Below are positions 1 through 64,000 of a stretch of 64,000 bases of DNA, piece by piece (position 1 is the first letter of the stretch; each line of letters opens with the position of its first letter). The notes below the pieces were generated by a model, which was not told where the DNA came from, searched no databases, and worked only from the letters and a program-made list of their open reading frames with translations. This stretch comes from Lysobacterales bacterium. Its GTDB lineage: Bacteria; Pseudomonadota; Gammaproteobacteria; Xanthomonadales; Xanthomonadaceae. The position numbers were made by a program, and so were the translations under genes. Location of the stretch: the NCBI GenBank assembly GCA_019510125.1, contig JAEKKX010000004.1:62001-126000 (forward strand). Reading direction: 5' to 3'.

Positions 1-2762
1 TGCTGCGCCAGCGCTTGCGCCTGTTGCTGGTTCACCGCATCGAGCTTCTGTTGCGACTGCTCCAGTGGGCGTTCAACGGCCTGTGCCACGTCGGTCATGG
101 AGCGGCGTGCCGCCGGGTCGGAAGGATCCTGTCCCTGCACGACGAAGAGCAGTGTCCCGCCTGAAACCTGTGAACCATCCTGCTGCAGCTTGCCGGCAGT
201 ATTGAGGGCGATATGGTCGGCCGAGGTGATGCCCGCAGCTTTCGCGTCGGCGAGCGTGCTCATCGCCAATCTCTCGCTGGTCGCATCGAACGTGCGGCCG
301 GTGGAGGCGTCGATGCGGGCGACGCCGGCTTCAATCTGTTTGTAGAGGCGGTGATCGGGGTGATCCGCGTCGCGCGGATCGGGAAGTCGTGGCGACAGCG
401 CCAGTGTCGAAGCCGCAACCGGCTCGACGCGATCATTGGGCGATGGCGCCTTCTGTTTGTCGTCCTGCCGCGCATCCGGCTCCTGAGCGCCATCGTCGCG
501 GCGTCCGGAACTGGCCATGCGCATGGTGGCCGCGACCGTCTGGGCGCCTCCGTCCTGCGCCAGCCCCTGCAGGTTCGCTTCGCGTTGCGCCTGCGCGCGG
601 GTGTCGCGGTCCTGTTCCGATGGACGTTCGATCGCATGCGGTGAAAGAGTCGCTTCTGTCCGCGCCCGCTCGATCTCCTCGGCGGTGGTGACGCTCTTGG
701 TTTCCATACGCCGATCGTCGTGGCCGACCAACGTCGCGATGGAACCATCGGGACGCACTTCCAGCGTGTAGGGCGACCGACCGAGGCCATCGCGTGCGTG
801 ATCCTGCGTGACCGCCCTCGTCGCAGCATCGATGTCACCATCACTGCGCACGACGCCAGCCCGAGCGTAGGCATCGGTCACCGCGTTGCGCAGGCCGTAT
901 TCCGTTGGCGTCGGATTCGCCCGCGCGATCGCGGCGTACTCGGACAACTCCTGCAATCCCACCTGCTGCGCCTGCCATGTGCGATTCAATTCTTCGCGGG
1001 TGTTGCCCGACGCCTGGTTCGTGCCGAGCATTCCGGGCCTGGTCCATTCCCCGTCGGCACCGCGGGTGTAGGTGTTCCCATCGGACGCCGGCAGCGTCTC
1101 GGTCTGTGCGGCAGAATTGCGGATCACCGGTGGAACCGGTTCTTTCGATGCGAATTCGCCCCAGGCGAATTGGTCGTGGGCAATCTGATACCGAGCAGCG
1201 ATCACGGCAGGTGTGTTGGCGGCGTTGTTGGCGATGATCAGAGCCGACTGACGCTCCAACTCCATCGCACGTCCATCGCTGACTGGTTCGTTCCGGGTCA
1301 GCGGTATGCGGCCGTCGAGGTTCTCTCTGATCTCGATCTGCCATTTCCCGGACTGCGCGTCACGCACATAGTCTCGGCCGGTCTCAAACGGGGCTCGTGG
1401 TGAGTCGGTCCCAGGTTCCGCAGGCAGCCGAAACGGCGCTTTCGGCTCCGGAGGATTCGCGAGACCCAGCGAATAGGAGTCGTTGGCGGATCTGTAATTC
1501 AGTTCGTCGGCCAGACGACCAACAGCGACGAGGCGTGTTTCGTCGAAGCCGCCTGTCGCATTCGGGGCACGCGCCGTGCGCAACCATGCGCCTTGAGGAT
1601 CTGCAGGGTCCCGCGTCCACGCATTTCCATTGACGTCGGTCTGGGTATAGATCTGCTCGAGTTGCTTCTGATCCGCCCATTTGTCGCCCAGATAAGCCCC
1701 AACACCGCCGCCGATTACCCCGGATACCAGCGCACCTGGGCCGGTCCAGGAACCGGTGGCGGCGCCGTAGGCGAAGCCCGCTCCGAAGCCGACCAGCAGG
1801 CCGCCCGCATTGCGACCGACGAAGCGTGTCCCAGCGGCTTCGGCCGCGGCGTCGTTGCCTTGCGCCCGCAGCTCAAGGACACGATGCCCGGTGCTAGCGA
1901 AGTCGTAGGCCATGAGGGCCACGCCCGCCGCACCGACGACACGCAGTGCCCGGCCCGAACCCGGCGCTCCGGTGCGGGGCGTGTCCACGTCCGGCACCCT
2001 GCCGCCTTCCACCAGCGGTCCACGCGTTTCCGGCAACGCAGGCGCGCGCACGAGCGTTGGTGGCATCTCCTGCGGGAAGGCGGCACGCAGCCTGACCTCC
2101 ATCGGTTCCGATAGCGGCAAACGTCCCGCTTCGTTTGCCTGCGCAACGGCCGTACCGAGCGATTGTCGGCCCGCGGCAGGATCGCCAGCCACCGGCTTCA
2201 TGGCCGGTTGTTCGATCGCATCGAGCGTCGCCGCGACGTTGCCTTCCGACCGGGTCACACCAGCCCAGCGTGCCTCCTGTCCAGGCATCCTGCCGATCTC
2301 CGCGATCTGCGTCGCGTGCGTTTGTCGATACCCATCGATGTCGCCGAAGAATTCGCGAATGCGTGCATTCGTCTGTTCGCGCGTCATGCCCTGTGGCGTG
2401 TTGGAATGCAGATCACCGTTGACCAGTCCGGCTTTCATCGTATCGGTCAGTTCGCCCACCCTGACAGCCATGCGTTCTGCAGCAGCGCGGTCGCCTCGAA
2501 GTGCGGCTTGGCCGTCGGGACTTTGTTGCAGCCGCTCAAGCCGCAACTGGACACCTTCGGAATATGCACCGAGCGGGCCACCTGGGTGCGGGGAAAGATC
2601 AAGTTGAGCTGCCAACGCACGATCGACAGGCAGATTGAGCAGGTTGCGGGGAGCATGCAGATCAAACAAATCTTGCTTCGACAATTCCCGAAGCAGTCGG
2701 CTTTGTTTATATGCATCCTGCTCGATGACGTGATGCCCCTGAAAAACAGGCGTGTCGCTCAT
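1..2762 (-). CDS. Large T4SS effector (X-Tfe type), AHH-like nuclease N-terminus and XVIPCD C-terminus, cut by window edge
   Basis: The frame is open from the ATG at 2762 to the window edge: 920 residues are visible and the C-terminus is missing. AAAGGAG lies 8 bases before the ATG. Residues 7-62 contain FQGHHVIEQ, then RNLLNLP and PHPGGPLGAY, which resembles the AHH (Ala/Gly-His-His) toxin nuclease family. A glycine-zipper-like stretch lies near residues 320-365. From about residue 795 come HPDH, a SERLA segment, LLFVVQG and a Gln-rich tail. This pattern fits XVIPCD, the signal that binds VirD4 and sends effectors through the bacteria-killing T4SS of Xanthomonadales. Inferred role: a DNA- or RNA-cutting toxin delivered to rival bacteria. 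The gene for its putative immunity protein lies directly upstream. The nuclease call is weaker than the XVIPCD call. Confidence 0.75.
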   Translation of the reverse strand, partial: MSDTPVFQGHHVIEQDAYKQSRLLRELSKQDLFDLHAPRNLLNLPVDRALAAQLDLSPHPGGPLGAYSEGVQLRLERLQQSPDGQAALRGDRAAAERMAVRVGELTDTMKAGLVNGDLHSNTPQGMTREQTNARIREFFGDIDGYRQTHATQIAEIGRMPGQEARWAGVTRSEGNVAATLDAIEQPAMKPVAGDPAAGRQSLGTAVAQANEAGRLPLSEPMEVRLRAAFPQEMPPTLVRAPALPETRGPLVEGGRVPDVDTPRTGAPGSGRALRVVGAAGVALMAYDFASTGHRVLELRAQGNDAAAEAAGTRFVGRNAGGLLVGFGAGFAYGAATGSWTGPGALVSGVIGGGVGAYLGDKWADQKQLEQIYTQTDVNGNAWTRDPADPQGAWLRTARAPNATGGFDETRLVAVGRLADELNYRSANDSYSLGLANPPEPKAPFRLPAEPGTDSPRAPFETGRDYVRDAQSGKWQIEIRENLDGRIPLTRNEPVSDGRAMELERQSALIIANNAANTPAVIAARYQIAHDQFAWGEFASKEPVPPVIRNSAAQTETLPASDGNTYTRGADGEWTRPGMLGTNQASGNTREELNRTWQAQQVGLQELSEYAAIARANPTPTEYGLRNAVTDAYARAGVVRSDGDIDAATRAVTQDHARDGLGRSPYTLEVRPDGSIATLVGHDDRRMETKSVTTAEEIERARTEATLSPHAIERPSEQDRDTRAQAQREANLQGLAQDGGAQTVAATMRMASSGRRDDGAQEPDARQDDKQKAPSPNDRVEPVAASTLALSPRLPDPRDADHPDHRLYKQIEAGVARIDASTGRTFDATSERLAMSTLADAKAAGITSADHIALNTAGKLQQDGSQVSGGTLLFVVQGQDPSDPAARRSMTDVAQAVERPLEQSQQKLDAVNQQQAQALAQ

Positions 2763-2796
2763 GAGTGCAACTCCTTTGCGAACATGTGCCTGGCAA

Positions 2797-3432
2797 TCAG
2801 CAGTCAGCGACGTCGATGAACTTCACGCCCGCGACGTCTGCGGCATTGACAGCGTCATAGAGCATGCGATCACAGAACACCGTAAGTGCGAAGGGAGTCC
2901 GAAACACATGCGCTGATCCGACGACTTCCTCCTTGAAGATCAAACGCGCTCCCCCCGAACGGTCGTAGTACTTGCCATTGACGAAATCGCCAGTTTCGAT
3001 CTTCACCCTCGACGCACTCTCATCGAGTGCGTCCAGTGTTCGCAATACACCGCAGAAGTAGAGCTGAGAGCCCGGTGAACCATCCGCGAGCGTGAAATCG
3101 CAAGCGACGAAGACGAACCCATCGGGGTCGACCGACTCGAACACGCATTTCAACGCCTCGGAGACGATCCAGATGCCGTACAGATTTTCAAAATCGCGCG
3201 GCAAGCCACCCTGCTCGGGCACATGAATCAGATGCGGACGCTCCGGGTACTGATTCGGATCGCCGTTGGGTGGCTCCACCGTGTGAGCCCCAGGAAGCGC
3301 CAAAGTGTCTTCATTGGCGATCTCCAAGCCCGGGATCCTACCGCCGCCCCAGAAGCTCGGCTCGATGATGAAGAACTTCCCTTTCTCGAATGCGTCCCCC
3401 GCCGTGACGGGGATCGGAGCTTCGCTGGCCAT
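2797..3432 (-). CDS. Putative immunity protein, DUF1629/Imm11-like
   Basis: This 211-residue protein has no signal peptide or membrane segment, so it should act in the cytoplasm. The central part (GIWIVSEALKCVFE, then VDPDGFVFV and VLRTLDALDE) resembles the DUF1629 family, which is common as an immunity partner in polymorphic toxin loci. The gene ends 34 bases before the start of the large effector gene and has the same direction, so the two are probably co-transcribed with immunity first. A cytoplasmic immunity protein fits a nuclease toxin better than a cell-wall enzyme, whose immunity proteins are usually periplasmic. The family match is from pattern recognition only. Confidence 0.6.
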   Translation of the reverse strand: MASEAPIPVTAGDAFEKGKFFIIEPSFWGGGRIPGLEIANEDTLALPGAHTVEPPNGDPNQYPERPHLIHVPEQGGLPRDFENLYGIWIVSEALKCVFESVDPDGFVFVACDFTLADGSPGSQLYFCGVLRTLDALDESASRVKIETGDFVNGKYYDRSGGARLIFKEEVVGSAHVFRTPFALTVFCDRMLYDAVNAADVAGVKFIDVADC

Positions 3433-3569
3433 GACCGCTTCCTTCTTGAGTGCGACGGGACTTCATAGGCTGCCCCGAGATACCCCGATCCTACCGTCCG
3501 GCTAAAGAGTGGGGCAAGCGTTTGCGACATGCCGAACGGCAGAAAGTTCAATCAATTCAATGACTTTAA

Positions 3570-3625
3570 GGTTGGAAAAAAAATCCCGGTTTTCCAACCG
3601 TCTTTCCACCTGTATTCCAACCGTC
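3570..3625. promoter_or_regulatory. Operator-like inverted and direct repeats
   Basis: GGTTGGAAAA (3570-3579) and TTTTCCAACC (3590-3599) form a perfect 10-base inverted repeat with a 10-base gap. TTCCAACCGTC occurs at 3592-3602 and again at 3615-3625, 23 bases apart. This lies in the gap between the immunity gene (minus) and the first phage gene (plus). It could be an operator for the HTH protein encoded just downstream. The arms are A/T-flanked, so a terminator is also possible. Confidence 0.4.
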
Positions 3626-3680
3626 CGATGCATAGTCTGTGTGTCGCCCGCTGCTACCGCAGCACGACGAGAAGCACGAC

Positions 3681-3914
3681 ATGCAAGACCGCACTTCCGC
3701 GCAAGGCGTCTCCGACGATGCCCGCGCCTTCGATGAGAACCAACTCGCCCGGCGCTGGGACATCTCCCACCGCACACTGCAGCAGTGGCGCCGGATGGGG
3801 ATCGGCCCTGTCTACCTGAAGCTCGGCAATCGCGTCAGTTACCGTCGCGAGGACGTCGAGGCCTACGAACGCCAGGCGCTGCGCCGCGGCACCGGCGAAC
3901 GCGCGTTCGCGTGA
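3681..3914 (+). CDS. Small HTH DNA-binding protein, excisionase/AlpA-like
   Basis: The ATG at 3681 gives 77 residues; an earlier in-frame ATG at 3639 would run through the region with no better ribosome site. Residues from about 20 to 65 (NQLARRWDISHRTLQQWRR, then LGNRVSYRREDVEAYE) form the winged helix-turn-helix seen in excisionase and AlpA-type proteins. It is the first gene of the phage plus-strand block and follows a cluster of repeats that could be its operator. Likely role: a control protein for excision or early transcription. No integrase gene is adjacent, so an excisionase role is unproven. Confidence 0.65.
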   Translation: MQDRTSAQGVSDDARAFDENQLARRWDISHRTLQQWRRMGIGPVYLKLGNRVSYRREDVEAYERQALRRGTGERAFA

Positions 3915-3925
3915 GGACGACGATC

Positions 3926-4405
3926 ATGACCGACCTCACCCTCCTGCCGGCGGAACTCGCCGAACTGTCCGTCGCCCAACTGGCGGCGCTCTCCCCCCAA
4001 CAGAAGATCGTTCTCGCCCGGCAACTGGAGCAGGCCGGCGACTGGCTCAAGCAGGTCAAGGCCCGCTTCGACGCCGCGCTGGAGCAGACCTACGGCGACC
4101 GCATCCGCGACGCGCGCAGCGACGGAGGCAAGGACTTCGGCGTCGTTCACGTCGCCGACGGCGATCTGCGCCTGACCGTGGATGTGTCCAAGCGCGTGAC
4201 CTGGGACCAGACGCAACTGGCGACGATCGCCAAACGCATCGATGCTGCGGGCGAGTCCGTCGAGGAATTCATCGACGTGAGCTACAGCATTTCCGAATCG
4301 CGCTTCCAGAACTGGCCGTCGACGCTGCGCTCGCAGTTCGAGGCCGCGCGCACCGTCAAGCCCGGCAAGCCGACGTACCGGCTGACGCCGGCCGGGGAGG
4401 GCTGA
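3926..4405 (+). CDS. Conserved phage early protein of unknown function
   Basis: A 159-residue protein starting at 3926 and ending one base before the ATP-binding gene, so translation is probably coupled. The N-terminus (LTLLPAELAELSVAQLAAL) is Leu/Ala-rich and helical, followed by a charged helix (QLEQAGDWLKQVKARFDAAL) and a more mixed domain. I do not recognise a catalytic motif. Its place at the head of the recombination block, before a Sak4-like ATPase and an SSB-like protein, suggests a helper in early DNA metabolism. That is context only. Confidence 0.6.
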   Translation: MTDLTLLPAELAELSVAQLAALSPQQKIVLARQLEQAGDWLKQVKARFDAALEQTYGDRIRDARSDGGKDFGVVHVADGDLRLTVDVSKRVTWDQTQLATIAKRIDAAGESVEEFIDVSYSISESRFQNWPSTLRSQFEAARTVKPGKPTYRLTPAGEG

Positions 4406-4406
4406 G

Positions 4407-5294
4407 ATGACGCTTCCCATCATCGGCGCCGACCAGCGCATGTCCGAGCGCCGCGGCGTGAAGGGCGTGCTGATCGGTAAATCCGGCATCGGCAAGACCT
4501 CGCAGTTGTGGACCCTCGACGCGGGCTCGACCCTGTTCCTCGATCTGGAGGCGGGCGATCTCGCGGTCGAGGACTGGGCCGGCGACAGCCTGCGCCCCCG
4601 CACCTGGGGCGAGTGCCGCGACCTCGCCGTGTACATCGGCGGCCCGAACCCGGCACTGCGCGACGACCAGGCCTACAGCCAGGCGCACTACGACGCCGCC
4701 TGCGCGCGCTACGGCGATTCGGCGCAGCTCGCGAAGTACCACACGCTGTTCGTCGACTCGATCACCGTCGCCGGCCGGCTGTGCCTGCAGTGGAGCAAGG
4801 GCCAGCCGCAGGCGTACTCGGACAAGACCGGCAAGCCGGACATGCGTGGCGCTTACGGCCTCATGGGCCAGGAGATGATCGCGTGGCTCACGCACCTGCA
4901 GCACACCCGCGGCAAGAGCGTGTGGTTCGTCGGCATCCTCGAGGAGAAGATCGACGACTTCGGTCGCCGCATCCTGCAACTGCAGATCGACGGCAGCAAG
5001 ACGGGGCTGGAATTGCCGGGCATCGTCGATGAGGTCGTCACGATGACGGAGATCGCCGCGGACGACGGCACGGCGTACCGCGCCTTCGTCTGCCACACCC
5101 TCAATCCGTGGGGCTATCCGGCCAAGGACCGTTCCGGCCGCCTCGAGCTGATCGAGGAACCCCACCTCGGTCGCCTGATGCAGAAGATCGCCGGCAGCGC
5201 GCGCCCCGCGCTGGAACGGCTCGACTTCACGCGCCCCGCGACCACGACCACCCCTTCGCACGCGCCGGCCGTTGCCGCGCAGGAGACTCCATGA
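4407..5294 (+). CDS. Sak4-like RecA-fold ATPase (phage recombination)
   Basis: 295 residues. Walker A GKSGIGKT is at residues 24-31 and a Walker B-like strand HTLFVDSI near residues 111-118. The layout (short N-terminus, P-loop, core of about 230 residues, disordered Pro/Thr tail) fits the phage AAA_24/Sak4 group, minimal RecA-like ATPases thought to promote single-strand annealing with an SSB. The next gene, overlapping by 4 bases, encodes an SSB-like protein, and a Cas4-like nuclease follows. Together they look like a phage recombination module. The nucleotide-binding call is firm; the annealing role is inferred from relatives. Confidence 0.75.
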   Translation: MTLPIIGADQRMSERRGVKGVLIGKSGIGKTSQLWTLDAGSTLFLDLEAGDLAVEDWAGDSLRPRTWGECRDLAVYIGGPNPALRDDQAYSQAHYDAACARYGDSAQLAKYHTLFVDSITVAGRLCLQWSKGQPQAYSDKTGKPDMRGAYGLMGQEMIAWLTHLQHTRGKSVWFVGILEEKIDDFGRRILQLQIDGSKTGLELPGIVDEVVTMTEIAADDGTAYRAFVCHTLNPWGYPAKDRSGRLELIEEPHLGRLMQKIAGSARPALERLDFTRPATTTTPSHAPAVAAQETP

Positions 5295-5884
5295 CCGTCT
5301 GGAACGATTTCAACGACGCCGAACAGCAGCAGAGCTTCGACGTCATCCCCAAGGGCACCGTCGCCTGGGTGCGGATGACGATCAAGCCCGGCGGCTACAA
5401 CGATCCGAGCCAGGGATGGACTGGCGGCTGGGCAACCCAGAGCGACGAGACCGGCGCGATCTATCTGGCCTGCGAGTTCGTCGTGCTCGAAGGCCCGTTC
5501 GCGAAACGCAAGCTGTGGTCGAACATCGGTCTACACAGTCCGAAGGGACCGACCTGGAGCGGCATGGGCCGCAGCTTTCTGCGCGCGCTGCTCAATTCCG
5601 CGCGCAACGTGCGACCGGAGGACAACTCGCCGCAGGCGGCTGCCGCGCGGCGCATCCAGGGCTTCCACGAACTGGAGGGCATCGCCTTCGTCGCGAAGAT
5701 CGACATCGAGCGCGACGGGCGGGGCGATGCGAAGAACATCATCAAACAGGCGGTGGAACCCGGTCAGCCCGACTATCCGCCGGGCGCGCCGCCCGCGGCC
5801 GGTGCGGCGGCCCGTGTGGCCGCACCGGCCACGCCGCACACCGGGTCGGCGGCCCCGACCGGCCGCCCGACGTGGGCGCAGTAA
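5291..5884 (+). CDS. Phage single-strand DNA binding-like protein (DUF669-like)
   Basis: The ATG at 5291 overlaps the previous stop by 4 bases, with AGGAG 5-9 bases upstream, giving 197 residues. The body has alternating beta-type segments (VAWVRMTIKPGG, AIYLACEFVVLEGPF, IAFVAKIDIE) typical of a single OB-like domain, and the last 45 residues are a disordered Pro/Ala tail as in many SSBs. The pattern IPKG, then FVVLEGPFAKRKLW resembles the DUF669 phage family found next to recombination ATPases. Likely role: coating single-stranded DNA for the Sak4-like partner. The fold call is by pattern, not by alignment. Confidence 0.6.
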   Translation: MTVWNDFNDAEQQQSFDVIPKGTVAWVRMTIKPGGYNDPSQGWTGGWATQSDETGAIYLACEFVVLEGPFAKRKLWSNIGLHSPKGPTWSGMGRSFLRALLNSARNVRPEDNSPQAAAARRIQGFHELEGIAFVAKIDIERDGRGDAKNIIKQAVEPGQPDYPPGAPPAAGAAARVAAPATPHTGSAAPTGRPTWAQ

Positions 5885-5893
5885 GGCCCACCC

Positions 5894-6376
5894 GTGCGGT
5901 GCTGGGCCTGCGGCCAACCGGCGCGCGGGTTCGGTCACCTTGACCTGAGACACCCGCCCGCCGATCCACGGCGTTACCCGCACCGCTGGGCCTTCTGCTC
6001 GCGCCGCTGCCAGGACGCCTTCCACCAACTCTACGACACCCGCCGCCGGCACGAGCCGGCGGCGCTGGAGGAGCTTGTTCCCGTGACTCTGCCCCTGTCC
6101 CCCGATGCCCAGCGCGCTTGCCTGCTCGCGCTCGGCAACGCCGCCGACGCCGTCGGCTTCGCCGTGCCGCTGGCGCAGTACTCGCAGCAGCAGGCGCTGC
6201 ACGTCATCGATGCGGTGATCCATGCCTACGAACGCCAGCAGCACCAGCACTCGCGCGCGCTGCGCGGGCTGCCGCCGCTGGACGATTTCGAGGACGACGA
6301 CATCCCTTTTGACGATGGGCGTGATGCCACGACCGCCGATTCGCATCGGTGCGTCACGCCTGCCTCGAACCACTGA
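5894..6376 (+). CDS. Phage protein with N-terminal zinc-binding Cys pairs (DUF6511-like)
   Basis: 160 residues. CWAC at residues 3-6 and CSRRC near residues 35-39 form a likely treble-clef zinc site, followed by a helical domain and an acidic tail (DDFEDDDIPFDDG). This resembles the DUF6511 phage family. It sits 9 bases after the SSB-like gene and 15 bases before the nuclease gene, within one operon. Function is unknown; a nucleic-acid or protein contact role is plausible for the zinc domain. Confidence 0.65.
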   Translation: MRCWACGQPARGFGHLDLRHPPADPRRYPHRWAFCSRRCQDAFHQLYDTRRRHEPAALEELVPVTLPLSPDAQRACLLALGNAADAVGFAVPLAQYSQQQALHVIDAVIHAYERQQHQHSRALRGLPPLDDFEDDDIPFDDGRDATTADSHRCVTPASNH

Positions 6377-6391
6377 CGACCGACTTTCACG

Positions 6392-7126
6392 ATGCTCGAT
6401 TTCAATTCCTCTTCCACCGAGTCCGGACGCCTCGAAGCGTTGATCGACATCGGCCTGCTGCAGGCGCGCGCGGCCGAGCCCAAACGCACCTACCTCGGTG
6501 CGTCGCGACTGGGCGTGGCCTGCTCGCGTGCGCTGCAGTACGAGTATGCCGACGCGCCGGTCGATCCCGGCCGCGACACCGACGGCCGGATGTTGCGCAT
6601 CTTCGAGCGCGGTCACGTGCTCGAGGAGAGCATGGTCGCGTGGCTGCGCGGCGCGGGGTTCGATCTGCGCACGCGCCAGGACGACAGCACGCAGTTCGGC
6701 TTCTCCGCGCTTGATGGCCGATTGCGTGGCCATGTCGATGGCGTGTTCGTGGCAGGACCGGAGGGCTACGACTACCCGGCGCTCTGGGAGTGCAAATTCC
6801 TCGGGTCGAAGGCCTGGCGCGAACTGGAGAAGAACAGGCTCGCCGTCGCCAAGCCGGTGTACGCCGCGCAGGTCGCGATGTATCAGGCCTATCTCGACCT
6901 GCATGCGAATCCCGCGCTGTTCACCGCGATCAACGCCGACACGATGGAGGTCTACGCCGAGCGCGTGCCCTTCGACGGCCGGCTCGCGCAGCGCATGTCC
7001 GATCGCGCGGTGCAGATCGTGCTCGCCACCGATGCCGGCGAGCTGCTGCCGCGCGGCTTCTCCGACCCCACCCACTTCGAGTGTCGGTTCTGCGCCTGGC
7101 AGGACCGTTGCTGGAGATCCGCATGA
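6392..7126 (+). CDS. Cas4-like PD-(D/E)XK nuclease with predicted Fe-S cluster
   Basis: 244 residues. The catalytic core is visible as GHVDG (Asp116) and WECK (Glu133, Lys135). One Cys in the N-terminal part (Cys44) and three at the C-terminus (Cys231, Cys234, Cys240, spacing CX2C and CX5C) match the 4Fe-4S arrangement of Cas4 and AddB-type nucleases. Family knowledge: such enzymes resect DNA ends to expose single strands. There are no CRISPR genes here; the neighbours are a Sak4-like ATPase and an SSB-like protein, so this is the exonuclease of a phage recombination module. It overlaps the next gene by 4 bases. Confidence 0.85.
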   Translation: MLDFNSSSTESGRLEALIDIGLLQARAAEPKRTYLGASRLGVACSRALQYEYADAPVDPGRDTDGRMLRIFERGHVLEESMVAWLRGAGFDLRTRQDDSTQFGFSALDGRLRGHVDGVFVAGPEGYDYPALWECKFLGSKAWRELEKNRLAVAKPVYAAQVAMYQAYLDLHANPALFTAINADTMEVYAERVPFDGRLAQRMSDRAVQIVLATDAGELLPRGFSDPTHFECRFCAWQDRCWRSA

Positions 7127-7698
7127 CCCCCGATGTCCTTCCCGATTGCAACGCGCCGATGGTCGCCGCGCGCACCGCGCACCAGGCGCTGCGCATTCCG
7201 ATGCAGTGGCTCAACAACAAGGTCGAGCGCAGCGCGCGCGGCGTGCCGCACTATCGCATCGGCCATCTGGTCCGGTTCCGGCTCAGCGAACTGGAGCAGT
7301 GGCGCGATCGCCACGCGGCCGTGATCGCGCCGCGACTGGAACAGGCCGATACCGCAGCGGTCGTCGTCTCACCGCCGCCGGTGGCCACGGATTTCACCGG
7401 CGTGAACTGGCACCGTCGCGAAGGACTCGCCGAGATCTTCGTGCGCCGCCACCGCAACGACTGCCGCTACAGCGCGCGCCTGCGAAGCTGGTTCGTTCGC
7501 ACCGATCAAGGCTGGCGCCGGGACGACACGCTTGTCGTGTTCGACCGGGTGCGCGGCATTTGCCGTGAAGCCGCTGATCGCGCCCGGACAGAACAGGCAC
7601 GGCGCTGGTTCGCCAGTGCCACGACGGTCGCGGCCGTGGAGCGGATCGCGCGTCTGCGCGCGGATGCGATGCCGGCCGGCGAGGGGAGCGGGCAGTGA
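7123..7698 (+). CDS. HTH protein with a D5_N-like domain resembling part of the neighbouring primase-helicase
   Basis: 191 residues from the ATG at 7123. Residues 10-65 look like an excisionase-type HTH (MQWLNNKVERSARGVPHYRI, then LVRFRLSELEQWRD). Residues about 102-185 resemble residues about 338-415 of the next protein: both share GLA, then F.RR, D.RY, W, and end in AAVERIAR. That part of the helicase is the D5_N region before the SF3 ATPase. The gene overlaps both neighbours by 4 bases. Inferred role: a DNA-binding loader or adaptor for the helicase. The duplication is seen directly; the role is a guess. Confidence 0.65.
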   Translation: MTPDVLPDCNAPMVAARTAHQALRIPMQWLNNKVERSARGVPHYRIGHLVRFRLSELEQWRDRHAAVIAPRLEQADTAAVVVSPPPVATDFTGVNWHRREGLAEIFVRRHRNDCRYSARLRSWFVRTDQGWRRDDTLVVFDRVRGICREAADRARTEQARRWFASATTVAAVERIARLRADAMPAGEGSGQ

Positions 7699-10022
7699 CG
7701 CATCCGTCTCTGGACTTCAACGATGTTCCGCAGGTCGCCGCGCCACGCGACGGTCGGGATGAGATCCGCGCGCAACTGCTCGATCGTCTGGAATCGGTGC
7801 TGACCGCGCTGTTCCCCGCCGGCAGGAAGCGACAGGGCAAGTTCCTGATCGGCGACGTGCTCGGCAGTCCCGGCGACAGCCTGGAGGTGGTGCTCACGGG
7901 CGAGAAGGCGGGTCTGTGGACCGATCGCGCCAACAATACCGGCGGCGACATCTTCGATCTGATCGCAGCGCACTTCCGGATCGATGCACACGCCGAGTTC
8001 CCGCGCGTGCTGGACGAGGCGGGGCGGCTGCTGGGGCGCGCGTCGGCGATGCCGATCGCGAAACCGAAGAAATCGCCGCCGATCGACGATCTCGGCCCGG
8101 CGACCGCGAAGTGGGACTACCTCGACGCCGACGGCCAGCTGATTGCCGTCGTCTATCGCTACGACCCGCCGGGCGGCAAGAAGGAGTTCCGGCCGTGGGA
8201 TGCGAAGCGTCGCAAGATGGCGCCGCCGGAGCCGCGCCCGCTGTACCACCAGTCCGGGATCGCGACCGCGGACACCGTCGTGCTGGTCGAAGGCGAGAAG
8301 TGCGCGCAGGCGCTGATCGATGCCGGCATCGTCGCGACCACCGCGATGCACGGGGCGAACGCGCCGGTCGACAAAACCGACTGGTCGCCGCTGGCCAGCA
8401 GGACGGTCGTACTCTGGCCCGACAAGGACAAGCCCGGTTGGGAGTACGCCGAGTGCGCCGCACAGGCGATCTTGGCCGCGGGCGCGCAAGGCTGCCGGAT
8501 TCTCTATCCGCCGGAAGACAAACCCGAAGGCTGGGATGCGGCCGATGCGATCGCCGAGGGCTTCGATGTCGCCGGATTTCTGGTCGCCGGCCCATGCACG
8601 CCTGTTCGGTATGCGGGCGATCTTCTGGCGACGCAGACCGCGCAGGCGGGCGATCCTGCGGCTGGGCACGGCCTGTTCGAGGATCTGGACTGGACCTCGG
8701 AAGCCGGATTGGCGCGGGCGTTCACCCGGCGCAACGGCCAGGACTGGCGCTACTGCGCACCGTGGGGCAAGTGGCTGGCCTGGACAGGCACGCGGTGGAA
8801 CGCCGACCAGCGCCTGTACGTCATGCACCTGGCGCGCGAAATGTGCTGCGCGGCGGCGCTGATGTCGAAGTCGCCGCCGTTGAGCCGCCGGCTGGCCAGT
8901 GCCGCCTCGATCGCCGCGGTCGAGCGGATCGCACGATCGGAGCCTGAACTCAGTTCGATCCCGGACGAGTGGGATGCGAACCTCTGGGCGCTCAACACGC
9001 CGGGCGGGGTCGTCGATCTGCGCAACGGCCGATTGGCGGCACATCGGCGCGAGGATGGGATGACCAGGATCGCCACAGCGACGCCGCGCGGCGACTGCAC
9101 CCGCTGGCGCGCGTTCCTCGGCGATGTGACCGGCGGCGACGCGGATCTGCAGGCGTACCTGCAGCGAATGGCCGGCTACTGCCTCACCGGCGCGACCAGC
9201 GCGCACGCGCTGTTCTTCCTCTACGGCACCGGCGCGAACGGCAAGTCGGTGTTCGTGACCGCGCTGGCGACGATCCTCGGCGACTACGCGACCAACGCGC
9301 CGATGGACACGTTCATGGAGGCGCGCGGCGATCGCCACCCGACCGATCTGGCCGGCCTGCGCGGCGCGCGCTTCGTGGCCTCGGTCGAAACCGAACAGGG
9401 TCGACGCTGGAACGAGTCGAAGGTCAAGGCGATCACCGGCGGCGACAAGGTCTCGGCGCGGTTCATGCGCCAGGACTTTTTCGAGTACACCCCGCAGTTC
9501 AAGCTCGTCATCGCCGGCAATCACAAACCGGCCATCCGCAACGTCGACGAAGCGATGAAGCGGCGCATGCACCTGATCCCGTTCACGGTGACGATCCCGC
9601 CCGAACGCCGCGATCCGAAGCTCACCGAGAAGCTGCTCGCCGAGCGCGACGGCATCCTCGCCTGGGCGCTGGCCGGTTGCCTGCAATGGCAGCGCACGGG
9701 CCTGCAGCCGCCCGCGAGCGTGGTCTCAGCGACCGAGGAGTATTTCGAGGCCGAGGACGCGCTTGGACGCTGGATCGACGAACGCTGCGTGCGCATCGAT
9801 CGCGCCCGATCGCTGACGGCCGAACTGTTCAACGACTGGAAGGCCTGGGCCGAGGCCGCGGGCGAGTTCGTTGGGTCGCAGCGCCGGTTTTCAGACCAGT
9901 TGGTCGCCCGAGGCGTCGAGAAGTGGCGCAACGGCCTGGGCGTGCGCGGCTTCCAGGGCATCGGCCTGAAGGCGGAGCTCCGACCCGAGCGAAGCCGATT
10001 CCCCGACGACAACGACGATTGA
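7695..10022 (+). CDS. Phage primase-helicase, P4/D5 type
   Basis: 775 residues. The N-terminal part has a TOPRIM-like signature (LVEGEKCAQAL near residue 198, WPDKDKPG near 240), followed by a D5_N region and an SF3 helicase with Walker A GTGANGKS at residues 511-518. A VIAGNHKP-type segment and the C-terminal winged-helix-like part follow. Family knowledge: these proteins prime and unwind DNA at the phage origin. An origin-like repeat cluster lies directly downstream at 10043-10137. The length is usual for the family. Confidence 0.9.
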   Translation: MTHPSLDFNDVPQVAAPRDGRDEIRAQLLDRLESVLTALFPAGRKRQGKFLIGDVLGSPGDSLEVVLTGEKAGLWTDRANNTGGDIFDLIAAHFRIDAHAEFPRVLDEAGRLLGRASAMPIAKPKKSPPIDDLGPATAKWDYLDADGQLIAVVYRYDPPGGKKEFRPWDAKRRKMAPPEPRPLYHQSGIATADTVVLVEGEKCAQALIDAGIVATTAMHGANAPVDKTDWSPLASRTVVLWPDKDKPGWEYAECAAQAILAAGAQGCRILYPPEDKPEGWDAADAIAEGFDVAGFLVAGPCTPVRYAGDLLATQTAQAGDPAAGHGLFEDLDWTSEAGLARAFTRRNGQDWRYCAPWGKWLAWTGTRWNADQRLYVMHLAREMCCAAALMSKSPPLSRRLASAASIAAVERIARSEPELSSIPDEWDANLWALNTPGGVVDLRNGRLAAHRREDGMTRIATATPRGDCTRWRAFLGDVTGGDADLQAYLQRMAGYCLTGATSAHALFFLYGTGANGKSVFVTALATILGDYATNAPMDTFMEARGDRHPTDLAGLRGARFVASVETEQGRRWNESKVKAITGGDKVSARFMRQDFFEYTPQFKLVIAGNHKPAIRNVDEAMKRRMHLIPFTVTIPPERRDPKLTEKLLAERDGILAWALAGCLQWQRTGLQPPASVVSATEEYFEAEDALGRWIDERCVRIDRARSLTAELFNDWKAWAEAAGEFVGSQRRFSDQLVARGVEKWRNGLGVRGFQGIGLKAELRPERSRFPDDNDD

Positions 10023-10042
10023 TTCCCCGCCACGCCACCCAC

Positions 10043-10137
10043 GTCTGACGCAGTCGACACAGTCCATGATTATCCTCTTTACGCGCGTGTACGCGCGCGT
10101 AAGAAGTTATCCATAAGCTGAGTCGACTGCGTCAGAC
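10043..10137. repeat. Nested inverted repeats, candidate replication origin
   Basis: GTCTGACGCAGTCGAC (10043-10058) and its exact reverse complement (10122-10137) form a perfect 16-base inverted repeat. Inside it, TTACGCGCG (10079-10087) and CGCGCGTAA (10094-10102) form a second perfect inverted repeat with a 6-base loop. An A/T-rich patch with TTATCC at 10071-10075 and 10108-10113 flanks the inner hairpin. The site lies in the only gap of the replication block, between the primase-helicase and resolvase genes. This fits an origin; a termination or regulatory structure is the alternative. Confidence 0.5.
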
Positions 10138-10160
10138 CCGATCCCCCACAGGACTCCGGA

Positions 10161-10628
10161 ATGACCAGAACCCTCCTCGCGCTCGACCTCGGCACCACCA
10201 CGGGCTGGGCGCTGCGCACCCCCGATCGCCGCATCGTCAGCGGCACCCAATCCTTCAAACCGCAGCGGTTCGAGGGCGGCGGCATGCGCTTCCTGCGCTT
10301 CGTCCGCTGGCTCGACGAACTGCAGGCGCTTTCGGGCGGGCTGCAGCACCTCGCGTTCGAGGAAGTGCGCCGGCATGCCTCCACGGACGCCGCGCACGCC
10401 TACGGCGGCTTCCTCGGCCAACTCTCCGCCTGGTGCGAACAGCGCCAGATCCCGTACCAGGGCGTGCCTGTCGGCACGATCAAACGACACGCCACCGGCA
10501 AGGGCAATGCGAACAAGGACGCGATGCTCGCCGCGGTGCGGGGCTGGGGCTACGCGCCCGTCGACGACAACGAAGCGGATGCGCTCGCGCTGTTGCACTG
10601 GGCCATCGCGCAGGAGCGTTCGGCATGA
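10161..10628 (+). CDS. RuvC-like Holliday junction resolvase
   Basis: 155 residues. An N-terminal ALDLGTTTGWAL strand carries Asp9, AFEEV gives Glu67/Glu68, and DDNEADALAL near residues 135-144 gives C-terminal acidic residues. This is the RNase H-fold acidic set of RuvC-type resolvases, and the length matches phage forms. Likely role: cutting branched DNA during replication or before packaging. It follows the origin-like repeats and overlaps the next gene by 4 bases. Confidence 0.85.
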   Translation: MTRTLLALDLGTTTGWALRTPDRRIVSGTQSFKPQRFEGGGMRFLRFVRWLDELQALSGGLQHLAFEEVRRHASTDAAHAYGGFLGQLSAWCEQRQIPYQGVPVGTIKRHATGKGNANKDAMLAAVRGWGYAPVDDNEADALALLHWAIAQERSA

Positions 10629-11041
10629 CCGTGTGGACGTTCGACGAAGTCGAGCACCGCTTCCACGAAGCCGCAGCGACGTCGTACCGCTTGCCCGCCG
10701 CGCGCGTGGCCGGCTACGTCAGCCTGTGGCCCGAGATCGCGCGCCAGTCGTGGGAGGGCTACGCGGACGAGCGGATCGTGCTGCGCTTCCCAGCCACACC
10801 CGCGGCCGTCGATCGCCTGGCCGAGACCACGCAGTGGCTGCAGTGGCTGAGCGTGGAGCAGCGCAAGCTGGTGTGGGCGCGCGCCCGCTACGTGCCGTGG
10901 CGAGCGATCTGTGAAGCGCACCAATGCTCCAAGCCCACCGCGTGGCGGCGTTGGCGGCACGCGCTCACGTTGATCGTGGTGCAGCTCAACGGCCAGCCGC
11001 CGCGCATCGTGGAGGCAATGCCGCAGCATGAAGCGACGTGA
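10625..11041 (+). CDS. DUF6362-like phage protein with C-terminal HTH
   Basis: 138 residues from the ATG at 10625, overlapping the resolvase stop. The middle and C-terminal parts (KLVWARARYVPWRAICEAH, then SKPTAWRRWRHAL) look like a helix-turn-helix, as in DUF6362 phage proteins. It closes the replication block, and a gap of about 380 bases with repeats follows. A DNA-binding control role over that gap is possible. No catalytic motif is seen. Confidence 0.65.
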   Translation: MTVWTFDEVEHRFHEAAATSYRLPAARVAGYVSLWPEIARQSWEGYADERIVLRFPATPAAVDRLAETTQWLQWLSVEQRKLVWARARYVPWRAICEAHQCSKPTAWRRWRHALTLIVVQLNGQPPRIVEAMPQHEAT

Positions 11042-11193
11042 CGCAATCGAACGCAAGCGCGCGCGTTGGATCGTAAAACCCCACGAAAATCGCTGAAACA
11101 CTCACCCCGATTGCAGGGTATCTTTTGTGCCACGGTGGTCATGCGTCCTGAAGCACCGCGCTTCGGACGCGATGGCGACCCACGAGGTCAGTT

Positions 11194-11212
11194 GTAGACC
11201 CACAGGGTCTAC
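11194..11212. repeat. Hairpin in the gap before the methyltransferases
   Basis: GTAGACCC and GGGTCTAC form a perfect 8-base stem with a 3-base loop (ACA). No T-tract follows, so an intrinsic terminator is doubtful. The gap 11042-11422 holds no convincing gene; besides this hairpin it contains the iteron-like cluster at 11276-11338. Confidence 0.4.
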
Positions 11213-11275
11213 GGGTCCTCCCTGTCGCACTGCAACAGCGGGCGGCAGAGCCGCAGAACCCCGCTACCGTCTGAC

Positions 11276-11338
11276 TGCAAACCGAGGTTTGCACCGTTTG
11301 CGGTTTGCACACCGGGTTTGCGCCTCGCACGTTTGCAC
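11276..11338. repeat. Iteron-like GTTTGC cluster
   Basis: GTTTGC occurs at 11287, 11296, 11303, 11316 and 11331, three times within GGTTTGC and twice extended to GTTTGCACC or GGTTTGCAC. An inverted copy TGCAAACC lies at 11276-11283. Five direct copies in about 50 bases is far from chance in this sequence. It lies 85-150 bases before the first methyltransferase start and could bind a repressor or initiator. Confidence 0.5.
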
Positions 11339-11422
11339 CCCTCTCTCCAGCCCATCGGCCAGCGCGTTCGTCCCCCTGTTCCCGGACACGCTGGTCGGTG
11401 GGTTTCTTTTTCCGAGCCCACG

Positions 11423-12901
11423 ATGCCCCACGCCCTCACCGTCGAGACCCGCCGGGTCGAGGCGCTGATTCCTTACGCGAAAAACCCGCGCACGCACAGC
11501 GATGCGCAGATTGCGCAGATCGCCGCGAGCATCGTGGAGTTCGGGTGGACCTCGCCGATCCTGATCGATGGCGACAACGGCGTGATCGCCGGCCACGGTA
11601 GGCTGCTCGCCGCACGCCGGCTCGGCATGACCGAAGTGCCGGTGATCGAACTGGCGCACCTGGACGCGGCGCAGAAGCGCGCGCTGATCATCAACGACAA
11701 CCGCATCGCACTCAACGCAGGGTGGGACGACGCGCTGCTGGTGCTGGAACTCGCGGACCTCTCGGACGCGGGCTTCGACCTGGACCTGACCGGCTTCTCC
11801 GCCAGCGAGATCGAGCGCCTGCTCGACCTGGTGGAAGACGGCGACGCGGTGGGTGGCGATACAGAACACGCATTGCGTACTGCGGAAGCGGCGAACGACG
11901 AAGGTGCCGATGCCGACGCGCCGGAGGACAGCGACGAAGACGGTGACGAGGACCACAATCCCGTACCACTGGTGGCGCCGGTGTCCCGCGCGGGCGATGT
12001 CTGGATCATCGGGTCGCACCGGCTGATTTGCGGCGACGCCGCCGATCCGACCGTGGTCGCGGCGCTGATGCGCGGCGAGACCGCGCATCTGTGCATCACC
12101 TCGCCGCCCTACGCCCGGCAGCGCGACTACGCCAGCGGCATCGGCGACTGGGACGCGCTGATGCGTGGCGTGTTCGTTGCCGCCGACGATGCATTGCGCG
12201 ACGACGCGCAGCTGCTGGTCAATCTCGGCCTCGTCCACGACGACAACGAAGTCCAGACGTACTGGGATGACTGGATCGCGTGGATGCGCGCGCAGGGTTG
12301 GCGTCGTTTCGGGTGGTACGTCTGGGACCAAGGGCCGGGCCTGCCGGGCGACTGGCGTGGACGACTCGCGCCGAGCTTTGAGTTCGTCTTCCACTTCAAC
12401 CGCAGCAACCGCAAGGCGAACAAGACCGTGCCGTGCAAATTCGCCGGGCAGGACATCCACCTGCGCGCCGATGGCTCGTCCACCGCGCTGCGCGGCAAAG
12501 ACGGCGGGGCGCTGGCGTGGTCGCACGAGCACCAGCCGACGCAGGCCATGCGGATTCCGGATTCGGTGATCCGCATCATGCGCCACAAGGGCAAGCTCGG
12601 CCGGGGCATCGACCATCCGGCGGTGTTCCCGGTCGCGCTGCCCACGTTCGTCATCGAGGCGTACTCGGATGCGGGCGAGGTGGTGTACGAACCCTTCGGC
12701 GGCAGCGGCAGCACCCTGATCGCCTGCGAACGCACCGGGCGCGTCTGTCTCGCGGTGGAGATCGCTGGTGAGTACGTCGATGTCGCCATCGAACGCATCC
12801 GCCAGCAACTGCCGGGTCTGCCGATCACGCTGGAAGCGACCGGCCAACCCTTCGATGTGGTCGCCGCGGAACGCCGCGGCAGCGGGCAGGTGGCGGCATG
12901 A
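11423..12901 (+). CDS. ParB-like/DNA methyltransferase fusion, SPPY type
   Basis: 492 residues. The ATG at 11423 places the ParB-like start (LIPYAKNPRTHSDAQIAQIA) near the N-terminus, as in relatives; an upstream ATG at 11318 would add an unconserved stretch. Residues 1-130 are the ParB/Srx-like nuclease domain (GVIAGHGRLLAAR), followed by an acidic linker, then a beta-class methyltransferase with SPPY at 227-230 and FGGSGS at 425-430. SPPY is typical of N4-cytosine and some N6-adenine enzymes. It overlaps the next gene by 4 bases. Likely role: protecting phage DNA from host restriction. Confidence 0.85.
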   Translation: MPHALTVETRRVEALIPYAKNPRTHSDAQIAQIAASIVEFGWTSPILIDGDNGVIAGHGRLLAARRLGMTEVPVIELAHLDAAQKRALIINDNRIALNAGWDDALLVLELADLSDAGFDLDLTGFSASEIERLLDLVEDGDAVGGDTEHALRTAEAANDEGADADAPEDSDEDGDEDHNPVPLVAPVSRAGDVWIIGSHRLICGDAADPTVVAALMRGETAHLCITSPPYARQRDYASGIGDWDALMRGVFVAADDALRDDAQLLVNLGLVHDDNEVQTYWDDWIAWMRAQGWRRFGWYVWDQGPGLPGDWRGRLAPSFEFVFHFNRSNRKANKTVPCKFAGQDIHLRADGSSTALRGKDGGALAWSHEHQPTQAMRIPDSVIRIMRHKGKLGRGIDHPAVFPVALPTFVIEAYSDAGEVVYEPFGGSGSTLIACERTGRVCLAVEIAGEYVDVAIERIRQQLPGLPITLEATGQPFDVVAAERRGSGQVAA

Positions 12902-14148
12902 GCTGGGTCGCGGAGAAGATCGCGCACTGGCCGCTCGCGCGGCTGTTGCCCTATGCGCGCAACGCACGCACGCACTCGGACGAGCAGGTCGCGCAGATCG
13001 CCGCCAGCATCGTCGAATTCGGGTTCACGAACCCGTGTCTCGTCGGTGCCGATGGCGTGCTGGTGGCCGGTCACGGTCGCCTGTTGGCGGCGCGCAAGCT
13101 CGGGCTGGAGACGGTGCCGGTGGTCGTGCTCGATCATCTCTCGCCGACCCAGCGTCGCGCGCTGGTGCTCGCGGACAACCGCATCGCCGAGAACGCAGGC
13201 TGGGACGACGCCATGCTGCGCACCGAACTGGAAGCGTTGCAGGCCGACGGCTTCGATCTGGACCTGACCGGCTTCGATCCGGACGCGCTCGCCGAACTGC
13301 TGGCCGGTGAGGAGACCGACCAGGCTGGTGAGGTCGATGACGACGACGTGCCCGAGGAGGTGGTCGCCGTGGTGTCCCGCCCTGGCGACCTGTGGGTGCT
13401 GGGCGAGCATCGCGTGCTGTGCGGCGATGCCACTGATCCGGAGAGCTATGCGCGTCTGCTGCCCGGCGAACGCGCGGACATGGTCTTCATCGACCCGCCC
13501 TACAATGTCGACTACGCCAACAGCGCGAAGGACAAGCTGCGCGGCACCCAGCGTCCGATCCTCAACGACAATCTCGGCGAGGGCTTCTACGATTTCCTGC
13601 TGGCTGCGCTCACGCCGGTGGTGGCGCACTGCCGAGGTGCGATCTACATCGCCATGTCCTCGGGCGAACTCGATACGTTGCAGGCCGCGTTTCGCGCCGC
13701 AGGTGGTCACTGGTCGACGTTCGTGATCTGGGCGAAGAGCACCTTCACGCTCGGACGCGCCGACTACCAGCGCCAGTTCGAGCCGATTCTGTACGGCTGG
13801 CCGGAAGGGGCGCAGCGTCACTGGTGCGGCGATCGCGACCAGGGCGATGTGTGGCAGATCAAGAAACCGCAGCGCAACGATCTGCATCCGACGATGAAGC
13901 CGGTGGAACTGGTGGAGCGGTGCATCCGCAACTCCAGCCGACCGGGCGATGTGGTGCTCGACAGCTTCGGCGGATCGGGCACGACGCTCATCGCCGCGCA
14001 CAAGAGCGGCCGGCGCGCGCGGCTGATGGAACTCGATCCGAAATACTGCGACGTGATCGTGCGCCGCTGGCAGACATGGAGCGGTGAATCTGCAGTGCGC
14101 GAGGCCGATGGCGTCGCATTCGACGATGCGGCGGATGTCCTGGCATGA
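12898..14148 (+). CDS. ParB-like/DNA adenine methyltransferase fusion, DPPY type
   Basis: 416 residues. The N-terminal ParB-like domain is a clear paralogue of the one in the preceding gene (shared AQIAASIVEFG, AGHGRLLAAR, NAGWDDA, GFDLDLTGF). The catalytic domain is different: DPPYNVDY starts at residue 199 and FGGSGTT at 357, the beta-class order of N6-adenine methyltransferases. The tandem pair therefore keeps one targeting domain and varies the methylating domain. The gene overlaps both neighbours by 4 bases. Confidence 0.87.
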   Translation: MSWVAEKIAHWPLARLLPYARNARTHSDEQVAQIAASIVEFGFTNPCLVGADGVLVAGHGRLLAARKLGLETVPVVVLDHLSPTQRRALVLADNRIAENAGWDDAMLRTELEALQADGFDLDLTGFDPDALAELLAGEETDQAGEVDDDDVPEEVVAVVSRPGDLWVLGEHRVLCGDATDPESYARLLPGERADMVFIDPPYNVDYANSAKDKLRGTQRPILNDNLGEGFYDFLLAALTPVVAHCRGAIYIAMSSGELDTLQAAFRAAGGHWSTFVIWAKSTFTLGRADYQRQFEPILYGWPEGAQRHWCGDRDQGDVWQIKKPQRNDLHPTMKPVELVERCIRNSSRPGDVVLDSFGGSGTTLIAAHKSGRRARLMELDPKYCDVIVRRWQTWSGESAVREADGVAFDDAADVLA

Positions 14149-15284
14149 CCCCGGCACCGCACGCGCCGGCCTTCTACAACGAAATCGAACCTTACCTCTG
14201 CACATGGCTCAACCACCAGATCGCTGCCGGCCTGATTGCGTCGGGGCGCGTCGACGGGCGCGACATCCGTGACCTCGACGCGAACGACCTCGCGGGGTAC
14301 CGGCAGGTCCACCTGTTCGCGGGCGTCGGCGGCTGGGCCTACGCCGCCCGGCTCGCCGGGTGGCCGGACGACGCCGAACTGTGGAGCGCCTCGTGCCCGT
14401 GCCAGCCGTTCTCGGTCGCGGGCAAGCGCGGTGGGACCCACGATCCACGGCATCTATGGCCCGACGTGTTTCGGCTCGTCCGACAGCGTCGCCCCGCCGC
14501 ACTCGTGGGTGAGCAGGTTGCAGCGGCGACTGGCCAGGGTTGGCTCGACGGAGTGTTCGCTGATCTGGCGGGTCTCGGCTACACCTGCGAAGCGGCGGTT
14601 GTTCCGGCTTGTGCCGTCAATGCGCCCCATCGACGCGATCGACTGTGGTTTGTGGCTTACACCGACGACGCGCGACTACAAAGACTCGTGGGGGATGTCG
14701 CTGGCGCCGAGGAAGGATGGGGCGTCGCGGACGGATCTGCTGCCGCGTCAGGTGTACGCGACGGTGCGGGCGCTGTGGGCGACGCCGACGGCCTCGGCCG
14801 ACAAATCGATCCGCACGCCGGAGGGCGCGCGCCGGGAAGTCGAGCGCGACCGCTCGCCGGATCTGGCGGCGCAGACGCTGGCGCTGTGGCCGACGCCGAC
14901 GAGTCTGGCGCCGCCGAAGGACGGTTACAACGGCGCCGGGAATTCGGCGGGGCTGGTGGCGATCCGACAGATCGCGCTGGGGCTGTATCCGACCCCGACG
15001 AGCGCCTGCGCGAGCGGCGGCCAGACCTCGCGCAGCGGCACGCGCAGGCACGAACCATTGCTGCGCGGGATCGCGATGGACGTGAGCGCGGCGCTTGGGA
15101 CGACGTCGAGTGGATCGTCGGCCACGACGGCAAGGCGCGCCGGGTCCCTCGCACCGGAATTCGTCTTCTGGCTGATGGGATACCCGCGCGCATTCCTCGA
15201 TTGCGCGCCGCCGGCAATGCGATCGTCCCGGTCCTCGGCGCGGAAGTCATCCGGGCGTTGATGGACACGTTGTCGGATCGCTGA
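14145..15284 (+). CDS. dcm: C5-cytosine DNA methyltransferase, canonical frame
   Basis: 379 residues. FAGVGG (58-63) binds AdoMet, PCQPFS (85-90) holds catalytic Cys86, GEQVA replaces the usual ENV motif as in many phage enzymes, and GNAIVP (357-362) is the late conserved motif. It overlaps the preceding gene by 4 bases and is the third methyltransferase in a row. Between about residues 105 and 350 the codons lose their third-position GC bias, while the overlapping +1 frame gains it, so the intact-frame product may not be the only product. The target-recognition region of this frame has repeated VADAD-type segments. Confidence 0.75.
   Translation: MTPAPHAPAFYNEIEPYLCTWLNHQIAAGLIASGRVDGRDIRDLDANDLAGYRQVHLFAGVGGWAYAARLAGWPDDAELWSASCPCQPFSVAGKRGGTHDPRHLWPDVFRLVRQRRPAALVGEQVAAATGQGWLDGVFADLAGLGYTCEAAVVPACAVNAPHRRDRLWFVAYTDDARLQRLVGDVAGAEEGWGVADGSAAASGVRDGAGAVGDADGLGRQIDPHAGGRAPGSRARPLAGSGGADAGAVADADESGAAEGRLQRRREFGGAGGDPTDRAGAVSDPDERLRERRPDLAQRHAQARTIAARDRDGRERGAWDDVEWIVGHDGKARRVPRTGIRLLADGIPARIPRLRAAGNAIVPVLGAEVIRALMDTLSDR
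14440..15261 (+). other. Overlapping +1 frame inside dcm, methyltransferase-family-like
   Basis: This frame is open from 14236 to 15261. From about 14440 it reads like the other well-known version of phage cytosine methyltransferase C-termini: SRLQRRLARVGSTECSLIW, repeated LWATPT/LWPTPT/LYPTPT segments, then FVFWLMGYP and DCAPPAM. Third-position GC in three sampled stretches (14461-14520, 14821-14880, 15121-15180) is about 80-95 percent in this frame against about 63-68 percent in the canonical frame. It could be a separate overlapping gene, or be joined to the dcm N-terminus by a frameshift near 14440. No clear ribosome site is seen. Confidence 0.45.
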
Positions 15285-15297
15285 GGTGGATCGCAAC

Positions 15298-15324
15298 GCG
15301 GGACCGGGCGATGCCCGATCCCGC
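15298..15324. terminator. Hairpin between convergent genes
   Basis: GCGGGA-C-CGGGC and GCCCG-A-TCCCGC form a strong stem with a single internal mismatch and a 3-base loop. It lies between the dcm stop (plus strand) and the end of the small minus-strand gene. No T-tract follows, so it may work as a simple barrier to readthrough from both sides. Confidence 0.45.
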
Positions 15325-15347
15325 AGAGGTGTCGTTCGGTGGGTGCG

Positions 15348-15533
15348 TCAGATCTTCGCGACGCTGAACTCGTCGTCTTCGTAGATGCGTTTCGACATGC
15401 GCGCATCGGCGTTCGCGCGCAGTCCGTCCTCGCCGTACCGGCTGAGGGCGGCGCAGCGCGCGAGGGTGTCGTTGCGTTCGTGGACGGTGCCGATGCAGCC
15501 GACGCCGGTGACGTGGATCTGCCATTCGTGCAT
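15348..15533 (-). CDS. Small conserved phage accessory protein
   Basis: 61 residues (HEWQIHVTGVGCIGTVHERN, ending in YEDDEFSVAKI). The compact beta-rich start and acidic end recur in accessory proteins of similar phages, but I know no function. It is the last of three minus-strand genes (from 16235 downward) that share one upstream promoter-like element at 16269-16297. GC and codon use match the phage. Confidence 0.55.
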   Translation of the reverse strand: MHEWQIHVTGVGCIGTVHERNDTLARCAALSRYGEDGLRANADARMSKRIYEDDEFSVAKI

Positions 15534-15591
15534 GGCCTGCTCCGTGGTGGCGTTCGAGGAAGAGACCCGGCGCGGCCTGATCCCGGTGCGG

Positions 15592-15810
15592 TCAGGCGTC
15601 TTCGTTGAACATGAAGCTGCCGGGGCCGTTGCCCTCGTCGTCGCTGAGCAGGATGAGCGTGCGTTCCTTGCCGTCGCGGCACTTGACGACGAAACCGTAC
15701 AACTCTTCGTCGAGGGGATCGCCGCTCGCGCCGCTGCGTGCGAGCGCGGTGATGGTGCCGCCGACCAGCGGCGCGAGTTGCTTGAGGTAGAAATCGATCG
15801 AGGAGGGCAT
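15592..15810 (-). CDS. Small phage accessory protein
   Basis: 72 residues from the ATG at 15810, with GGAG 5 bases upstream; longer in-frame starts extend into Arg-rich noncoding-like sequence. It contains IDFYLKQLAPLVGGTITAL, then a beta-type segment (YGFVVKCRDGKERTLILLSD) and an acidic tail. Function unknown. Middle gene of the three-gene minus-strand accessory operon. Confidence 0.6.
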   Translation of the reverse strand: MPSSIDFYLKQLAPLVGGTITALARSGASGDPLDEELYGFVVKCRDGKERTLILLSDDEGNGPGSFMFNEDA

Positions 15811-15857
15811 CGGAAACTCCAGTGCTTGGGGGTGAGGGTGGAATCGTCGAGGCGCGG

Positions 15858-16235
15858 TCAACCGCGCTCGGCGGTCTCGTCGTGGATCGCGGCGTGCATC
15901 ACGAAACCGGTGAGGTAAGGCAATCCCTGCGGAATGCCGTAGTCGATGGCGGTGCGCCGTTTGATGGTCATGCGCATCCATGCCGCGACGGTGGTCGTGA
16001 TCGCATCGGGCAGCGCCTGACCGTGGTACTGGTGGCCGCTGACTTCATCGGCGAAGTGCCGTCCGGCCTTGCTGTCGAGAAAGGCGCGCACCGCGTCGAG
16101 CGACTCGCCGGTGGCCTCGGCGATGGCGGTCATCGCGAGCGGCCACGCGACGCTGGCGTAGCCGCGCATCGTGCCCCAGAAGCCCCAGCTTTCGTTTTGC
16201 GTGGCGGGGATGGCGGTGTCCGTGTTCGTGCTCAT
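15858..16235 (-). CDS. Phage accessory protein, unknown function
   Basis: 125 residues from the ATG at 16235, 33 bases after the GTTCAT box of the promoter-like element at 16269-16297. The N-terminus is polar, followed by ESWGFWGTMRGYASVAWPLA, a helical middle (ATGESLDAVRAFLDSK) and a C-terminal half with DYGIPQGLPYLTGFVMH. No known motif. It heads a three-gene antisense operon inserted between the methyltransferases and the terminase. Confidence 0.65.
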   Translation of the reverse strand: MSTNTDTAIPATQNESWGFWGTMRGYASVAWPLAMTAIAEATGESLDAVRAFLDSKAGRHFADEVSGHQYHGQALPDAITTTVAAWMRMTIKRRTAIDYGIPQGLPYLTGFVMHAAIHDETAERG

Positions 16236-16268
16236 GTGGTGATGTTTTCGTGTGGTGTGTGTGCGGAC

Positions 16269-16297
16269 ATGAACGCGCTGTTCGCGATGGAAGCCAA
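16269..16297 (-). promoter_or_regulatory. Repeated promoter-like element, copy A
   Basis: Read toward the gene: TTGGCT (16297-16292), 17 bases, GTTCAT (16274-16269), with ACAGCGC directly before the second box. It faces the accessory gene starting at 16235. A longer imperfect hairpin (AAGCC...GGCTT with inner AAGCG...CGCTT) overlaps the TTGGCT end. Seven copies exist in the window. Confidence 0.65.
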
Positions 16298-16421
16298 GCG
16301 AAAGATCGCGCTTATCGGCTTGTTTTTTTCGCTCTTTCGCGAGGTCCGTCGTGCATCGATTGTCGGTGCGCAATGCCGCGTATCGGCGCGGCATTACGTC
16401 AGGCTGCGTTGCGCTGCGACA

Positions 16422-16991
16422 TCACGCCGTCGGCGCGGCCTCGACGATGCGGTAGACGCGCACGCCGCCTTCGGCCTTGTCGGAGGTGACGGTCAGGCCG
16501 AGCTTCTTCTTGAAGGCCCCGGCGAAGGTGCCGCGCACCGTGTGCGCCTGCCAGTTCGTCGCTTCGCAGATCTGCGCGATGGTGGCGCCTTCGGGTCGCT
16601 TGAGCATCGCGATCACCTGCGCCTGCTTGCTGTTCTCGCGGGTGCGCGGCGCGGCCTGTTCGCCTTCGCCGGAGGCTTCGGTCTTCGGTGCGGCCTTGGC
16701 TTTGCGTGCGGCCTTCTTGCCGGCCGGCGTCGCCGTTTCGGTGGCGGCGGTCTGCTCGGGGCGCGCGCGGCCCAGCGCCTCGTAGGCGGCATCGGTGACG
16801 ATCCAGTCGCCGTTGTTGCCGATGATCATTGCGCGGGTGAAGAGGCCTTCGATGACCTTCTTGCGCGCGCCGCCCTTGATGGTGTCGGGGAACCATTCGA
16901 CCTTGCCTTGCGTGCGGTCGATGGCGTGGGTCAGCACGGCGGTCTGGGTGTCGTTGAGCGTGATCGGCTTGGCGGTGGTGGCGGTGTTCAT
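16422..16991 (-). CDS. DUF3489 family phage protein
   Basis: 189 residues from the ATG at 16991, with CAGGAG 7-12 bases upstream. The N-terminal half (LNDTQTAVLTHAI, then WFPDTIKGGARKKVIEGL) is an HTH-like domain, the middle is a Lys/Ala-rich linker, and the C-terminal 65 residues (SKQAQVIAMLKRPEGATIAQ, then WQAHTVRGTFAGAFKKKLG) are the DUF3489 winged-helix domain. Inferred role: a small DNA-binding control protein. The promoter-like copy B stands 50 bases upstream. Confidence 0.8.
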   Translation of the reverse strand: MNTATTAKPITLNDTQTAVLTHAIDRTQGKVEWFPDTIKGGARKKVIEGLFTRAMIIGNNGDWIVTDAAYEALGRARPEQTAATETATPAGKKAARKAKAAPKTEASGEGEQAAPRTRENSKQAQVIAMLKRPEGATIAQICEATNWQAHTVRGTFAGAFKKKLGLTVTSDKAEGGVRVYRIVEAAPTA

Positions 16992-17041
16992 TGCGGTGCT
17001 CCTGTTTGCGTGTGGTGTTTGGGTTTGGTTGGCGCGATGGG

Positions 17042-17070
17042 ATGAACGCGCTGTTCCCCACCGAAGCCAA
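17042..17070 (-). promoter_or_regulatory. Repeated promoter-like element, copy B
   Basis: TTGGCT (17070-17065), 17 bases, GTTCAT (17047-17042), pointing to the DUF3489 gene. ACAGCGC is conserved before GTTCAT. A second TTGGCTT lies about 30 bases further upstream without a matching GTTCAT box. Confidence 0.65.
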
Positions 17071-17171
17071 GCGCTCATTCGCCGATCCGTGCGTCGTTAA
17101 GCCAACGGACGGGAAGCCGTCGCCTGGCGCGCTGTGCGCGCGCGAAGTCAAGTCATTGGTCAAGCATTCGG

Positions 17172-17723
17172 ATGGGAATTTCGATCCGCGCGTATGCGCG
17201 CCATCGCGGCGTCACCGACACCGCGGTCCACAAGGCGATCCGTGCCGGGCGCATCGCGCCGGAGGCCGACGGCACCATCGATGCGGCGAAGGCCGATGCG
17301 GAGTGGGCGCGCAATTCCGCGCCGGCACGCAGCGGCACGCAGGCGCGCGCACCGCGCGTGACGGTGCCGGAGGCGGCCGACATCGGGCGCGAGACGGGCC
17401 GCGACGCGGGCACGGCGGCGCTGCCGGCGGGCGGTGCGTCGCTGTTGCAGGCGCGCACCGTCAACGAGGTCGTCAAAGCGCAAACGAACAAAGTGCGATT
17501 GGCCCGCCTCAAAGGCGAGCTGGTCGAGCGTTCGCAGGTCGTGGCGCATGTGTTCAAGCTGGCGCGCGACGAACGCGATGCGTGGCTGAACTGGCCCGCG
17601 CGCGTGTCGGCGCAGATGGCGGCGACGCTGGCGGTCGATCCGCATGCGATGCATCTGGCGCTGGAAGCGGCGGTGCGCGCGCACCTCGCCGAATTGGGCG
17701 AGGTGCGAGTGAAGGTGGATTAG
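17172..17723 (+). CDS. Terminase small subunit, Nu1-like
   Basis: 183 residues. The start (ISIRAYARHRGVTDTAVHKA) is an HTH that would bind the packaging site, followed by a linker and a helical part (ARLKGELVERSQVVAHVFKL) typical of Nu1-like small terminase proteins. It precedes the GpA-type large subunit, but a minus-strand gene lies between. Its TAG stop shares bases with the TAA stop of that convergent gene. Role: recognising phage DNA for packaging. Confidence 0.8.
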   Translation: MGISIRAYARHRGVTDTAVHKAIRAGRIAPEADGTIDAAKADAEWARNSAPARSGTQARAPRVTVPEAADIGRETGRDAGTAALPAGGASLLQARTVNEVVKAQTNKVRLARLKGELVERSQVVAHVFKLARDERDAWLNWPARVSAQMAATLAVDPHAMHLALEAAVRAHLAELGEVRVKVD

Positions 17724-18079
17724 GCGCTCACGAGCAGCGCGCAGGCCTGCTGGAGCAGGTGGTCGACCATCGCAAGGCGCGCGTGTCGGGCGGGATCGTC
17801 GTTGTCCTCGTCGCTGCGCGTTTCGATGCGGATGTGCATTTCGGCGAGCAGGCTCTCGATGCCGTCGAGGTGGTCGCCCGCGTGTGGGGCGGCATCGGGT
17901 TCGCCACCGGCCGCGCCGAGCGCCTGCTCGATGCCGCTGACCGCGAAGTTCAGGCCGTTCTGGAACTCCTCGTCGTCGGGATAGGCGTCGTACAGCGACT
18001 CGATGCGCTGGCGGACGAGCAGCAGATCGGTGTGCAGGGGATCGATATCCAAGGTGTCGATATGCATGCGGTCGTTCAT
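17720..18079 (-). CDS. Acidic phage accessory protein between the terminase genes
   Basis: 119 residues from the ATG at 18079, 37 bases after the GTTCAT box of copy C. The sequence is acidic and helical (LLLVRQRIESLYDAYPDDEE, later HLDGIESLLAEMHIRIE) and has no known motif. It lies antisense between terS and terL and ends inside the terS stop codon. As an insertion in a normally contiguous pair of packaging genes it looks like an accessory (moron) gene. Confidence 0.65.
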   Translation of the reverse strand: MNDRMHIDTLDIDPLHTDLLLVRQRIESLYDAYPDDEEFQNGLNFAVSGIEQALGAAGGEPDAAPHAGDHLDGIESLLAEMHIRIETRSDEDNDDPARHARLAMVDHLLQQACALLVSA

Positions 18080-18116
18080 GGCGGTGTTCTCGATGGTCTG
18101 CGTGGCCGGGGACCGC

Positions 18117-18145
18117 ATGAACGCGCTGTTCGCCACCAAAGCCAA
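18117..18145 (-). promoter_or_regulatory. Repeated promoter-like element, copy C
   Basis: TTGGCT (18145-18140), 17 bases, GTTCAT (18122-18117), facing the antisense gene between the terminase subunits. It lies 36 bases before the terL start on the opposite strand, so the two transcription units would diverge from here. Confidence 0.65.
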
Positions 18146-18180
18146 GCGGCGCCGACGTCGCGCTGCAACAAGGTTTACGA

Positions 18181-20139
18181 ATGCTCGATTACGAAGGCGC
18201 GCACGAGATCGAGCGCGCCTGGCACGAGGGCCTGACCCCCGATCCGCTGCTGTCGGTCTCCACCTGGGCCGACCAGCACCGGATGCTGTCGAGCAAGGCC
18301 TCGGCCGAGCCCGGACGCTGGCGTACCGCACGCACGCCGTATCTGCGCGAGATCATGGACTGCCTCTCGCCGGCTTCGCCGATCGAGCGCGTGGTCTTCA
18401 TGAAGGGCGCGCAGGTCGGCGGTACGGAGTGCGGCAGTTGCTGGATCGGCTACGTGATCCACCACGCGCCCGGCCCGATGATGGCGGTGTGGCCGACCGT
18501 GGAGATGGCCAAGCGCAACTCGAAACAGCGGATCGATCCGCTGATCGAGGAGTCGCCGGTGCTGGCGGCGTTGATCGCACCGGCGCGTTCGCGCGATGCG
18601 GGCAACACCATCCTCGCCAAGGAGTTCCGTGGCGGCGTGCTGGTGATGACCGGCGCCAACAGCGCGGTCGGCCTGCGCTCGATGCCGGTGCGGTATCTGT
18701 TTCTCGACGAAGTGGATGGCTACCCGCTCGACGTCGAGGGCGAAGGCGATGCGATCTCGCTGGCGGAAGCGCGCACGCGCACCTTCACGCGCCGCAAGAT
18801 CTTCATCGTCTCGACGCCGACCATCGCCGGCGTCAGCAGCATCGAGCGCGAGTACGAGGCGTCGGACCAGCGCCGGTACTTCGTGCCGTGCCCGCACTGC
18901 GCGCATGCGCAGTGGTTCAGGTTCGAGCGGCTGCGCTGGGAGCGCGGCCAACCTGAAACCGCCGCCTACGTCTGCGAGGGATGCGAGCAGCCCATCGCCG
19001 AGCACCACAAGACGTGGATGCTCGAACAGGGGCAGTGGCGCGCGACGGCACCGGGCAACGGCCGAACGGCCGGCTTCCATCTGTCGTCGCTGTACAGCCC
19101 GGTGGGCTGGCGCAGCTGGCGCGAGATCGCGGCGGCCTGGGAGAGCGCGATCGACAAGGTCACGGGCTCGGCGTCGGCGATCAAGACCTTCAAGAACACG
19201 GAACTGGGCGAGACCTGGGTCGAGGAAGGCGAGGCGCCGGACTGGCAGCAGTTGCTTGAGCGGCGCGAGGACTATCGCATCGGCACGGTGCCGCGCGGCG
19301 GCCTGCTGCTGGTCGGCGGCGCGGACGTGCAGAAAGACCGCATCGAGGTCTCGGTGTGGGCGTTCGGCCGCGGCAAGACCGCGTGGCTCGTCGAACACCG
19401 CGTGCTGATGGGCGACACCGCGCGCGACGCGGTGTGGACGCAGTTGCGCGCACTGCTCGCGGAGACCTGGACGCACGCGGGCGGGGCGCAGTTGCCGCTG
19501 GCGCGCCTCGCCATCGATACCGGTTTCGCGACGCAAGAGGTCTATGCCTTCGTGCGCGCCTGCCGGGACAGTCGGGTGATGGCGGTGAAGGGTGCAGCAC
19601 GCGGCGCGGCGCTGGTCGGCACGCCGACGGCAGTAGACGTCACCGTCGCCGGCAAAAAGATGCGCCGCGGCGTGAAGGTGTATACGGTGGTGGTCGGCAT
19701 CGCCAAGCAGGAGCTGTACCAGCATCTGCGCCTGCACGCCGACGTGGCGGAGGACGGCCTGACGCCGGTGTATCCGGCCGGTTACCTCCACCTGCCGAAG
19801 ATCGATGCCGAGTTCCTGCAGCAGTTGTGCGCGGAGCAGTTGATCACGCGGCGGGACCGGAACGGCTATGCGGTCCGCGAGTGGCAGAAGCTGCGCGAGC
19901 GCAACGAGGCGCTCGATTGCTACGTGTACGCGCGCGCTGCAGCGGCAGCGGCCGGACTGGATCGTTTCGAGGATCGTCACTGGCGCGAACTGGAACGCTC
20001 GCTCGGGCTGCCGCCGCCGGAAGCGCCTCCGCCGATCTCGAACCCGGAACCCGACCAGGCCACCGACTCCGGTGGCCTTTCCACATCTGCGCGCCCGAAT
20101 CGTCGGCGCGTGATCAAGAGCCGTTGGCTCCATCGCTGA
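18181..20139 (+). CDS. Terminase large subunit, lambda GpA family
   Basis: 652 residues. Walker A-like KGAQVGGTE is at 75-83 and Walker B LFLDEVD at 173-179. Two CxxC pairs (CPHC, CEGC) near residues 239-265 fit the zinc-binding insert of GpA proteins, and the C-terminal nuclease half follows (DTGFATQEVY region). Role: ATP-driven packaging and cutting of concatemer DNA. Length is normal. A strong hairpin followed by TTT lies inside the last 80 bases of the gene (20058-20080). Confidence 0.93.
   Translation: MLDYEGAHEIERAWHEGLTPDPLLSVSTWADQHRMLSSKASAEPGRWRTARTPYLREIMDCLSPASPIERVVFMKGAQVGGTECGSCWIGYVIHHAPGPMMAVWPTVEMAKRNSKQRIDPLIEESPVLAALIAPARSRDAGNTILAKEFRGGVLVMTGANSAVGLRSMPVRYLFLDEVDGYPLDVEGEGDAISLAEARTRTFTRRKIFIVSTPTIAGVSSIEREYEASDQRRYFVPCPHCAHAQWFRFERLRWERGQPETAAYVCEGCEQPIAEHHKTWMLEQGQWRATAPGNGRTAGFHLSSLYSPVGWRSWREIAAAWESAIDKVTGSASAIKTFKNTELGETWVEEGEAPDWQQLLERREDYRIGTVPRGGLLLVGGADVQKDRIEVSVWAFGRGKTAWLVEHRVLMGDTARDAVWTQLRALLAETWTHAGGAQLPLARLAIDTGFATQEVYAFVRACRDSRVMAVKGAARGAALVGTPTAVDVTVAGKKMRRGVKVYTVVVGIAKQELYQHLRLHADVAEDGLTPVYPAGYLHLPKIDAEFLQQLCAEQLITRRDRNGYAVREWQKLRERNEALDCYVYARAAAAAAGLDRFEDRHWRELERSLGLPPPEAPPPISNPEPDQATDSGGLSTSARPNRRRVIKSRWLHR
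20058..20080 (+). terminator. Terminator-like hairpin inside the 3' end of terL
   Basis: GGCCACC and GGTGGCC form a perfect 7-base stem with a 6-base loop, followed by TTT and CC. It lies within coding sequence, so it may only attenuate the long late transcript, or be a coding coincidence. Confidence 0.3.
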
Positions 20140-20149
20140 GATTCGTTGC

Positions 20150-20371
20150 ATGAGCTACACCTCCGAACAACTCGCCGCGCTCGAACGCGCGCTCGCGACC
20201 GGCGAACAGCGCGTGAACTTCGGCGATCGCACCGTCGAATACCGCTCGATCGACGACCTGATCGCCGCGATCGGCGTCGTGCGACACGGTCTCGAAGAGC
20301 AGGCGATCGCCGCCGGCACCGTCAAGCGCCGCCCGCGCCGCGTCGTCGTGAACACCGACAAGGCGACGTGA
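20150..20371 (+). CDS. Head-tail joining protein, gpW-like
   Basis: 73 residues, starting 10 bases after terL. YTSEQLAALERALATGEQ and YRSIDDLIAAI match the gpW family fold (two helices with a small hairpin). In lambda this protein sits between terminase and portal genes and plugs the head before tail joining; the position is the same here. Confidence 0.8.
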   Translation: MSYTSEQLAALERALATGEQRVNFGDRTVEYRSIDDLIAAIGVVRHGLEEQAIAAGTVKRRPRRVVVNTDKAT

Positions 20372-20375
20372 TCGC

Positions 20376-21857
20376 ATGAGTTGGTGGTCGCGGCTGCGCG
20401 CCCGGATGTTCGGCGCGTCGCCGACCTACGACGGCGTCGGCGGCGGGCGTCGTGCGCGCTTCTGGCAGGTCGGCAATCCCGGCGCGGTCGCGGCGCTCGC
20501 CTACGCGCAGGACGAACTGCGCGCCAAGAGCCGCGATCTGGTGCGTCGCAATGCCTGGGCGGCGACCGGCGTCGAGGCGTTTGTCGCGAACGCCATCGGT
20601 ACCGGGATCAAGCCGCAGTCGATGCTCGCCGATCTCGACCAGCGCGAGGCGGTGCAGGCGCTGTGGCGCGACTGGTGCGAGGAGGCGGACGCCGCAGGCC
20701 TGACCGATTTCTACGGCCTGCAGGCGCTGGCGTGCCGAGCGATGCTCGAAGGCGGCGAGTGCCTGGTGCGGTTGCGCTACCGGCGGCCGGAAGATCGCCT
20801 CAGCGTCGGCCTGCAGCTGCAACTACTCGAACCCGAGCACCTGCCGACGACGCTGAATCGGGAGCTGCCCAACGGCAACGTCATCCGCGCCGGCATCGAG
20901 TTCAACGGCATCGGCGTGCGCGTCGCCTATCACTTGTACAAGAGCCATCCCGGCGACGGGATGCTCGCGCCGATGTCGGCGCACGGCGGCCTGGACACGG
21001 TGCGTGTGCCGGCGAACGAGATCCTGCACCTGTTCCGCCCGTTGCGCCCCGGTCAGATTCGCGGCGAGCCGTGGCTGGCGCGGGCGCTGGTGAAGCTGCA
21101 CGAACTCGACCAGTACGACGATGCGGAACTCGTGCGCAAGAAGACCGCGGCGATGTTCGCGGGCTTCATCACCCGCGGTGCGCCCGAGGATGCGCTGCTG
21201 GGCGAGGGCGAGGCCGATGCGCAGGGTGTCGCGATGGCAAGCCTGGAGCCGGGGACGATGCAGTTCCTGGAGCCGGGCGAGGACGTGAAGTTCTCGCAGC
21301 CGGCGGATGTCGGTTCGAGCTACGCCGAGTTCATGCGCCAGCAGTTCCGCGCGGTCGCCGCCGCGATGGGCATCACCTACGAAATGCTCACCGGCGATCT
21401 GACGCAGGTGAACTACTCCTCCATCCGTGCCGGGCTGCTCGAGTTCCGGCGCCGCTGCGAGGCGATCCAGCACGGCGTGATCGTGCATCAACTGTGTCGC
21501 CCGCTGTGGCGCGCGTGGATGACGCAGGCGGTGCTCGAAGGCGCGCTGACGCTGCCCGGCTACGCGCGCGGCGGCGTCGCGCGTCGTCGCCAATACCTCG
21601 CGGTGAAGTGGATCGCGCAGGGCTGGCAGTGGGTCGATCCGAAGAAGGAGTTCGACGCGATGATCGCGGCGATCCGCGGCGGCCTGCTCTCACGCTCGGA
21701 AGCGATCTCCAGCTTCGGCTACGACGCCGAAGACATCGATCGCGAGATCGCCGCCGACAACGCTCGCGCCGATGCCCTTGGGCTGCGCTTCGATTCCGAT
21801 CCCCGTTACGACCACCCCGCGCAAGCGGCGGCGACACCTGCTTCCCAGGCGAATTGA
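20376..21857 (+). CDS. Portal protein, lambda gpB family
   Basis: 493 residues. FVANAIGTGIKP near residue 70, the central EILHLFRPLRPGQIRGEPWL segment and VNYSSIRAGLLEFRRR near residue 346 are hallmark segments of lambda-type portals. It forms the 12-subunit ring through which DNA enters the head. The stop overlaps the protease start by one base. Normal length and gene order. Confidence 0.93.
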   Translation: MSWWSRLRARMFGASPTYDGVGGGRRARFWQVGNPGAVAALAYAQDELRAKSRDLVRRNAWAATGVEAFVANAIGTGIKPQSMLADLDQREAVQALWRDWCEEADAAGLTDFYGLQALACRAMLEGGECLVRLRYRRPEDRLSVGLQLQLLEPEHLPTTLNRELPNGNVIRAGIEFNGIGVRVAYHLYKSHPGDGMLAPMSAHGGLDTVRVPANEILHLFRPLRPGQIRGEPWLARALVKLHELDQYDDAELVRKKTAAMFAGFITRGAPEDALLGEGEADAQGVAMASLEPGTMQFLEPGEDVKFSQPADVGSSYAEFMRQQFRAVAAAMGITYEMLTGDLTQVNYSSIRAGLLEFRRRCEAIQHGVIVHQLCRPLWRAWMTQAVLEGALTLPGYARGGVARRRQYLAVKWIAQGWQWVDPKKEFDAMIAAIRGGLLSRSEAISSFGYDAEDIDREIAADNARADALGLRFDSDPRYDHPAQAAATPASQAN

Positions 21858-23131
21858 TGACCTCCCTTGTCCACCTGGCGTCCCGTCTCTACGGGACGCC
21901 GCTGCTGATCGCGCGCGCCAAACTCGACACGATCCTCGCCGTGCTCGGTCCGCGCATCGGACTGGCGCCGACCGAACTGGCGTTGCCGGTCGTCGTGCCG
22001 GCCGCAGCGGAACCCGAACCCGGCCCGACCGCGCCCGGTATCGCCGTGATTCCGATCCACGGCACGCTCGTGCGCCGCGCGATCGGACTCGATGCCGCCT
22101 CGGGCCTCACGTCCTACACGCGCATCGCCGCCGATCTGGATGCCGCGCTCGCGGCCCCGGAGGTCGCGGGCATTCTGCTCGATATCGACTCGCCCGGCGG
22201 TGAAGCCGGCGGCGTGTTCGAGTTGGGCGCACGCATTCGTGAGGCGAGCGCACGAAAGCCGGTGTGGGCGCATGCCGGCGACAGCGCGTTCTCCGCCGGC
22301 TATGCGCTCGCTTGCGCTGCGCAGCGCGTGACGCTCGCGACCACCGGCGGCGTCGGCTCGATCGGCGTGATCGCGCTGCACATCGACCAGTCGGTGCGCA
22401 ACGCGCAGAACGGTCTCAGCGTGACCGCGCTGTATGCCGGCGCACACAAGAACGACGCCACCCCACACGCGCCGCTGACGCCGCAGGCGACCGACGCGCT
22501 GCAATCCGAAATCGATCGCCTCTACGCCCTGTTCGTCGCGCACGTCGCCGCCATGCGCGGCCTCGACGCCAACGCCGTGCGCGCGACCGAAGCGGCGCTG
22601 TTCTTCGGCGAGGACGCGCTCGCTGCGGGCCTCGCCGATGGCGTCGCGTCGCTCGACGCCACCCTCGCCGACTTCGCCACCGCCCTCGGCAGGCGCGGGC
22701 GTCCGCCCGGTTCCAACCCACCGCTCGCATTACCCGCGCGCCTTGCGCTCCCACCCCCCACGGAGTTGTCCATGACCGAATCCACTGCGACGGCGCCCGC
22801 GCCGTCCACGCCCCCTGCCGCGCCCGCACCGGCCGCTGTGCCGGCGCCGACCGCGTCCGTCGCGCCGCCTTCCACCGATCCGCAGGCAGAGGCCGTCGCC
22901 ATCGCCGAGCTGTGCCTGCTCGCCGGTTGCCCGGAACGCACCACCGAGTTCCTCGCCGCGCGCATGAGCGCCGCCCAGGTCCGCCAGGTGTTGCTGCAAG
23001 CCCGCGCCGACCAGGTCGAGATCGCCTCGCACCACCTCGCGAACGCGGCGCCTGCGGCGGCGACCACCACCAACCCGGTCCTCGATGCGGTGCGCAAGCG
23101 CATCGCGTCGACGACCCCGCAAGGAGCCTGA
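21857..23131 (+). CDS. Capsid maturation protease (S49, lambda gpC-like) with scaffold tail
   Basis: 424 residues. The ClpP-like S49 domain is visible: LLDIDSPGGEAGG, the nucleophile in SAFSAGYALA, and a likely catalytic Lys in GAHKND. The C-terminal 120 residues are Pro/Ala-rich, then helical, and act as scaffold in lambda. An internal in-frame ATG at 22772 with CGGAG upstream gives the scaffold alone, as lambda Nu3 is nested in C. Role: shaping and trimming the prohead. Confidence 0.9.
   Translation: MTSLVHLASRLYGTPLLIARAKLDTILAVLGPRIGLAPTELALPVVVPAAAEPEPGPTAPGIAVIPIHGTLVRRAIGLDAASGLTSYTRIAADLDAALAAPEVAGILLDIDSPGGEAGGVFELGARIREASARKPVWAHAGDSAFSAGYALACAAQRVTLATTGGVGSIGVIALHIDQSVRNAQNGLSVTALYAGAHKNDATPHAPLTPQATDALQSEIDRLYALFVAHVAAMRGLDANAVRATEAALFFGEDALAAGLADGVASLDATLADFATALGRRGRPPGSNPPLALPARLALPPPTELSMTESTATAPAPSTPPAAPAPAAVPAPTASVAPPSTDPQAEAVAIAELCLLAGCPERTTEFLAARMSAAQVRQVLLQARADQVEIASHHLANAAPAAATTTNPVLDAVRKRIASTTPQGA
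22772..23131 (+). CDS. Nested scaffold protein, Nu3-like
   Basis: An in-frame internal start within the protease gene, with CGGAG 6-10 bases upstream, would give 119 residues: a Pro/Ala-rich arm followed by a helical part (EAVAIAELCLLAGCPERTTE, then MSAAQVRQVLLQARADQ). This matches the lambda C/Nu3 arrangement. Internal initiation is inferred. Confidence 0.6.
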   Translation: MTESTATAPAPSTPPAAPAPAAVPAPTASVAPPSTDPQAEAVAIAELCLLAGCPERTTEFLAARMSAAQVRQVLLQARADQVEIASHHLANAAPAAATTTNPVLDAVRKRIASTTPQGA

Positions 23132-23134
23132 GCC

Positions 23135-23545
23135 ATGCCTGTGCTGCACGAACCCGTCAACCTCGCCGACCTGCTCAAGTACGAAGCCCCGAATCTGTAC
23201 TCCCGCGACGAAGTCGTCGTCGCCGCGGGCCAGACCCTCGCGCTCGGCGCCGTCGTCGGTCGCGTGACCGCGACCCGCGAGATCGTCGCCCTCGATCCCG
23301 CCGCGAACGACGGCCGCGAGATCGCCGCCGGTGTCCTGATCGAAGCGATCACCACGACCGCGACCGAACGCCGCCGCAGCGTGATCGTCTCGCGTCACGC
23401 CATCGTCTTTGGCGGCGCGCTGGTCTTCGCCCCCACCCTCACCGCCGAACAGACCGCAGCTGCCCTCGCGCAGCTGGCGGCGCTCGGCGTCCTCGTCCGT
23501 CAATTCCCCCAGGTCGCCGCCTCCCATGCTGAATCCCTTCGCTAA
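23135..23545 (+). CDS. Head decoration protein, gpD-like
   Basis: 136 residues, 3 bases after the protease stop. LLKYEAPNLYSRDEVVV and the beta-rich body with GVLIEAI and VSRHAIVF resemble lambda gpD, which stabilises the expanded head. Its end overlaps the major capsid gene by 20 bases in another frame. Confidence 0.85.
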   Translation: MPVLHEPVNLADLLKYEAPNLYSRDEVVVAAGQTLALGAVVGRVTATREIVALDPAANDGREIAAGVLIEAITTTATERRRSVIVSRHAIVFGGALVFAPTLTAEQTAAALAQLAALGVLVRQFPQVAASHAESLR

Positions 23546-24536
23546 TCCCGCGTTCTCGATGGCCGCGCTCACCGCGGCCATCAACCTGATTCCGAACCGC
23601 TACGGCCGGCTGCAGGAACTGGACCTGTTCCCCGAGAAGCCGGTGCGCTCGCGCCAGATCCTCGTCGAGGAGAAGGCCGGCGTGCTGACCCTGCTGCCGA
23701 CCCGGCCCCCGGGCTCGCCCGGCACGCTCGCCGCGCACGACAAGCGCCGCGTGCGCTCGTTCGTCGCGCCGCACATTCCGCACGACGACGTGGTCCTGCC
23801 CGAGGAAGTCTCCGGCCTGCGCGCGTTCGGCTCGGAGACCGAACTCGAATCGGTCGCGGGCGTGATCGCCGAGCGCCTGGAGACCATGCGCAACAAGCAT
23901 GCGATCACGCTTGAGCACCTGCGCATGGGCGCGCTCAAGGGCCAGATCCTCGACTCGGACGGCAGCGTGCTCTACGACCTGTTCGAGGAGTTCCGGATCG
24001 CGCAGCAGCACGTGCCCTTCCAGATCGACAACCCGAACAACGGCACCGACGTCAAACAAAAGTGCATCGAGACGTTGGCGCTGATCGAGGAGGGCCTGCT
24101 CGGTGAGTTCATGACCGGCGCGCGCGTGCTGTGCTCGCAGGAATTCTTCGCCGCGCTCACCTCGCACAAGGACGTCAAGACGGCCTACGCGCAGTGGCAG
24201 CAGGGCGCGGTGCTGATCAACGACGTGCGCAAGGGCTTCAGCTTCGGCGGTCTGGTGTTCGAGGAGTACCGCGGCAAGGCGTCGGACCTGGAAGGGACCG
24301 TGCGCCGGTTCATCGCACCGGGCGAGGCGCATGCCTTCCCGATCGGCACCCTCAACACCTTCGGCACCTACAACGCGCCGGCCGACTTCAACGAGACGGT
24401 CAACACGCTCGGCCGGCCGGTGTACGCCAAGCTCGATCCGCGCAAGTTCGAGCGCGGCACCGACCTGCACACGCAGTCCAATCCGCTGCCGATGTGCCTG
24501 CGGCCGAGCGTGCTGGTCAAGCTCTCGATCAACTGA
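23526..24536 (+). CDS. Major capsid protein, lambda gpE-like
   Basis: 336 residues from the ATG at 23526, inside the end of the decoration gene. NLIPNRYGRLQELDLFPEK, then TRPPGSPG, PHDDVVLPEEVSG and LYDLFEEF are typical gpE-family segments, and the C-terminal SNPLPMCLRPSVLVKL matches the family end. Forms the icosahedral shell. Confidence 0.93.
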   Translation: MLNPFANPAFSMAALTAAINLIPNRYGRLQELDLFPEKPVRSRQILVEEKAGVLTLLPTRPPGSPGTLAAHDKRRVRSFVAPHIPHDDVVLPEEVSGLRAFGSETELESVAGVIAERLETMRNKHAITLEHLRMGALKGQILDSDGSVLYDLFEEFRIAQQHVPFQIDNPNNGTDVKQKCIETLALIEEGLLGEFMTGARVLCSQEFFAALTSHKDVKTAYAQWQQGAVLINDVRKGFSFGGLVFEEYRGKASDLEGTVRRFIAPGEAHAFPIGTLNTFGTYNAPADFNETVNTLGRPVYAKLDPRKFERGTDLHTQSNPLPMCLRPSVLVKLSIN

Positions 24537-24545
24537 GGCACGCCC

Positions 24546-25070
24546 ATGAACGACCACGACACGCTGGCGGCAATGCCGCCGGCCGGGGATCGCTTTGTCC
24601 GCGCGATCGACCGGGTGCTGATCCACGAGGGCGGCGATGCCGACGATCCGCGCGATCCCGGCGGTCGCACGCGCTGGGGCATCAGCCAGCGCACGTATCC
24701 GACGCTCGCCATCGGCAAGCTCACGCGGACGGAGGCGATCGCGCTATACCGGCGCGACTTCTGGACGCCGCTGCAGGGCGATGCGTTGCCGCCCGCACTC
24801 GCATTCCAGGCGCTCGACGCCGCGGTGAACCACGGCGTCGGCCGCACGGTGCGCTGGCTGCAGCGGTTGGCCGGTGTGCGGATCGATGGGCAACTCGGGC
24901 CGGTGACGCTTGCGGCCCTGCGTTCGGCCGATGAGGCGTCGCTGATCGAGCGGCTGCTTGCGCTGCGTCTGGACCTCTACGCCGAGCACGACCGCTTCGT
25001 CGCGTTCGGCCGCGGCTGGACGCGGCGGATCGCCGAGAACCTGCGGTACGCCGCGCGGGATCTAGCGTGA
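24546..25070 (+). CDS. Endolysin, GH108 muramidase-like
   Basis: 174 residues. HEGG places the catalytic Glu at residue 28, followed by DPRDPGGRTRWGIS, the GH108 signature, and a C-terminal helical part (VRIDGQLGPVTLAALRSAD) like the PG_binding_3 domain. It cuts the glycan strands of peptidoglycan. No signal peptide or holin is adjacent. Its place between the major capsid and head-completion genes is unusual for a lysis gene. The stop overlaps the next start. Confidence 0.85.
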   Translation: MNDHDTLAAMPPAGDRFVRAIDRVLIHEGGDADDPRDPGGRTRWGISQRTYPTLAIGKLTRTEAIALYRRDFWTPLQGDALPPALAFQALDAAVNHGVGRTVRWLQRLAGVRIDGQLGPVTLAALRSADEASLIERLLALRLDLYAEHDRFVAFGRGWTRRIAENLRYAARDLA

Positions 25071-25372
25071 GCAGTCCGCTCGATCCGGCCTTCGAGGCCG
25101 CGCACGACGCGCTGTTCGCGGTATTCGGCGAGCCGGCCATTGTGCGCCGCGGTCGCCGGCCGCCGGTGCCGGTGCGCGTGGTGATCACCTACAACGTCGC
25201 CGAGCTGGGCGACTACAGCCAAGGCTTCGCCCGCGTCACCACCGTGAAGTTCCGCAATCCCGAGTGGCGACCGCGTGCGGGCGATGTCCTGCATGTCCCC
25301 GGCGGACGGTTCCGGATCGAGCGCATCGTCGTCGACGACGGTTTCGTGACCGAAACGGTGCTGCATGGGTGA
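25067..25372 (+). CDS. Head-tail connector, gpFII-like
   Basis: 101 residues starting at a GTG that overlaps the endolysin stop by 4 bases. The beta-rich body (PVRVVITYNVAE, then GDVLHVPGGRFRIERIV) resembles gpFII-type proteins that sit at the head-tail joint. The position between head and tail genes agrees. Confidence 0.65.
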   Translation: MSSPLDPAFEAAHDALFAVFGEPAIVRRGRRPPVPVRVVITYNVAELGDYSQGFARVTTVKFRNPEWRPRAGDVLHVPGGRFRIERIVVDDGFVTETVLHG

Positions 25373-25802
25373 GATGCCGATCCCGTGGGCGATCCTTGAG
25401 CTGGTGCAGGCGCGCCTGCGCACGGTGCGTCGGGCGAACGACTACCGCACCGACGCCGGTCGCGACGTGCGCCTGGAGCCGGCGCCCTTCGACCCGAGCG
25501 ATGCGCCGCGCCTGACGCTGTATCCGCTGACCACCCTGTATCCCGACGATGCGCGCAGTGTCGGCGAACGCGGCTTCACGTTCGTCGTCGAGGCGCTCGT
25601 GCCGGTGCGGATCGACAACGCGCAGCAGCGCATCGTCGAGACGATCGCCGACATCGAGGATGCGCTGGATGGTTACGCGCAAGCGCCGCTCGGACTGCCG
25701 CTGCAGTTCCAGGAATCGGTGCTGCTCGACCGGCCGGATGGCCTGGCCGCGATGGCGGCGCAGGTGCTGTTCGGGACGCGGTACCGACGTTCGCCGCGGT
25801 AA
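25365..25802 (+). CDS. Tail terminator/minor tail protein, gpU-like by position
   Basis: 145 residues, overlapping the connector gene by 8 bases. The sequence is a mixed alpha-beta domain (FTFVVEALVPVRIDN, then VETIADIEDALDGY, ending in QVLFGTRYRR) with the look of tail-completion proteins. No diagnostic motif; the call rests on gene order between gpFII-like and gpZ-like genes. Confidence 0.55.
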   Translation: MGEMPIPWAILELVQARLRTVRRANDYRTDAGRDVRLEPAPFDPSDAPRLTLYPLTTLYPDDARSVGERGFTFVVEALVPVRIDNAQQRIVETIADIEDALDGYAQAPLGLPLQFQESVLLDRPDGLAAMAAQVLFGTRYRRSPR

Positions 25803-25814
25803 CGACCGATCCGC

Positions 25815-26447
25815 TCACGAGAAGAAATCCCGGATGTCGCGCCGGGGGCGATGGCCGTCAATGTGGCGGATGGCCTGCGCCAGCGAAAACAGGATTTTCG
25901 ACGTGTAATCGAAGGAGGGGAGGCCATAGACGGCGTGATCCTCTCCGGTCGCGCAGTACTTCGGATCGTCCAGCGCATGGAAGGTGCGGCAGTTGAACGG
26001 GCGCACCGAGTAAATCGTGCATTCGCCCTGCGCCCCCAGAAACGGACATGGCGAAGTGTGGCCATGCGTATGGATGGCCCGCTTCGTGTAGTCGCGCCCG
26101 GTATGACGTGCGATGAGGACCGCCTCGGTTTCGGTGAGATCCACGTCGATGTGGCAGCACGCACTGCAGCCTCTTCGACACACCGCGAGGGTCGAGATGA
26201 AGCGGTTGTAGATGTTCATGTAGCGGTAGATCCACCGCAGCCGTCCCAGCGGATCGGTCACGACGACGTTGCACCACCACACCAGCGCCTTGTGCAACCG
26301 GACCAGATGGCGCGGCAGCGGGGGCAATGGCGGTACCGCGGTCTTGTCGCGAATCGGTGCGGGCATGCGTCCTTTCCTGGCCAGGGCAGGGATCTGTTGT
26401 AACCCACCTCGAACCTCCGCGGAAGCGGACGCGTTCGCTGTTTCCAT
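25815..26447 (-). CDS. YkgJ-type cysteine cluster protein, antisense in the tail module
   Basis: 210 residues from the ATG at 26447, with GGGGAGGA about 12 bases upstream; an ATG at 26468 would add 7 residues. CRRGCSACCHIDV, then CPFLGAQGECTIY, RPFNCRTFHALDD and KYC form the Cys set of the YkgJ/YcgN family, thought to bind zinc or iron. It lies antisense between two tail-completion genes, with its start next to the gpZ-like start on the other strand. This is an accessory gene; its role in the phage or host is unknown. Confidence 0.75.
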   Translation of the reverse strand: METANASASAEVRGGLQQIPALARKGRMPAPIRDKTAVPPLPPLPRHLVRLHKALVWWCNVVVTDPLGRLRWIYRYMNIYNRFISTLAVCRRGCSACCHIDVDLTETEAVLIARHTGRDYTKRAIHTHGHTSPCPFLGAQGECTIYSVRPFNCRTFHALDDPKYCATGEDHAVYGLPSFDYTSKILFSLAQAIRHIDGHRPRRDIRDFFS

Positions 26448-26466
26448 CGAATTTTCATTCCTCCCC

Positions 26467-27099
26467 ATGACCACGACCTCCACGCAGGTCGGTGGCGGCG
26501 CGTTCGCGCTGCACGCCGATCTCGACGGCCTGCTGTCCGCCTCCCGCAATCTGAGCGTGCTGGCCTCGCACCTGCCGACCCTGCACGCGCGCGCGATCGG
26601 CACCTTGTCTCGGCGTCTGCCGGTGCAGGCTCGCCGCGACATCCAGGCCGAGTACCAGATCGGCGCGCGCCGCCTCACGCAAGACCTGTCATCGCGCACC
26701 ACCGACGACGGCGTGCGCCTGGTGGGGCGCTTTCGTGGGATCGGCCTGCGGAATTTCGCCGCGCGTCCGACCTCGCGTGGCGTCACCGCCGCGATCGTCC
26801 GCGGCAAACGCAGCCTGCGCGAACGCGCCTTCATCCGACGGGGCCTCGCGGGCAACGAACACGTCTTCCGCCGCGAAGGCCCCAAGCGCCCGATGCAGCA
26901 GGGCCGCTATGCCGGCAAACAACGCCAGCCGCTGGTCGCCGAGTACGGCGCCACCGCCGCGCAAATGCTCGCCAAGGGCCGCCGTCCCGAGCGCCTCATC
27001 GACTACGCCCGCGGCGTGCTCGCCGCCGAATCCGAACGTCTCCTGCGGCTCGCCGCCGGGGCGTCCGCCCCGTCTTCCCCCAGCGCATCACGCACATGA
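26467..27099 (+). CDS. Minor tail protein, gpZ-like
   Basis: 210 residues from the ATG at 26467. A basic N-terminal half (LSRRLPVQARRDIQAEYQIG, then RGIGLRNFAARPTSRGVTA) and a helical C-terminus match the phage tail protein Z family, involved in tail completion. No good ribosome site is visible, and the start lies 20 bases from the divergent YkgJ start, so the order suggests the antisense gene was inserted here. Confidence 0.7.
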   Translation: MTTTSTQVGGGAFALHADLDGLLSASRNLSVLASHLPTLHARAIGTLSRRLPVQARRDIQAEYQIGARRLTQDLSSRTTDDGVRLVGRFRGIGLRNFAARPTSRGVTAAIVRGKRSLRERAFIRRGLAGNEHVFRREGPKRPMQQGRYAGKQRQPLVAEYGATAAQMLAKGRRPERLIDYARGVLAAESERLLRLAAGASAPSSPSASRT

Positions 27100-27413
27100 A
27101 AACCATCCGCCTGTACCACCCGCACACCCACGAAGGCATCGCCTACGACCCACCGCCGGAAGGCCTCGAACTCAGCGTCAACGACGCCGATGCCGCCGTG
27201 CTCGAGGCGTGGGGCCTGACCACGCCGCCGCCCGCGCTCACGGACGCACCGATCGCGTCCGGCGCCGACGCCCCCGTTGCCGTCGCCGATGGGGCGGGAA
27301 GCGAAGCATCGGCGACCGAGGCGATCTCGCCACGTCATGACCGCCGCGCGCGCGTCGCGGTCGATCTTTCCCCCACCGAACCGGCCGTCGACACGACGGC
27401 CAGGAGCGTCTGA
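27096..27413 (+). CDS. Small tail-module protein, unknown
   Basis: 105 residues, overlapping both neighbours by 1-4 bases. The first 45 residues look folded (TIRLYHPHTHEGIAYDPPPE, then LELSVNDADAAVLEAWGL); the rest is a low-complexity Ala/Pro/Asp tail. It may be a structural or chaperone-like helper for tail assembly. No motif. Confidence 0.5.
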   Translation: MKTIRLYHPHTHEGIAYDPPPEGLELSVNDADAAVLEAWGLTTPPPALTDAPIASGADAPVAVADGAGSEASATEAISPRHDRRARVAVDLSPTEPAVDTTARSV

Positions 27414-28168
27414 TGCAGGATTTTTCGTTCCAGGGAAAACTCTATCTGGGCAACCGCCTGCCCGGCGGTCGACCCGGCGCGCTGCGCTGGGTCGGCGATG
27501 CCCCCAAGTGCGACCTGACCCTCAAGACCGAGACCGAGACCCGCAAGGAATCGTACTCGGGCAATCGCCTGACCTCCGCCGTGCTGCAGAAGGGCAAGGA
27601 GGCCGAACTCACCGTCGCGATCAACTGGGCCGACATCGACAACCTGCTGCTCGGCCTCTACGCGAGCAAGGCGTCGATCGCTGCGGGCACTGTCACGGGT
27701 GAAGCGTTTCCGGCGGGGCTTGCCCCGAACGACGTGATCGCGCTCGACCACACCACGATCAGCCAGTTCGTGTTGACCGACGGCAACGCGGCGCCGGCCA
27801 CGCTGGTGGCGAACACCCACTACCGGATCGAGAGCATTCGCGCGGGCCTGATCAAGCTGCTGAACCTCGCGACGTTCGTCCAACCGCTGCGCGCGGCCTA
27901 CCGCTATGGCGCGCGCACCAGCGTGGCGATGCTCACTACGTCGGCGCCCGAACGCTTCCTGTATCTGGACGGCACCAACTCGATCGACAACGCGCCGGTA
28001 CAGGTGCGCCTGTACCGCGTGCAGTTCAATCCGGTGAGCAACCTCGGCCTGATCAACGAGTCGTTCGGCCAGTTCGAGCTGACCGCCTCGGTACTGTTCG
28101 ATGCCGAAGCGGCGGCCGACCCGCTGCTCGGCGGCTTCGGCCGGCTCGATCTGCCGGAGGTGGTCTGA
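27413..28168 (+). CDS. Major tail tube protein
   Basis: 251 residues. QGKLYLGNRLPG at the start, then the beta-rich body with ELTVAINWADIDNLLLGLY and FLYLDGTNSIDNAPVQVRLY, resembles siphophage tube proteins. Position before the chaperone pair and tape measure gene is the standard one for the tube. It stacks in rings to form the DNA channel. Confidence 0.85.
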   Translation: MQDFSFQGKLYLGNRLPGGRPGALRWVGDAPKCDLTLKTETETRKESYSGNRLTSAVLQKGKEAELTVAINWADIDNLLLGLYASKASIAAGTVTGEAFPAGLAPNDVIALDHTTISQFVLTDGNAAPATLVANTHYRIESIRAGLIKLLNLATFVQPLRAAYRYGARTSVAMLTTSAPERFLYLDGTNSIDNAPVQVRLYRVQFNPVSNLGLINESFGQFELTASVLFDAEAAADPLLGGFGRLDLPEVV

Positions 28169-28674
28169 TGGCCACGAAACTGCCCGCCGCGCCTGCGCCC
28201 GATACCGCCGCCGCGGACGATCTGGCGATCCTGCATCCGGATCGCACGCTCGTGCTCGGCGGTCGCACGATCGTCCTCCGCGAGTACGGCTTCTTCGAGG
28301 GACTGGATGTCGCCGATCGCGCGGCCGGCTTCATCGCCGATCTGATCGCCGCGAGCGACGACGGCGCGCTGCGGTACGCGCACGTGCGCCGGCTGTTCGG
28401 TCGTCACCGTGCGGTGATTCCCGCGATCGCGGCGCAGGCCGGCGATGTCGAGGCCGCCTGGCTCGAAGCACTGCCGCCGGACGAACTGGAGCTGTATCTC
28501 GCGACCTGGTTCGCGGTGAACGCGGCTTTTTTCGTGCGCGAGGTGCTGGCGGAACTGCGCGAGACCCAACTGCGCGAGGCGCAGCGGCTCGCGGCCGGCG
28601 CCTCGGCTGGAGCGATCTCTTCGCCCGACTCGCCGCCGCCGGATGCGGCGACCTCGCCCGCCTCGGCCGGATGA
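28168..28674 (+). CDS. Tail assembly chaperone, gpG-like
   Basis: 168 residues. The helical core (VLREYGFFEGLDVADRAAGF, later ELELYLATWFAVNAAFFVRE) fits gpG-type tail chaperones, which wrap the tape measure protein. The last 30 residues are low-complexity Ala/Ser/Pro, as if read past a frameshift point. A perfect slippery heptamer T TTT TTC lies at 28527-28533 in the correct phase for a -1 shift into the downstream frame. Confidence 0.8.
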   Translation: MATKLPAAPAPDTAAADDLAILHPDRTLVLGGRTIVLREYGFFEGLDVADRAAGFIADLIAASDDGALRYAHVRRLFGRHRAVIPAIAAQAGDVEAAWLEALPPDELELYLATWFAVNAAFFVREVLAELRETQLREAQRLAAGASAGAISSPDSPPPDAATSPASAG

Positions 28675-28820
28675 CCGAACGCCAGCTCCTCGCGACCTTC
28701 GAGGCCGTCGACCGTGGCGAACGCCACCGTCGCGCGGACTTCATCGAGGACGCGGCCAGCGCCGTGTGGGGCGGGGACGCCGCCGAGGCGCGCGTGAAGG
28801 CCCTGCGCGGCCGTTCGTGA
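28533..28820 (+). CDS. Tail assembly chaperone extension by -1 frameshift (gpGT-like)
   Basis: The -1 frame is open to 28820 and reads GWSDLFARLAAAGCGDLARL, then MTERQLLATFEAVD, a typical T-part of tail chaperones. Two ways to make it: -1 slippage on T TTT TTC (28527-28533), or a coupled start at ATG 28671 that overlaps the gpG stop. Third-position GC switches from the G frame to this frame only near 28600-28615, so the slip may lie there rather than at the heptamer. Confidence 0.6.
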   Translation, partial: RARGAGGTARDPTARGAAARGRRLGWSDLFARLAAAGCGDLARLGRMTERQLLATFEAVDRGERHRRADFIEDAASAVWGGDAAEARVKALRGRS

Positions 28821-28830
28821 ACCAGGTTCC

Positions 28831-31800
28831 ATGAATCAGGATTTCGTTCTCAATCTGAAGGTCCGCGGCGATTCCGCGCAGGCCGAGACCAGTCTCGGCC
28901 GCCTGCAGAGCGCGCTGGCCCAGGTCGACCGCGCGCTCGGCCAGGTGCGCGCCGCCGGCCGGGCAGTGACCGTCGATGCGCAGGCGGCGCCCGTGCTCGC
29001 CGCGCAGCGCGCGATCACCGCCGAGGTCGAGCGACGCACGCGCCTCGAAGCCGACGCCGCGGCTCGCAACGCTGCCGCGCTGCGCCAGCAGGCGGCCGAG
29101 CAGGCGCGCATCGCCGAACGGCGCGCCGCGTCCACGGCGGTGTTTTCCGCCGCCACGCCGGACCAACTGCGCACGCCGGCCGACCGCACGGCGGCCCTGG
29201 GGCAGGCCCAGGCGCTGCGCCGCGACGCCGAACTGCGGATGCTGGAGATCAACCGGCGTGCCGACGCGCTCGAGACGCGCCTGGCGACGACCCGCACCGG
29301 GCTCGCCACCGCGACCGTCACCGCCGCGCGTGCGACCGACGTCGGTCGCCGGGCCGTGGACCAGTACGGGATCTCCGTCGGTCAGACCCGGCAGGCGATG
29401 CGGCAGCTACCGGCGCAGATCACCGACATCTTCACGTCCCTGGCTGGCGGCCAGAAACCGTGGCTGGTGGCGATCCAGCAGGGCGGCCAGCTGAAGGACT
29501 CCTTCGGCGGCATCGTGCCCGCCGCCCGCGCGCTGCTCGGCGCGATCACGCCGATGGTCGCCGGGCTCGCCCTGGTCGCGGCGGTGATCGGCACCGTCGC
29601 CGTCGCGACGCTCTCCGGCTACCGCGAGACGCAGGCCTACGAGCGCGCGCTGATCGCCAGCGGCAACGCCGCTGCGACCACCGCCGGCCAGCTGCGCGTG
29701 GTGAAGGACAGCGTCGGAGGCGCGACAGGGGAGTATGGCAACGCCGAGGCCGCACTGACGGCGCTGGCCGCGGCAGGCACCGTCGCGGGCGATACGCTCG
29801 CACTCGCGGCGAGCGCGGCGGTCAATCTCTCGACCCTCACCGGCGCGTCGATCGAGGACACGACCCAGAAGGTGATCGCGCTGGCGCGCGCGCCGTCCGC
29901 GCAACTGCTCGAACTCAACCAGCAGTACCGCTTCCTCTCGGTGGAGGTCTACCAGCACGTCCGTGCACTCGAAGCGCAGGGCCGTGCCCAGGACGCCGCG
30001 CGTCTCGCGATCGAGACCTTCGCGCGCGTCCACGAGCAGCGCGTGCAGGAAGCGTATGCGCGGGCGGGATCGCTCGAACGCGCGTGGATCGCGCTCGGCA
30101 AGGTCATCGGCGGGGTCTGGCAGACGATCCGCAACATCGGCCGCGACGATCTGGCGTTCCGGCTGAAGAAGACCACCGACGAACTCGATCGCATCGGCAA
30201 CGAGTGGCGCGAACTGGGTGGGATCAACTCGCTCGATGCGGTGCTGGCAAGCACCGAGGTCGATGCGGACACGAAGCAACGCATCCGTGCGCTGCGGCAG
30301 GAGCAGGCGACCCTGCAGCGCGAGGCGAACGCCGAACAGGCGAAAGCCGATGCGCAGGCGGCGACGCAGGCGAAGCAAACCAACGCGATCAACGCCCTCG
30401 GTCGCGCGCAGGCGGCGCTCGGCCAGGATCGTGCGGTCGCCAAGGCGCAGCAGCTGCGCGAGCTGGAGCGCGACATTGCGGCGCTGCGCGCGGGGGGTGT
30501 GACGCAAGTCGAAGGCGTGTCGCTCGCGGCGTTCGAGAAGACGCGGCGCGCGCAGATCGACGACCAGTTCAAGGCGCCGAAGGGGCCGCGCGCACCGAAG
30601 CCGAAGGCGACCGATGCCGACCGCGCCCGCGAGGCCGCCGAGCGCGAACTGGAGTCCCTGCGTCGCGAAGTCGCCCTGCTGGGCGAGGTCGAAGCCGGCC
30701 AAACTCGTGCCGGTGAGGCCGCGCGCCTCCGCTACGAGACCACGCAGGGCGCCCTCAAAACGCTCACGCCCGCGCTGAAGACGCAACTCATCGCCGAAGG
30801 TGAAGCGCTCGACACCGCCCGCGCGGCGGCCGAGGCTGAGCGCGAACGCAAGGCCGAACTGGAGAAGACCACGCGCGCCTACGAGACGCTGCGCGCGAGC
30901 CTGCGCACGCCGGCCGAAGTCGCGCTGGAAGAAGCGCGGGCGCAGGTCGCACTGCTCAACGATGCGCTGCGCGATGGGATCGCGACCAAGGCCGCGTTCG
31001 ATGCGGCGATGGCGCGCGTGGTGCAGACGAGTTTCCGTAAACCTGACGCGGCCCTCGATCGCGTCCCCGGCGCGACACCGGATCTCGGGCCGGCCGGCAG
31101 CGATCTCGCGCAGATCGAACAGTCGCGCACGCGGCTCGAAGCCTGGCATGCCGAACAGCTCGCGCTGCTGGCGCAGTTCCGTTCGCAGCGCGCCGATCTG
31201 AATGCGCAGTGGGACGCGCAGGAAGAGACGATCGAGCGCCAGCACCAGGCCGCGCTCGCGCAGCTGCAATCGGCGCAGACGCAGGTGCTGCTCGCGGGCG
31301 CGTCCGCGACCTTCGGCCAACTCGCCGACATCGCCAAATCCTTCGGCGGCGAACAGAGCGCGACCTACCGTGCCCTGTTCGCCTTGTCGAAGGCCTTCGC
31401 CATCGCCCAGGCGGCGCTCGCGCTCGCCAACAACGTCGCCGAAGCGAGCAAGGTCGGCTTCCCGCAGAACATTCCCTTCATCGCCGGGGCGATCGCGCAG
31501 GGCGCGACCATCGCCGGGCTGATCGCGCAGGCGACGTTCAACGGCGGGGGCGGGTACGCCACCGGCGGCCATGTGCGCGGGCCGGGCACGGCGACCAGCG
31601 ACAGCATTCCGGCGTGGCTGTCGGATTTCGAGTTCGTCACGCGGGCCGCCGTGGTGCGCCAGCCGGGCGCGCTGCCGTTTCTGGAGGACTTCAATCGTCG
31701 TGGCATGCCGGCGCTGGAGGCCTGGCATGCACGCCGCTTCGCAGGTGCGCCGCCGCCCGCCGTGTCGCTGCCGCGCGCACCGCGCGTCAACTTCGCCGAA

Positions 31801-31980
31801 GGCGGCCTGGCGCGCGCGGCAGCGGGGCTGAACCCGCAACTCAATCTGCGCCTGATCAATGCGATCAACACCGATGCGCTCGCCGAGTCGATGGCGCAGA
31901 GCCGGGGCCTGGAGCAGACCATTCTCAACGTGATCGACCGCAACGGCAGCTTCCTGCGTCAGCGGATCGGAGGCGGCTAA
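28831..31980 (+). CDS. Tail tape measure protein
   Basis: 1049 residues. The N-terminal coiled part is Ala/Gln/Arg-rich; YGISVGQTRQAMRQLPAQIT and FTSLAGGQKPWLVAIQQGGQ are the prophage tail-length domain of lambda gpH-like proteins. A hydrophobic stretch near residues 235-261 (LLGAITPMVAGLALVAAVIG) follows, then long coiled coils. Its length sets tail length; by the usual 0.15 nm per residue rule this suggests a tail of about 150 nm, an estimate. The stop overlaps the next start by one base. Confidence 0.93.
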   Translation: MNQDFVLNLKVRGDSAQAETSLGRLQSALAQVDRALGQVRAAGRAVTVDAQAAPVLAAQRAITAEVERRTRLEADAAARNAAALRQQAAEQARIAERRAASTAVFSAATPDQLRTPADRTAALGQAQALRRDAELRMLEINRRADALETRLATTRTGLATATVTAARATDVGRRAVDQYGISVGQTRQAMRQLPAQITDIFTSLAGGQKPWLVAIQQGGQLKDSFGGIVPAARALLGAITPMVAGLALVAAVIGTVAVATLSGYRETQAYERALIASGNAAATTAGQLRVVKDSVGGATGEYGNAEAALTALAAAGTVAGDTLALAASAAVNLSTLTGASIEDTTQKVIALARAPSAQLLELNQQYRFLSVEVYQHVRALEAQGRAQDAARLAIETFARVHEQRVQEAYARAGSLERAWIALGKVIGGVWQTIRNIGRDDLAFRLKKTTDELDRIGNEWRELGGINSLDAVLASTEVDADTKQRIRALRQEQATLQREANAEQAKADAQAATQAKQTNAINALGRAQAALGQDRAVAKAQQLRELERDIAALRAGGVTQVEGVSLAAFEKTRRAQIDDQFKAPKGPRAPKPKATDADRAREAAERELESLRREVALLGEVEAGQTRAGEAARLRYETTQGALKTLTPALKTQLIAEGEALDTARAAAEAERERKAELEKTTRAYETLRASLRTPAEVALEEARAQVALLNDALRDGIATKAAFDAAMARVVQTSFRKPDAALDRVPGATPDLGPAGSDLAQIEQSRTRLEAWHAEQLALLAQFRSQRADLNAQWDAQEETIERQHQAALAQLQSAQTQVLLAGASATFGQLADIAKSFGGEQSATYRALFALSKAFAIAQAALALANNVAEASKVGFPQNIPFIAGAIAQGATIAGLIAQATFNGGGGYATGGHVRGPGTATSDSIPAWLSDFEFVTRAAVVRQPGALPFLEDFNRRGMPALEAWHARRFAGAPPPAVSLPRAPRVNFAEGGLARAAAGLNPQLNLRLINAINTDALAESMAQSRGLEQTILNVIDRNGSFLRQRIGGG

Positions 31981-33005
31981 TGGCTTACGCCATCGATACC
32001 GTGATCCGGGGCGCAGGCCCGGACGCCCACCTGCAACTGCTCGATGTGCTGCGCGCGCTCGCCGAAGCCGCCGGCTGGACGACGCTGCGCTTTGATGCGT
32101 CGATCGCCGAACGCGAACTGATCCTGCGTTCGACCGGCACCACGGGCGAGGAGGAGATCACGGTCGGCTTCAAGGCGTACCAGAACATCGCCGCGGATTA
32201 CTACAACCTGCTCGCCGCGACGATGACCGGCTACGTGCCGGCCGCGCCGTTCGAGGCGCAGCCCGGGATCAAGACGTCGGGCGTGCCTGGCCATAACCAG
32301 GCGGTGAGCTACTTCCTGACCGCCAATCCGCGTCGCATCGTCGGCGCCCTCAAGGTCGGTTCGCCGATCTACGCGCACCTCTACGTCGGCAAGGCGCTCG
32401 CGTATGCCCGGCCGAGGGAGTTTCCTTCGCCGCTGATCGTGGCGGGGCATTTCGACGGTCGTGATGCCCGACGCTACAGCGACCTGCACTGGTTCCCCTA
32501 CAAGGGCCGCCGCGGCAGCAGCGAGGCCGGCTACAACGACGGGTTCCTGTTCCTGCGCGATGCCGGCGGGACCTGGAAGAAGGTGCAGATCTCGCCCTTC
32601 GGCAACGGTCAGGGCACCGAGACCACCTACGCCGGATTAGCGGGCGAGTACGTGGGTCGCAATGGCAGCGGTTATCGCTGTCTGGTGCCGGCCGGCACCC
32701 TGCACCAGCCGCAGCCGCTGGAACTGTACGAGATGACCTTCGGCGCCTACGACAACGAGGCACGCGCCTATCCCAGCAGCGGCAATCTCTACGGCGTGCT
32801 CGACGGCGTGAGCATGGTCTCCGGTTTCAACAACGCCTCCGAGAACGTGCTGCAGCTCGAAGGCAGTGCGCTGATTGATCAAACGGGCATGAGCGTGCGC
32901 CAGGCGGTCGATGCGATCCGCGCGGTGAACGGCCGCGCGTTCGTGGTGCTGCAGGACGGCGCGCGCACGACGTGGCGCGATTACGTCGCGGTGGAGATGA
33001 GCTGA
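31980..33005 (+). CDS. Tail tip/baseplate protein, unknown family
   Basis: 341 residues, coupled to the tape measure gene by a one-base overlap. The beta-rich protein contains RELILRSTGTTGEEEITVGF, then GSPIYAHLYVGKALAYARPR and MTFGAYDNEARAYPSSGN. Similar sets of proteins stand after the tape measure in tail tips of podovirus- and siphophage-like prophages. No enzymatic motif; position supports a tip role. Confidence 0.6.
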   Translation: MAYAIDTVIRGAGPDAHLQLLDVLRALAEAAGWTTLRFDASIAERELILRSTGTTGEEEITVGFKAYQNIAADYYNLLAATMTGYVPAAPFEAQPGIKTSGVPGHNQAVSYFLTANPRRIVGALKVGSPIYAHLYVGKALAYARPREFPSPLIVAGHFDGRDARRYSDLHWFPYKGRRGSSEAGYNDGFLFLRDAGGTWKKVQISPFGNGQGTETTYAGLAGEYVGRNGSGYRCLVPAGTLHQPQPLELYEMTFGAYDNEARAYPSSGNLYGVLDGVSMVSGFNNASENVLQLEGSALIDQTGMSVRQAVDAIRAVNGRAFVVLQDGARTTWRDYVAVEMS

Positions 33006-33925
33006 TGGCGACTGTCTCCGGTCAGGTCGCGAGTTTCGCGGCCCTGAAGGCCGCTATCGAGACGACGCTGACCGCGCGCGGCTGGACGCTCGCGAGCGGC
33101 ATCCTCAGCAAGGGCGTCGCCTTCGTGCAACTGACCGCGACGGCGACGGAACTGCGCCTGCAGGCCGGAACCGGTCAGGCGGGTGCGGCGCTGACCGGCG
33201 CCTGCCCGCAGTCGGTGAAGCTGTTGTCCTTCGCCAACGCGCCGATCCAGTGGCCGGCCGTCTACGTGCTGCACGCGTTCGACGCGCCGGACGAGATCTA
33301 CTGCGTGCTGCGCTACAACGTCGATCGCCACCAGCATCTCAATTGGGGCGTGTCCTCGATGCCGCAGATCGGCGGTACCGGCCTGTGGTGCAGCGGGTCG
33401 TTCCGCGGCGATGTCCTCGGCACCTCGGCGACCTGTCGCGTGTTCATCGCCGCCAACAGCGGCACGGATCTCGGTGCGTTGCCTTACGACGGACTCGGGC
33501 TCGGGTTCTTCTTCGCGAGCGCGGCCGGCAGCTATCACTCGTCGTTCATCCACTGTGGGCTGGAAGGCGCGGCGGGCTGGCGCACCGCCAACGGTGGCGC
33601 GCCGGGCGAACTGCTCGGCGTCTCGCACAAGGCCGGCTTGTTGCACGCGCTGCCATCCACCTTCAATCAGGCGACCGTGCTGCTGCCGATCGACGTGCTG
33701 CTCGCGCGCCAGGCGCAAGGGCAGACCATCGTCGCCACGTTCGCGCACGCGCGTTACTGCCGGCTCGATCACCTCGATCTGAGCCAACCGCTGCTCTACG
33801 GCCCCGAACGCTGGTGGGCGTATCCGTTGCACGCGGTTCACCCGGTGCAGCGCAATGGCGCCGGCTGGCCGATCGGCGCACAGCATTCCGGCACCTTCGG
33901 CGTCGCGCTGCGGGACGTGCCCTGA
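33005..33925 (+). CDS. Tail tip protein, unknown family
   Basis: 306 residues, coupled to both neighbours by one-base overlaps. Segments include WTLASGILSKGVAFVQLTAT and YCVLRYNVDRHQHLNWGVSS, a beta-type structural protein with GTGLWCSGSFRGD. It resembles the preceding gene in general style but I see no clear repeat between them. Likely part of the distal tail. Confidence 0.55.
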   Translation: MATVSGQVASFAALKAAIETTLTARGWTLASGILSKGVAFVQLTATATELRLQAGTGQAGAALTGACPQSVKLLSFANAPIQWPAVYVLHAFDAPDEIYCVLRYNVDRHQHLNWGVSSMPQIGGTGLWCSGSFRGDVLGTSATCRVFIAANSGTDLGALPYDGLGLGFFFASAAGSYHSSFIHCGLEGAAGWRTANGGAPGELLGVSHKAGLLHALPSTFNQATVLLPIDVLLARQAQGQTIVATFAHARYCRLDHLDLSQPLLYGPERWWAYPLHAVHPVQRNGAGWPIGAQHSGTFGVALRDVP

Positions 33926-35640
33926 TGGCGGCCTTGACCGGCATCGTGCCGACGCTGCGGGCGTTCGGCGCGATCAATCCTGCGCTCTCGACCGAGTTGA
34001 ATGCGCTCGGCGAGGCCGCGTTCGCCCCGGCCGCGTACCGTCGCGAGCGCATCGTCGCGCGGGCAGGGGTGTTTCGGGCGCCGGCCGCGCTGCGCTGGCC
34101 CGCGACCGGGCGCCTCGCGCACCGGTTCGCGGAGGACCTGTTCGACCGCGTCCACGTCCTGCCGACCGCGCTGTCGCTGGGGAACGTCGTCTCCGAGCTG
34201 ACCCGCGAGATCGCGGTGTGGAATGCCTGGCGCGCGATCCCGCAGACGCTGACCGCGTTGCGACTGGGGGGCGATGCCGGCAGCACGCTCGCTGCGCCGG
34301 GGGCGTTGCCGCTGGCGCTGCGTCCGCTGCAGGAGCGGGTGCTGACCCTCACCGTGGGCCTCGACGGCCCGCCGGTGATCGACGCGGTGGCGGGGCTGTC
34401 CTTCGCCGACGGCGCGACGTGGTCGATCCGGATCGACGGCCTGCGCCTGCAGGCATGGACGCTGCCGCCCAACTGGTCCGAGCCGCTGACCGAAACGCTC
34501 GCCTGGCTCACCGATGTCCAGATCGCCATCGCCGGCACCGTCACCCGCACGCCGCTGCGCGAGGCGCCGCATCGGTCGTGGGAGTTCGCGGTGCTCGCCG
34601 ATCGCGTCGAACGCCGCTGGGTGGAGTACGCGCTGTTCGACTGGACGGCGCGGGTGTGGGCGCTGCCTGTGTTCGTCGACACGACGCACCTTCGTGCGCC
34701 GCTCGCCGCGGGTGTGACCGAGATCCCGGTCGACACCGCGGGCCTCGATTTCGCGGTCGGTAGCCTCGCCATGCTCTGGCGGGACGTGGCGACCTACGAA
34801 CTGGTCGAAGTCGCGCAGATCGCGAACGGTCGCATGACGCTGCGCGCGCCGACGCGCCGCGCGTGGCCGGTCGGCACACGCCTGATCCCGTGCCGCACCG
34901 CGCGCCTGACCGACGCGCCGGAGTTACGGCGCCACACCGACCGGCTGATGTCCACGCAACTGCGCTTCGAGGCGACCGAACCCTGCGACTGGCGGCCTGC
35001 ACTGCCGGCGACGCGCTATCGCGGCTTCCCCGTGCTCGAACACCGCCCGGACGAAACCCGTGACCCGAGCGCGATCCTGGCCCGTCGCTTCGATCTGCTC
35101 GATGGCGACGTCGGCCGCACGCAGGTCGACGATGCGTCGGGCCTGATGTGGACCACGCAGTCGCATGCGTGGCGGCTGGTCGGCCGCGCCGAACGCGCGG
35201 GTCACCGCAGCCTGCTCTATGGCCTGCAGGGGCGGGCGGAGGCGCTGTGGTTGCCGACCTGGACCGACGATCTGGAGGTGACCGAGACGATCGGCGAGAC
35301 CGCGCTCACGCTCACCGTCGCCGCCTGCGGCGTCGCGCGCAGCCTGCGCCAGCAGGCGGGGCGTCGCCACGTTCGCATCGAACTGGTCGATGGCGCCGTG
35401 TTCTACCGCGCCATCGAAGCGTCGAGCGAACTCACGCTCGCCAACGGCGATGCGGCCGAACGGCTGAGGCTCGATGCAGCGCTGGGCCGCGTGATCGCAC
35501 CCGACCGGGTCCGGCTGGTGTGCTGGCTGGCGCTGGTCTCGCTGGCGGGCGACACGGTCGAACTGCGCCACCACGCCGACAGCGACGGTCTGCTCGACTG
35601 CGCCGTGTCCTTCGCCGGGATTCCGGCGGAAGAACCCTGA
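33925..35640 (+). CDS. Distal tail structural protein, unknown family
   Basis: 571 residues. The N-terminal half is hydrophobic/beta-rich (LSLGNVVSELTREIAVWNAW), the C-terminal half has RFEATEPCDWRPALPATRYR, then GLMWTTQSHAWRLVGRAERA. The order tape measure, three large tip proteins, BR0599-type protein and large terminal protein is recognisable from related prophages. Probably a baseplate hub component. Confidence 0.6.
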   Translation: MAALTGIVPTLRAFGAINPALSTELNALGEAAFAPAAYRRERIVARAGVFRAPAALRWPATGRLAHRFAEDLFDRVHVLPTALSLGNVVSELTREIAVWNAWRAIPQTLTALRLGGDAGSTLAAPGALPLALRPLQERVLTLTVGLDGPPVIDAVAGLSFADGATWSIRIDGLRLQAWTLPPNWSEPLTETLAWLTDVQIAIAGTVTRTPLREAPHRSWEFAVLADRVERRWVEYALFDWTARVWALPVFVDTTHLRAPLAAGVTEIPVDTAGLDFAVGSLAMLWRDVATYELVEVAQIANGRMTLRAPTRRAWPVGTRLIPCRTARLTDAPELRRHTDRLMSTQLRFEATEPCDWRPALPATRYRGFPVLEHRPDETRDPSAILARRFDLLDGDVGRTQVDDASGLMWTTQSHAWRLVGRAERAGHRSLLYGLQGRAEALWLPTWTDDLEVTETIGETALTLTVAACGVARSLRQQAGRRHVRIELVDGAVFYRAIEASSELTLANGDAAERLRLDAALGRVIAPDRVRLVCWLALVSLAGDTVELRHHADSDGLLDCAVSFAGIPAEEP

Positions 35641-35650
35641 GTCCACACGC

Positions 35651-36448
35651 ATGGGCCTGCTCTCGCGCGAGATCGAGCTGTACGACTTCTCGATCGGCTT
35701 GCACCACTGGCGCTACACCGACGCCAAACGCGAAGCGATCGTCGAAGGTCAGCGTTACGCCCCGATCACGCTGACGCGCGAGAAGATCGTGCAGTCGGCG
35801 GAAGAATCGAAGAACGCGCTGCAGATCACCGCGCCGCTCGATCTGCCGCTGCTGAACCTGTTCCGCCCCGTGCCGCCGGGGCTGCGCCTGCGCCTGGACC
35901 TCAAGCGGGTGCGGGTGCGCGATGGCCAGGTACGCCTGGGCTGGACCGGGCATGTCGCCAATCTGGACGAGACCCACAGCGTCGCCAAGCTGCGCTGCGA
36001 ATCGCTCGCCGCCGCCGTCGAGACCCTCGGCCTGCGCCGCAGCTGGCAGTCGAACTGTCCGCTGGTGCTCTACAGCCAGGGGCTCGGATTGTGCAACGCC
36101 GATCCGGACGCGCATGCCGTCCCCGCGATCCTGAGCGATGCGACCGGCTACACCGTCGTCTCGGCCGCCTTCGATGCCTTCGACGACGGCCACTTCGACG
36201 GCGGCGTGCTGCAGTGGACGGCGGCGCTCGGCGTCGAACGTCGTTTCGTGGTCAGCCACGTCGGCGCCACCCTGCGCCTGCTCACCCCGGCCGCACTCAC
36301 GCCGGATGCGCGCGTCGTCGCGTTCCCCGGCTGCGATCGCACGCTCGGGCCGAACGGCTGCCCCAAATTCCGCAATGAACTGAACTACGGCGGCCAGCCG
36401 ACCTTGAAGGGCATGCGCAATCCCTTCGGCAGCGACCCGGTCTTCTGA
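35651..36448 (+). CDS. Phage BR0599/DUF2163-like tail protein
   Basis: 265 residues. ELYDFSIGLHHWRYTDAKRE at the start, TREKIVQSAEESKNALQITA in the middle and CPLVLYSQGLGLC, then FPGCDRTLGPNGCPKFRNEL near the end match the BR0599 family, tail components of gene-transfer-agent-like and siphophage tails. Conserved Cys pairs may bind metal. Followed by an 80-base gap before the next small gene. Confidence 0.8.
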   Translation: MGLLSREIELYDFSIGLHHWRYTDAKREAIVEGQRYAPITLTREKIVQSAEESKNALQITAPLDLPLLNLFRPVPPGLRLRLDLKRVRVRDGQVRLGWTGHVANLDETHSVAKLRCESLAAAVETLGLRRSWQSNCPLVLYSQGLGLCNADPDAHAVPAILSDATGYTVVSAAFDAFDDGHFDGGVLQWTAALGVERRFVVSHVGATLRLLTPAALTPDARVVAFPGCDRTLGPNGCPKFRNELNYGGQPTLKGMRNPFGSDPVF

Positions 36449-36529
36449 TCCATTCCCCCGCGACGCACTGCTTGGCGCATGCGCCGGACGGCGGCTGCGC
36501 GCGTCCCGCGCCCCAGGAACCTTTCCACG

Positions 36530-36757
36530 ATGTGGATCTACGTCTTCGTGCTGATTCTCTCCATCGCCATCAGCATCGCGATGCGGCCCAAGCCGCAATC
36601 GACCAAGCCGCCGTCGCTCGCCGACTTCTCGGTGCCGACCGCCGAAGAAGGCCGCGAGGTCATGGTGATCTTCGGCGAGGTGTGGGTGGACGATCCGAAC
36701 GTGCTCGCCTACGGCGATCTGCGCACCACGCCGATCAAGGCCAGTGGCGGCAAGTGA
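36530..36757 (+). CDS. Small membrane-anchored tail-region protein
   Basis: 75 residues from the ATG at 36530, after a CCAGGAACC stretch. A single N-terminal membrane segment (IYVFVLILSIAISIAM) is followed by a short soluble part (SLADFSVPTAEEGREVMVIF). The same small protein often lies before the terminal tail proteins in related phages. It may be linked to the phage, not to lysis; role unknown. Confidence 0.6.
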   Translation: MWIYVFVLILSIAISIAMRPKPQSTKPPSLADFSVPTAEEGREVMVIFGEVWVDDPNVLAYGDLRTTPIKASGGK

Positions 36758-36759
36758 TC

Positions 36760-37044
36760 ATGCCGTCGAATTGCGCGCCGTCGAACAGCACGTCGTCGAA
36801 GCGCGAGTTGCGCATTCACCTCCGCCATGTGCGCGCGATCGATCCGGCAGGTGGGCCGCTCTGCACGCCGGGCATTCGCGCGTGGTGTCGCCAGCACGGC
36901 ATCGATCTGCACGTGCTGTGCGAGGACGGCATCGCTGTCGACGACCATCCCCACCTGCACGACGATCCCTTCGTCGTACGAGTGATCGAGATCGCGCGCG
37001 CAGAGCAGGCGGGTGGGGAAGCGGTGATACGCGATGCGACGTGA
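36760..37044 (+). CDS. Small Cys-containing tail-region protein
   Basis: 94 residues from the ATG at 36760, with a GTG start 6 bases earlier as an alternative. The core (LCTPGIRAWCRQHGIDLHVL, then CEDGIAVDD) is compact with three cysteines. It overlaps the next gene by 11 bases. Unknown function, conserved style in tail-tip operons. Confidence 0.55.
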   Translation: MPSNCAPSNSTSSKRELRIHLRHVRAIDPAGGPLCTPGIRAWCRQHGIDLHVLCEDGIAVDDHPHLHDDPFVVRVIEIARAEQAGGEAVIRDAT

Positions 37045-37330
37045 GTCGATGTATCGCGGCTGGATCGTGGTCGCCTGCGTGGTGTCGATCCTCTCCGGGG
37101 TCTGGCTGTGGGTCACGGGCGAACGCCCGTTCGGCGCATTCGGCATCGCGGCCGGCGTCTTCCACGCGCTGTGGGGTCTCGATCTGCGCGCGCTCGTGCG
37201 TGGGCGTTGGCGGCGACGTCCGATCGTGATCCCGACGCTGCGCCCGATCGTCGTCTCGCCGCCGCATCGAAGCCTCGCGCAGCGCCTGCGCGCGTGGAGT
37301 GTGCGACGTGATGCGGTGAAGCATGGGTAA
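37034..37330 (+). CDS. Small membrane protein with two hydrophobic segments
   Basis: 98 residues. Two likely membrane helices (WIVVACVVSILSGVWLWV and FGAFGIAAGVFHALWGL) are followed by a very basic tail (RRRPIVIPTLRPIVVSPPHR). It overlaps its neighbours by 8-11 bases. The layout is compatible with a small holin-like protein, but it sits in the tail-tip block and I cannot tell. Confidence 0.5.
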   Translation: MRRESMYRGWIVVACVVSILSGVWLWVTGERPFGAFGIAAGVFHALWGLDLRALVRGRWRRRPIVIPTLRPIVVSPPHRSLAQRLRAWSVRRDAVKHG

Positions 37331-39809
37331 GTCGAGCAAGCCGACGATCGGCTATCGCCACTTCATGTACCTGTACATGGGCGAGTCGATCGGCCCGAAC
37401 GATTACCTCGCAGGCGTGAAGGTCGGCGGCCAGACCGTGTTCGAGGGCGAACGCGCCGGCAGCGGCACCCTGGCGATCAACCTGCCGCAACTGTTCGGCG
37501 GCGACAAGAAGGAAGGCGGGCTCGTCGGCACGCTGCAGATCCGCATGGGCGAGCCGGACCAGCTGCCGGTGCCCTACCTGCAGCAGCAGGTGCCGGGACC
37601 GTGGCCTGCCGCGCGCGGGCTCTGCACCACGCTGTACCGCGGAATGGTCGGGGCGATGAACCCTTACCTGAAGCTCTGGGCCAAGCGCTGGGGGCGCTTC
37701 GTGCAGGGCTGGTCGACGCCGGTGTGGCAGCCGCAGCTCGCGCGCATCGGTCGCGGCATGAACGCGGCGCACATCCACTACCAGTGCCTGACCGACACGG
37801 TGTGGGGCTGTGGGCTCGATCCCGCCCTGATCGATGGCGATAGCTTTCTGCGCGCGGCCGAGCAGTTGCACGACGAGGCGTTCGGGTTGTGCCTCGGTTG
37901 GCGGCGCGGGGACTCGATCGGGAATTTTCTGCAGACGGTGAACACCCACGTCGGTGGGCTGTGGGCGTTCGATCCGATGCGCGGCCAGTTCGTCTACCGG
38001 TTGTTCCGACCCGACTACGACGTCGCCACGTTGCCCCTGCTCGACGAAACCAGCGTGCTCGCGCTGGAGAGCTGGCAAACGCCGCTGCTCGATGGCTCGG
38101 TGAACGAAGTCACCGTGCTCGGCCGCGATTGCGTCACGAATCTCGAACTCGCCGCGACCTTCCAGAACATGGCGAACGTCCAGGCGCAGGGCCGCGTCGT
38201 CGCCGACCGGCGCACGCTGCCGGGTCTGTGGAACCGCACGCTGTGCGAGCGCGTCGCCGCGCGCGAGACCGCTGCCGCCAGCAGCTTGCTGCAGCGGATC
38301 AAACTCACCGTCGACCGCCGCTGGTGGGGCGTGAAGCGCGGCGACGTGCTCGCGCTGTCCTGGCGACGGAAGGGCGTACTGCGCATGCCGGTGCGGGTGC
38401 TGGAGGTGGACGAGGGCACGCGCACCGACGGCGCGCTCGCGCTCACGCTGGTGCAGGACATCGACGGCATGGCGGCGACCACCTATCTGCGGCCGGTGAT
38501 CGGGCCGTGGACGCCGCCGGACACGCGTCCGCAGCCGCTGCCGGCGCAGCGCCTGGTCGAAGCGACGTATCGCGATCTGGCCGGTCGCCTGCGCCCTGCG
38601 GATCTGGCGCAGGTCGAGGACGATGCCGGGTTCGTGGTCGCGCTCGGCGCACGCCCGAACGGGCCTGCCTACGGCTACACGCTCGTCACGCGCACCGGCG
38701 CGGGCGACTTCGTCGAGGTCGCGGGCGGGGACTTCTCCGCCACGGCGACCCTCGCGGGCGCGCTGGGGCCAACCGACACGGTCGCGACGCTGGCGGACAC
38801 GCGCGATCTGGATCTGGTTGCCGTCGGCAGCGAGGCGTTGATCGACGAGGAACTGGTGCGGATTGATGCCCTCGATCCCGTCACGGGGACGCTCACGATC
38901 GCGCGAGGGTGCGTCGATACCGTGCCGGTGGCGCATGCGGCGGGTGCGCGGGTGTGGTTCACGGACACCTACGTCGGCGCCGATCCGACCGAATACCTTG
39001 CCGGGGATACCGTCCAGGCGAAACTGCTCACGCGCACGCAACAGGGCACGCTCGATCCCGCACTCGCGCCGGTCGCGCAGGTGCGACTCGACGCGCGCCA
39101 CGCCCGGCCTTATCCGCCGGGCCGGTTGCGGATCAACGGCGCCGCAGGGCCGGCGACGGCGTTCGCGCGACTCGACCTCGCCTGGGCGCACCGCGATCGC
39201 GTGTTGCAGGGCGATCGCCTGATCGAACATGAGGCCGGCAGCATCGGCCCGGAGCCGGGCACGACGACGACCGTGCGTGTCCTGCACGCGCTGAGCGGGG
39301 CGGTGCTGCACGAGACAACGGGCATCGTCGGGACGAGTCATACGGTCGAGGTGCTGCTGGCCAACGACGCCACCGTCCGCGTCGAGGTCGACAGTCGCCG
39401 CGGCGTACTCGTGTCCCACCAGCGGCACGTCTGGACGATCGCCTGCGAATGCGGCGAGAAGCTCGCGAACGCGGACTTCGACACCCCGGCGGCGTGGACG
39501 CTCGGCGCCGGCTGGTCGATCGCCGGTAGCGCCGCGGTCAAGGTCGCCGGTACCGCCTCCGATCTCACGCAGCCGTTCGCGTTCGTCGACGGCGGCGTGT
39601 ACCGCACCGAACTGGTGTTGTCCCAGGTCACGGCGGGTTCGGTACGCGTCGGCCTCGCGGGCGTCGCACCCATCGATGGCGCGACGCGCAACGCGAATGG
39701 CGCCTTCGTCGAAATGCTCACCGCGAACGCGAACACCGCGCTGCGCATCGCCGCCGACGCCGCGTTCGCCGGCCGCATCGAGCGTGTCAGTCTGCGCCGG
39801 TTGGCGTAG
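37323..39809 (+). CDS. Terminal tail tip protein, host contact candidate
   Basis: 828 residues, the last plus-strand structural gene. The N-terminal third (GESIGPNDYLAGVKVGGQTV, then GDSIGNFLQTVNTHVGGLWA) resembles hub-like tail proteins of the BR0599-type systems, and the last 200 residues are beta-rich and Gly/Ala-rich (ANADFDTPAAWTLGAGWSIA), fitting a receptor or carbohydrate-binding tip. Inferred to be the lambda J equivalent. A short hairpin covers its stop (39804-39818). Confidence 0.75.
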   Translation: MGKSSKPTIGYRHFMYLYMGESIGPNDYLAGVKVGGQTVFEGERAGSGTLAINLPQLFGGDKKEGGLVGTLQIRMGEPDQLPVPYLQQQVPGPWPAARGLCTTLYRGMVGAMNPYLKLWAKRWGRFVQGWSTPVWQPQLARIGRGMNAAHIHYQCLTDTVWGCGLDPALIDGDSFLRAAEQLHDEAFGLCLGWRRGDSIGNFLQTVNTHVGGLWAFDPMRGQFVYRLFRPDYDVATLPLLDETSVLALESWQTPLLDGSVNEVTVLGRDCVTNLELAATFQNMANVQAQGRVVADRRTLPGLWNRTLCERVAARETAAASSLLQRIKLTVDRRWWGVKRGDVLALSWRRKGVLRMPVRVLEVDEGTRTDGALALTLVQDIDGMAATTYLRPVIGPWTPPDTRPQPLPAQRLVEATYRDLAGRLRPADLAQVEDDAGFVVALGARPNGPAYGYTLVTRTGAGDFVEVAGGDFSATATLAGALGPTDTVATLADTRDLDLVAVGSEALIDEELVRIDALDPVTGTLTIARGCVDTVPVAHAAGARVWFTDTYVGADPTEYLAGDTVQAKLLTRTQQGTLDPALAPVAQVRLDARHARPYPPGRLRINGAAGPATAFARLDLAWAHRDRVLQGDRLIEHEAGSIGPEPGTTTTVRVLHALSGAVLHETTGIVGTSHTVEVLLANDATVRVEVDSRRGVLVSHQRHVWTIACECGEKLANADFDTPAAWTLGAGWSIAGSAAVKVAGTASDLTQPFAFVDGGVYRTELVLSQVTAGSVRVGLAGVAPIDGATRNANGAFVEMLTANANTALRIAADAAFAGRIERVSLRRLA

Positions 39810-39887
39810 TGCCTACGCGAAGTCAATACACAGGTTGAACCCTCTACGACGGGTGTCCGGTTGTCGCAGCGCGACATCACTTCGCGC

Positions 39888-39916
39888 TTGGCTCGTCGCG
39901 GCGACAGCGCGTTCAT
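39888..39916 (+). promoter_or_regulatory. Repeated promoter-like element, copy D
   Basis: TTGGCT (39888-39893), 17 bases, GTTCAT (39911-39916). It stands 25 bases before the accessory gene at 39942 and 79 bases after the last tail gene, opening the tail-end accessory block. Confidence 0.65.
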
Positions 39917-39941
39917 GCGGCCACACACCACGGAGACGCCC

Positions 39942-40202
39942 ATGAACGATGACAGACCCGCCGCCCAGGACGAAGGCGAGCGCCATTTGCGCGCGCTGAT
40001 CGATGCACTCGCCGCCACGCGCTCGGACATCGAGCTTCAACTGCAGCGTCTTGAAAAGGCGCAATCGCTGGCGGAGCGCGGCGACGTGCTGCGCGATGCC
40101 ATCGTCGCTGTCGAAGATCGCCTCTGCCCGCAAGTCCGTCTCGACCAGTTGGCGCGATTGGGGGATGCCTACGACCTAATCGTGGGAAAGAGCCGCCGCT
40201 GA
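39942..40202 (+). CDS. Small phage accessory protein, helical
   Basis: 86 residues from the ATG at 39942, with GGAGACG just upstream. A single long amphipathic helix region (LRALIDALAATRSDIELQLQ, then RLEKAQSLAERGDVLRDAIV) suggests a coiled-coil. No known motif. It is driven by promoter-like copy D. Confidence 0.55.
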   Translation: MNDDRPAAQDEGERHLRALIDALAATRSDIELQLQRLEKAQSLAERGDVLRDAIVAVEDRLCPQVRLDQLARLGDAYDLIVGKSRR

Positions 40203-40281
40203 TGCCGGCATGCGCCCCGTGCCGCGTGCGCGGGGCGCGATACACCCACCTGTACGGCGACGATCTACGCGCTCGCGGCGC

Positions 40282-40310
40282 TTGGCTTCCATCGCACACA
40301 GCGCGTTCAT
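40282..40310 (+). promoter_or_regulatory. Repeated promoter-like element, copy E
   Basis: TTGGCT (40282-40287), 17 bases, GTTCAT (40305-40310), 39 bases before the start at 40350. The gap 40203-40349 holds nothing else I can support. Confidence 0.65.
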
Positions 40311-40349
40311 GGTCGCGTCGAATCGCCGACGCCCACACGGAGAACGCCC

Positions 40350-40709
40350 ATGCCCACCATGACCATCACCATTGAACGCACGCCCCGCACGCTGGTGTTC
40401 GGCGGCGAAACGCTGCATGTCGAAGAACTCGGCGTGCGACTCCCCTTCGCACGCAAGCCCGAGAGCCTCGAAGAGATGTGCGCCAGCGGCAACGCGCGCA
40501 TATTCATCACCGAAACGGTCGAAATGACGCCCGCCGAGTTCGACACTTTCGCGCGACACCTCTATCTCTCTCGAGAATGGCTCCGAGGCAAGGGCGGCAA
40601 CATCGCCGACGGCGTGCTCTGTGTCGAAGTTCACGCGCCCGGTCGCCCCTACCTCTACGTCGATCCCTCGGGCGGCGACTTCGCCCGCTACGTCGCGCGC
40701 CTCGGATAG
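40350..40709 (+). CDS. Phage accessory protein, unknown function
   Basis: 119 residues from the ATG at 40350, with GGAGAACG 6-13 bases upstream. A beta-strand-rich start (TITIERTPRTLVFGGETLHV) is followed by EFDTFARHLYLSREWLRGKG and YLYVDPSGGDFARYVARLG. No recognised motif. It ends 15 bases before a perfect hairpin. Confidence 0.55.
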   Translation: MPTMTITIERTPRTLVFGGETLHVEELGVRLPFARKPESLEEMCASGNARIFITETVEMTPAEFDTFARHLYLSREWLRGKGGNIADGVLCVEVHAPGRPYLYVDPSGGDFARYVARLG

Positions 40710-40723
40710 CCGAAATCCCCGAA

Positions 40724-40751
40724 AAAGAAGCCAATTCGACTTGGCTTCTTT
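40724..40751 (+). terminator. Perfect hairpin overlapping promoter-like copy F
   Basis: AAAGAAGCCAA (40724-40734) and TTGGCTTCTTT (40741-40751) form a perfect 11-base stem with a 6-base loop. Its 3' arm contains the TTGGCT box of copy F, so the same bases could end the upstream transcript and start the next. The T-run is short (TTT), so termination strength is uncertain. Confidence 0.5.
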
Positions 40752-40769
40752 CCCGAACAGCGCGTTCAT
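40741..40769 (+). promoter_or_regulatory. Repeated promoter-like element, copy F
   Basis: TTGGCT (40741-40746), 17 bases, GTTCAT (40764-40769), 30 bases before the start at 40800. It begins inside the 3' arm of the hairpin at 40724-40751. Confidence 0.65.
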
Positions 40770-40799
40770 GCAGCACTCCACGCCATCAGCCCACAAGAC

Positions 40800-40997
40800 A
40801 TGAAACACCTCGACACACGCCTGACCCGCATCGCACAGCAGCACCTGCGGATCGAAACGCTGGAATCCCGCCGTCGCGACAGTCTGGACTTTCATGAAGT
40901 CTCAGTGCTTGAACTGCGGGATGCGCTGGAAGCGGCCTACCGCGCCGGCATCGAGCAAGGCCGCAAGGGCGCGAAGGCCAACGCCTCTGACGGCTGA
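40800..40997 (+). CDS. Small DUF6900-like phage protein
   Basis: 65 residues. HLRIETLESRRRDSLDFHEV then ELRDALEAAYRAGIEQGRKG matches the DUF6900 style of phage and plasmid proteins. Function unknown. Controlled by copy F. Confidence 0.7.
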   Translation: MKHLDTRLTRIAQQHLRIETLESRRRDSLDFHEVSVLELRDALEAAYRAGIEQGRKGAKANASDG

Positions 40998-41027
40998 ACA
41001 AGGACATCGGACACCGGCCCGATGGGC

Positions 41028-41056
41028 TTGGCTTCCCTCGGGCACAGCGCGTTCAT
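41028..41056 (+). promoter_or_regulatory. Repeated promoter-like element, copy G
   Basis: TTGGCT (41028-41033), 17 bases, GTTCAT (41051-41056), 28 bases before the start at 41085. It is the last of the seven copies. Confidence 0.65.
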
Positions 41057-41084
41057 GCCCACCCCGACACGGACATCGACCCGC

Positions 41085-41405
41085 ATGAAAACCAGCCCCT
41101 CCCGCAAGCCCAAGCGCGTCAAGGAATTCTTCCTCGCCTCCCTGCTGGTGCGCGTCCCCGGCAAGCGCGGTCGGCACGCATGGCGCCGCGAAGTCCTGCG
41201 CGCACGCACGCCGCACGCGCTCATGCGCCGGATCGACGGCCGCAAGCACGTCGCCTATGCCAGCAACGGCATAGACGTCATCCGCATCGAACTGATCGAC
41301 ACCGGCAGCACCCTGCTCACACCCATCGCGGAGGGCGCGCAGGCCGAGCCGCTGGTCGACCTGCTCGCGCGCATCGCCGCCAACCCCACCAGCATCGTGT
41401 GGTGA
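41085..41405 (+). CDS. Basic phage accessory protein, unknown function
   Basis: 106 residues. A basic start (KTSPSRKPKRVKEFFLASLL) is followed by a mixed domain (DGRKHVAYASNGIDVIRIEL, later EPLVDLLARIAANPTSIVW). Possible nucleic-acid binding from charge only. Controlled by copy G and followed by a very short frame (41411-41503). Confidence 0.55.
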   Translation: MKTSPSRKPKRVKEFFLASLLVRVPGKRGRHAWRREVLRARTPHALMRRIDGRKHVAYASNGIDVIRIELIDTGSTLLTPIAEGAQAEPLVDLLARIAANPTSIVW

Positions 41406-41410
41406 CCGAC

Positions 41411-41503
41411 ATGACGCCGCATGCCTTCGAGCACAACGAGGATCCCTATCGCTTCATCGCGCAGGCACGCATCGGCATCCTCCTGGGTGAACCCCGCCAG
41501 TGA
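41411..41503 (+). CDS. Possible 30-residue peptide or truncated gene at the prophage edge
   Basis: An ATG at 41411, 5 bases after the previous stop, opens 30 residues (HAFEHNEDPYRFIAQARIGI). The natural-looking start and abrupt end suggest either a small coupled peptide or a gene cut at the junction with the mercury operon. Confidence 0.35.
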   Translation: MTPHAFEHNEDPYRFIAQARIGILLGEPRQ

Positions 41504-41671
41504 AAGCCTCACCCTAAGACCTGAAGTTTTTCCGCAAGTACACCCAGATGAGCAAAACCGAAAAGGACCGGCTCAGGAGGATGGTCGACCTGTTCGATCA
41601 GCCCGCCCCCCAAGCGCGCAGCGCGCGGGCGGTGACGAACAGACCTACACACGCAGACCTGCTTCAGATCG
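41504..41671. other. Prophage/metal island junction, no clear gene
   Basis: This stretch has a frame reading KFFRKYTQMSKTEKDRLRRM and MVDLFDQP, then loses protein-like quality, and runs into the 3' end of merR on the other strand. It may be the tail of a broken gene. A GC-rich segment at about 41599-41634 can fold on itself. I found no attachment-site duplication in the window. Confidence 0.35.
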
Positions 41672-42100
41672 TCAGGCCCTCGATTCTGATGACAGATCAC
41701 TCGCATGTGCGAGTAAATCCAGCGTTGGGCAGGCAGCCCCCTTCGCAACATGGTGGCACTGCTCCACCAGCTTCTCCAGTTCGACTTCTAGTCGCCTGAG
41801 ATCCTGAAGCCGCTGCCGCACTTCGATCAGCTTTCGTTCGGTCAGCAGCCGCGTCTGTTCACACGCATGCTGGCCTTTGACCTCCAGCAGCCCTGTAATC
41901 TCGTCGAGACTGAATCCCATCGCCTGGGCTCGGCGGATGAACTGCAATCGGCTAACATCATCAATCCCGTAACGACGCACGCTCCCCGGTGCGCGTGACG
42001 GCTCGCGCAGAAGCCCCCGCCGCTGGTAATAGCGAACGGTCTCGACATGCACGCCTGCCGCGGCGGCCAGCCGACTGATTGTCATTGCGTTGGCAGTCAT
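41672..42100 (-). CDS. merR: Mercury-responsive transcription regulator MerR
   Basis: 142 residues. The N-terminal HTH (ISRLAAAAGVHVETVRYYQR) and the C-terminal Cys set Cys80, Cys115 and Cys124 (CX8C) match the Hg-binding pattern of MerR. Known role: represses, and with Hg(II) activates, the divergent merTP promoter. The operator lies at 42104-42135, 3 bases from its start. Start at 42100; MTISRL at 42085 is an alternative. Confidence 0.9.
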   Translation of the reverse strand: MTANAMTISRLAAAAGVHVETVRYYQRRGLLREPSRAPGSVRRYGIDDVSRLQFIRRAQAMGFSLDEITGLLEVKGQHACEQTRLLTERKLIEVRQRLQDLRRLEVELEKLVEQCHHVAKGAACPTLDLLAHASDLSSESRA

Positions 42101-42103
42101 CGC

Positions 42104-42135
42104 TTGACTCCGTACTTTGGTACGGAGAGTACCAT
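42104..42135 (+). promoter_or_regulatory. mer promoter-operator
   Basis: The -35 TTGACT (42104-42109) and -10 TACCAT (42130-42135) are 20 bases apart, the overlong spacing of MerR-controlled promoters. Between them CCGTAC-TTTG-GTACGG (42110-42125) is a perfect dyad. It faces merT. Confidence 0.9.
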
Positions 42136-42141
42136 ACCCAG

Positions 42142-42498
42142 ATGATCCAGCCCGCCTCCCGCACCTCGCTCGTTGCCCTTCTGGGCGCCGCCGCAGCCGC
42201 CATCGGTGCGTCCGTATGCTGCGTCGTGCCCCTGCTGCTGGTTTTGATGGGGGTAAGCGGTGCTTGGATCGCCAACCTCACTGCCTTGGACGCATGGCGT
42301 CCCTGGTTCAGCGCAGCCACATTGGCATGCTTGGGTTGGTCATTCTGGCTGCTCTACGGCCCGACTTCACGCTGTCTCGTCGACGGTGCTTGCGCCAGTC
42401 CGGCCCGGCTGCGGCGTCGCCGTTATTGGCTGTGGATCGCTACTGCCCTGATCGTCCTTCTGCTGCTTTTTCCGTATTACATTGGCTGGTTACTGTAG
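42142..42498 (+). CDS. merT: Mercuric ion inner-membrane transporter MerT
   Basis: 118 residues from the ATG at 42142; an earlier ATG would run through the promoter. Three membrane segments, the Cys26-Cys27 pair in the first (SVCCVVPLL) and a loop pair Cys78/Cys84 are the Hg-handling residues of MerT. It brings Hg(II) from MerP into the cytoplasm. Without a merA in the window, where the mercury then goes is unclear. Confidence 0.92.
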   Translation: MIQPASRTSLVALLGAAAAAIGASVCCVVPLLLVLMGVSGAWIANLTALDAWRPWFSAATLACLGWSFWLLYGPTSRCLVDGACASPARLRRRRYWLWIATALIVLLLLFPYYIGWLL

Positions 42499-42507
42499 GG
42501 GTTCAAT

Positions 42508-42801
42508 ATGCACAAGATCCTTCTCGGGTTTCTGCTGACGACGTGTATGGAATTCGCTTTAGCGGCCACTCCCAAGCAACTCGTACTCCAGGTGGAGAAC
42601 CTGACCTGTCCGGCGTGCAGCATCGCCATCGCAAAAGCGTTGGACAAGGTGCCCGGCATCACCGCCAAGCGTGTCGACTCTCGCAGGGCCACCGTGACCG
42701 TCAGCTTTGATTCCGAACGCACCAATCCGGCGGCCATCGCGAAGGCCATTACCGACGCCGGGTTTCCCGCGACCGCGGTAACGAGCAAGAACGGTGGCTG
42801 A
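42508..42801 (+). CDS. merP: Periplasmic mercury-binding protein MerP
   Basis: 97 residues: a signal peptide of about 20 residues ending at FALAA, then a heavy-metal-associated domain with LTCPACSI (Cys34, Cys37). It captures Hg(II) in the periplasm and hands it to MerT. GGGG 8-11 bases before the start may serve as ribosome site. Overlaps the next gene by 8 bases. Confidence 0.9.
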   Translation: MHKILLGFLLTTCMEFALAATPKQLVLQVENLTCPACSIAIAKALDKVPGITAKRVDSRRATVTVSFDSERTNPAAIAKAITDAGFPATAVTSKNGG

Positions 42802-43015
42802 GGTGCAGTTGCAAAGCACGCTCACGTGCCCGTTCTGCGGACACCAGGCGACCGAGACAATGCCGACGATGGCTTGCCAGTTCTTCTACGAATGTCTGGC
42901 CTGCCACACCCTTCTGCGCCCCAAGTCGGGTGATTGCTGCGTGTTCTGCTCCTACGGCACGGTGCCGTGTCCGCCCATCCAGCAGCACAGTCCCTGCTGC
43001 GGTAGTGCGGGCTGA
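42794..43015 (+). CDS. GDCCVxC-domain protein
   Basis: 73 residues from a GTG at 42794. CPFCGHQ and CLAC pairs, then GDCCVFCSYGTVPCPPIQ, define the GDCCVxC family, whose members are often selenoproteins; here the positions are plain Cys. It commonly follows merT-merP in gammaproteobacteria. Likely a metal-binding or redox helper for mercury handling. Nine cysteines in 73 residues. Confidence 0.8.
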   Translation: MAEVQLQSTLTCPFCGHQATETMPTMACQFFYECLACHTLLRPKSGDCCVFCSYGTVPCPPIQQHSPCCGSAG

Positions 43016-43112
43016 ACTCGCATCACCTCACGACGATTGCAACCTGCGTGTCGTCACTCCTTATTGTAAAAGCAGCGCATGGCACCAAGGAGTACCACAC
43101 GCTGCGCTTCCC

Positions 43113-43526
43113 TCATTCAGCCGGTTCGATTTTCGCGATCGTGGCGTCCATGCCCTGCGCTTGGAACTCGAAACGTACCTTCTGGCCGACTTTCACGGCA
43201 GCGATCTGCTCGGGCGCGGCCTTGAAGCCCATCGTCATCGCAGGCCACTGCAGCGCATCCACGGGACCATGTGCGATGACGATCTTGCCGGCAGCGGCAT
43301 CGACGGATTCGACCATGCCGGTTGCGGACGCGACCTTGACTGTTTGTGCCATCGCATCCGGCGCGGTTTTTGGCGGTGCTGCCATCGCCGCGTGTTCGGC
43401 AGCAGGCATCGCCATTTCGCTGGCGGTGGTCGCGTCCTTGGCGGCAGCGGCCTCGTTGCCTGGTGTTTGCGAACAGGCCGCCAGCAGCAGCGCGGCAAGA
43501 ACGCAGGGAATGAATGTCGGTTTCAT
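43113..43526 (-). CDS. cusF: CusF-like periplasmic copper-binding lipoprotein
   Basis: 137 residues with a lipoprotein signal (LLLAACSQ). After a low-complexity Ala/Met linker, the CusF fold carries the copper site: ALQWPAMTMGFK holds the Trp and two Met of the family. It passes Cu(I)/Ag(I) to the CusCBA pump. Last gene of the cus operon, after the short protein at 43612. Confidence 0.85.
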   Translation of the reverse strand: MKPTFIPCVLAALLLAACSQTPGNEAAAAKDATTASEMAMPAAEHAAMAAPPKTAPDAMAQTVKVASATGMVESVDAAAGKIVIAHGPVDALQWPAMTMGFKAAPEQIAAVKVGQKVRFEFQAQGMDATIAKIEPAE

Positions 43527-43611
43527 GTGGGTTTCCTTGAGTGGGTTGAAGTAGAGACAACGGGAATGACGACAGCGCCTTCCGCGCTGCCGCCATCGGC
43601 AGACGGCGATT

Positions 43612-43944
43612 TCACTTGCGAACTTCGTCCTGACGACGCGCTTTTCCTTTGATCAGCGTGGCCGCGACGCAGGGGCCGGATCGATCGTCGCCAATCCGCG
43701 CCACACCGACGGTGCGCCTGCGGAACATCGGGCCGGATTTTTGGCTGCCCGAGTGCATGCGGTGGACAATGCGCACTGCTTCGCCAGCCGCCGGCTGTGC
43801 GGCCTGTGAATCGAAGCACAGTTGCAAGGTGTCGCCAGACGCTTCGGTGACATGGCCGAGGCGTTCCCTTGCCGACAGCGTGCCGGAAACGCTCAGCGTC
43901 CCGATCAGGGTCGCCAAGGCCACAATGAGGGAGATGCGTTTCAT
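43612..43944 (-). CDS. Small secreted protein of the cus operon, unknown
   Basis: 110 residues with a signal peptide (ISLIVALATLIGTLSVSG). The mature part includes LQLCFDSQAAQPAAGEAVRI and the segment MHSGSQKSGPMFRRRTVGVA with two Cys in all. No known family. It lies between cusA and cusF, so a periplasmic helper in copper export is the natural guess. Confidence 0.6.
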   Translation of the reverse strand: MKRISLIVALATLIGTLSVSGTLSARERLGHVTEASGDTLQLCFDSQAAQPAAGEAVRIVHRMHSGSQKSGPMFRRRTVGVARIGDDRSGPCVAATLIKGKARRQDEVRK

Positions 43945-43995
43945 GATTGGCCTCCTGTGTTGTGTGGTGTTGAGGTGAGCGGACCAACGCGCCGC

Positions 43996-46900
43996 TCACG
44001 TCGCGGTTCCCGCCGGCGATGCGGTGGGCGAAGTACGGGATAAGTCTCGCCCGCGCAGCAAGCGATACGCCGCGGGAATCACCAGCATGGACAGCAACGG
44101 CGCGGTGACCATGCCGCCGAGCATCGGCGCGGCGATGCGCTGCATCACTTCCGAGCCGGCACCGGAACCAATGAACAATGGGAACAGGCCGGCGAGGATC
44201 ACGGCCACGGTCATCGCCTTGGGGCGCACGCGCAGCACCGCGCCTTCGCGGATCGCGGCCTCCAGCGTCGCGACGGTCGCCGGCTCGCCCGCCGCCAGAC
44301 GGCGTTCCCAGGCCTGTCGCAGGTAGAGCAGCATGATCACGCCGAACTCGGCGGCGACGCCGCCGAGCGCGATGAAGCCGATCATCGTCGCGATCGACAC
44401 CGCATGGCCCAGTGTCCAGATCAGCCAGAGCCCGCCGACCAGCGCCAGCGGCAGGCTGAGCAGAATGATGGCGACCTCGCCAAAACGGCGGAATACCAGC
44501 CAGATCACCAGGAAGATGATCGCCAGCGCTGCCGGAATGACCCATTGCAGCCGGGCCAGCGCGCGCTGGAGATGCTCGTATTGCCCGGACCAGGCGATCC
44601 CGTAGCCAGGAGGCAGTTTCACTTGCGAGGCCACCGCGCGCTGCAGATCTTCGACGACCGAGCCCAGATCGCGACCCGCCACATCGACGTAGACGTAGCC
44701 GACCAGACGGCCGTCATCGCTTCTGAGCATCGGCGGCCCCGGGCTGAGCGAGATATCCGCCACTTGCCCCAGGGTCAATTGCGCCCCGCCCGGAGCGACC
44801 ACAGGCAGTTGCATCAGCGCGGACAACGAGTCGCGTTGTCCGCGCGGGTAGCGCAGGACGATGGGATAGCGTTCGCGGCCCTCGATGGTTTCGCCGATGG
44901 GATCGCCACCGACCACGGTCGCGATCAACATTTGCAGCTCGGCTTGATTCAGCCCATAACGGGCAGCGGCCTCCGGACGAATCCGCATATCCACGTAGCG
45001 TCCGCTCGCGACGCGTTCGGCCAGCGCGGAATTCACGCCGGGCACGGTTTTGGCGACACGTTCGACCTCGGTGCTCAATTGCGCGATGCCCTCGATCTGC
45101 GGCCCCGTCACCTTGATGCCGATCGGGCTCTTGATGCCGGTGGCGAGCATGTCGATGCGGTTGCGGATCGGCGGCACCCACAGGTTCGTGAGCCCGGGCA
45201 CCTTCACCGCGGCGTCCAGTTCGGCGCGCAGCTTTTCCGGGGTCATGCCCGCGCGCCACTGGTCGCGTGGCTTGAAAGTTACGGTCGTCTCGAACATCTC
45301 GACCGGTGCCGGGTCGGTCGCGGTCTCGGCACGGCCCGCCTTGCCGAAGACGTGCGCCACCTCGGGGACGGTCTTGATCATCCGGTTACTGAGTTGCAGC
45401 AGTTGTCGTGCCTTGTCCGCCGAGAGGCCCGGCAGCGCCGTGGGCATGTACAGCAGCGAGCCTTCTTCCATGGGCGGCATGAATTCGCTGCCGATGCGGA
45501 CGTAAGGAATGACGGTCAGCGCGAGCAGCACGCCGCTTGATGCCAGAGTGAGGCGCGGATACCGCAGCACCGCATCCAGCACCGGCCGATACCCGGCGAT
45601 CAGCACGCGATTGATCGGATTGTCGCGTTCGGGCCGGATGCGTCCCCGGATCAGGTAGCCCATCAGCACCGGAATCAGCGTGATCGACAAACCGGCTGCC
45701 GCCGCCATCGCGTAGGTCTTGGTGTAAGCCAGCGGCGAGAACAGCCGCCCCTCCTGCGCCTGCAACGCGAACACCGGCACGAACGACAGGGTGATCACCA
45801 GCAGGCTGGCGAACAGCGCCGGGCCGACCTCGGCGGCGGCCTGTGCCATCAACTGCCATCGGGCCTCACCCTCCGGCTCGCGACCATGCGCCTCGCGCCA
45901 GTGCTCCAGATGCTTGTGCGCGTTCTCGATCATGACGATCGCCGCATCCACCATCGCGCCGATGGCGATGGCGATGCCGCCCAGCGACAGCAGGTTAGCG
46001 GTGATGCCCTGCGCGTGCATCACGACGAAGGCAGCCAGCACGCCGAGCGGCAGGGTGATCACCGCCACCAGCGCCGAACGCAGGTGCCACAGGAACAGCG
46101 CGCACACCAGGGCCACGACCAGGAATTCCTCGCCGAGCTTGTGCGTGAGATTGCGTACGGCGTCGTGGATCAGTTCGGAACGGTCGTAGACCGGCACGAT
46201 TTCCACGCCTTCCGGCAAGCTGGCCTGCAGTTCCTTCAGTCGCGCCTTGACGTTCTCGATGGCGCTGAGCGCATCCTTGCCGGTGCGCAGCACGATCACA
46301 CCGCCGGCCACTTCCCCTTCGCCGTCGAGTTCGGCGATACCACGACGGAAGGTGGGTCCACGCGAGATGGTCGCGACTTCGCCCAGCAGCACCGGCACGC
46401 CATCAGCCGATGCGACCGGCACCCGCTCGAAATCCTCCGCACTGCGCAGATAGCCTTCGCTGCGCACCATCAGTTCGGCTTCGCCCTGTTCGATCACCGA
46501 GCCGCCGGTGGCGCCGTTGGCGGCACGGACGGCATCGATCAGTTGTGCGACGGAGAGGCCCTGGGCGGCGAGCGCCTGCGGGTCCGGCACGATCTGCCAG
46601 GCGCGCACTGCACCGCCAACGCTGGCGACTTCGGCGACATCGGGAATGGTTTTCAGCTCGTAGCGCAGGAACCAGTCCTGCAGCGCGCGCAGTTCGCCGA
46701 CATCGTGTTGCCCGGTACGATCGACGAGTGCGTACTGGTAAATCCAGCCCAGGCCAGTCGCGTCCGGCCCCAGTGCCGGGTTGACACCTTGCGGCAACCG
46801 CTCGCGGACCTGACTCAGATATTCCAGCACCCGCGAACGCGCCCAATACAGATCGGTGTCATCGTCGAACAGGATGTAGACGAAGGAATCGCCGAAGAAC

Positions 46901-47157
46901 GAAAACCCCCGCACTGCCTTCACGCCAGGCACGGACAGCATGGTCGTGGCGAGCGGATAGGTCACCTGATCCTCGACGATGCGCGGCGTCTGTCCAGGCC
47001 ATTGGGTGCGAATGATCACCTGCGTATCGGACAGGTCCGGCAGTGCGTCCAGCGGCGTCCGACTGACGGACCACACGCCAGCGACGGCAAGCAGCGCGGC
47101 CGCGATGAGCACCAGCACGCGGTTGGCGATACAGGCTTGAATGAGGCGGGCGATCAT
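43996..47157 (-). CDS. cusA: Copper/silver RND efflux pump CusA
   Basis: 1053 residues, normal for the heavy-metal RND group. TPLDALPDLSDTQVIIRT, GSEFMPPMEEGSLLYMPTA and RIDMLATGIKSPIG are hallmark segments; the last two carry metal-site methionines. It drives export through CusB and CusC using the proton gradient. It overlaps cusB by 4 bases. Confidence 0.93.
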   Translation of the reverse strand: MIARLIQACIANRVLVLIAAALLAVAGVWSVSRTPLDALPDLSDTQVIIRTQWPGQTPRIVEDQVTYPLATTMLSVPGVKAVRGFSFFGDSFVYILFDDDTDLYWARSRVLEYLSQVRERLPQGVNPALGPDATGLGWIYQYALVDRTGQHDVGELRALQDWFLRYELKTIPDVAEVASVGGAVRAWQIVPDPQALAAQGLSVAQLIDAVRAANGATGGSVIEQGEAELMVRSEGYLRSAEDFERVPVASADGVPVLLGEVATISRGPTFRRGIAELDGEGEVAGGVIVLRTGKDALSAIENVKARLKELQASLPEGVEIVPVYDRSELIHDAVRNLTHKLGEEFLVVALVCALFLWHLRSALVAVITLPLGVLAAFVVMHAQGITANLLSLGGIAIAIGAMVDAAIVMIENAHKHLEHWREAHGREPEGEARWQLMAQAAAEVGPALFASLLVITLSFVPVFALQAQEGRLFSPLAYTKTYAMAAAAGLSITLIPVLMGYLIRGRIRPERDNPINRVLIAGYRPVLDAVLRYPRLTLASSGVLLALTVIPYVRIGSEFMPPMEEGSLLYMPTALPGLSADKARQLLQLSNRMIKTVPEVAHVFGKAGRAETATDPAPVEMFETTVTFKPRDQWRAGMTPEKLRAELDAAVKVPGLTNLWVPPIRNRIDMLATGIKSPIGIKVTGPQIEGIAQLSTEVERVAKTVPGVNSALAERVASGRYVDMRIRPEAAARYGLNQAELQMLIATVVGGDPIGETIEGRERYPIVLRYPRGQRDSLSALMQLPVVAPGGAQLTLGQVADISLSPGPPMLRSDDGRLVGYVYVDVAGRDLGSVVEDLQRAVASQVKLPPGYGIAWSGQYEHLQRALARLQWVIPAALAIIFLVIWLVFRRFGEVAIILLSLPLALVGGLWLIWTLGHAVSIATMIGFIALGGVAAEFGVIMLLYLRQAWERRLAAGEPATVATLEAAIREGAVLRVRPKAMTVAVILAGLFPLFIGSGAGSEVMQRIAAPMLGGMVTAPLLSMLVIPAAYRLLRGRDLSRTSPTASPAGTAT

Positions 47158-48716
47158 GGCTGCACCTCCCCGCCATCCGCCTTCACGTCGCGGATGGTGC
47201 AGTCCGTCGCCGCTCCGGGCGCGAATTTAGGGACCAGTTGCATGTCCATGAAGGGCGACTTGCCCGGCTTGTCGAACTTCTGCTCCGGCACCATCGGGTC
47301 GTACCAGTACGCCACCGGGCATGTGCGTGCTGGCGGCTTGTTCGCTGTGGGCTGCGCGTGGCGGGGTTTCGGCATCGTTGAGCGCGCATCTGGCTTGGTG
47401 CGCATGTCCGACATCGGTTCGGACGTGGCTTGCGGATGCGGGGATGCCTGCACGGCGGTTTCCCTCTTCGGCATCGCGGCTTGGGCAGGTGGTGCCGGCG
47501 CCTCACCCATGCGCGCCAACGCGCCGGACAGGCTGGCCTCGGAGTCGATCAGAAACTGGCCGGAGACGACCACGCGTTCGCCGCCATCCAGCCCGGCGAG
47601 GACCTCGGTGCGCCCACCGCCGCTGCGGCCGGTGCGCACGCGGACCGGGCGGAACCCGCCCGTCGCCGTCTGCACGATCACCCGGCTGTCGTCGCCGGTC
47701 GCGATCAACGCCTCGTTCGGGATCAACGGCACCGGCGCACCAGCATCCGCTTGCAGCACCACGTCGGCGAACATCCCCGGCGCGAGAACGCCGTCGGGAT
47801 TGCGCAACACGATGCGCGCAGGTTGCGTCCTGCTGACGGCATCGACCACGGGCAACAGCGTCTCGACCTCGCCCATGAACGTCTGGCCCGGCACCGCGTT
47901 GATCGTGGCTTCGACGGGTGTGCCTGGGAGCATCCGCAGCGCACTGGCCTGCGGGATCGCCGCCTCCAGCCACACCGTGGCGGTGCCGTTGATACGAAAC
48001 AATGGCGTCCCCGGCACGACAGTCTGGCCTTCGCGGACCAGCACCTCGGTCACGATGCCATCGTCCGTCGCGCCCAGCGTCACGCTACCGTCGCGCGCGA
48101 CGCCGCCTGGCGGAACACCGAGCACGCGCAACCGTTGCTGAGCGGCCGACCGCAGTTCCCGCGCGGAGACGGACTGCGCGTGCTGCAGCGCCTCCGCTTC
48201 GGCGATCGCGCTGCGCCAGCCCGGCGCCAGTAACGACACCAGCGGCTGACCGCGGCGCACCGGCGTGTAAGGTGCCTTGACCTGCACACGGGTGACGACG
48301 CCTTCGACACGGGCGCTTACCACCGACTCCAAGCGCAGATCCCAAGTCAATGTGCCTGGCACGCGGACGCCCGCCGCCAAACGACCTGTTTCGACCTGCG
48401 CGGTGCGGATGCCCACGTTCTGCTGCAGGCCCGGATCGATGCGCACGCCGCCGTCGAGCGTCTCATCGGCATATTTCGGGACCAGTGCCATGTCCATGAA
48501 CGGCGACTTGCCCGGTTTGTCGAAGTGCTGATCCGGCACCATTGGGTCGTACCAGTACAGGGCCTTCCGTTCCGGCGTGGCCGCTGTCGGGGTGTCCGCC
48601 ATGTCAGCTCCGTGGCCTGCGCTTCGTCGCGCCCACCAGGTGCCGCCGGCCAGCCCAACAGCGAAGAGCACGATGCCGCACACGAGCAGCGTCAATCGGA
48701 TTGTGGTGCGGGTCAT
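47154..48716 (-). CDS. cusB: RND membrane fusion protein CusB with two heavy-metal-binding domains
   Basis: 520 residues. After an N-terminal membrane anchor (LLVCGIVLFAVGLAGGTWW) comes a heavy-metal-binding motif (YWYDPMVPDQHFDKPGKSPF), then the barrel-sandwich and hairpin parts of a membrane fusion protein. A second copy of the metal motif (YWYDPMVPEQKFDKPGKSPF) stands near the C-terminus. The two share nearly all residues. Links CusA to CusC across the periplasm. Confidence 0.92.
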   Translation of the reverse strand: MTRTTIRLTLLVCGIVLFAVGLAGGTWWARRSAGHGADMADTPTAATPERKALYWYDPMVPDQHFDKPGKSPFMDMALVPKYADETLDGGVRIDPGLQQNVGIRTAQVETGRLAAGVRVPGTLTWDLRLESVVSARVEGVVTRVQVKAPYTPVRRGQPLVSLLAPGWRSAIAEAEALQHAQSVSARELRSAAQQRLRVLGVPPGGVARDGSVTLGATDDGIVTEVLVREGQTVVPGTPLFRINGTATVWLEAAIPQASALRMLPGTPVEATINAVPGQTFMGEVETLLPVVDAVSRTQPARIVLRNPDGVLAPGMFADVVLQADAGAPVPLIPNEALIATGDDSRVIVQTATGGFRPVRVRTGRSGGGRTEVLAGLDGGERVVVSGQFLIDSEASLSGALARMGEAPAPPAQAAMPKRETAVQASPHPQATSEPMSDMRTKPDARSTMPKPRHAQPTANKPPARTCPVAYWYDPMVPEQKFDKPGKSPFMDMQLVPKFAPGAATDCTIRDVKADGGEVQP

Positions 48717-50017
48717 GGCCGGGTCTCCTCATCGGGCAGCAGATAGGCCAGCGCCGCCCAGGCGCGGCCGAGTTCGCCCAGGCGTCGGGCGTGTTCCAGG
48801 TGCGATTCGAGTTCGTCGCGGCGCGCGTCCAGCCACGGCTGCAGATCGCCGCCCCCGGCGTAAGCCGCCAGCGCCGTTCGGCTGCGGTCGCGCGCGAGCG
48901 GCAGGGTGTCGGTCTCCAGGCGAGCGACCTGACGTTGCAGCCCCTGCCACTGGGCCAATGCGCGACGGACCGCCTCGGTCTGCGCCCGGCGCGCATCTTC
49001 ATGCTCGGCCGCAACGGCCTCCCGTTCGGCCCGACGCGCGGCGACGCCCCGGTCCTGCCGATCCCGCGCGAACAGGGGGAGATCGATGGAAACCTCGACC
49101 ATCAGCATGTCGCTGCGCTGTCCGCCGCTGGGCATCCGTTCGCGACGCCCGTAGGTCGTGCCGAGGCTCCAGTCGGGACGCTTCTCGGCGATGGCGGCAT
49201 CGATGGCGCTATCGGCCATCGCTTCCCGTGCCTGCCAGGCCAGCAGCGGGCCCTGGCGATCAATCGAAGCGAGTATCGCGGCGGGATCGATCGGCAGCAC
49301 ACGGACATCCGGTGGATCGCCGAACACCCGCACATCCGCACCCGATCCAAGCCAGCGCGCCAAGCCGGCGCGCGAAGCGTGCAATCCGGCTTCGGCGGCA
49401 TCGAGTCGGCGCTCCAACTCCAGCGTCGCCGCTTGCGCCGCCAACGCGTCGGTCGCGCTCCCCGTCCCGCCCGCCAGTCGCGCCTTCGCGGTTCTGGCAG
49501 CGAGCGTGGCCGGCTCCCGAAGTCCCTGCAGCGCAACGACCTCGCGCTGGGCCGCCCATTGATCGAGCCATGCCAGCGCGGCCGATTGGCGAACCGCCAA
49601 CCGCTCGGCGTTCGACTGTGCCTGCGCCAGTTCGACCGTGCGATTCGCAACCGATTGGCGCGCTTGCCGTTTCGCGCGCGCGGGAAACGTCTGCATCACA
49701 CCGATCTGCTGCATGGTCATGTCGTCGGCCCGCAGGTCGAACGCATCGGAACCAGTGACCGGCCAGTTGCTCAGGCCAAACGTCAACGTGGGATCGGGCA
49801 AGGCCGCCGCGCGGGCGGACTCTTCTCGGGCCGCCGTCTCCTGCGACTGACGGGCACGAAGCAGGGGCGCGCGCTCGACCGCCAGTCGCAGGGCGTCATC
49901 GAACGACACCTCGGCAGCAACGATCCCAGGCGAAACGGAAAGAAAGCCAAGCACCATCAGCCATGCGGGCCAACGGCGTGTGCTACGCATCAAGCGCAGA
50001 CTTGAAAACATGGACAT
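48713..50017 (-). CDS. cusC: Outer membrane efflux channel CusC-like (TolC family)
   Basis: 434 residues with a signal peptide (PAWLMVLGFLSVSPGIVAA). The two OEP repeats of helical hairpins are visible (VSFDDALRLAVERAPLLRAR and its later match). PTLTFGLSNWPV and LPLFARDRQDRG are typical. Forms the outer-membrane exit duct. Overlaps cusB by 4 bases. Confidence 0.88.
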   Translation of the reverse strand: MSMFSSLRLMRSTRRWPAWLMVLGFLSVSPGIVAAEVSFDDALRLAVERAPLLRARQSQETAAREESARAAALPDPTLTFGLSNWPVTGSDAFDLRADDMTMQQIGVMQTFPARAKRQARQSVANRTVELAQAQSNAERLAVRQSAALAWLDQWAAQREVVALQGLREPATLAARTAKARLAGGTGSATDALAAQAATLELERRLDAAEAGLHASRAGLARWLGSGADVRVFGDPPDVRVLPIDPAAILASIDRQGPLLAWQAREAMADSAIDAAIAEKRPDWSLGTTYGRRERMPSGGQRSDMLMVEVSIDLPLFARDRQDRGVAARRAEREAVAAEHEDARRAQTEAVRRALAQWQGLQRQVARLETDTLPLARDRSRTALAAYAGGGDLQPWLDARRDELESHLEHARRLGELGRAWAALAYLLPDEETRP

Positions 50018-50088
50018 AAGACCTCCAGACAGGTAACGACATACGCGCCGCCGGCAAGCGGCAGCGCGGGACAGGTCGTAGTCTGGGT

Positions 50089-50487
50089 CTAGATCTGCAG
50101 GCTACAGAAGCGCTGCGCCGGTGGAGGATCGGACTGGTAAAGGGGAACGTCTTTGTAATGCTGCGACCGAACCGGGGGCAGCAGGGCTTCGGTCAGGGCG
50201 AAATGCGGCGGCGGCAGGGCCAGCGGCGGCACCTGGGGGGATTTGAGGTCTGGACTGGTCAACTGATCGCGCTGGCAGTGCTGCTGGCACAGCACCGGGG
50301 CTTCCGGGTCTGGCATCTGCATGTCTTCGCAGCCGACCATGGGCGTCTCAGATGCGGGAGCGGGAAAGACGGCAGGACAGGCGTAAGCGAGCAAAGCGAT
50401 CTGTTGCAGTAGCAATGCACAGAAAGCAAGGCACGCCATGCGAATGCGATGGCGATTTGTGCGCATTCCTAGCAGTGCTTTTGTCAT
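50089..50487 (-). CDS. Small Cys-rich secreted protein, copper-linked
   Basis: 132 residues (possibly starting later at MRTNRHRIRMAC, 50466). A hydrophobic signal-like part (CLAFCALLLQQIALLAYACP) is followed by GCEDMQMPDPEAPVLCQQHC, and later Leu/Pro-rich sequence. It heads the cus operon, 71 bases before cusC. A metal-sensing or -binding role is likely by context; similar proteins precede cus genes in Xanthomonadaceae. Confidence 0.65.
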   Translation of the reverse strand: MTKALLGMRTNRHRIRMACLAFCALLLQQIALLAYACPAVFPAPASETPMVGCEDMQMPDPEAPVLCQQHCQRDQLTSPDLKSPQVPPLALPPPHFALTEALLPPVRSQHYKDVPLYQSDPPPAQRFCSLQI

Positions 50488-50997
50488 CCGCCCCCCTTCG
50501 ACCGAAATGGCATGCAGTCATTCGGCGTGACGCTCTGGCCAGGGCGGCAGGAAATCACCATAGTTGCGAGTCTAGTACATCTTCAAACGAAACACATTGA
50601 TTTTGGTCAAGCGCGATGCCGCACCTCTGGTCTGCGCTCGATTGATATGAATAGTCCTGTATTTGGACCATCCTCGAAGGGTATATCTGCTGGCGAACGT
50701 CTAAAGCCTGCCGCCGCGCTGCTTCAAGTGTCAGCCTTGACTCTCGGGAGAAGGGTCAGTGAATCGCAAACGCGCCAATCATCGCAGGCGCCTAACCAAG
50801 CCACATCAGTTTTCGCAAGGCGAACTCTAGAGTCTAGGCCGCGCTATAGACTCAATACTTTTGCTGCGTTGCGACTTGTATTAACTGCGAATGAACTTAG
50901 ATTTGGCGCGCTGCCCATACACGACGGACAGTATCGCCAAACATTCCCGCATCACTTTCATTACACATCATCCAACAAATTACGGAGAAGAACCACG
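50488..50997. other. Intergenic region, AT-rich relative to its neighbours
   Basis: About 510 bases between the divergent cus operon and the matrixin-like gene. From about 50560 to 50990 the base composition is clearly less GC-rich than the rest. It contains an FNR-like box (50597-50610). No gene is supportable, though one plus-strand frame stays open. A foreign insertion point is possible. Confidence 0.5.
50597..50610. promoter_or_regulatory. FNR/CRP-like box
   Basis: TTGAT-TTTG-GTCAA matches the FNR-type dyad TTGAT-N4-ATCAA with one mismatch. It lies 110 bases from the cus-operon start and 388 from the matrixin-like gene start. Regulation by an FNR/ANR-type protein is only suggested. Confidence 0.35.
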
Positions 50998-51789
50998 ATG
51001 AAAGCTCGAAGCATCTTGCGCAACGGAATTATTGCTGCAGCGGTCGCCACGACCTCGTTCGCGGCGTATGCAAGCCACAGTTGGAGCAACTACCACTGGG
51101 CACGCACCGGCAGCTCCTTCACCCTGAGGGTGATCGACAGCAACACCACGGACTGGGACGATGAGCTTTCGCGTGCGCTCTCGCAGTGGTCGCAATCCAC
51201 GAAGCTCGACATGGTCGTGAGCAGTTCGGATTCTTCGACCGCCACGCGCAGCAGCTGCCCCGCGCCTGCCGGAAAGATCCGTTCCTGCAATTACACTTAC
51301 GGCCAGAATGGCTGGCTTGGTCTCGCATCGATCAATCTCGACAGTCGTGGTCACATCTCCACCGGCACGTCCAAGATGAACGACAGCTATGCTTCCTCCT
51401 TCGCGAGCCAGAATCAGCGGTGGCACGTGATGTGTCAGGAGCTCGGTCATCTGCTCGGACTGAATCACACCAGCACGAACGGAACCTCACAGTCGACCTG
51501 CATGGATTACTCGCAATCGGCATCAAGCGTCTCGCCGAATTCCCACGACTACGCGCAGTTGGTCACGATCTACGGGCACACCGACAGCTACGCCAGCACG
51601 ACCAGTCTCGCGTCCACCGCGGTCAGCCCCCAGCAGTTGACGATGGCCGGCGGCAAGCCGCTCGGCATGCGCATCAGCTTCGGCGTGTTCGACGAAACCT
51701 GGGTCGCTCCGGACGGCCGCGGAGGTGTCTGGATTCACAAGGTGATCCTTGCGCCGGGCCATGAGCACACGGAACTGCTCGGCGACTGA
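50998..51789 (+). CDS. Secreted matrixin-like protein with Gln in place of the first zinc His
   Basis: 263 residues from the ATG at 50998, with GGAGAAG 8-14 bases upstream. A signal peptide (RNGIIAAAVATTSFAAYAS) is followed by a mature part with Cys residues and CQELGHLLGLNH at 146-157. This is the HExxHxxGxxH pattern of matrixins with Gln147 where the first His should be; Glu148, His151 and His157 are present. Similar QExGH proteins exist in Lysobacter, as far as I recall. It may be an atypical metalloprotease or a pseudo-enzyme. Confidence 0.7.
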   Translation: MKARSILRNGIIAAAVATTSFAAYASHSWSNYHWARTGSSFTLRVIDSNTTDWDDELSRALSQWSQSTKLDMVVSSSDSSTATRSSCPAPAGKIRSCNYTYGQNGWLGLASINLDSRGHISTGTSKMNDSYASSFASQNQRWHVMCQELGHLLGLNHTSTNGTSQSTCMDYSQSASSVSPNSHDYAQLVTIYGHTDSYASTTSLASTAVSPQQLTMAGGKPLGMRISFGVFDETWVAPDGRGGVWIHKVILAPGHEHTELLGD

Positions 51790-51849
51790 GCTGGTGGTTC
51801 AACGTTGCCCCCGACATGGCCATGCACTCTCCCGCATGGCATTGTCACC

Positions 51850-51876
51850 AACGCCGGGCGTTTTTCGCCCGGCGTT
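51850..51876. terminator. Bidirectional terminator hairpin
   Basis: AACGCCGGGCG and CGCCCGGCGTT form a perfect 11-base stem around a TTTTT loop, with weak T-tract (TTGTTCT) downstream. It lies between the convergent matrixin-like and nuclease-like genes. Confidence 0.75.
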
Positions 51877-51934
51877 GTTCTGAGGGAAATCCCGCACTCA
51901 ATGCTCAACCGGGTTCCGGCACTAGTGCAATCTA

Positions 51935-53209
51935 TCAACGCGATAGTTTGTGAGCGATCGATTCGATCCCTTTCAGCCCCGTCCCGAACCGGGCGATGGC
52001 CTCACGGTGGTACTTCAGTTGGCCGTAGGGCAGGTAACGCAGATTCAACTCGGCGACTCTGAGGAAGGCCGGACGGGAGAACTGTGAACGCACCTCGGCT
52101 TCGCGCGCATCCGGAGCGACGAGCACGTAGAGTCCAGCGGTATGCTCCGGAACGCCGAGAGCGAGATCGAGCATTCGAACAATCCCAGAGTAAATGCTGG
52201 TGCTGTGCTCGACCTCGAAGGCCGCTGCGATTCTCCCGCTCACGGTATCCACCCACATGACGTCGATCAGACGGACCGCTTCCGCAGCATGCTCCGTGAT
52301 CGACGACGGCAACTCCGTCAGGCACCCGTCGCAGAGCCTGCCGCCGGCATACTCCCGACTGCGATCGTTGCTTGCGATCCAGATGCCGTAACCCAGCGCT
52401 TGCCCCAGATCTCTCAGCCATCCCTGGACTTCGGTATGGGTATGATCGTTGTCTGCACGTTGCTGCATCGCGCGAGCTTCCGAGGCGCCGAGATTGCGAA
52501 TCGTGGACAACTGCTCCTCCCAACGTGCCTTGCCATCGTCGGTATTCGCCATGTCGGGAACCGGATAACGTCCGTTTCCCAAGTCGTATAGGAAACCTGC
52601 GATCGCGCCCATGTCGTTCGACAGCAGTGCGCGATGCTCCTGGTTGAGCGTCAGCATGCCTGCACGCATCGCGAGATACTCGTCCCACTTCCCAAGTTTG
52701 ACCTTGGCGCCCGTCAGCATGTTGTAGCCCTTCACGATGGCGGTATTGAAAGGCGGAACGATAGTCGGATGAAGGAAGTAGAGCAGGTTCGCGGCGGCCG
52801 GCCCGAGCCCCTTGATCCGACTGGAATCCAACTGCCGAATCGCGCGCAACACATCGGCTTCCTGGTTGCAGCAGGCACAGTCATGCAAGAAACGCGCGAA
52901 TGCGCGCTGGTTCTCCAGATTCTCGTAAATGTCGGGAATGCGCAGCTTAGGCTTCCATAGAAAGGCATGGTCCGCGCCCCGGAAAATCTGGCGCTGTTCG
53001 GCAACCGCCGCCACGACGGTTTCAAGGGACGATCCTCGATACAGGTTCCCGAAGCGACCCTCCTCGATCTCCTGCACGACAAGCTGCAGTCCCCGACGGA
53101 TCGATCGGAAATTCTTCAGCCGTTCCTCCCAGAGAAACCAACTGCGATAGGTGCCGCTTGGATCGTCGCGCCAAAGTTTGATCAATGATCCAATTGCGTT
53201 CCCTTCCAT
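51935..53209 (-). CDS. Probable restriction-type nuclease with HhH-like N-terminal half
   Basis: 424 residues. The N-terminal half has IKGLGPAAANLLYFLHPTIV and PPFNTAIVKGYNM, a helix-hairpin-helix plus adjacent acidic region like HhH-GPD glycosylase folds. The C-terminal half has LIDVMWVD and AAFEVEHSTSIYSGIVRM, a possible PD-(D/E)XK core in which the usual ExK is ExE. A CDGC pair precedes it. Not linked to a methyltransferase, so a lone nuclease or defence gene is possible. Function is inferred. Confidence 0.55.
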   Translation of the reverse strand: MEGNAIGSLIKLWRDDPSGTYRSWFLWEERLKNFRSIRRGLQLVVQEIEEGRFGNLYRGSSLETVVAAVAEQRQIFRGADHAFLWKPKLRIPDIYENLENQRAFARFLHDCACCNQEADVLRAIRQLDSSRIKGLGPAAANLLYFLHPTIVPPFNTAIVKGYNMLTGAKVKLGKWDEYLAMRAGMLTLNQEHRALLSNDMGAIAGFLYDLGNGRYPVPDMANTDDGKARWEEQLSTIRNLGASEARAMQQRADNDHTHTEVQGWLRDLGQALGYGIWIASNDRSREYAGGRLCDGCLTELPSSITEHAAEAVRLIDVMWVDTVSGRIAAAFEVEHSTSIYSGIVRMLDLALGVPEHTAGLYVLVAPDAREAEVRSQFSRPAFLRVAELNLRYLPYGQLKYHREAIARFGTGLKGIESIAHKLSR

Positions 53210-53221
53210 GGTGCCTCCATC

Positions 53222-53593
53222 TCATTTGCCGTCGAGAATGACCACGCCTGTCATCGCGCAGTCCATAACAGGCTCGGGCGAGCCGAACTGCTCGACATCG
53301 CTGATGGAAAGGGTAGCACCGGAAATTTCGCCTTTGACGCGGACATAGACCGGATTGCCTTCGATCAGTCCGAAAGCGCCCGCCTTTTCCCTCAGTTTTG
53401 ACGGTCCTGATATCCGCAGAGTTTCGTTTCGCCCACACCTCTGCAGCGTGGCCTGCCCAGCATGCTCGATATACCATCCCGTGATCGACGCATCTTCACC
53501 GGACCCATTCGATTCCGGGCGATTCGGGGTGCAACCAGCCTGGGCGGATGATATCAGGAGAATCGCCACTATCGATTCTGAAGACATGCTCAT
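53222..53593 (-). CDS. Putative small lipoprotein
   Basis: 123 residues. A short hydrophobic N-terminus ending in SAQAGC fits a lipoprotein signal, followed by a beta-rich domain (ITGWYIEHAGQATLQRCGRN, later GNPVYVRVKGEISGATLSIS) that resembles NlpE- or lysozyme-inhibitor-type lipoproteins. The start overlaps the previous stop by 4 bases. Family assignment is uncertain. Confidence 0.5.
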   Translation of the reverse strand: MSMSSESIVAILLISSAQAGCTPNRPESNGSGEDASITGWYIEHAGQATLQRCGRNETLRISGPSKLREKAGAFGLIEGNPVYVRVKGEISGATLSISDVEQFGSPEPVMDCAMTGVVILDGK

Positions 53594-54063
53594 GGCGTCA
53601 CCGGCGGTTTCGGTTTTGGGGTGCGCGACGAACTGTGCATCGAAACGATGCGCCAGTCGCCATCGGTCTTCTTCAGCACGCTCGTCGCCACCCCCTGTCT
53701 TTCGATGACGTCGGGCTTGCCTTTCAGGCGAATCGTGTAGCGATACGTCTCGGTGGCCAGCGCTATCCCTCCCTCGATGCGAACCGCAACGCGGTAGTCG
53801 GAAAACGAGAAGGACTCGAAATGTCCGAGCTCGGGACCGATATGGTGATCCCGGTAGTCCGCGTAGCTGCCTTCGACCTTGCCGGATTCGACTACTTCGT
53901 TGTCGGACGCGAACAGCCGCTCAACGCCGGACAGGTCGCGCCGTTCCAGCGCCTGCTTATAGCTTTCCAAAACAACCTTGACGGCAGCGTCGTCGCCGAC
54001 TTCGCCGATCGCCATAGCAGGCATGGCGAACAGCGCAGTTACCAGCAGAAATTCTTTCAGCAT
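53590..54063 (-). CDS. Secreted SnoaL/DUF4440-like protein
   Basis: 157 residues from the ATG at 54063, with a signal peptide (EFLLVTALFAMPAMA). The NTF2-like fold is visible as ALERRDLSGVERLFASDNEV and the end WRIVSMHSSSR. It is a paralogue of the protein at 58589-59113. Both lie in the copper island; the substrate is unknown. Confidence 0.7.
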   Translation of the reverse strand: MLKEFLLVTALFAMPAMAIGEVGDDAAVKVVLESYKQALERRDLSGVERLFASDNEVVESGKVEGSYADYRDHHIGPELGHFESFSFSDYRVAVRIEGGIALATETYRYTIRLKGKPDVIERQGVATSVLKKTDGDWRIVSMHSSSRTPKPKPPVTP

Positions 54064-54249
54064 GACCGTGTTCCCTTGAGAAGTTGGAGATCGTATGAGG
54101 CGGCACCAGGCGAGCATTTGCGCCGCAATGGCGGAATTGTGCGGAGAAAGGCCAGGCCGTCCCGCAACTGCAGGCGCATCGAGCGCATAACGCACTTCGG
54201 AAGCGACCCGTGCTTTCCTTGACGCCTTAGCGAAACTGTTGCGGATCAT

Positions 54250-54723
54250 TCAGGGCGCTTTCTCGAGAAGTTCCTTCATTTGCGCTATTTCGGAGCGCTG
54301 AGATTGGACGATGTCGTCGCACAGGCGCTGCAATGCCGGATCGCTCAGGCGGTTCTGCTCGCACATCAAGACCGCGCCGGCATGATGCGGGATCATGGAA
54401 CGGATGAATTGCCGGTCGTTCACCGCCGCTTGCTCCCGAATTCCGAACCAGCAGGCCGCCATGAAGATCAAGGCGCCGATCGCGAGCAGCAGGTTCCATC
54501 TGCGATTCGGATACATCTTCGCCATCAGCAGAAGCTCGATGACCAGCATGGGCGCTGCCATCAGGCCAGCCATGTAGAACTGGTTGATGTTGCCGTAGAC
54601 GTTGGCCCAACGATCGACCATCGCGTACATCAACGCATACATCGCCAGGAACGAAAGAGCCATCATGGCCAGCAGGCGTCCGTAGTGACCGCCGCTATGC
54701 ATGGAATGCGAATGCTTGGACAT
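54250..54723 (-). CDS. DUF305 membrane protein
   Basis: 157 residues. Three membrane segments (LLAMMALSFLAMYALMYAMV, LMAAPMLVIELLLMA, LLLAIGALIFMAACWFGI) are followed by FIRSMIPHHAGAVLMCEQ, the DUF305 signature with PHH and a Met/Cys that may bind copper. The N-terminus is His-rich. Fits the copper island. Confidence 0.85.
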   Translation of the reverse strand: MSKHSHSMHSGGHYGRLLAMMALSFLAMYALMYAMVDRWANVYGNINQFYMAGLMAAPMLVIELLLMAKMYPNRRWNLLLAIGALIFMAACWFGIREQAAVNDRQFIRSMIPHHAGAVLMCEQNRLSDPALQRLCDDIVQSQRSEIAQMKELLEKAP

Positions 54724-54792
54724 TTCAGACCTCCTTGAAAATCAGATCACGAGAGCGAAGGAGCGCATACAGCGCCCCTTCGCAACCGAGAG

Positions 54793-55107
54793 TCACATCG
54801 CCTTGCCAGCTGCGAACTCGGTCGGGCTCAAGGTGCCATTCTTGTCGGCGTCGAGCATGCCGAAATGCGGTCCGAGCTTGTGCTTGGACAGTTCCGCCTT
54901 GGACAGCTTGCCGTCCTTGTTGGCATCCAGCGTTGCGAACTCGCCGACTTTGTCATCCGGCTTGTCATGGTGGCCATCCATCTTGCCGTGGTCCATGTGA
55001 CCGGTGGTGGGTTTTGGGGTCGAAGGCGGCGTGCTCGGGCCGGCGGCCGAGGCCGTAGCTGCGAACAGGGAAAGCGCGAGCAGGGAGGCTGTTGCAAGAT
55101 GTTTCAT
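54793..55107 (-). CDS. Secreted EF-hand protein
   Basis: 104 residues with a signal peptide and a His-rich linker (TTGHMDHGKMDGHHDKPDD). Two EF-hand loops follow (DANKDGKLSKAE and DADKNGTLSPTE). The linker may bind copper and the hands calcium. Lies 29 bases after the P-ATPase gene. Confidence 0.88.
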   Translation of the reverse strand: MKHLATASLLALSLFAATASAAGPSTPPSTPKPTTGHMDHGKMDGHHDKPDDKVGEFATLDANKDGKLSKAELSKHKLGPHFGMLDADKNGTLSPTEFAAGKAM

Positions 55108-55136
55108 GGGGGATCTCCTATAAGGATAATGAGCCG

Positions 55137-57569
55137 TCAATGCCCGGACGCGCCGCGCACCGGCTCGGCATGGCGGACGTCGGATGGGTGAAGGTCGGGC
55201 ACCGCCGTTCGCGCCAATCGCAGCGCATTGGCGACCACGGAGACCGAACTCAGGCTCATGGCGAGCGCGGCGATCATGGGACTGAGCAGCAGGCCGAAGA
55301 TCGGATAAAGCACGCCCGCGGCGATCGGAACGCCGATGGCGTTGTAGATGAAGGCGAAGGCAAGGTTCTGTTTCATGTTGGCCACAGTCGAGTTGGAAAT
55401 CGCTCGTGCCTGAACGATCCGACGCAGGTCGCCTTTCACAAGCGTGATCTGCGCGCTGGACATCGCCACATCGGTACCTGTACCCATCGCGATGCCGACA
55501 TCGGCCGCCGCGAGCGCCGGAGCGTCGTTGATGCCGTCGCCCGCCATCGCCACGCGACGACCTTGGGCGCGCAGTTGCTGCACCAGTTCGGCCTTGTCCT
55601 GCGGGCGCACACCGCCGCGGACGTCCTCGATACCGAGTTCGCGCCCGACGGCCTCTGCCGTGGCCTGCGCATCGCCAGACGCCATCACCAGGCGCAGGCC
55701 GTCGGCGCGCAAGGCATTCAGTGCGGCGAGCGTTGTCGGCTTGATCGAGTCGGCCACGGCGATCGCGCCCGCCAATCGCCCGTCGACCGCGAGATACATC
55801 ACGCTGGCGCCCTGTGCGCGCAGATGTTCGGCGCTGCTTCGCACGGCTGCGATGTCCGCACCGATCGACGTCATCAGCGCTTGATTGCCCAGCGCGACAT
55901 CCCGCCCGTCGATGCGACCGCGCATGCCTTGGCCCGTGATCGAATCGAAGTCCGCAGCGGTCGAGAGCGGCAGTTCCCGACGCCTGGCCTCGGCGAGGAT
56001 CGCCTCCGCCAAGGGATGTTCGCTGCCCTGTTCCAGACTCCCGGCGAGACGCAGCAGTTCGTCGGAATCGAAGCCCTCGGCCGAAATGGTGTCGCGGAAT
56101 GCGGGCTTGCCTTCGGTCAGTGTCCCGGTTTTGTCGACGATGAGGGTATCGATGGTGCGCAGTTGTTCGATCGCTTGCGCATCGCGGAACAGCACGCCCG
56201 CCTGGGCGGCGCGGCCAGTAGCCACCATGATCGACATGGGCGTCGCCAACCCCAGCGCGCATGGGCAGGCGATGATCAATACCGAGACCGCGTTGAGCAC
56301 GGCATAGGTCCACGACGGTTCCGGACCGAACAGCCCCCAGCCGAAGAACGTCGCGAGGGCGATGCCGAACACTGCAAGGACGAACCAATAGGCGACCCGA
56401 TCGGCCATTCGCTGCATAGGCGCCCGCGAGCGTTGCGCCTGCGCGACGAGTTGCACGATCTGCGCCAGCACGGTGCCCGATCCGACCTTCTCGGCGCGAA
56501 CGATCAGGCTGCCGGTCCCGTTGATGGTCGCGCCGATGACGCGCTCGCCCGGCACCTTTTCCACCGGAATCGGCTCACCGGTCAGCATCGACTCGTCGAT
56601 GCTCGTGCGCCCCTCCAGCACCATGCCGTCGACCGGCACCTTTTCGCCCGGCCGCACCCGCAGGCGATCGCCGACATGGACGTGCTCCAGCGGAATGTCC
56701 TCCTCGGCGCCGTCCTCGCGGACCCGGCGCGCGGTTTTCGGCGCCAAGCCCAGGAGAGCCTTGATCGCAGCCGAGGTTTTCGATCGCGCCCGCAGTTCGA
56801 GCAACTGGCCCAGCAAGGTCAACGACACGATGACCGCCGCGGCCTCGAAATACACGCCGACGCGGCCGTGCTCGCGGAACGATTCGGGAAAGAGGCCGGG
56901 GGCGATGGTGGCCACGACGCTGTAGCCGAAAGCCGCGGCCACACCGATGCCGATCAAGGTCCACATGTTGGGGCTGCGGTTTTGGACCGACTGCACGCAG
57001 CGTGCGAAGAAAGGCCACCCCGCCCACAGCACCACCGGTGTGCTGAGAACGAGCTCCAGCCACGTGCGCGTCCCGGTCGACAGTGCCTCAATGCGGTGAC
57101 CGAGCATGGCCAATGTCAGCACGATCACGGTCAGCGGCAGCGTCCACCAGAACCGGCGCGAGAAATCCCGCAGTTCCGGGTTCTCGTCCTCTTCCAGGCT
57201 CGGCATCTCGGGTTCCAGCGCCATGCCACAAATCGGGCAGATGCCAGGCCCGGGCTGGCGAATCTCCGGATGCATCGGACAGGTGTAGATCGCACCCTCG
57301 ATCGCATGAGATTTCTCCGCGACCGCAACCGATGTCTGCGAACGATACTTTTCCGGAGCGGCCAGAAACTTCTCGCGGCAACCGGCCGAGCAGAAGTGAT
57401 ATGCCATGCCTTCCAGTTCGGCATGATGCGGCGTTGCAGCAGGGTCGACCTGCATGCCGCACACCGGGTCGATGACCAAGCCCGTCGCGGTGGGAGGGGG
57501 CTTCGCGCAGCATGCGTGCGCTGTGGCGGATGGATGTTCGGGATGGTCGGTGTGATCGTGCGGTTTCAT
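55137..57569 (-). CDS. copA: Copper-exporting P1B-type ATPase CopA/CopZ-like, with YHS and heavy-metal domains
   Basis: 810 residues. The N-terminus carries a His-rich patch, a YHS domain ([20 protein letters not shown], then [10 protein letters not shown]) and a YTCPMHPEI heavy-metal-binding motif with CPICGM; no HMA domain is seen. The metal channel CPC is at residues 435-437 and the phosphorylation Asp in DKTGT is 479. Exports Cu(I) from the cytoplasm. Start overlaps the MerR-type gene by 4 bases. Confidence 0.93.
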
Positions 57570-57967
57570 GCGGGTTCCTCTGCGATGGCATTCAGGATTG
57601 GGCAGCGGGCCAAGGCGCCTTGACCGGGGCAGGCGTCGATCAAAGCGCCGAGCCCGTCGCGGATGCGGGTCAATTCGGCAATCTTGGCGTCGACATCGAC
57701 CAGTTTTTGCCGAGCCGCCGCCTTCATCGCGGCCATGTCGTCGTCCTTGCGGCTCGATAATGCGAGCAGATCGCGAACTTCCGGCAGCGTGAACCCCAAC
57801 GCTTTGGCGCGGCGAATGAAACGCAGACGCTGGATGTCGTCCTCGTCGTACATCCGGTAGCCGGACGACCGCCGCTGCGCCTGCGGCAGCAGCCCTTCGC
57901 GCTCGTAGTAACGCACCGTGTCGATGCCCACGCCCGTGCGTTTCGCCAGATCGCCGATTTTCATCAT
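57566..57967 (-). CDS. MerR-family copper-responsive regulator
   Basis: 133 residues from the ATG at 57967 (an ATG at 57964 is equally possible), with GAGGAG upstream. The HTH ([20 protein letters not shown]) and the C-terminal [10 protein letters not shown] (CX8C) fit the metal-sensing MerR group. Overlap with the P-ATPase gene makes it the first gene of that operon, and the operator at 57996-58027 lies directly upstream. Confidence 0.85.
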
Positions 57968-57995
57968 GATCGCATGCTCCTCGTGACCCGACTCC

Positions 57996-58027
57996 AGTCT
58001 CGATCCTTGACCATGGTCCAGAGTCAA
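57996..58027 (-). promoter_or_regulatory. MerR-type promoter-operator of the P-ATPase operon
   Basis: Read on the minus strand, -35 TTGACT (58027-58022) is followed by the palindrome GACCATGGTC (58018-58009) and a weak -10 GAGACT (58001-57996) at 20 bases spacing, as in MerR-controlled promoters. It faces the regulator and P-ATPase genes. Confidence 0.6.
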
Positions 58028-58041
58028 GTCCCGATGCTTCT

Positions 58042-58578
58042 TCAGGAACCCGTTTTGCCGTGCCGGGAAAAAGGGGCCGTGCTCCCGTCAGGGTTCACCA
58101 TCTCCACGGTGTAGGGGTCGATCCGGCCGTCCGGCATTTCCATACCTGGGGAACCCGCTGGCATGCCCGGAAGCGTCAAGCCTTTTGCCGCAGGCCGTTC
58201 CGTCAGCAGCCGCTTGATGTCCTCCGCCGGCACGTGCCCTTCGATGAAATAACCGCCGACCTCAGCGGTATGGCACGAGCCCTTACCGTAGGGGACACCA
58301 ACGCGCGCCTTGACCGGGCCGATGTCGTCCTCGTTCCGGACTTCGACGGCAAAACCGGATCGGCGCAGATGTTCGACCCATGATCCGCAGCAGCCGCAAG
58401 ACGCGCTTTTATGGACGAGGATGCGAGGCATCGCGGTCGCTGCGGGAGCGGCCACGGATTCGTGCGCGTGCGGAGCGGCGGATGGCACGGCCACCGTTTC
58501 CGGTGGCCGTGCGCAGGCATTGAGCGCGAGGCTGGCCGCCAACGTACTCAAGACGAAAGAGTTGCGGTGCGTGCGCAT
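58042..58578 (-). CDS. DUF411 metal-binding lipoprotein
   Basis: 178 residues with a lipoprotein signal ([10 protein letters not shown]). The DUF411 domain has [20 protein letters not shown] with a CxCC site, and [20 protein letters not shown]. Related CopG-like proteins bind copper in the periplasm. Follows the DUF4440-like gene by 10 bases. Confidence 0.85.
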
Positions 58579-58588
58579 TGTGGTTTCC

Positions 58589-59113
58589 TCAGCGCTTCGT
58601 TCGTGAAGACCAGTGAATGTGGACGATCCGCCATCCCTGCGGAGTGCGGTTGAGCACCATCGTTTCCGTGCTCAGCGTCGTCGTCGCCTTACCGTCCTTG
58701 GTCGCATGCAGTTCGCTTTCGGTGCCCACCCACGTCGTTTCTCCGCTGATGCGCGCGATGCGACGTTTGATCTGCTGATGCGCGCCTTTGAGGAAGGCCG
58801 CATCGGCGATCGCATGATGGCCCAGGTATTCATCGCGCGAGCGTTCGGCGCCGCCGCTCTCCAGAATCAGCACCGCCGGATCGAGCAGGTCGCCGACGGT
58901 CTTCAGATCGCCGGACGCGAGCGCCTTGCCGAACTGATCGACGATCTCCACGGCAGGCAGCGCGTCTTGCGGGACATCCATGGCAGATGCGGCCACGCCA
59001 GGTTTAGCGTGCTGTGCGTGCGCGTCGGGTTTGGTCTGCGCGAAAGCCTGTAACGAGAACGGAGCGATGAGAGCAGCGAGCAGCAGGGAGCGGGTCATCG
59101 TTTTGGTGTTCAT
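58589..59113 (-). CDS. Secreted SnoaL/DUF4440-like protein, paralogue 2
   Basis: 174 residues with a signal peptide. The NTF2-like domain (FGKALASGDLKTVGDLLDPA, then WVGTESELHATKDGKATTTL, end WRIVHIHWSSR) resembles the protein at 53590-54063. It lies between the cytochrome and DUF411 genes in the copper operon. Function unknown. Confidence 0.7.
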   Translation of the reverse strand: MNTKTMTRSLLLAALIAPFSLQAFAQTKPDAHAQHAKPGVAASAMDVPQDALPAVEIVDQFGKALASGDLKTVGDLLDPAVLILESGGAERSRDEYLGHHAIADAAFLKGAHQQIKRRIARISGETTWVGTESELHATKDGKATTTLSTETMVLNRTPQGWRIVHIHWSSRTKR

Positions 59114-59128
59114 GGTCGGGTTCCTTGG

Positions 59129-60040
59129 TCAATGCTGGTGATCGTCATGGCCATCGTTGGATGCTGGCTTGGAAGCAGGCGCTGGATGGGATTCGACTGT
59201 GCCGTCGGCATGCCGGTGCTCGACGGTGGCCGCGGCGGGCTTTGTCGCTGTCTTGGCGGATGTCGCCTTGTCCGAAGGCTTCGGGGCGTGATGGTCGGCC
59301 GGCGTGTTCGGACCGTGCGCGTGCGGCTTGCTTTCGGCGGCTTGACCGCTTCCCATGTCCATCCCGGCGTGGCTGCCGCTCGCGGGACTGTCGTCGTGCG
59401 GGGGCGTACCGGGGGGATGCGGATGCGCTGCCGATCCGGACGGCATGGCACCGCCGTGATCGTCCATCTCGCCGTCGTCATGCCCATGCGGCTCTGTTTC
59501 GCCGCCGCCGTGCGAATGTCCGCCGCTGCTCGCGACCAAGGCGGCGTATTGCGCTTCGTCGAGCTTTGGCAGTTCTTGCAGAAACGCGGCCATGTTCCAG
59601 ATGTAGTCGTCGCCCATGCTCTTGCCCCAAGCAGGCATGCCGCTGGCCTTGATGCCGTGCTTGATGACCCAGAAGGCCTCGGCAGCGGACACCCGTTCAC
59701 GTGTGAGATCCGGAGGCGCCGGGTACAGCCCCTTGCTCAGCTCGGTCGGCGCCATGCCCGGCGCAAGATGGCAACCGGTACACATCGCGTTGTAGTTCCC
59801 GGCACCCTGGCGGATGCGGGCAGGATCGTCCAAGCCGTCCGGAACCTGCAGCTTGGCGGCGCGTGCGGCAATGGAGCGATCCCGAGCGGTTTCGAGCATC
59901 GCGTAAACCGGACGGGTGTGCGGGTCGTCTGCGGCTACGTTGTAGACGCCCGCATACATCGCGGCGGCACCGCCGAAAAAAGCCAGTCCGATCAGGACGC
60001 TGACGACAAGAAATTTCCTTTTGTTCGTTTTCATGCTCAT
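59129..60040 (-). CDS. c-type cytochrome with His-rich C-terminus
   Basis: 303 residues from the ATG at 60040 (an ATG at 60034 also fits). A membrane anchor, a CTGCH haem site (NYNAMCTGCHLAPGM) and SGMPAWG with the likely axial Met are clear. The last 140 residues are dominated by His, Gly, Asp and Pro, suggesting copper or zinc binding. Four to five bases separate it from copB. Maybe part of copper-linked redox chemistry. Confidence 0.8.
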   Translation of the reverse strand: MSMKTNKRKFLVVSVLIGLAFFGGAAAMYAGVYNVAADDPHTRPVYAMLETARDRSIAARAAKLQVPDGLDDPARIRQGAGNYNAMCTGCHLAPGMAPTELSKGLYPAPPDLTRERVSAAEAFWVIKHGIKASGMPAWGKSMGDDYIWNMAAFLQELPKLDEAQYAALVASSGGHSHGGGETEPHGHDDGEMDDHGGAMPSGSAAHPHPPGTPPHDDSPASGSHAGMDMGSGQAAESKPHAHGPNTPADHHAPKPSDKATSAKTATKPAAATVEHRHADGTVESHPAPASKPASNDGHDDHQH

Positions 60041-60045
60041 GATCC

Positions 60046-61218
60046 TCAGAACCAGGTGCGAAGACCGATGACGATGCGCGTGTCGTCGACACGCTCGAAA
60101 TCGTCCCGGCGCAGATCGGCGGTATTGCCGAAGGCGCGCTCGTACACCACCCCGACGTAGGGTGCGAATTTGCGCGTGAACTCGTAGCGGAGGCGGAGCC
60201 CGACTTCCGCAGTGCTCAGCCCGGAGCCGATTCCGCGCATCCGGTCGGTCTTGCCGTACAGATTGGCTTCGACCATCGGCTGCAGAATCAGACGGCCGGA
60301 AAACGGCAATTCGTATTCGACCTCGAAGCGCGCGGCCGTCTGCCCGCGTTCTCCGACATAACCCGTGGCCTCGACCTCGAACTTCTGCGGCGCCAGACCC
60401 TGCACCCCGAAAGCGGCGAAGCTCTGCGATGCGCCCGGTCTGAAATCGTGGCGCACACCGGCAACGATGTCCCACCAGGGCGAGATGCTGCGACCGTAAA
60501 GCACTTCGAGGTCGGCGGATTCGGTATTGCCGTCGGTGCGCTCCCCTTCGCTTCGCAGCCAGAGACGGTTCGTGTCGCTACCGATCCAACCCAACCCCTC
60601 CCACGTCAAACCGGTCCCGGGGTCCGCGTCGAATGCTTCGAGTTTGTCGAGCAGGAAGAACGAATGGATGGTTTGCCCGTGGTCGTGTCCGGCGAGATCT
60701 GGAAAGGCAGCGGCGCGTTCGGCATCGGTCAAGGAGGGAATCGGCTGCCGTGGTTCGGTCGGCGATGGGTCGGAATCGCCCATGGCACTGTGGTCCATGC
60801 CTTGCATGGCGCCATGATCCATGCCCGACATCGGCTTGGTGTCGTTTTGCGGAACCTGCGATGTGTTCTCGGGTCGAGCCGTACCGTGATCCATGCCCTG
60901 CATGGCATCGTGTTGCATCGCGCCGTGGTCCATGCCCGGCATACCGTCGGCGTCCTGCTCAGCGTCCGGGGAAGCGGCTGGATCGTGTTGCATGTTCGCA
61001 TGGTCATCGCTTGATACCGATGTTCCGGCGTTCGTCTGGCCGTTGCGATCCGACGCGGGTTTCGGCTTTGGCTTGGGTTTTGCCGGCTCTGTGCGCGTGG
61101 GCGGCATCTGATGCTGACTGTGATCCATCTGCTGGGCTGCGGCGGATGTCGCCGTCAGCACCAGTCCAATGGCGACGACCAGCACAGCGTTTCTATGGTT
61201 TCGATGGGCTGCGTTCAT
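60046..61218 (-). CDS. copB: Outer membrane copper-resistance protein CopB
   Basis: 390 residues with a signal peptide. A Met/His-rich linker with repeated GMDHGAM units is followed by the CopB beta-barrel domain (HDHGQTIHSFFLLDKLEAFD, then EGLGWIGSDTNRLWLRSEGE, end RTWF). It binds copper in the outer membrane. Four bases after copA. Confidence 0.92.
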   Translation of the reverse strand: MNAAHRNHRNAVLVVAIGLVLTATSAAAQQMDHSQHQMPPTRTEPAKPKPKPKPASDRNGQTNAGTSVSSDDHANMQHDPAASPDAEQDADGMPGMDHGAMQHDAMQGMDHGTARPENTSQVPQNDTKPMSGMDHGAMQGMDHSAMGDSDPSPTEPRQPIPSLTDAERAAAFPDLAGHDHGQTIHSFFLLDKLEAFDADPGTGLTWEGLGWIGSDTNRLWLRSEGERTDGNTESADLEVLYGRSISPWWDIVAGVRHDFRPGASQSFAAFGVQGLAPQKFEVEATGYVGERGQTAARFEVEYELPFSGRLILQPMVEANLYGKTDRMRGIGSGLSTAEVGLRLRYEFTRKFAPYVGVVYERAFGNTADLRRDDFERVDDTRIVIGLRTWF

Positions 61219-61222
61219 GGCG

Positions 61223-63082
61223 TCATTCCTCCACCCGCACTTCGCGCATCATTCCGGACTCCATGTGGTAGAGCAGGTGGCAGTGGAACGGCCAGCGGCC
61301 GAGCGCATCGGCGCGGACGCGGAAGCTGCGTTTGCTGCCCGGCGGCATGTCGACGACGTGCTTGCGCAGGTGGAACTCGCCGGCGTCGTCCTCGATGTCG
61401 CTCCACATGCCGTGGAGGTGGATCGGGTGGGTCATCATCGTGTCGTTGACCAGCACGATCCGCATCCGCTCGCCATAGTTCAGGCGCAGCGGCTCCGCGC
61501 TCGCGAACGAAATGCCGTTGAAGGACCAGGCGAACTTCTCCATGTGGCCGGTCAGATGCAGCTCCACCGTGCGCCCGGGTTCGCGACCGTCGGGATCCTC
61601 GAACAGCGTTCGCATTGCTGCGTAAGTCAGCACCTTGCGACCGTTGTCGCGAAGACCAATGCCCGGATCGTCGAGCTTGGACGTCGGCGACATGGTCTGC
61701 ATGTCTACAAGCGGATTTCCCTGCTCGGATGCGGGGTGCGACTGCATGCCCCCGCCGTGGTCCATCCCGGGCATGCCAGCCATTCCCTGCGCGCCATGGT
61801 CCATGCCCGGCATCGAGGCTGCGCCATGCTGGCTATGGTCCATCCCGGCCATGGGAGCTGCGTCGCTCGGCTGCATCTTCGCCATGTCGTGTCCGCCGTG
61901 TCCGCCCATCCCCCCGTGTCCCATGTCGTCGAGCGTGAGGATGGGGCGAGGATCGACAGCAGGTACCGGAGCGCGCAGACCTTCGCGCACCGCCAGCGTG
62001 CCGCTGATATAGCCGGTTCGCCCCATGTCCTGGGCGAAAATGGTGAACGCGTCCTGGCCGCTGGGCTCGACGATGACGTCGAAGGTTTCGGCGACGGCGA
62101 TGCGGAATTCATCCACCGTTACCGGATGCACGAACTGGCCATCGGCGGCGACCACCGTCATCTTCAAGCCCGGAATGCGCACGTCGAAATAGGTCATCGC
62201 CGAGCCGTTGATGAAGCGCAGACGCACCTTTTCGCCGCTGCGGAACAGTGCGGTCCAGTTGCCGAGCGACGTGGTGCCGTTCATCAGATACGTATAGGTG
62301 TTGGCGTTCACGTCCGAAAGATCTGTCGGCGTCATCCGCATCTGGCCCCACATCCGGCGGTCGGCCAATGTCGCCTTCAGGCCGTCCTCACGCACATCAC
62401 GGACGAAGTCGCCGACGGTGCGCATGTAGTAGTTGTCGTGCATCGACATCTTCTTCAGACGGTTCATCAACGCTTTCGGCGAAAGGTCGGTCCAGTCCGA
62501 CAGCAGCACGACGTAGTCGCGGTCGTAGGCGAACGGCTCCGGCTCGGCGGCGTCGATGATGATCGCTCCGTATAGCCCAGCCTGCTCCTGCATCGCAGAG
62601 TGGCTGTGATACCAGTAGGTACCGTTCTGACGAACATCGAACCGGTATTGATAGGCCTCGTCGCGCCGGATGCCGTCGAAGCTGAAACCCGGGGCGCCAT
62701 CCATGTTGGATGGGAGCAGAATCCCGTGCCAATGGATCGAAGTGATGTCGCCGTAGATCGATCCGGTGGGCAAGGCGTTGCCCACCCGCAGATTGACAGT
62801 CGTGCCTTCCCGCCAGCGCAGAATCGGTGCAGGCAGGCTGCCGTTGACGGTGATCGCCGGCCGCGTCCGTCCAGTGAAGTTGACAGGCGTTTCGCCGATG
62901 CTGAGCCGGAAATCCGTGCCGGCCAGCACTTCGGTTTGGCCGGGCGATTTCAACGCCCAGGAAGGTTTGGCCCAAAGGCCCAGGCCGGCGAGCGCGCCGC
63001 CGGCGGCCAGTCCCTGCACGAAGCGGCGCCGCGACACATGCCGCGGGCCGCCGGCAGAGCCAGCGTCTGAATCGAATGACAT
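61223..63082 (-). CDS. copA: Periplasmic multicopper oxidase CopA
   Basis: 619 residues. A twin-arginine signal (SRRRFVQG) gives Tat export. Copper-site motifs SIHWHG, YWYHSHS, HPIHLHG and HCHLLYHMESGM are complete. A Met/His-rich insert (MDHG units near residues 393-450) lies before the last domain. Oxidises Cu(I) in the periplasm. The same gene symbol is used for the unrelated P-ATPase. Confidence 0.95.
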   Translation of the reverse strand: MSFDSDAGSAGGPRHVSRRRFVQGLAAGGALAGLGLWAKPSWALKSPGQTEVLAGTDFRLSIGETPVNFTGRTRPAITVNGSLPAPILRWREGTTVNLRVGNALPTGSIYGDITSIHWHGILLPSNMDGAPGFSFDGIRRDEAYQYRFDVRQNGTYWYHSHSAMQEQAGLYGAIIIDAAEPEPFAYDRDYVVLLSDWTDLSPKALMNRLKKMSMHDNYYMRTVGDFVRDVREDGLKATLADRRMWGQMRMTPTDLSDVNANTYTYLMNGTTSLGNWTALFRSGEKVRLRFINGSAMTYFDVRIPGLKMTVVAADGQFVHPVTVDEFRIAVAETFDVIVEPSGQDAFTIFAQDMGRTGYISGTLAVREGLRAPVPAVDPRPILTLDDMGHGGMGGHGGHDMAKMQPSDAAPMAGMDHSQHGAASMPGMDHGAQGMAGMPGMDHGGGMQSHPASEQGNPLVDMQTMSPTSKLDDPGIGLRDNGRKVLTYAAMRTLFEDPDGREPGRTVELHLTGHMEKFAWSFNGISFASAEPLRLNYGERMRIVLVNDTMMTHPIHLHGMWSDIEDDAGEFHLRKHVVDMPPGSKRSFRVRADALGRWPFHCHLLYHMESGMMREVRVEE

Positions 63083-63202
63083 GAGAATCTCCGAACGTCC
63101 AAATAGGTCCGCAGGGCGCGGACTTGACGAGGTGCAACGCCCAGACCGCAGATCGCGGACGAGCGCGCACGCCAGCCGGCGCCGTAAGCGCCGAGAAGAC
63201 GC

Positions 63203-63631
63203 TTAGCCGATCGGAGGTCGGATCAGATGAGGAAGCACCGGGGCAGGGTGCCCAAGGGAGAGGCGACGCACACCGACATCATTGCCCAGGGGAACGGGCA
63301 TTCTGACCGCCAGGACAGGCAGGGCGGCACAGGCATGCATGCAGGGACACTTGCAATGCGATGGATCACAGCAGTCGGGGCTGCCGTGCTGGTCACCCGA
63401 TGAAGGCGGGCTTGCAGGCTGTTCGCGCTCGGTCGTCTGAGGTTCCACTGCCATTGCGCCATGATGATCAGGACACGGAGGCGTAACGGCCTGCTGCTTG
63501 TTCGCACTTGTGAGCGAATGCGATTGTGTGGACTTCAACTGCATTCCAGCGGACGCATAAGCACCTCCGACCCCATTCAATATCAGGATCAGAATCAGCA
63601 TCACACGCAGGAGTGTGGAGAGCACGGGCAT
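63203..63631 (-). CDS. copL: CopL family copper regulatory protein
   Basis: 142 residues with a signal-like N-terminus and a Cys cluster DCCDPSHCKCPCMHACAALP. It stands 120 bases before copA, as in Xanthomonas copLAB, where CopL is needed for copper-induced copAB expression. The gap holds a small hairpin (63107-63123). Confidence 0.85.
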   Translation of the reverse strand: MPVLSTLLRVMLILILILNGVGGAYASAGMQLKSTQSHSLTSANKQQAVTPPCPDHHGAMAVEPQTTEREQPASPPSSGDQHGSPDCCDPSHCKCPCMHACAALPVLAVRMPVPLGNDVGVRRLSLGHPAPVLPHLIRPPIG

Positions 63632-64000
63632 TCCTGAAGGGTAGCGGATCGGAGCAGCGTGTTGTTAATAAAATGTTATTTGGCGTCTTGAAGGTTCATG
63701 CAACTGGGCTGTCTGACTCAACATGACGTGCTGGGGCCAAAGAACATCTTCACGTCCGTAGAAAGAACAAGTGAAGGGACTGGGATTCGAGCCCGCAAGC
63801 ATGGACACCATGCAGCACCATGCACGGTTGCCTTTGAATGGAAACAATGCCTGTATGGAGGCTCACCAACGCATAGGCGCCATGAGTATCAGATGGCCCC
63901 CTGCGCCACAGGTGCGCTGGCGAAAGCCGGTAAGAAGCGGACGGCCGAGGTGCGTCAACACCCCGGTCGCCCTGACCACCACCGTTCCCAAGGAGAACGA
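63632..64000. other. Right-edge region without a supportable gene
   Basis: No convincing gene. It is somewhat AT-rich near 63660-63690 (possible copL promoter). A T-arm-like patch near 63785 (GGGATTCGAGCCC) is not part of a foldable tRNA here. A short frame from 63882 runs off the edge. Confidence 0.5.

Follow-up and report, generated by a model that had tools for sequence, protein, structure and literature searches.

A dispersed promoter-like element in front of accessory genes of the AcaML1-like phage lineage

According to the reports describing it (PMC3203893, PMC12699233, PMC11373665), the ESAS of cluster K mycobacteriophages is a repeated intergenic element that stands before scattered genes and is kept together with particular gene families in different phages. 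The element analyzed here resembles it in this arrangement and in the possession of -35/-10-like boxes, which in ESAS lie 17-18 nt apart. The same sources characterize ESAS by SigA-like hexamers, a 15-17-bp imperfect inverted repeat and an association with the 13-bp SAS near the start codon, whereas the present element has a -10 box unlike that of sigma-70 and a logo of two different boxes with no inverted repeat. In the window its copies stand 25-50 nt before the start codon, and its carriers are phages of Beta- and Gammaproteobacteria and a few other hosts. Judged by logo and distance, it does not fit the cluster K elements, which are marked by a 17-bp imperfect inverted repeat and a SAS near the start codon.

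With respect to gene content, the closest described phage is AcaML1 of Acidithiobacillus (JX507079), which has four copies of the element (0-2 mismatches) and a DUF3489 gene and shares the genes for replication, methylases and the head. It differs in lacking DUF6362 and in its tail: Gp46, Gp55 and Gp58, the tail genes tested, have no match in the window or in 20 carrier contigs. The AcaML1 annotation (positions 1-49,000) contains no feature for the element. We also noted that AcaML1 encodes a protein with a below-cut-off match to DUF6456 near the place expected for DUF6362.

The window, i.e. the whole 64,000-nucleotide stretch of DNA that was analyzed, contains the following features:

10625..11041, plus strand: DUF6362 protein gene, follows a RuvC-like gene (PF19889, 5e-30; model mcc98c24b4f79, Foldseek)
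15858..16235, minus strand: 125-aa gene behind copy 1 (phrog_8020; gene family 1, 84 loci)
16269..16297, minus strand: element copy 1, TTGGCT-N17-GTTCAT, exact match; predicted +1 at 16262 (C-A-C)
16422..16991, minus strand: 189-aa DUF3489 protein gene behind copy 2 (Pfam PF11994, 6e-34; model m2b1e24cfc434, Foldseek)
17042..17070, minus strand: element copy 2, exact match; predicted +1 at 17035 (C-G-C)
17720..18079, minus strand: 119-aa accessory gene behind copy 3 (gene family 14)
18117..18145, minus strand: element copy 3, exact match; predicted +1 at 18110, without purine
18181..20139, plus strand: large terminase gene, opening the late block (homologous to AcaML1 Gp34, 3e-129)
39888..39916, plus strand: element copy 4, exact match; predicted +1 at 39923 (C-A-C)
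39942..40202, plus strand: 86-aa accessory gene behind copy 4
40282..40310, plus strand: element copy 5, exact match; predicted +1 at 40317 (C-G-T)
40350..40709, plus strand: 119-aa accessory gene behind copy 5 (gene family 3, 43 loci)
40741..40769, plus strand: element copy 6, exact match; predicted +1 at 40776, without pyrimidine-purine-pyrimidine
40800..40997, plus strand: 65-aa DUF6900 gene behind copy 6 (PF21841, 1.8e-23; no clear Shine-Dalgarno motif)
41028..41056, plus strand: element copy 7, exact match; predicted +1 at 41063, without purine
41085..41405, plus strand: 106-aa accessory gene behind copy 7 (no clear Shine-Dalgarno motif)
41479..41480: homology with the accessory clusters of relatives G007 and G010 ends here on the right side

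The initial annotation had described seven copies of this pattern, each with ACAGCGC directly 5' of GTTCAT and each directed at a small accessory gene 25-50 nt away, and this description proved accurate: no copy has a mismatch, all seven retain ACAGCGC and point to the small gene 3' of themselves, and the distances to the start codon are 33, 50, 37, 25, 39, 30 and 28 nt (copies 1-7). The structural genes, as also claimed, are free of the element, as is the late block that begins with the large terminase gene. Allowing up to two mismatches, the window contains 10 matches (shuffle mean 2.5), of which only the seven are exact, and the 13-mer ACAGCGCGTTCAT is found exactly at the same seven sites only. 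Across the host genome, no site outside these seven has the full pattern; the 13-mer alone has two further exact matches on other contigs, both lacking the TTGGCT box. The 119-aa gene behind copy 3 is located between the genes of the small and large terminase, which run on the opposite strand, and has no match in Pfam, PHROG or PADLOC. An anti-phage defence role of the target genes was rejected, none of the seven being matched by PADLOC.

The prophage in the window possesses the primase, methylases, terminase, portal and capsid E of the AcaML1-like lineage; AcaML1 Gp17, Gp24, Gp25, Gp34, Gp36, Gp39 and others have counterparts in nearly the same order. Its right end is truncated: past 41,479 the prophage end is missing, including the operon of serine recombinase and DUF2924. 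This operon has no match in the 64-kb window; the regions fetched from relatives G004, G007 and G010 contain it.

The element is a property of a wide phage lineage rather than of one locus. Carriers include at least 120 viral and at least 116 genome stretches, their hosts are Beta- and Gammaproteobacteria and a few others, and 19 of the 20 carrier contigs read at length have head genes in common with the window and AcaML1. In many related phages, whose bacterial hosts differ widely, close copies precede genes of the same kinds. The proposal that the element stands before accessory genes holds for the small ones; it is not confined to them, because in relatives a copy also precedes the serine-recombinase operon. 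Among 79 copies on 18 contigs none lies in the late block, 66 lie upstream of the large terminase gene and on the strand opposite to it, two lie upstream of it on its own strand, and 11 are beyond 16 kb, with none between there and the large terminase gene. Copies spread at random with respect to genes and strand were to count against a promoter; those of the relatives are ordered in both respects, which favours one. Four of 274 genomes carry a single copy and neither DUF3489 nor DUF6362, and these look like remnants. A co-occurrence test in another order, limited to five genomes, found the element in two, DUF6362 in one and DUF3489 in two. Outside the subscription journals, our literature search found no paper for the 13-mer or for DUF6362, phrase searches returned no name for the element among the matches listed, and DUF3489 yielded one listing.

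Comparison of the copies gave the consensus GCTTGGCTTC-N6-GAACAGCGCGTTMMT. It extends the initial annotation by GC before TTGGCT (GCTTGGCTTC) in the relatives, by GA 5' of ACAGCGC in most copies, and by a downstream start signature. Fetched loci totalling 1.84 Mb contain 520 copies at ≤6 mismatches (none in the reversed control). A pyrimidine-purine-pyrimidine triplet is found 6-8 nt past the -10 box in 82% of 497 copies, or 74% as the mean of 28 gene families, and at other offsets in 1-31%, except for a 62% peak three bases further on; a purine at +1 is lacking in three gene families (34 copies), and only four of the seven window copies have the triplet. A logo built from 37 loci selected by DUF3489 (96 distinct copies) agrees, with a pyrimidine at -1 in 96/96, a purine at +1 in 89/96 and a pyrimidine at +2 in 95/96. 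An ATG with a Shine-Dalgarno motif follows 464 of 499 copies, against 149 on the other side. For 404 of 497 chosen starts the distance to the element is 30-39 nt, and 5' of the element there is little sequence conservation. The analysis documents the constraint on the sequence, together with the geometry, direction, gene set and lineage of the copies. These features bear out the suggested -35/-10 spacing and are consistent with the start predicted about seven bases past GTTCAT, the offset at which the signature peaks.

The spacing of 17 nt, the TTG of the first box and the predicted +1 seven bases past the second resemble a sigma-70 promoter, and TTGGCT, near-invariant in the DUF3489-selected loci, agrees with TTGACA at four of six positions. 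Sigma-70 requires A at -11. GTTCAT had rightly been called a poor -10: GTTCAT and GTTACT have T rather than A at position 2, departing from TATAAT (A at position 2, T at position 6), and the spacer end ACAGCGC is strongly kept, which fits the special factor that had been considered possible. A sigma-70 consensus scan found no site in either window region, and the best sigma-70 match around 92 copies (7.38) was no better than in shuffled sequence (7.55 of 12). Sigma-54 promoters are defined by GG-N10-GC at -24/-12; here the logo has GA, not GC, 10 nt after GG. Promoters of sigma-32, ECF and sigma-28 differ in spacing or boxes. The integron attC core site is GTTRRRY, whereas in most copies GTT is followed by C-A-T or A-C-T. 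A host regulon was rejected because the seven full matches that the host genome contains all fall within the prophage and because each of the five multi-copy genomes (of 274) has a cluster of elements no more than about 10 kb from a DUF6362 gene. A short antisense peptide (MNAL... on the reverse strand), judged by eye, was rejected because the six spacer bases vary freely and changes in the -10 box are out of step with codons.

We consider it quite probable that the copies form a dispersed promoter regulon of AcaML1-like temperate phages, probably dependent on a phage factor with DUF3489 as the best candidate; promoter activity, factor and timing are what we infer. Each copy would be a promoter with the box GCTTGGCTTC, a 17-nt spacer ending in ACAGCGC, the -10 box GTTMMT and a purine seven bases further as +1, and would drive one small accessory gene or short operon, and also the serine-recombinase operon, as a regulon distinct from the replication and late operons. 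A phage-encoded factor acting with host RNA polymerase is probably needed for recognition, because the -10 box lacks A at -11 and conservation at the end of the spacer equals that of the hexamers. DUF3489, the commonest target gene, is present in 28 of 30 carriers including AcaML1, and its protein, with two predicted winged-helix domains and its own gene behind a copy, would be the best candidate regulator. Its fold matches are weak by E-value (best 0.048, Foldseek), and comparison with sequences of solved structures gave no match. Diverged, similarly spaced boxes precede the DUF3489 genes of Eleftheria and Agarilytica plasmids; one of six class genomes with DUF3489 over the cut-off and one of the 37 DUF3489-selected loci lack the element. 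Covariation of the DUF3489 recognition residues with the element across three outgroups is suggestive at most.

Taken alone, a two-domain protein covering -37 to -7 would suggest repression rather than activation. A possible, if somewhat doubtful, alternative is that most of the conservation reflects binding by a phage repressor, with its site superimposed on a weak host promoter and the genes silenced in the lysogen in the manner of stoperators or ESAS. The conserved positions span -37 to -7, where bound protein would stand in the way of RNA polymerase, the predicted winged-helix protein DUF3489 is encoded behind its own copy, and the cluster K ESAS joins a promoter to a putative regulator site. 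Yet a repressed host promoter should retain a TATAAT-like -10, whereas GTTMMT is itself constrained, and within AcaML1 positions 1-49,000 the stretch between 4,631 and 16,980, which includes the excisionase and regulator genes, has no copy at ≤8 mismatches. A role of DUF6362 as the cognate factor in place of DUF3489, with this sigma-region-4-like protein recognizing the -35 box, appears unlikely, and we rank DUF6362 second as a candidate. The protein has a weak predicted sigma-region-4-like fold, with matches to region 4 of ECF sigma and to Q21, is present in 25 of 30 carriers, and all five genomes (of 274) with DUF6362 over the cut-off have several elements; against this, the fold E-values are 0.85 or worse and AcaML1 holds its four copies without DUF6362. 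The two matches to sequences of solved structures are weak as well (E 0.44 and 0.78), and the gene position presumably fits a late-operon regulator, which counts against such a role.

Two further readings are very improbable. The tag for moving accessory genes as cassettes, perhaps via the phage serine recombinase, that had been proposed earlier would explain the element-gene-element-gene arrays and the presence of the same gene families on one side of the late block in some phages and on the other side in others, but the spacer letters track the downstream gene family (identity 0.475) rather than the phage (0.343 vs 0.321 background), and both the geometry, within which the conserved letters lie, and the start signature match a promoter. 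An RNA element within a leader whose transcription begins at a more distant upstream site, such as a regulatory RNA or antitermination site, is just as hard to credit, and no observation points to antitermination: GCGCT/AGCGC pairing is possible in many copies, but the outer pairs are not maintained, C stands opposite the near-invariant G in only 48 of 96, positions 14,000-42,500 have no Rfam match, and the region 5' of the element is little conserved.

Returning to the promoter regulon, we tentatively suggest that the lineage encodes its own promoter specificity, with DUF3489, alone or together with a sigma-region-4-like protein, steering the RNA polymerase of diverse hosts to GTTMMT promoters that the hosts do not use. 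If so, accessory genes would be gained singly, each with its own promoter copy. In this large and almost uncultured phage lineage, the element gives a single sequence test that locates the accessory genes, families without known function among them, and offers a concrete hypothesis of how a phage may keep a private gene-expression system across host orders. Confirmation of a phage factor would yield a promoter/activator pair that is portable, and with it a new approach to reading phage accessory loci.

A pattern scan of the window confirmed the seven copies of TTGGCT-N17-GTTCAT proposed in the initial annotation as exact, with their positions, strands and gaps of 25-50 nt to the start codon, and a whole-genome scan found the full pattern nowhere in the host genome outside these seven prophage copies. 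The consensus GCTTGGCTTC-N6-GAACAGCGCGTTMMT, derived from 366 distinct copies found by motif, was recovered a second time in 37 loci picked solely by their DUF3489 gene, from 96 distinct copies that were still taken at up to six mismatches. The second box is GTTCAT in most copies, with GTTACT next. At six mismatches or fewer, 520 copies occur in 1.84 Mb, from loci mostly fetched for the motif, vs none in the reversed sequence. With the last T of GTTCAT numbered -7, the signature pyrimidine-purine-pyrimidine occupies positions -1/+1/+2 in 82% of 497 copies (74% as the mean of 28 gene families; 4 of the 7 window copies), compared with 1-31% at other offsets, save 62% three bases on; three families, with products of 96, 107 and 112 aa (34 copies), lack the purine at +1. 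Around 92 copies, stretches of 131 nt contain no better sigma-70 match than shuffled sequence does, and a stricter scan detected no sigma-70 sites in the two window regions. We found no description of the element in the parts consulted of the literature searched, including PMC5567305, PMC3203893, PMC12699233, PMC12924245 and PMC11373665.

We analyzed 499 copies, selected beforehand for at most six mismatches, an intact CTTGG core and no less than 200 nt of following sequence, with the window's seven added. Downstream of 464 of them lies an ATG that has both a Shine-Dalgarno motif and an ORF of at least 35 aa, compared with 149 of the 499 when the same test is applied to the other strand, pointing away from the element. 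The chosen start lies 30-39 nt from the element in 404 of 497 copies. Most often the target is DUF3489 (106), followed by a 122-aa family (84), DUF6900 (81) and a 119-aa family (43). A DUF2924-serine recombinase operon likewise stands behind element copies, in AcaML1 as well as a number of carriers. On 18 contigs in which a large terminase gene is present, 79 copies were placed: 66 lie upstream of that gene on the opposite strand (a class that includes copies less than 200 nt into the gene), 2 upstream on the terminase strand, 11 at over 16 kb past it, and none in the late-gene zone, from 200 nt to 16 kb past the terminase start. Most contigs that carry the DUF6900 and 119-aa genes have them to the left of the terminase; the window and the carriers G059 and G067 have them to the right of the tail genes.

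The exact pattern occurs in at least 120 stretches of viral contigs and at least 116 of genome contigs; by record title, most hosts among the genome matches listed belong to the Beta- and Gammaproteobacteria, and the others include Nitrospira defluvii, a Geobacter MAG, an alphaproteobacterial MAG and a few odd MAGs. In 59 genomes (the window's own and those of its genus, family and order) 9 have the full pattern and none has it read backwards; a looser pattern is present in 9 of 274 class members, own genome counted in, and its reverse in none. Among named phages, only AcaML1, from Acidithiobacillus caldus, matched most of the 38-base query, and only there was DUF3489 found. Portal and capsid E genes are common to AcaML1, the window and 19 of the 20 carrier contigs read at length; of the same 20, 18 also share the large terminase and 17 share the primase. 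G063 lacks all four genes, and G080, read only to 40 kb, lacks the left part. Of the class members, four (G094, G222, G286 and G348) have one copy only, and these lack both DUF3489 and DUF6362. G222 and G286 retain a DUF2924/recombinase operon behind that copy, G222 and G348 retain other fragments matching AcaML1 genes, and no ORF was found downstream of the copy in G094 and G348.

In AcaML1 itself the annotated ORFs Gp5 (2985-3176), Gp29 (20407-20787) and Gp30 (20791-21153) cross element copies, with in-frame ..LGF....QRVHT.., so that some database proteins have translated sequence of the putative promoter at one of their ends. Gp33 (22018-22479, plus strand), annotated as the small terminase subunit, overlaps a DUF6900 match (21994-22179, minus strand) that has its own element; the annotation looks doubtful, because the window's small terminase is matched by Gp23 and not by Gp33.

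DUF3489 is the best candidate for a factor acting on the element, and DUF6362 the second. Among 80 loci retrieved through DUF3489 alone, 72 have an element (at most six mismatches) within 260 nt upstream of that gene, as do 30 of the 37 in which the gene was outside motif-fetched loci; at five mismatches or fewer the count is 29 of 37, vs 50 of 740 windows drawn at random within those loci (41 of 740 in another draw). Six of the seven loci without it have elements elsewhere, the seventh (L395) none. By eye, the DUF3489 gene follows closely behind another small gene in several of the seven, as in an operon. DUF3489 is present in 28 of 30 carrier records, AcaML1 among them, the misses being G063, where a contig end cuts the gene, and G087 (24.7 kb). 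DUF6362 is present in 25 of the 30; it was not found in AcaML1, where soon after the RuvC-like gene lies a protein whose DUF6456 match is below cut-off. The DUF3489 model (mean pLDDT 80, pTM 0.41) shows a pair of winged-helix-like domains with a low-confidence linker between them, and its Foldseek list contains many MarR-type and other winged helices, but no E is better than 0.048. For DUF6362, sigma region 4 domains head the list, which also contains Q21, all with E of at least 0.85. Further DUF3489 genes lie far from element copies in two genomes that also carry the phage (G211 C1:1803798 and G220 C1:739869).

Diverged boxes accompany DUF3489 in outgroups. By eye, small genes beside it in Eleftheria have TTGCTG, TTCACT (twice) and TTGGCT at spacing 17 and one TTGACG at spacing 18, with GTTCAT, GTCAAT or GTGAAT as the -10; Agarilytica has TTGATG-N17-GTTAAT three times and TTGATC-N17-TTTCAT once. 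In both, GAGC mostly replaces GCGC before the -10. The sequence of a DUF3489 helix is WQAHTVRG in both the window and AcaML1, and WLPHTVRG or WQKHSVRG in these outgroups; that helix and element may diverge together is at most a lead. In a related alphaproteobacterial element (L328, Roseicitreum pRA03) two small-gene starts, at 4354 and 5205, share RGAGC-GATNCT...AAAACGATGCAACTCACC, which may be an alpha form of the promoter; a TTG box at spacing 17 is present at only one of them.

Homology of the window to the accessory clusters of its relatives G007 and G010 ends at 41,479. The recombinase operon kept in G004, G007 and G010, where its element copies are diverged, is absent from the 64-kb window, and the right end of the window prophage is probably defective. 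Genes noted near its ends:

2797-3432, minus strand, Imm11 immunity-protein gene (PF07791, 3.5e-64), near the prophage left end
41672-42100, minus strand, MerR-type regulator (named by eye), directly right of the truncated prophage end
43996-47157, minus strand, large RND-type efflux protein (named by eye), placed with the regulator directly right of the truncated end

Farther right, 50001-55000 has a G+C content of 0.56-0.61 vs about 0.68 in much of the window, and is perhaps a second foreign segment.

The initial annotation had also considered a recombination tag for moving accessory genes. This reading finds no support in the six free spacer bases, which go with the gene family and hardly with the locus: likeness is 0.475 between copies before the same family in different loci, 0.343 between different families within one locus, and 0.321 between unrelated copies. 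Since the likeness is highest within a gene family across loci, gene and promoter seem to be inherited as one unit.
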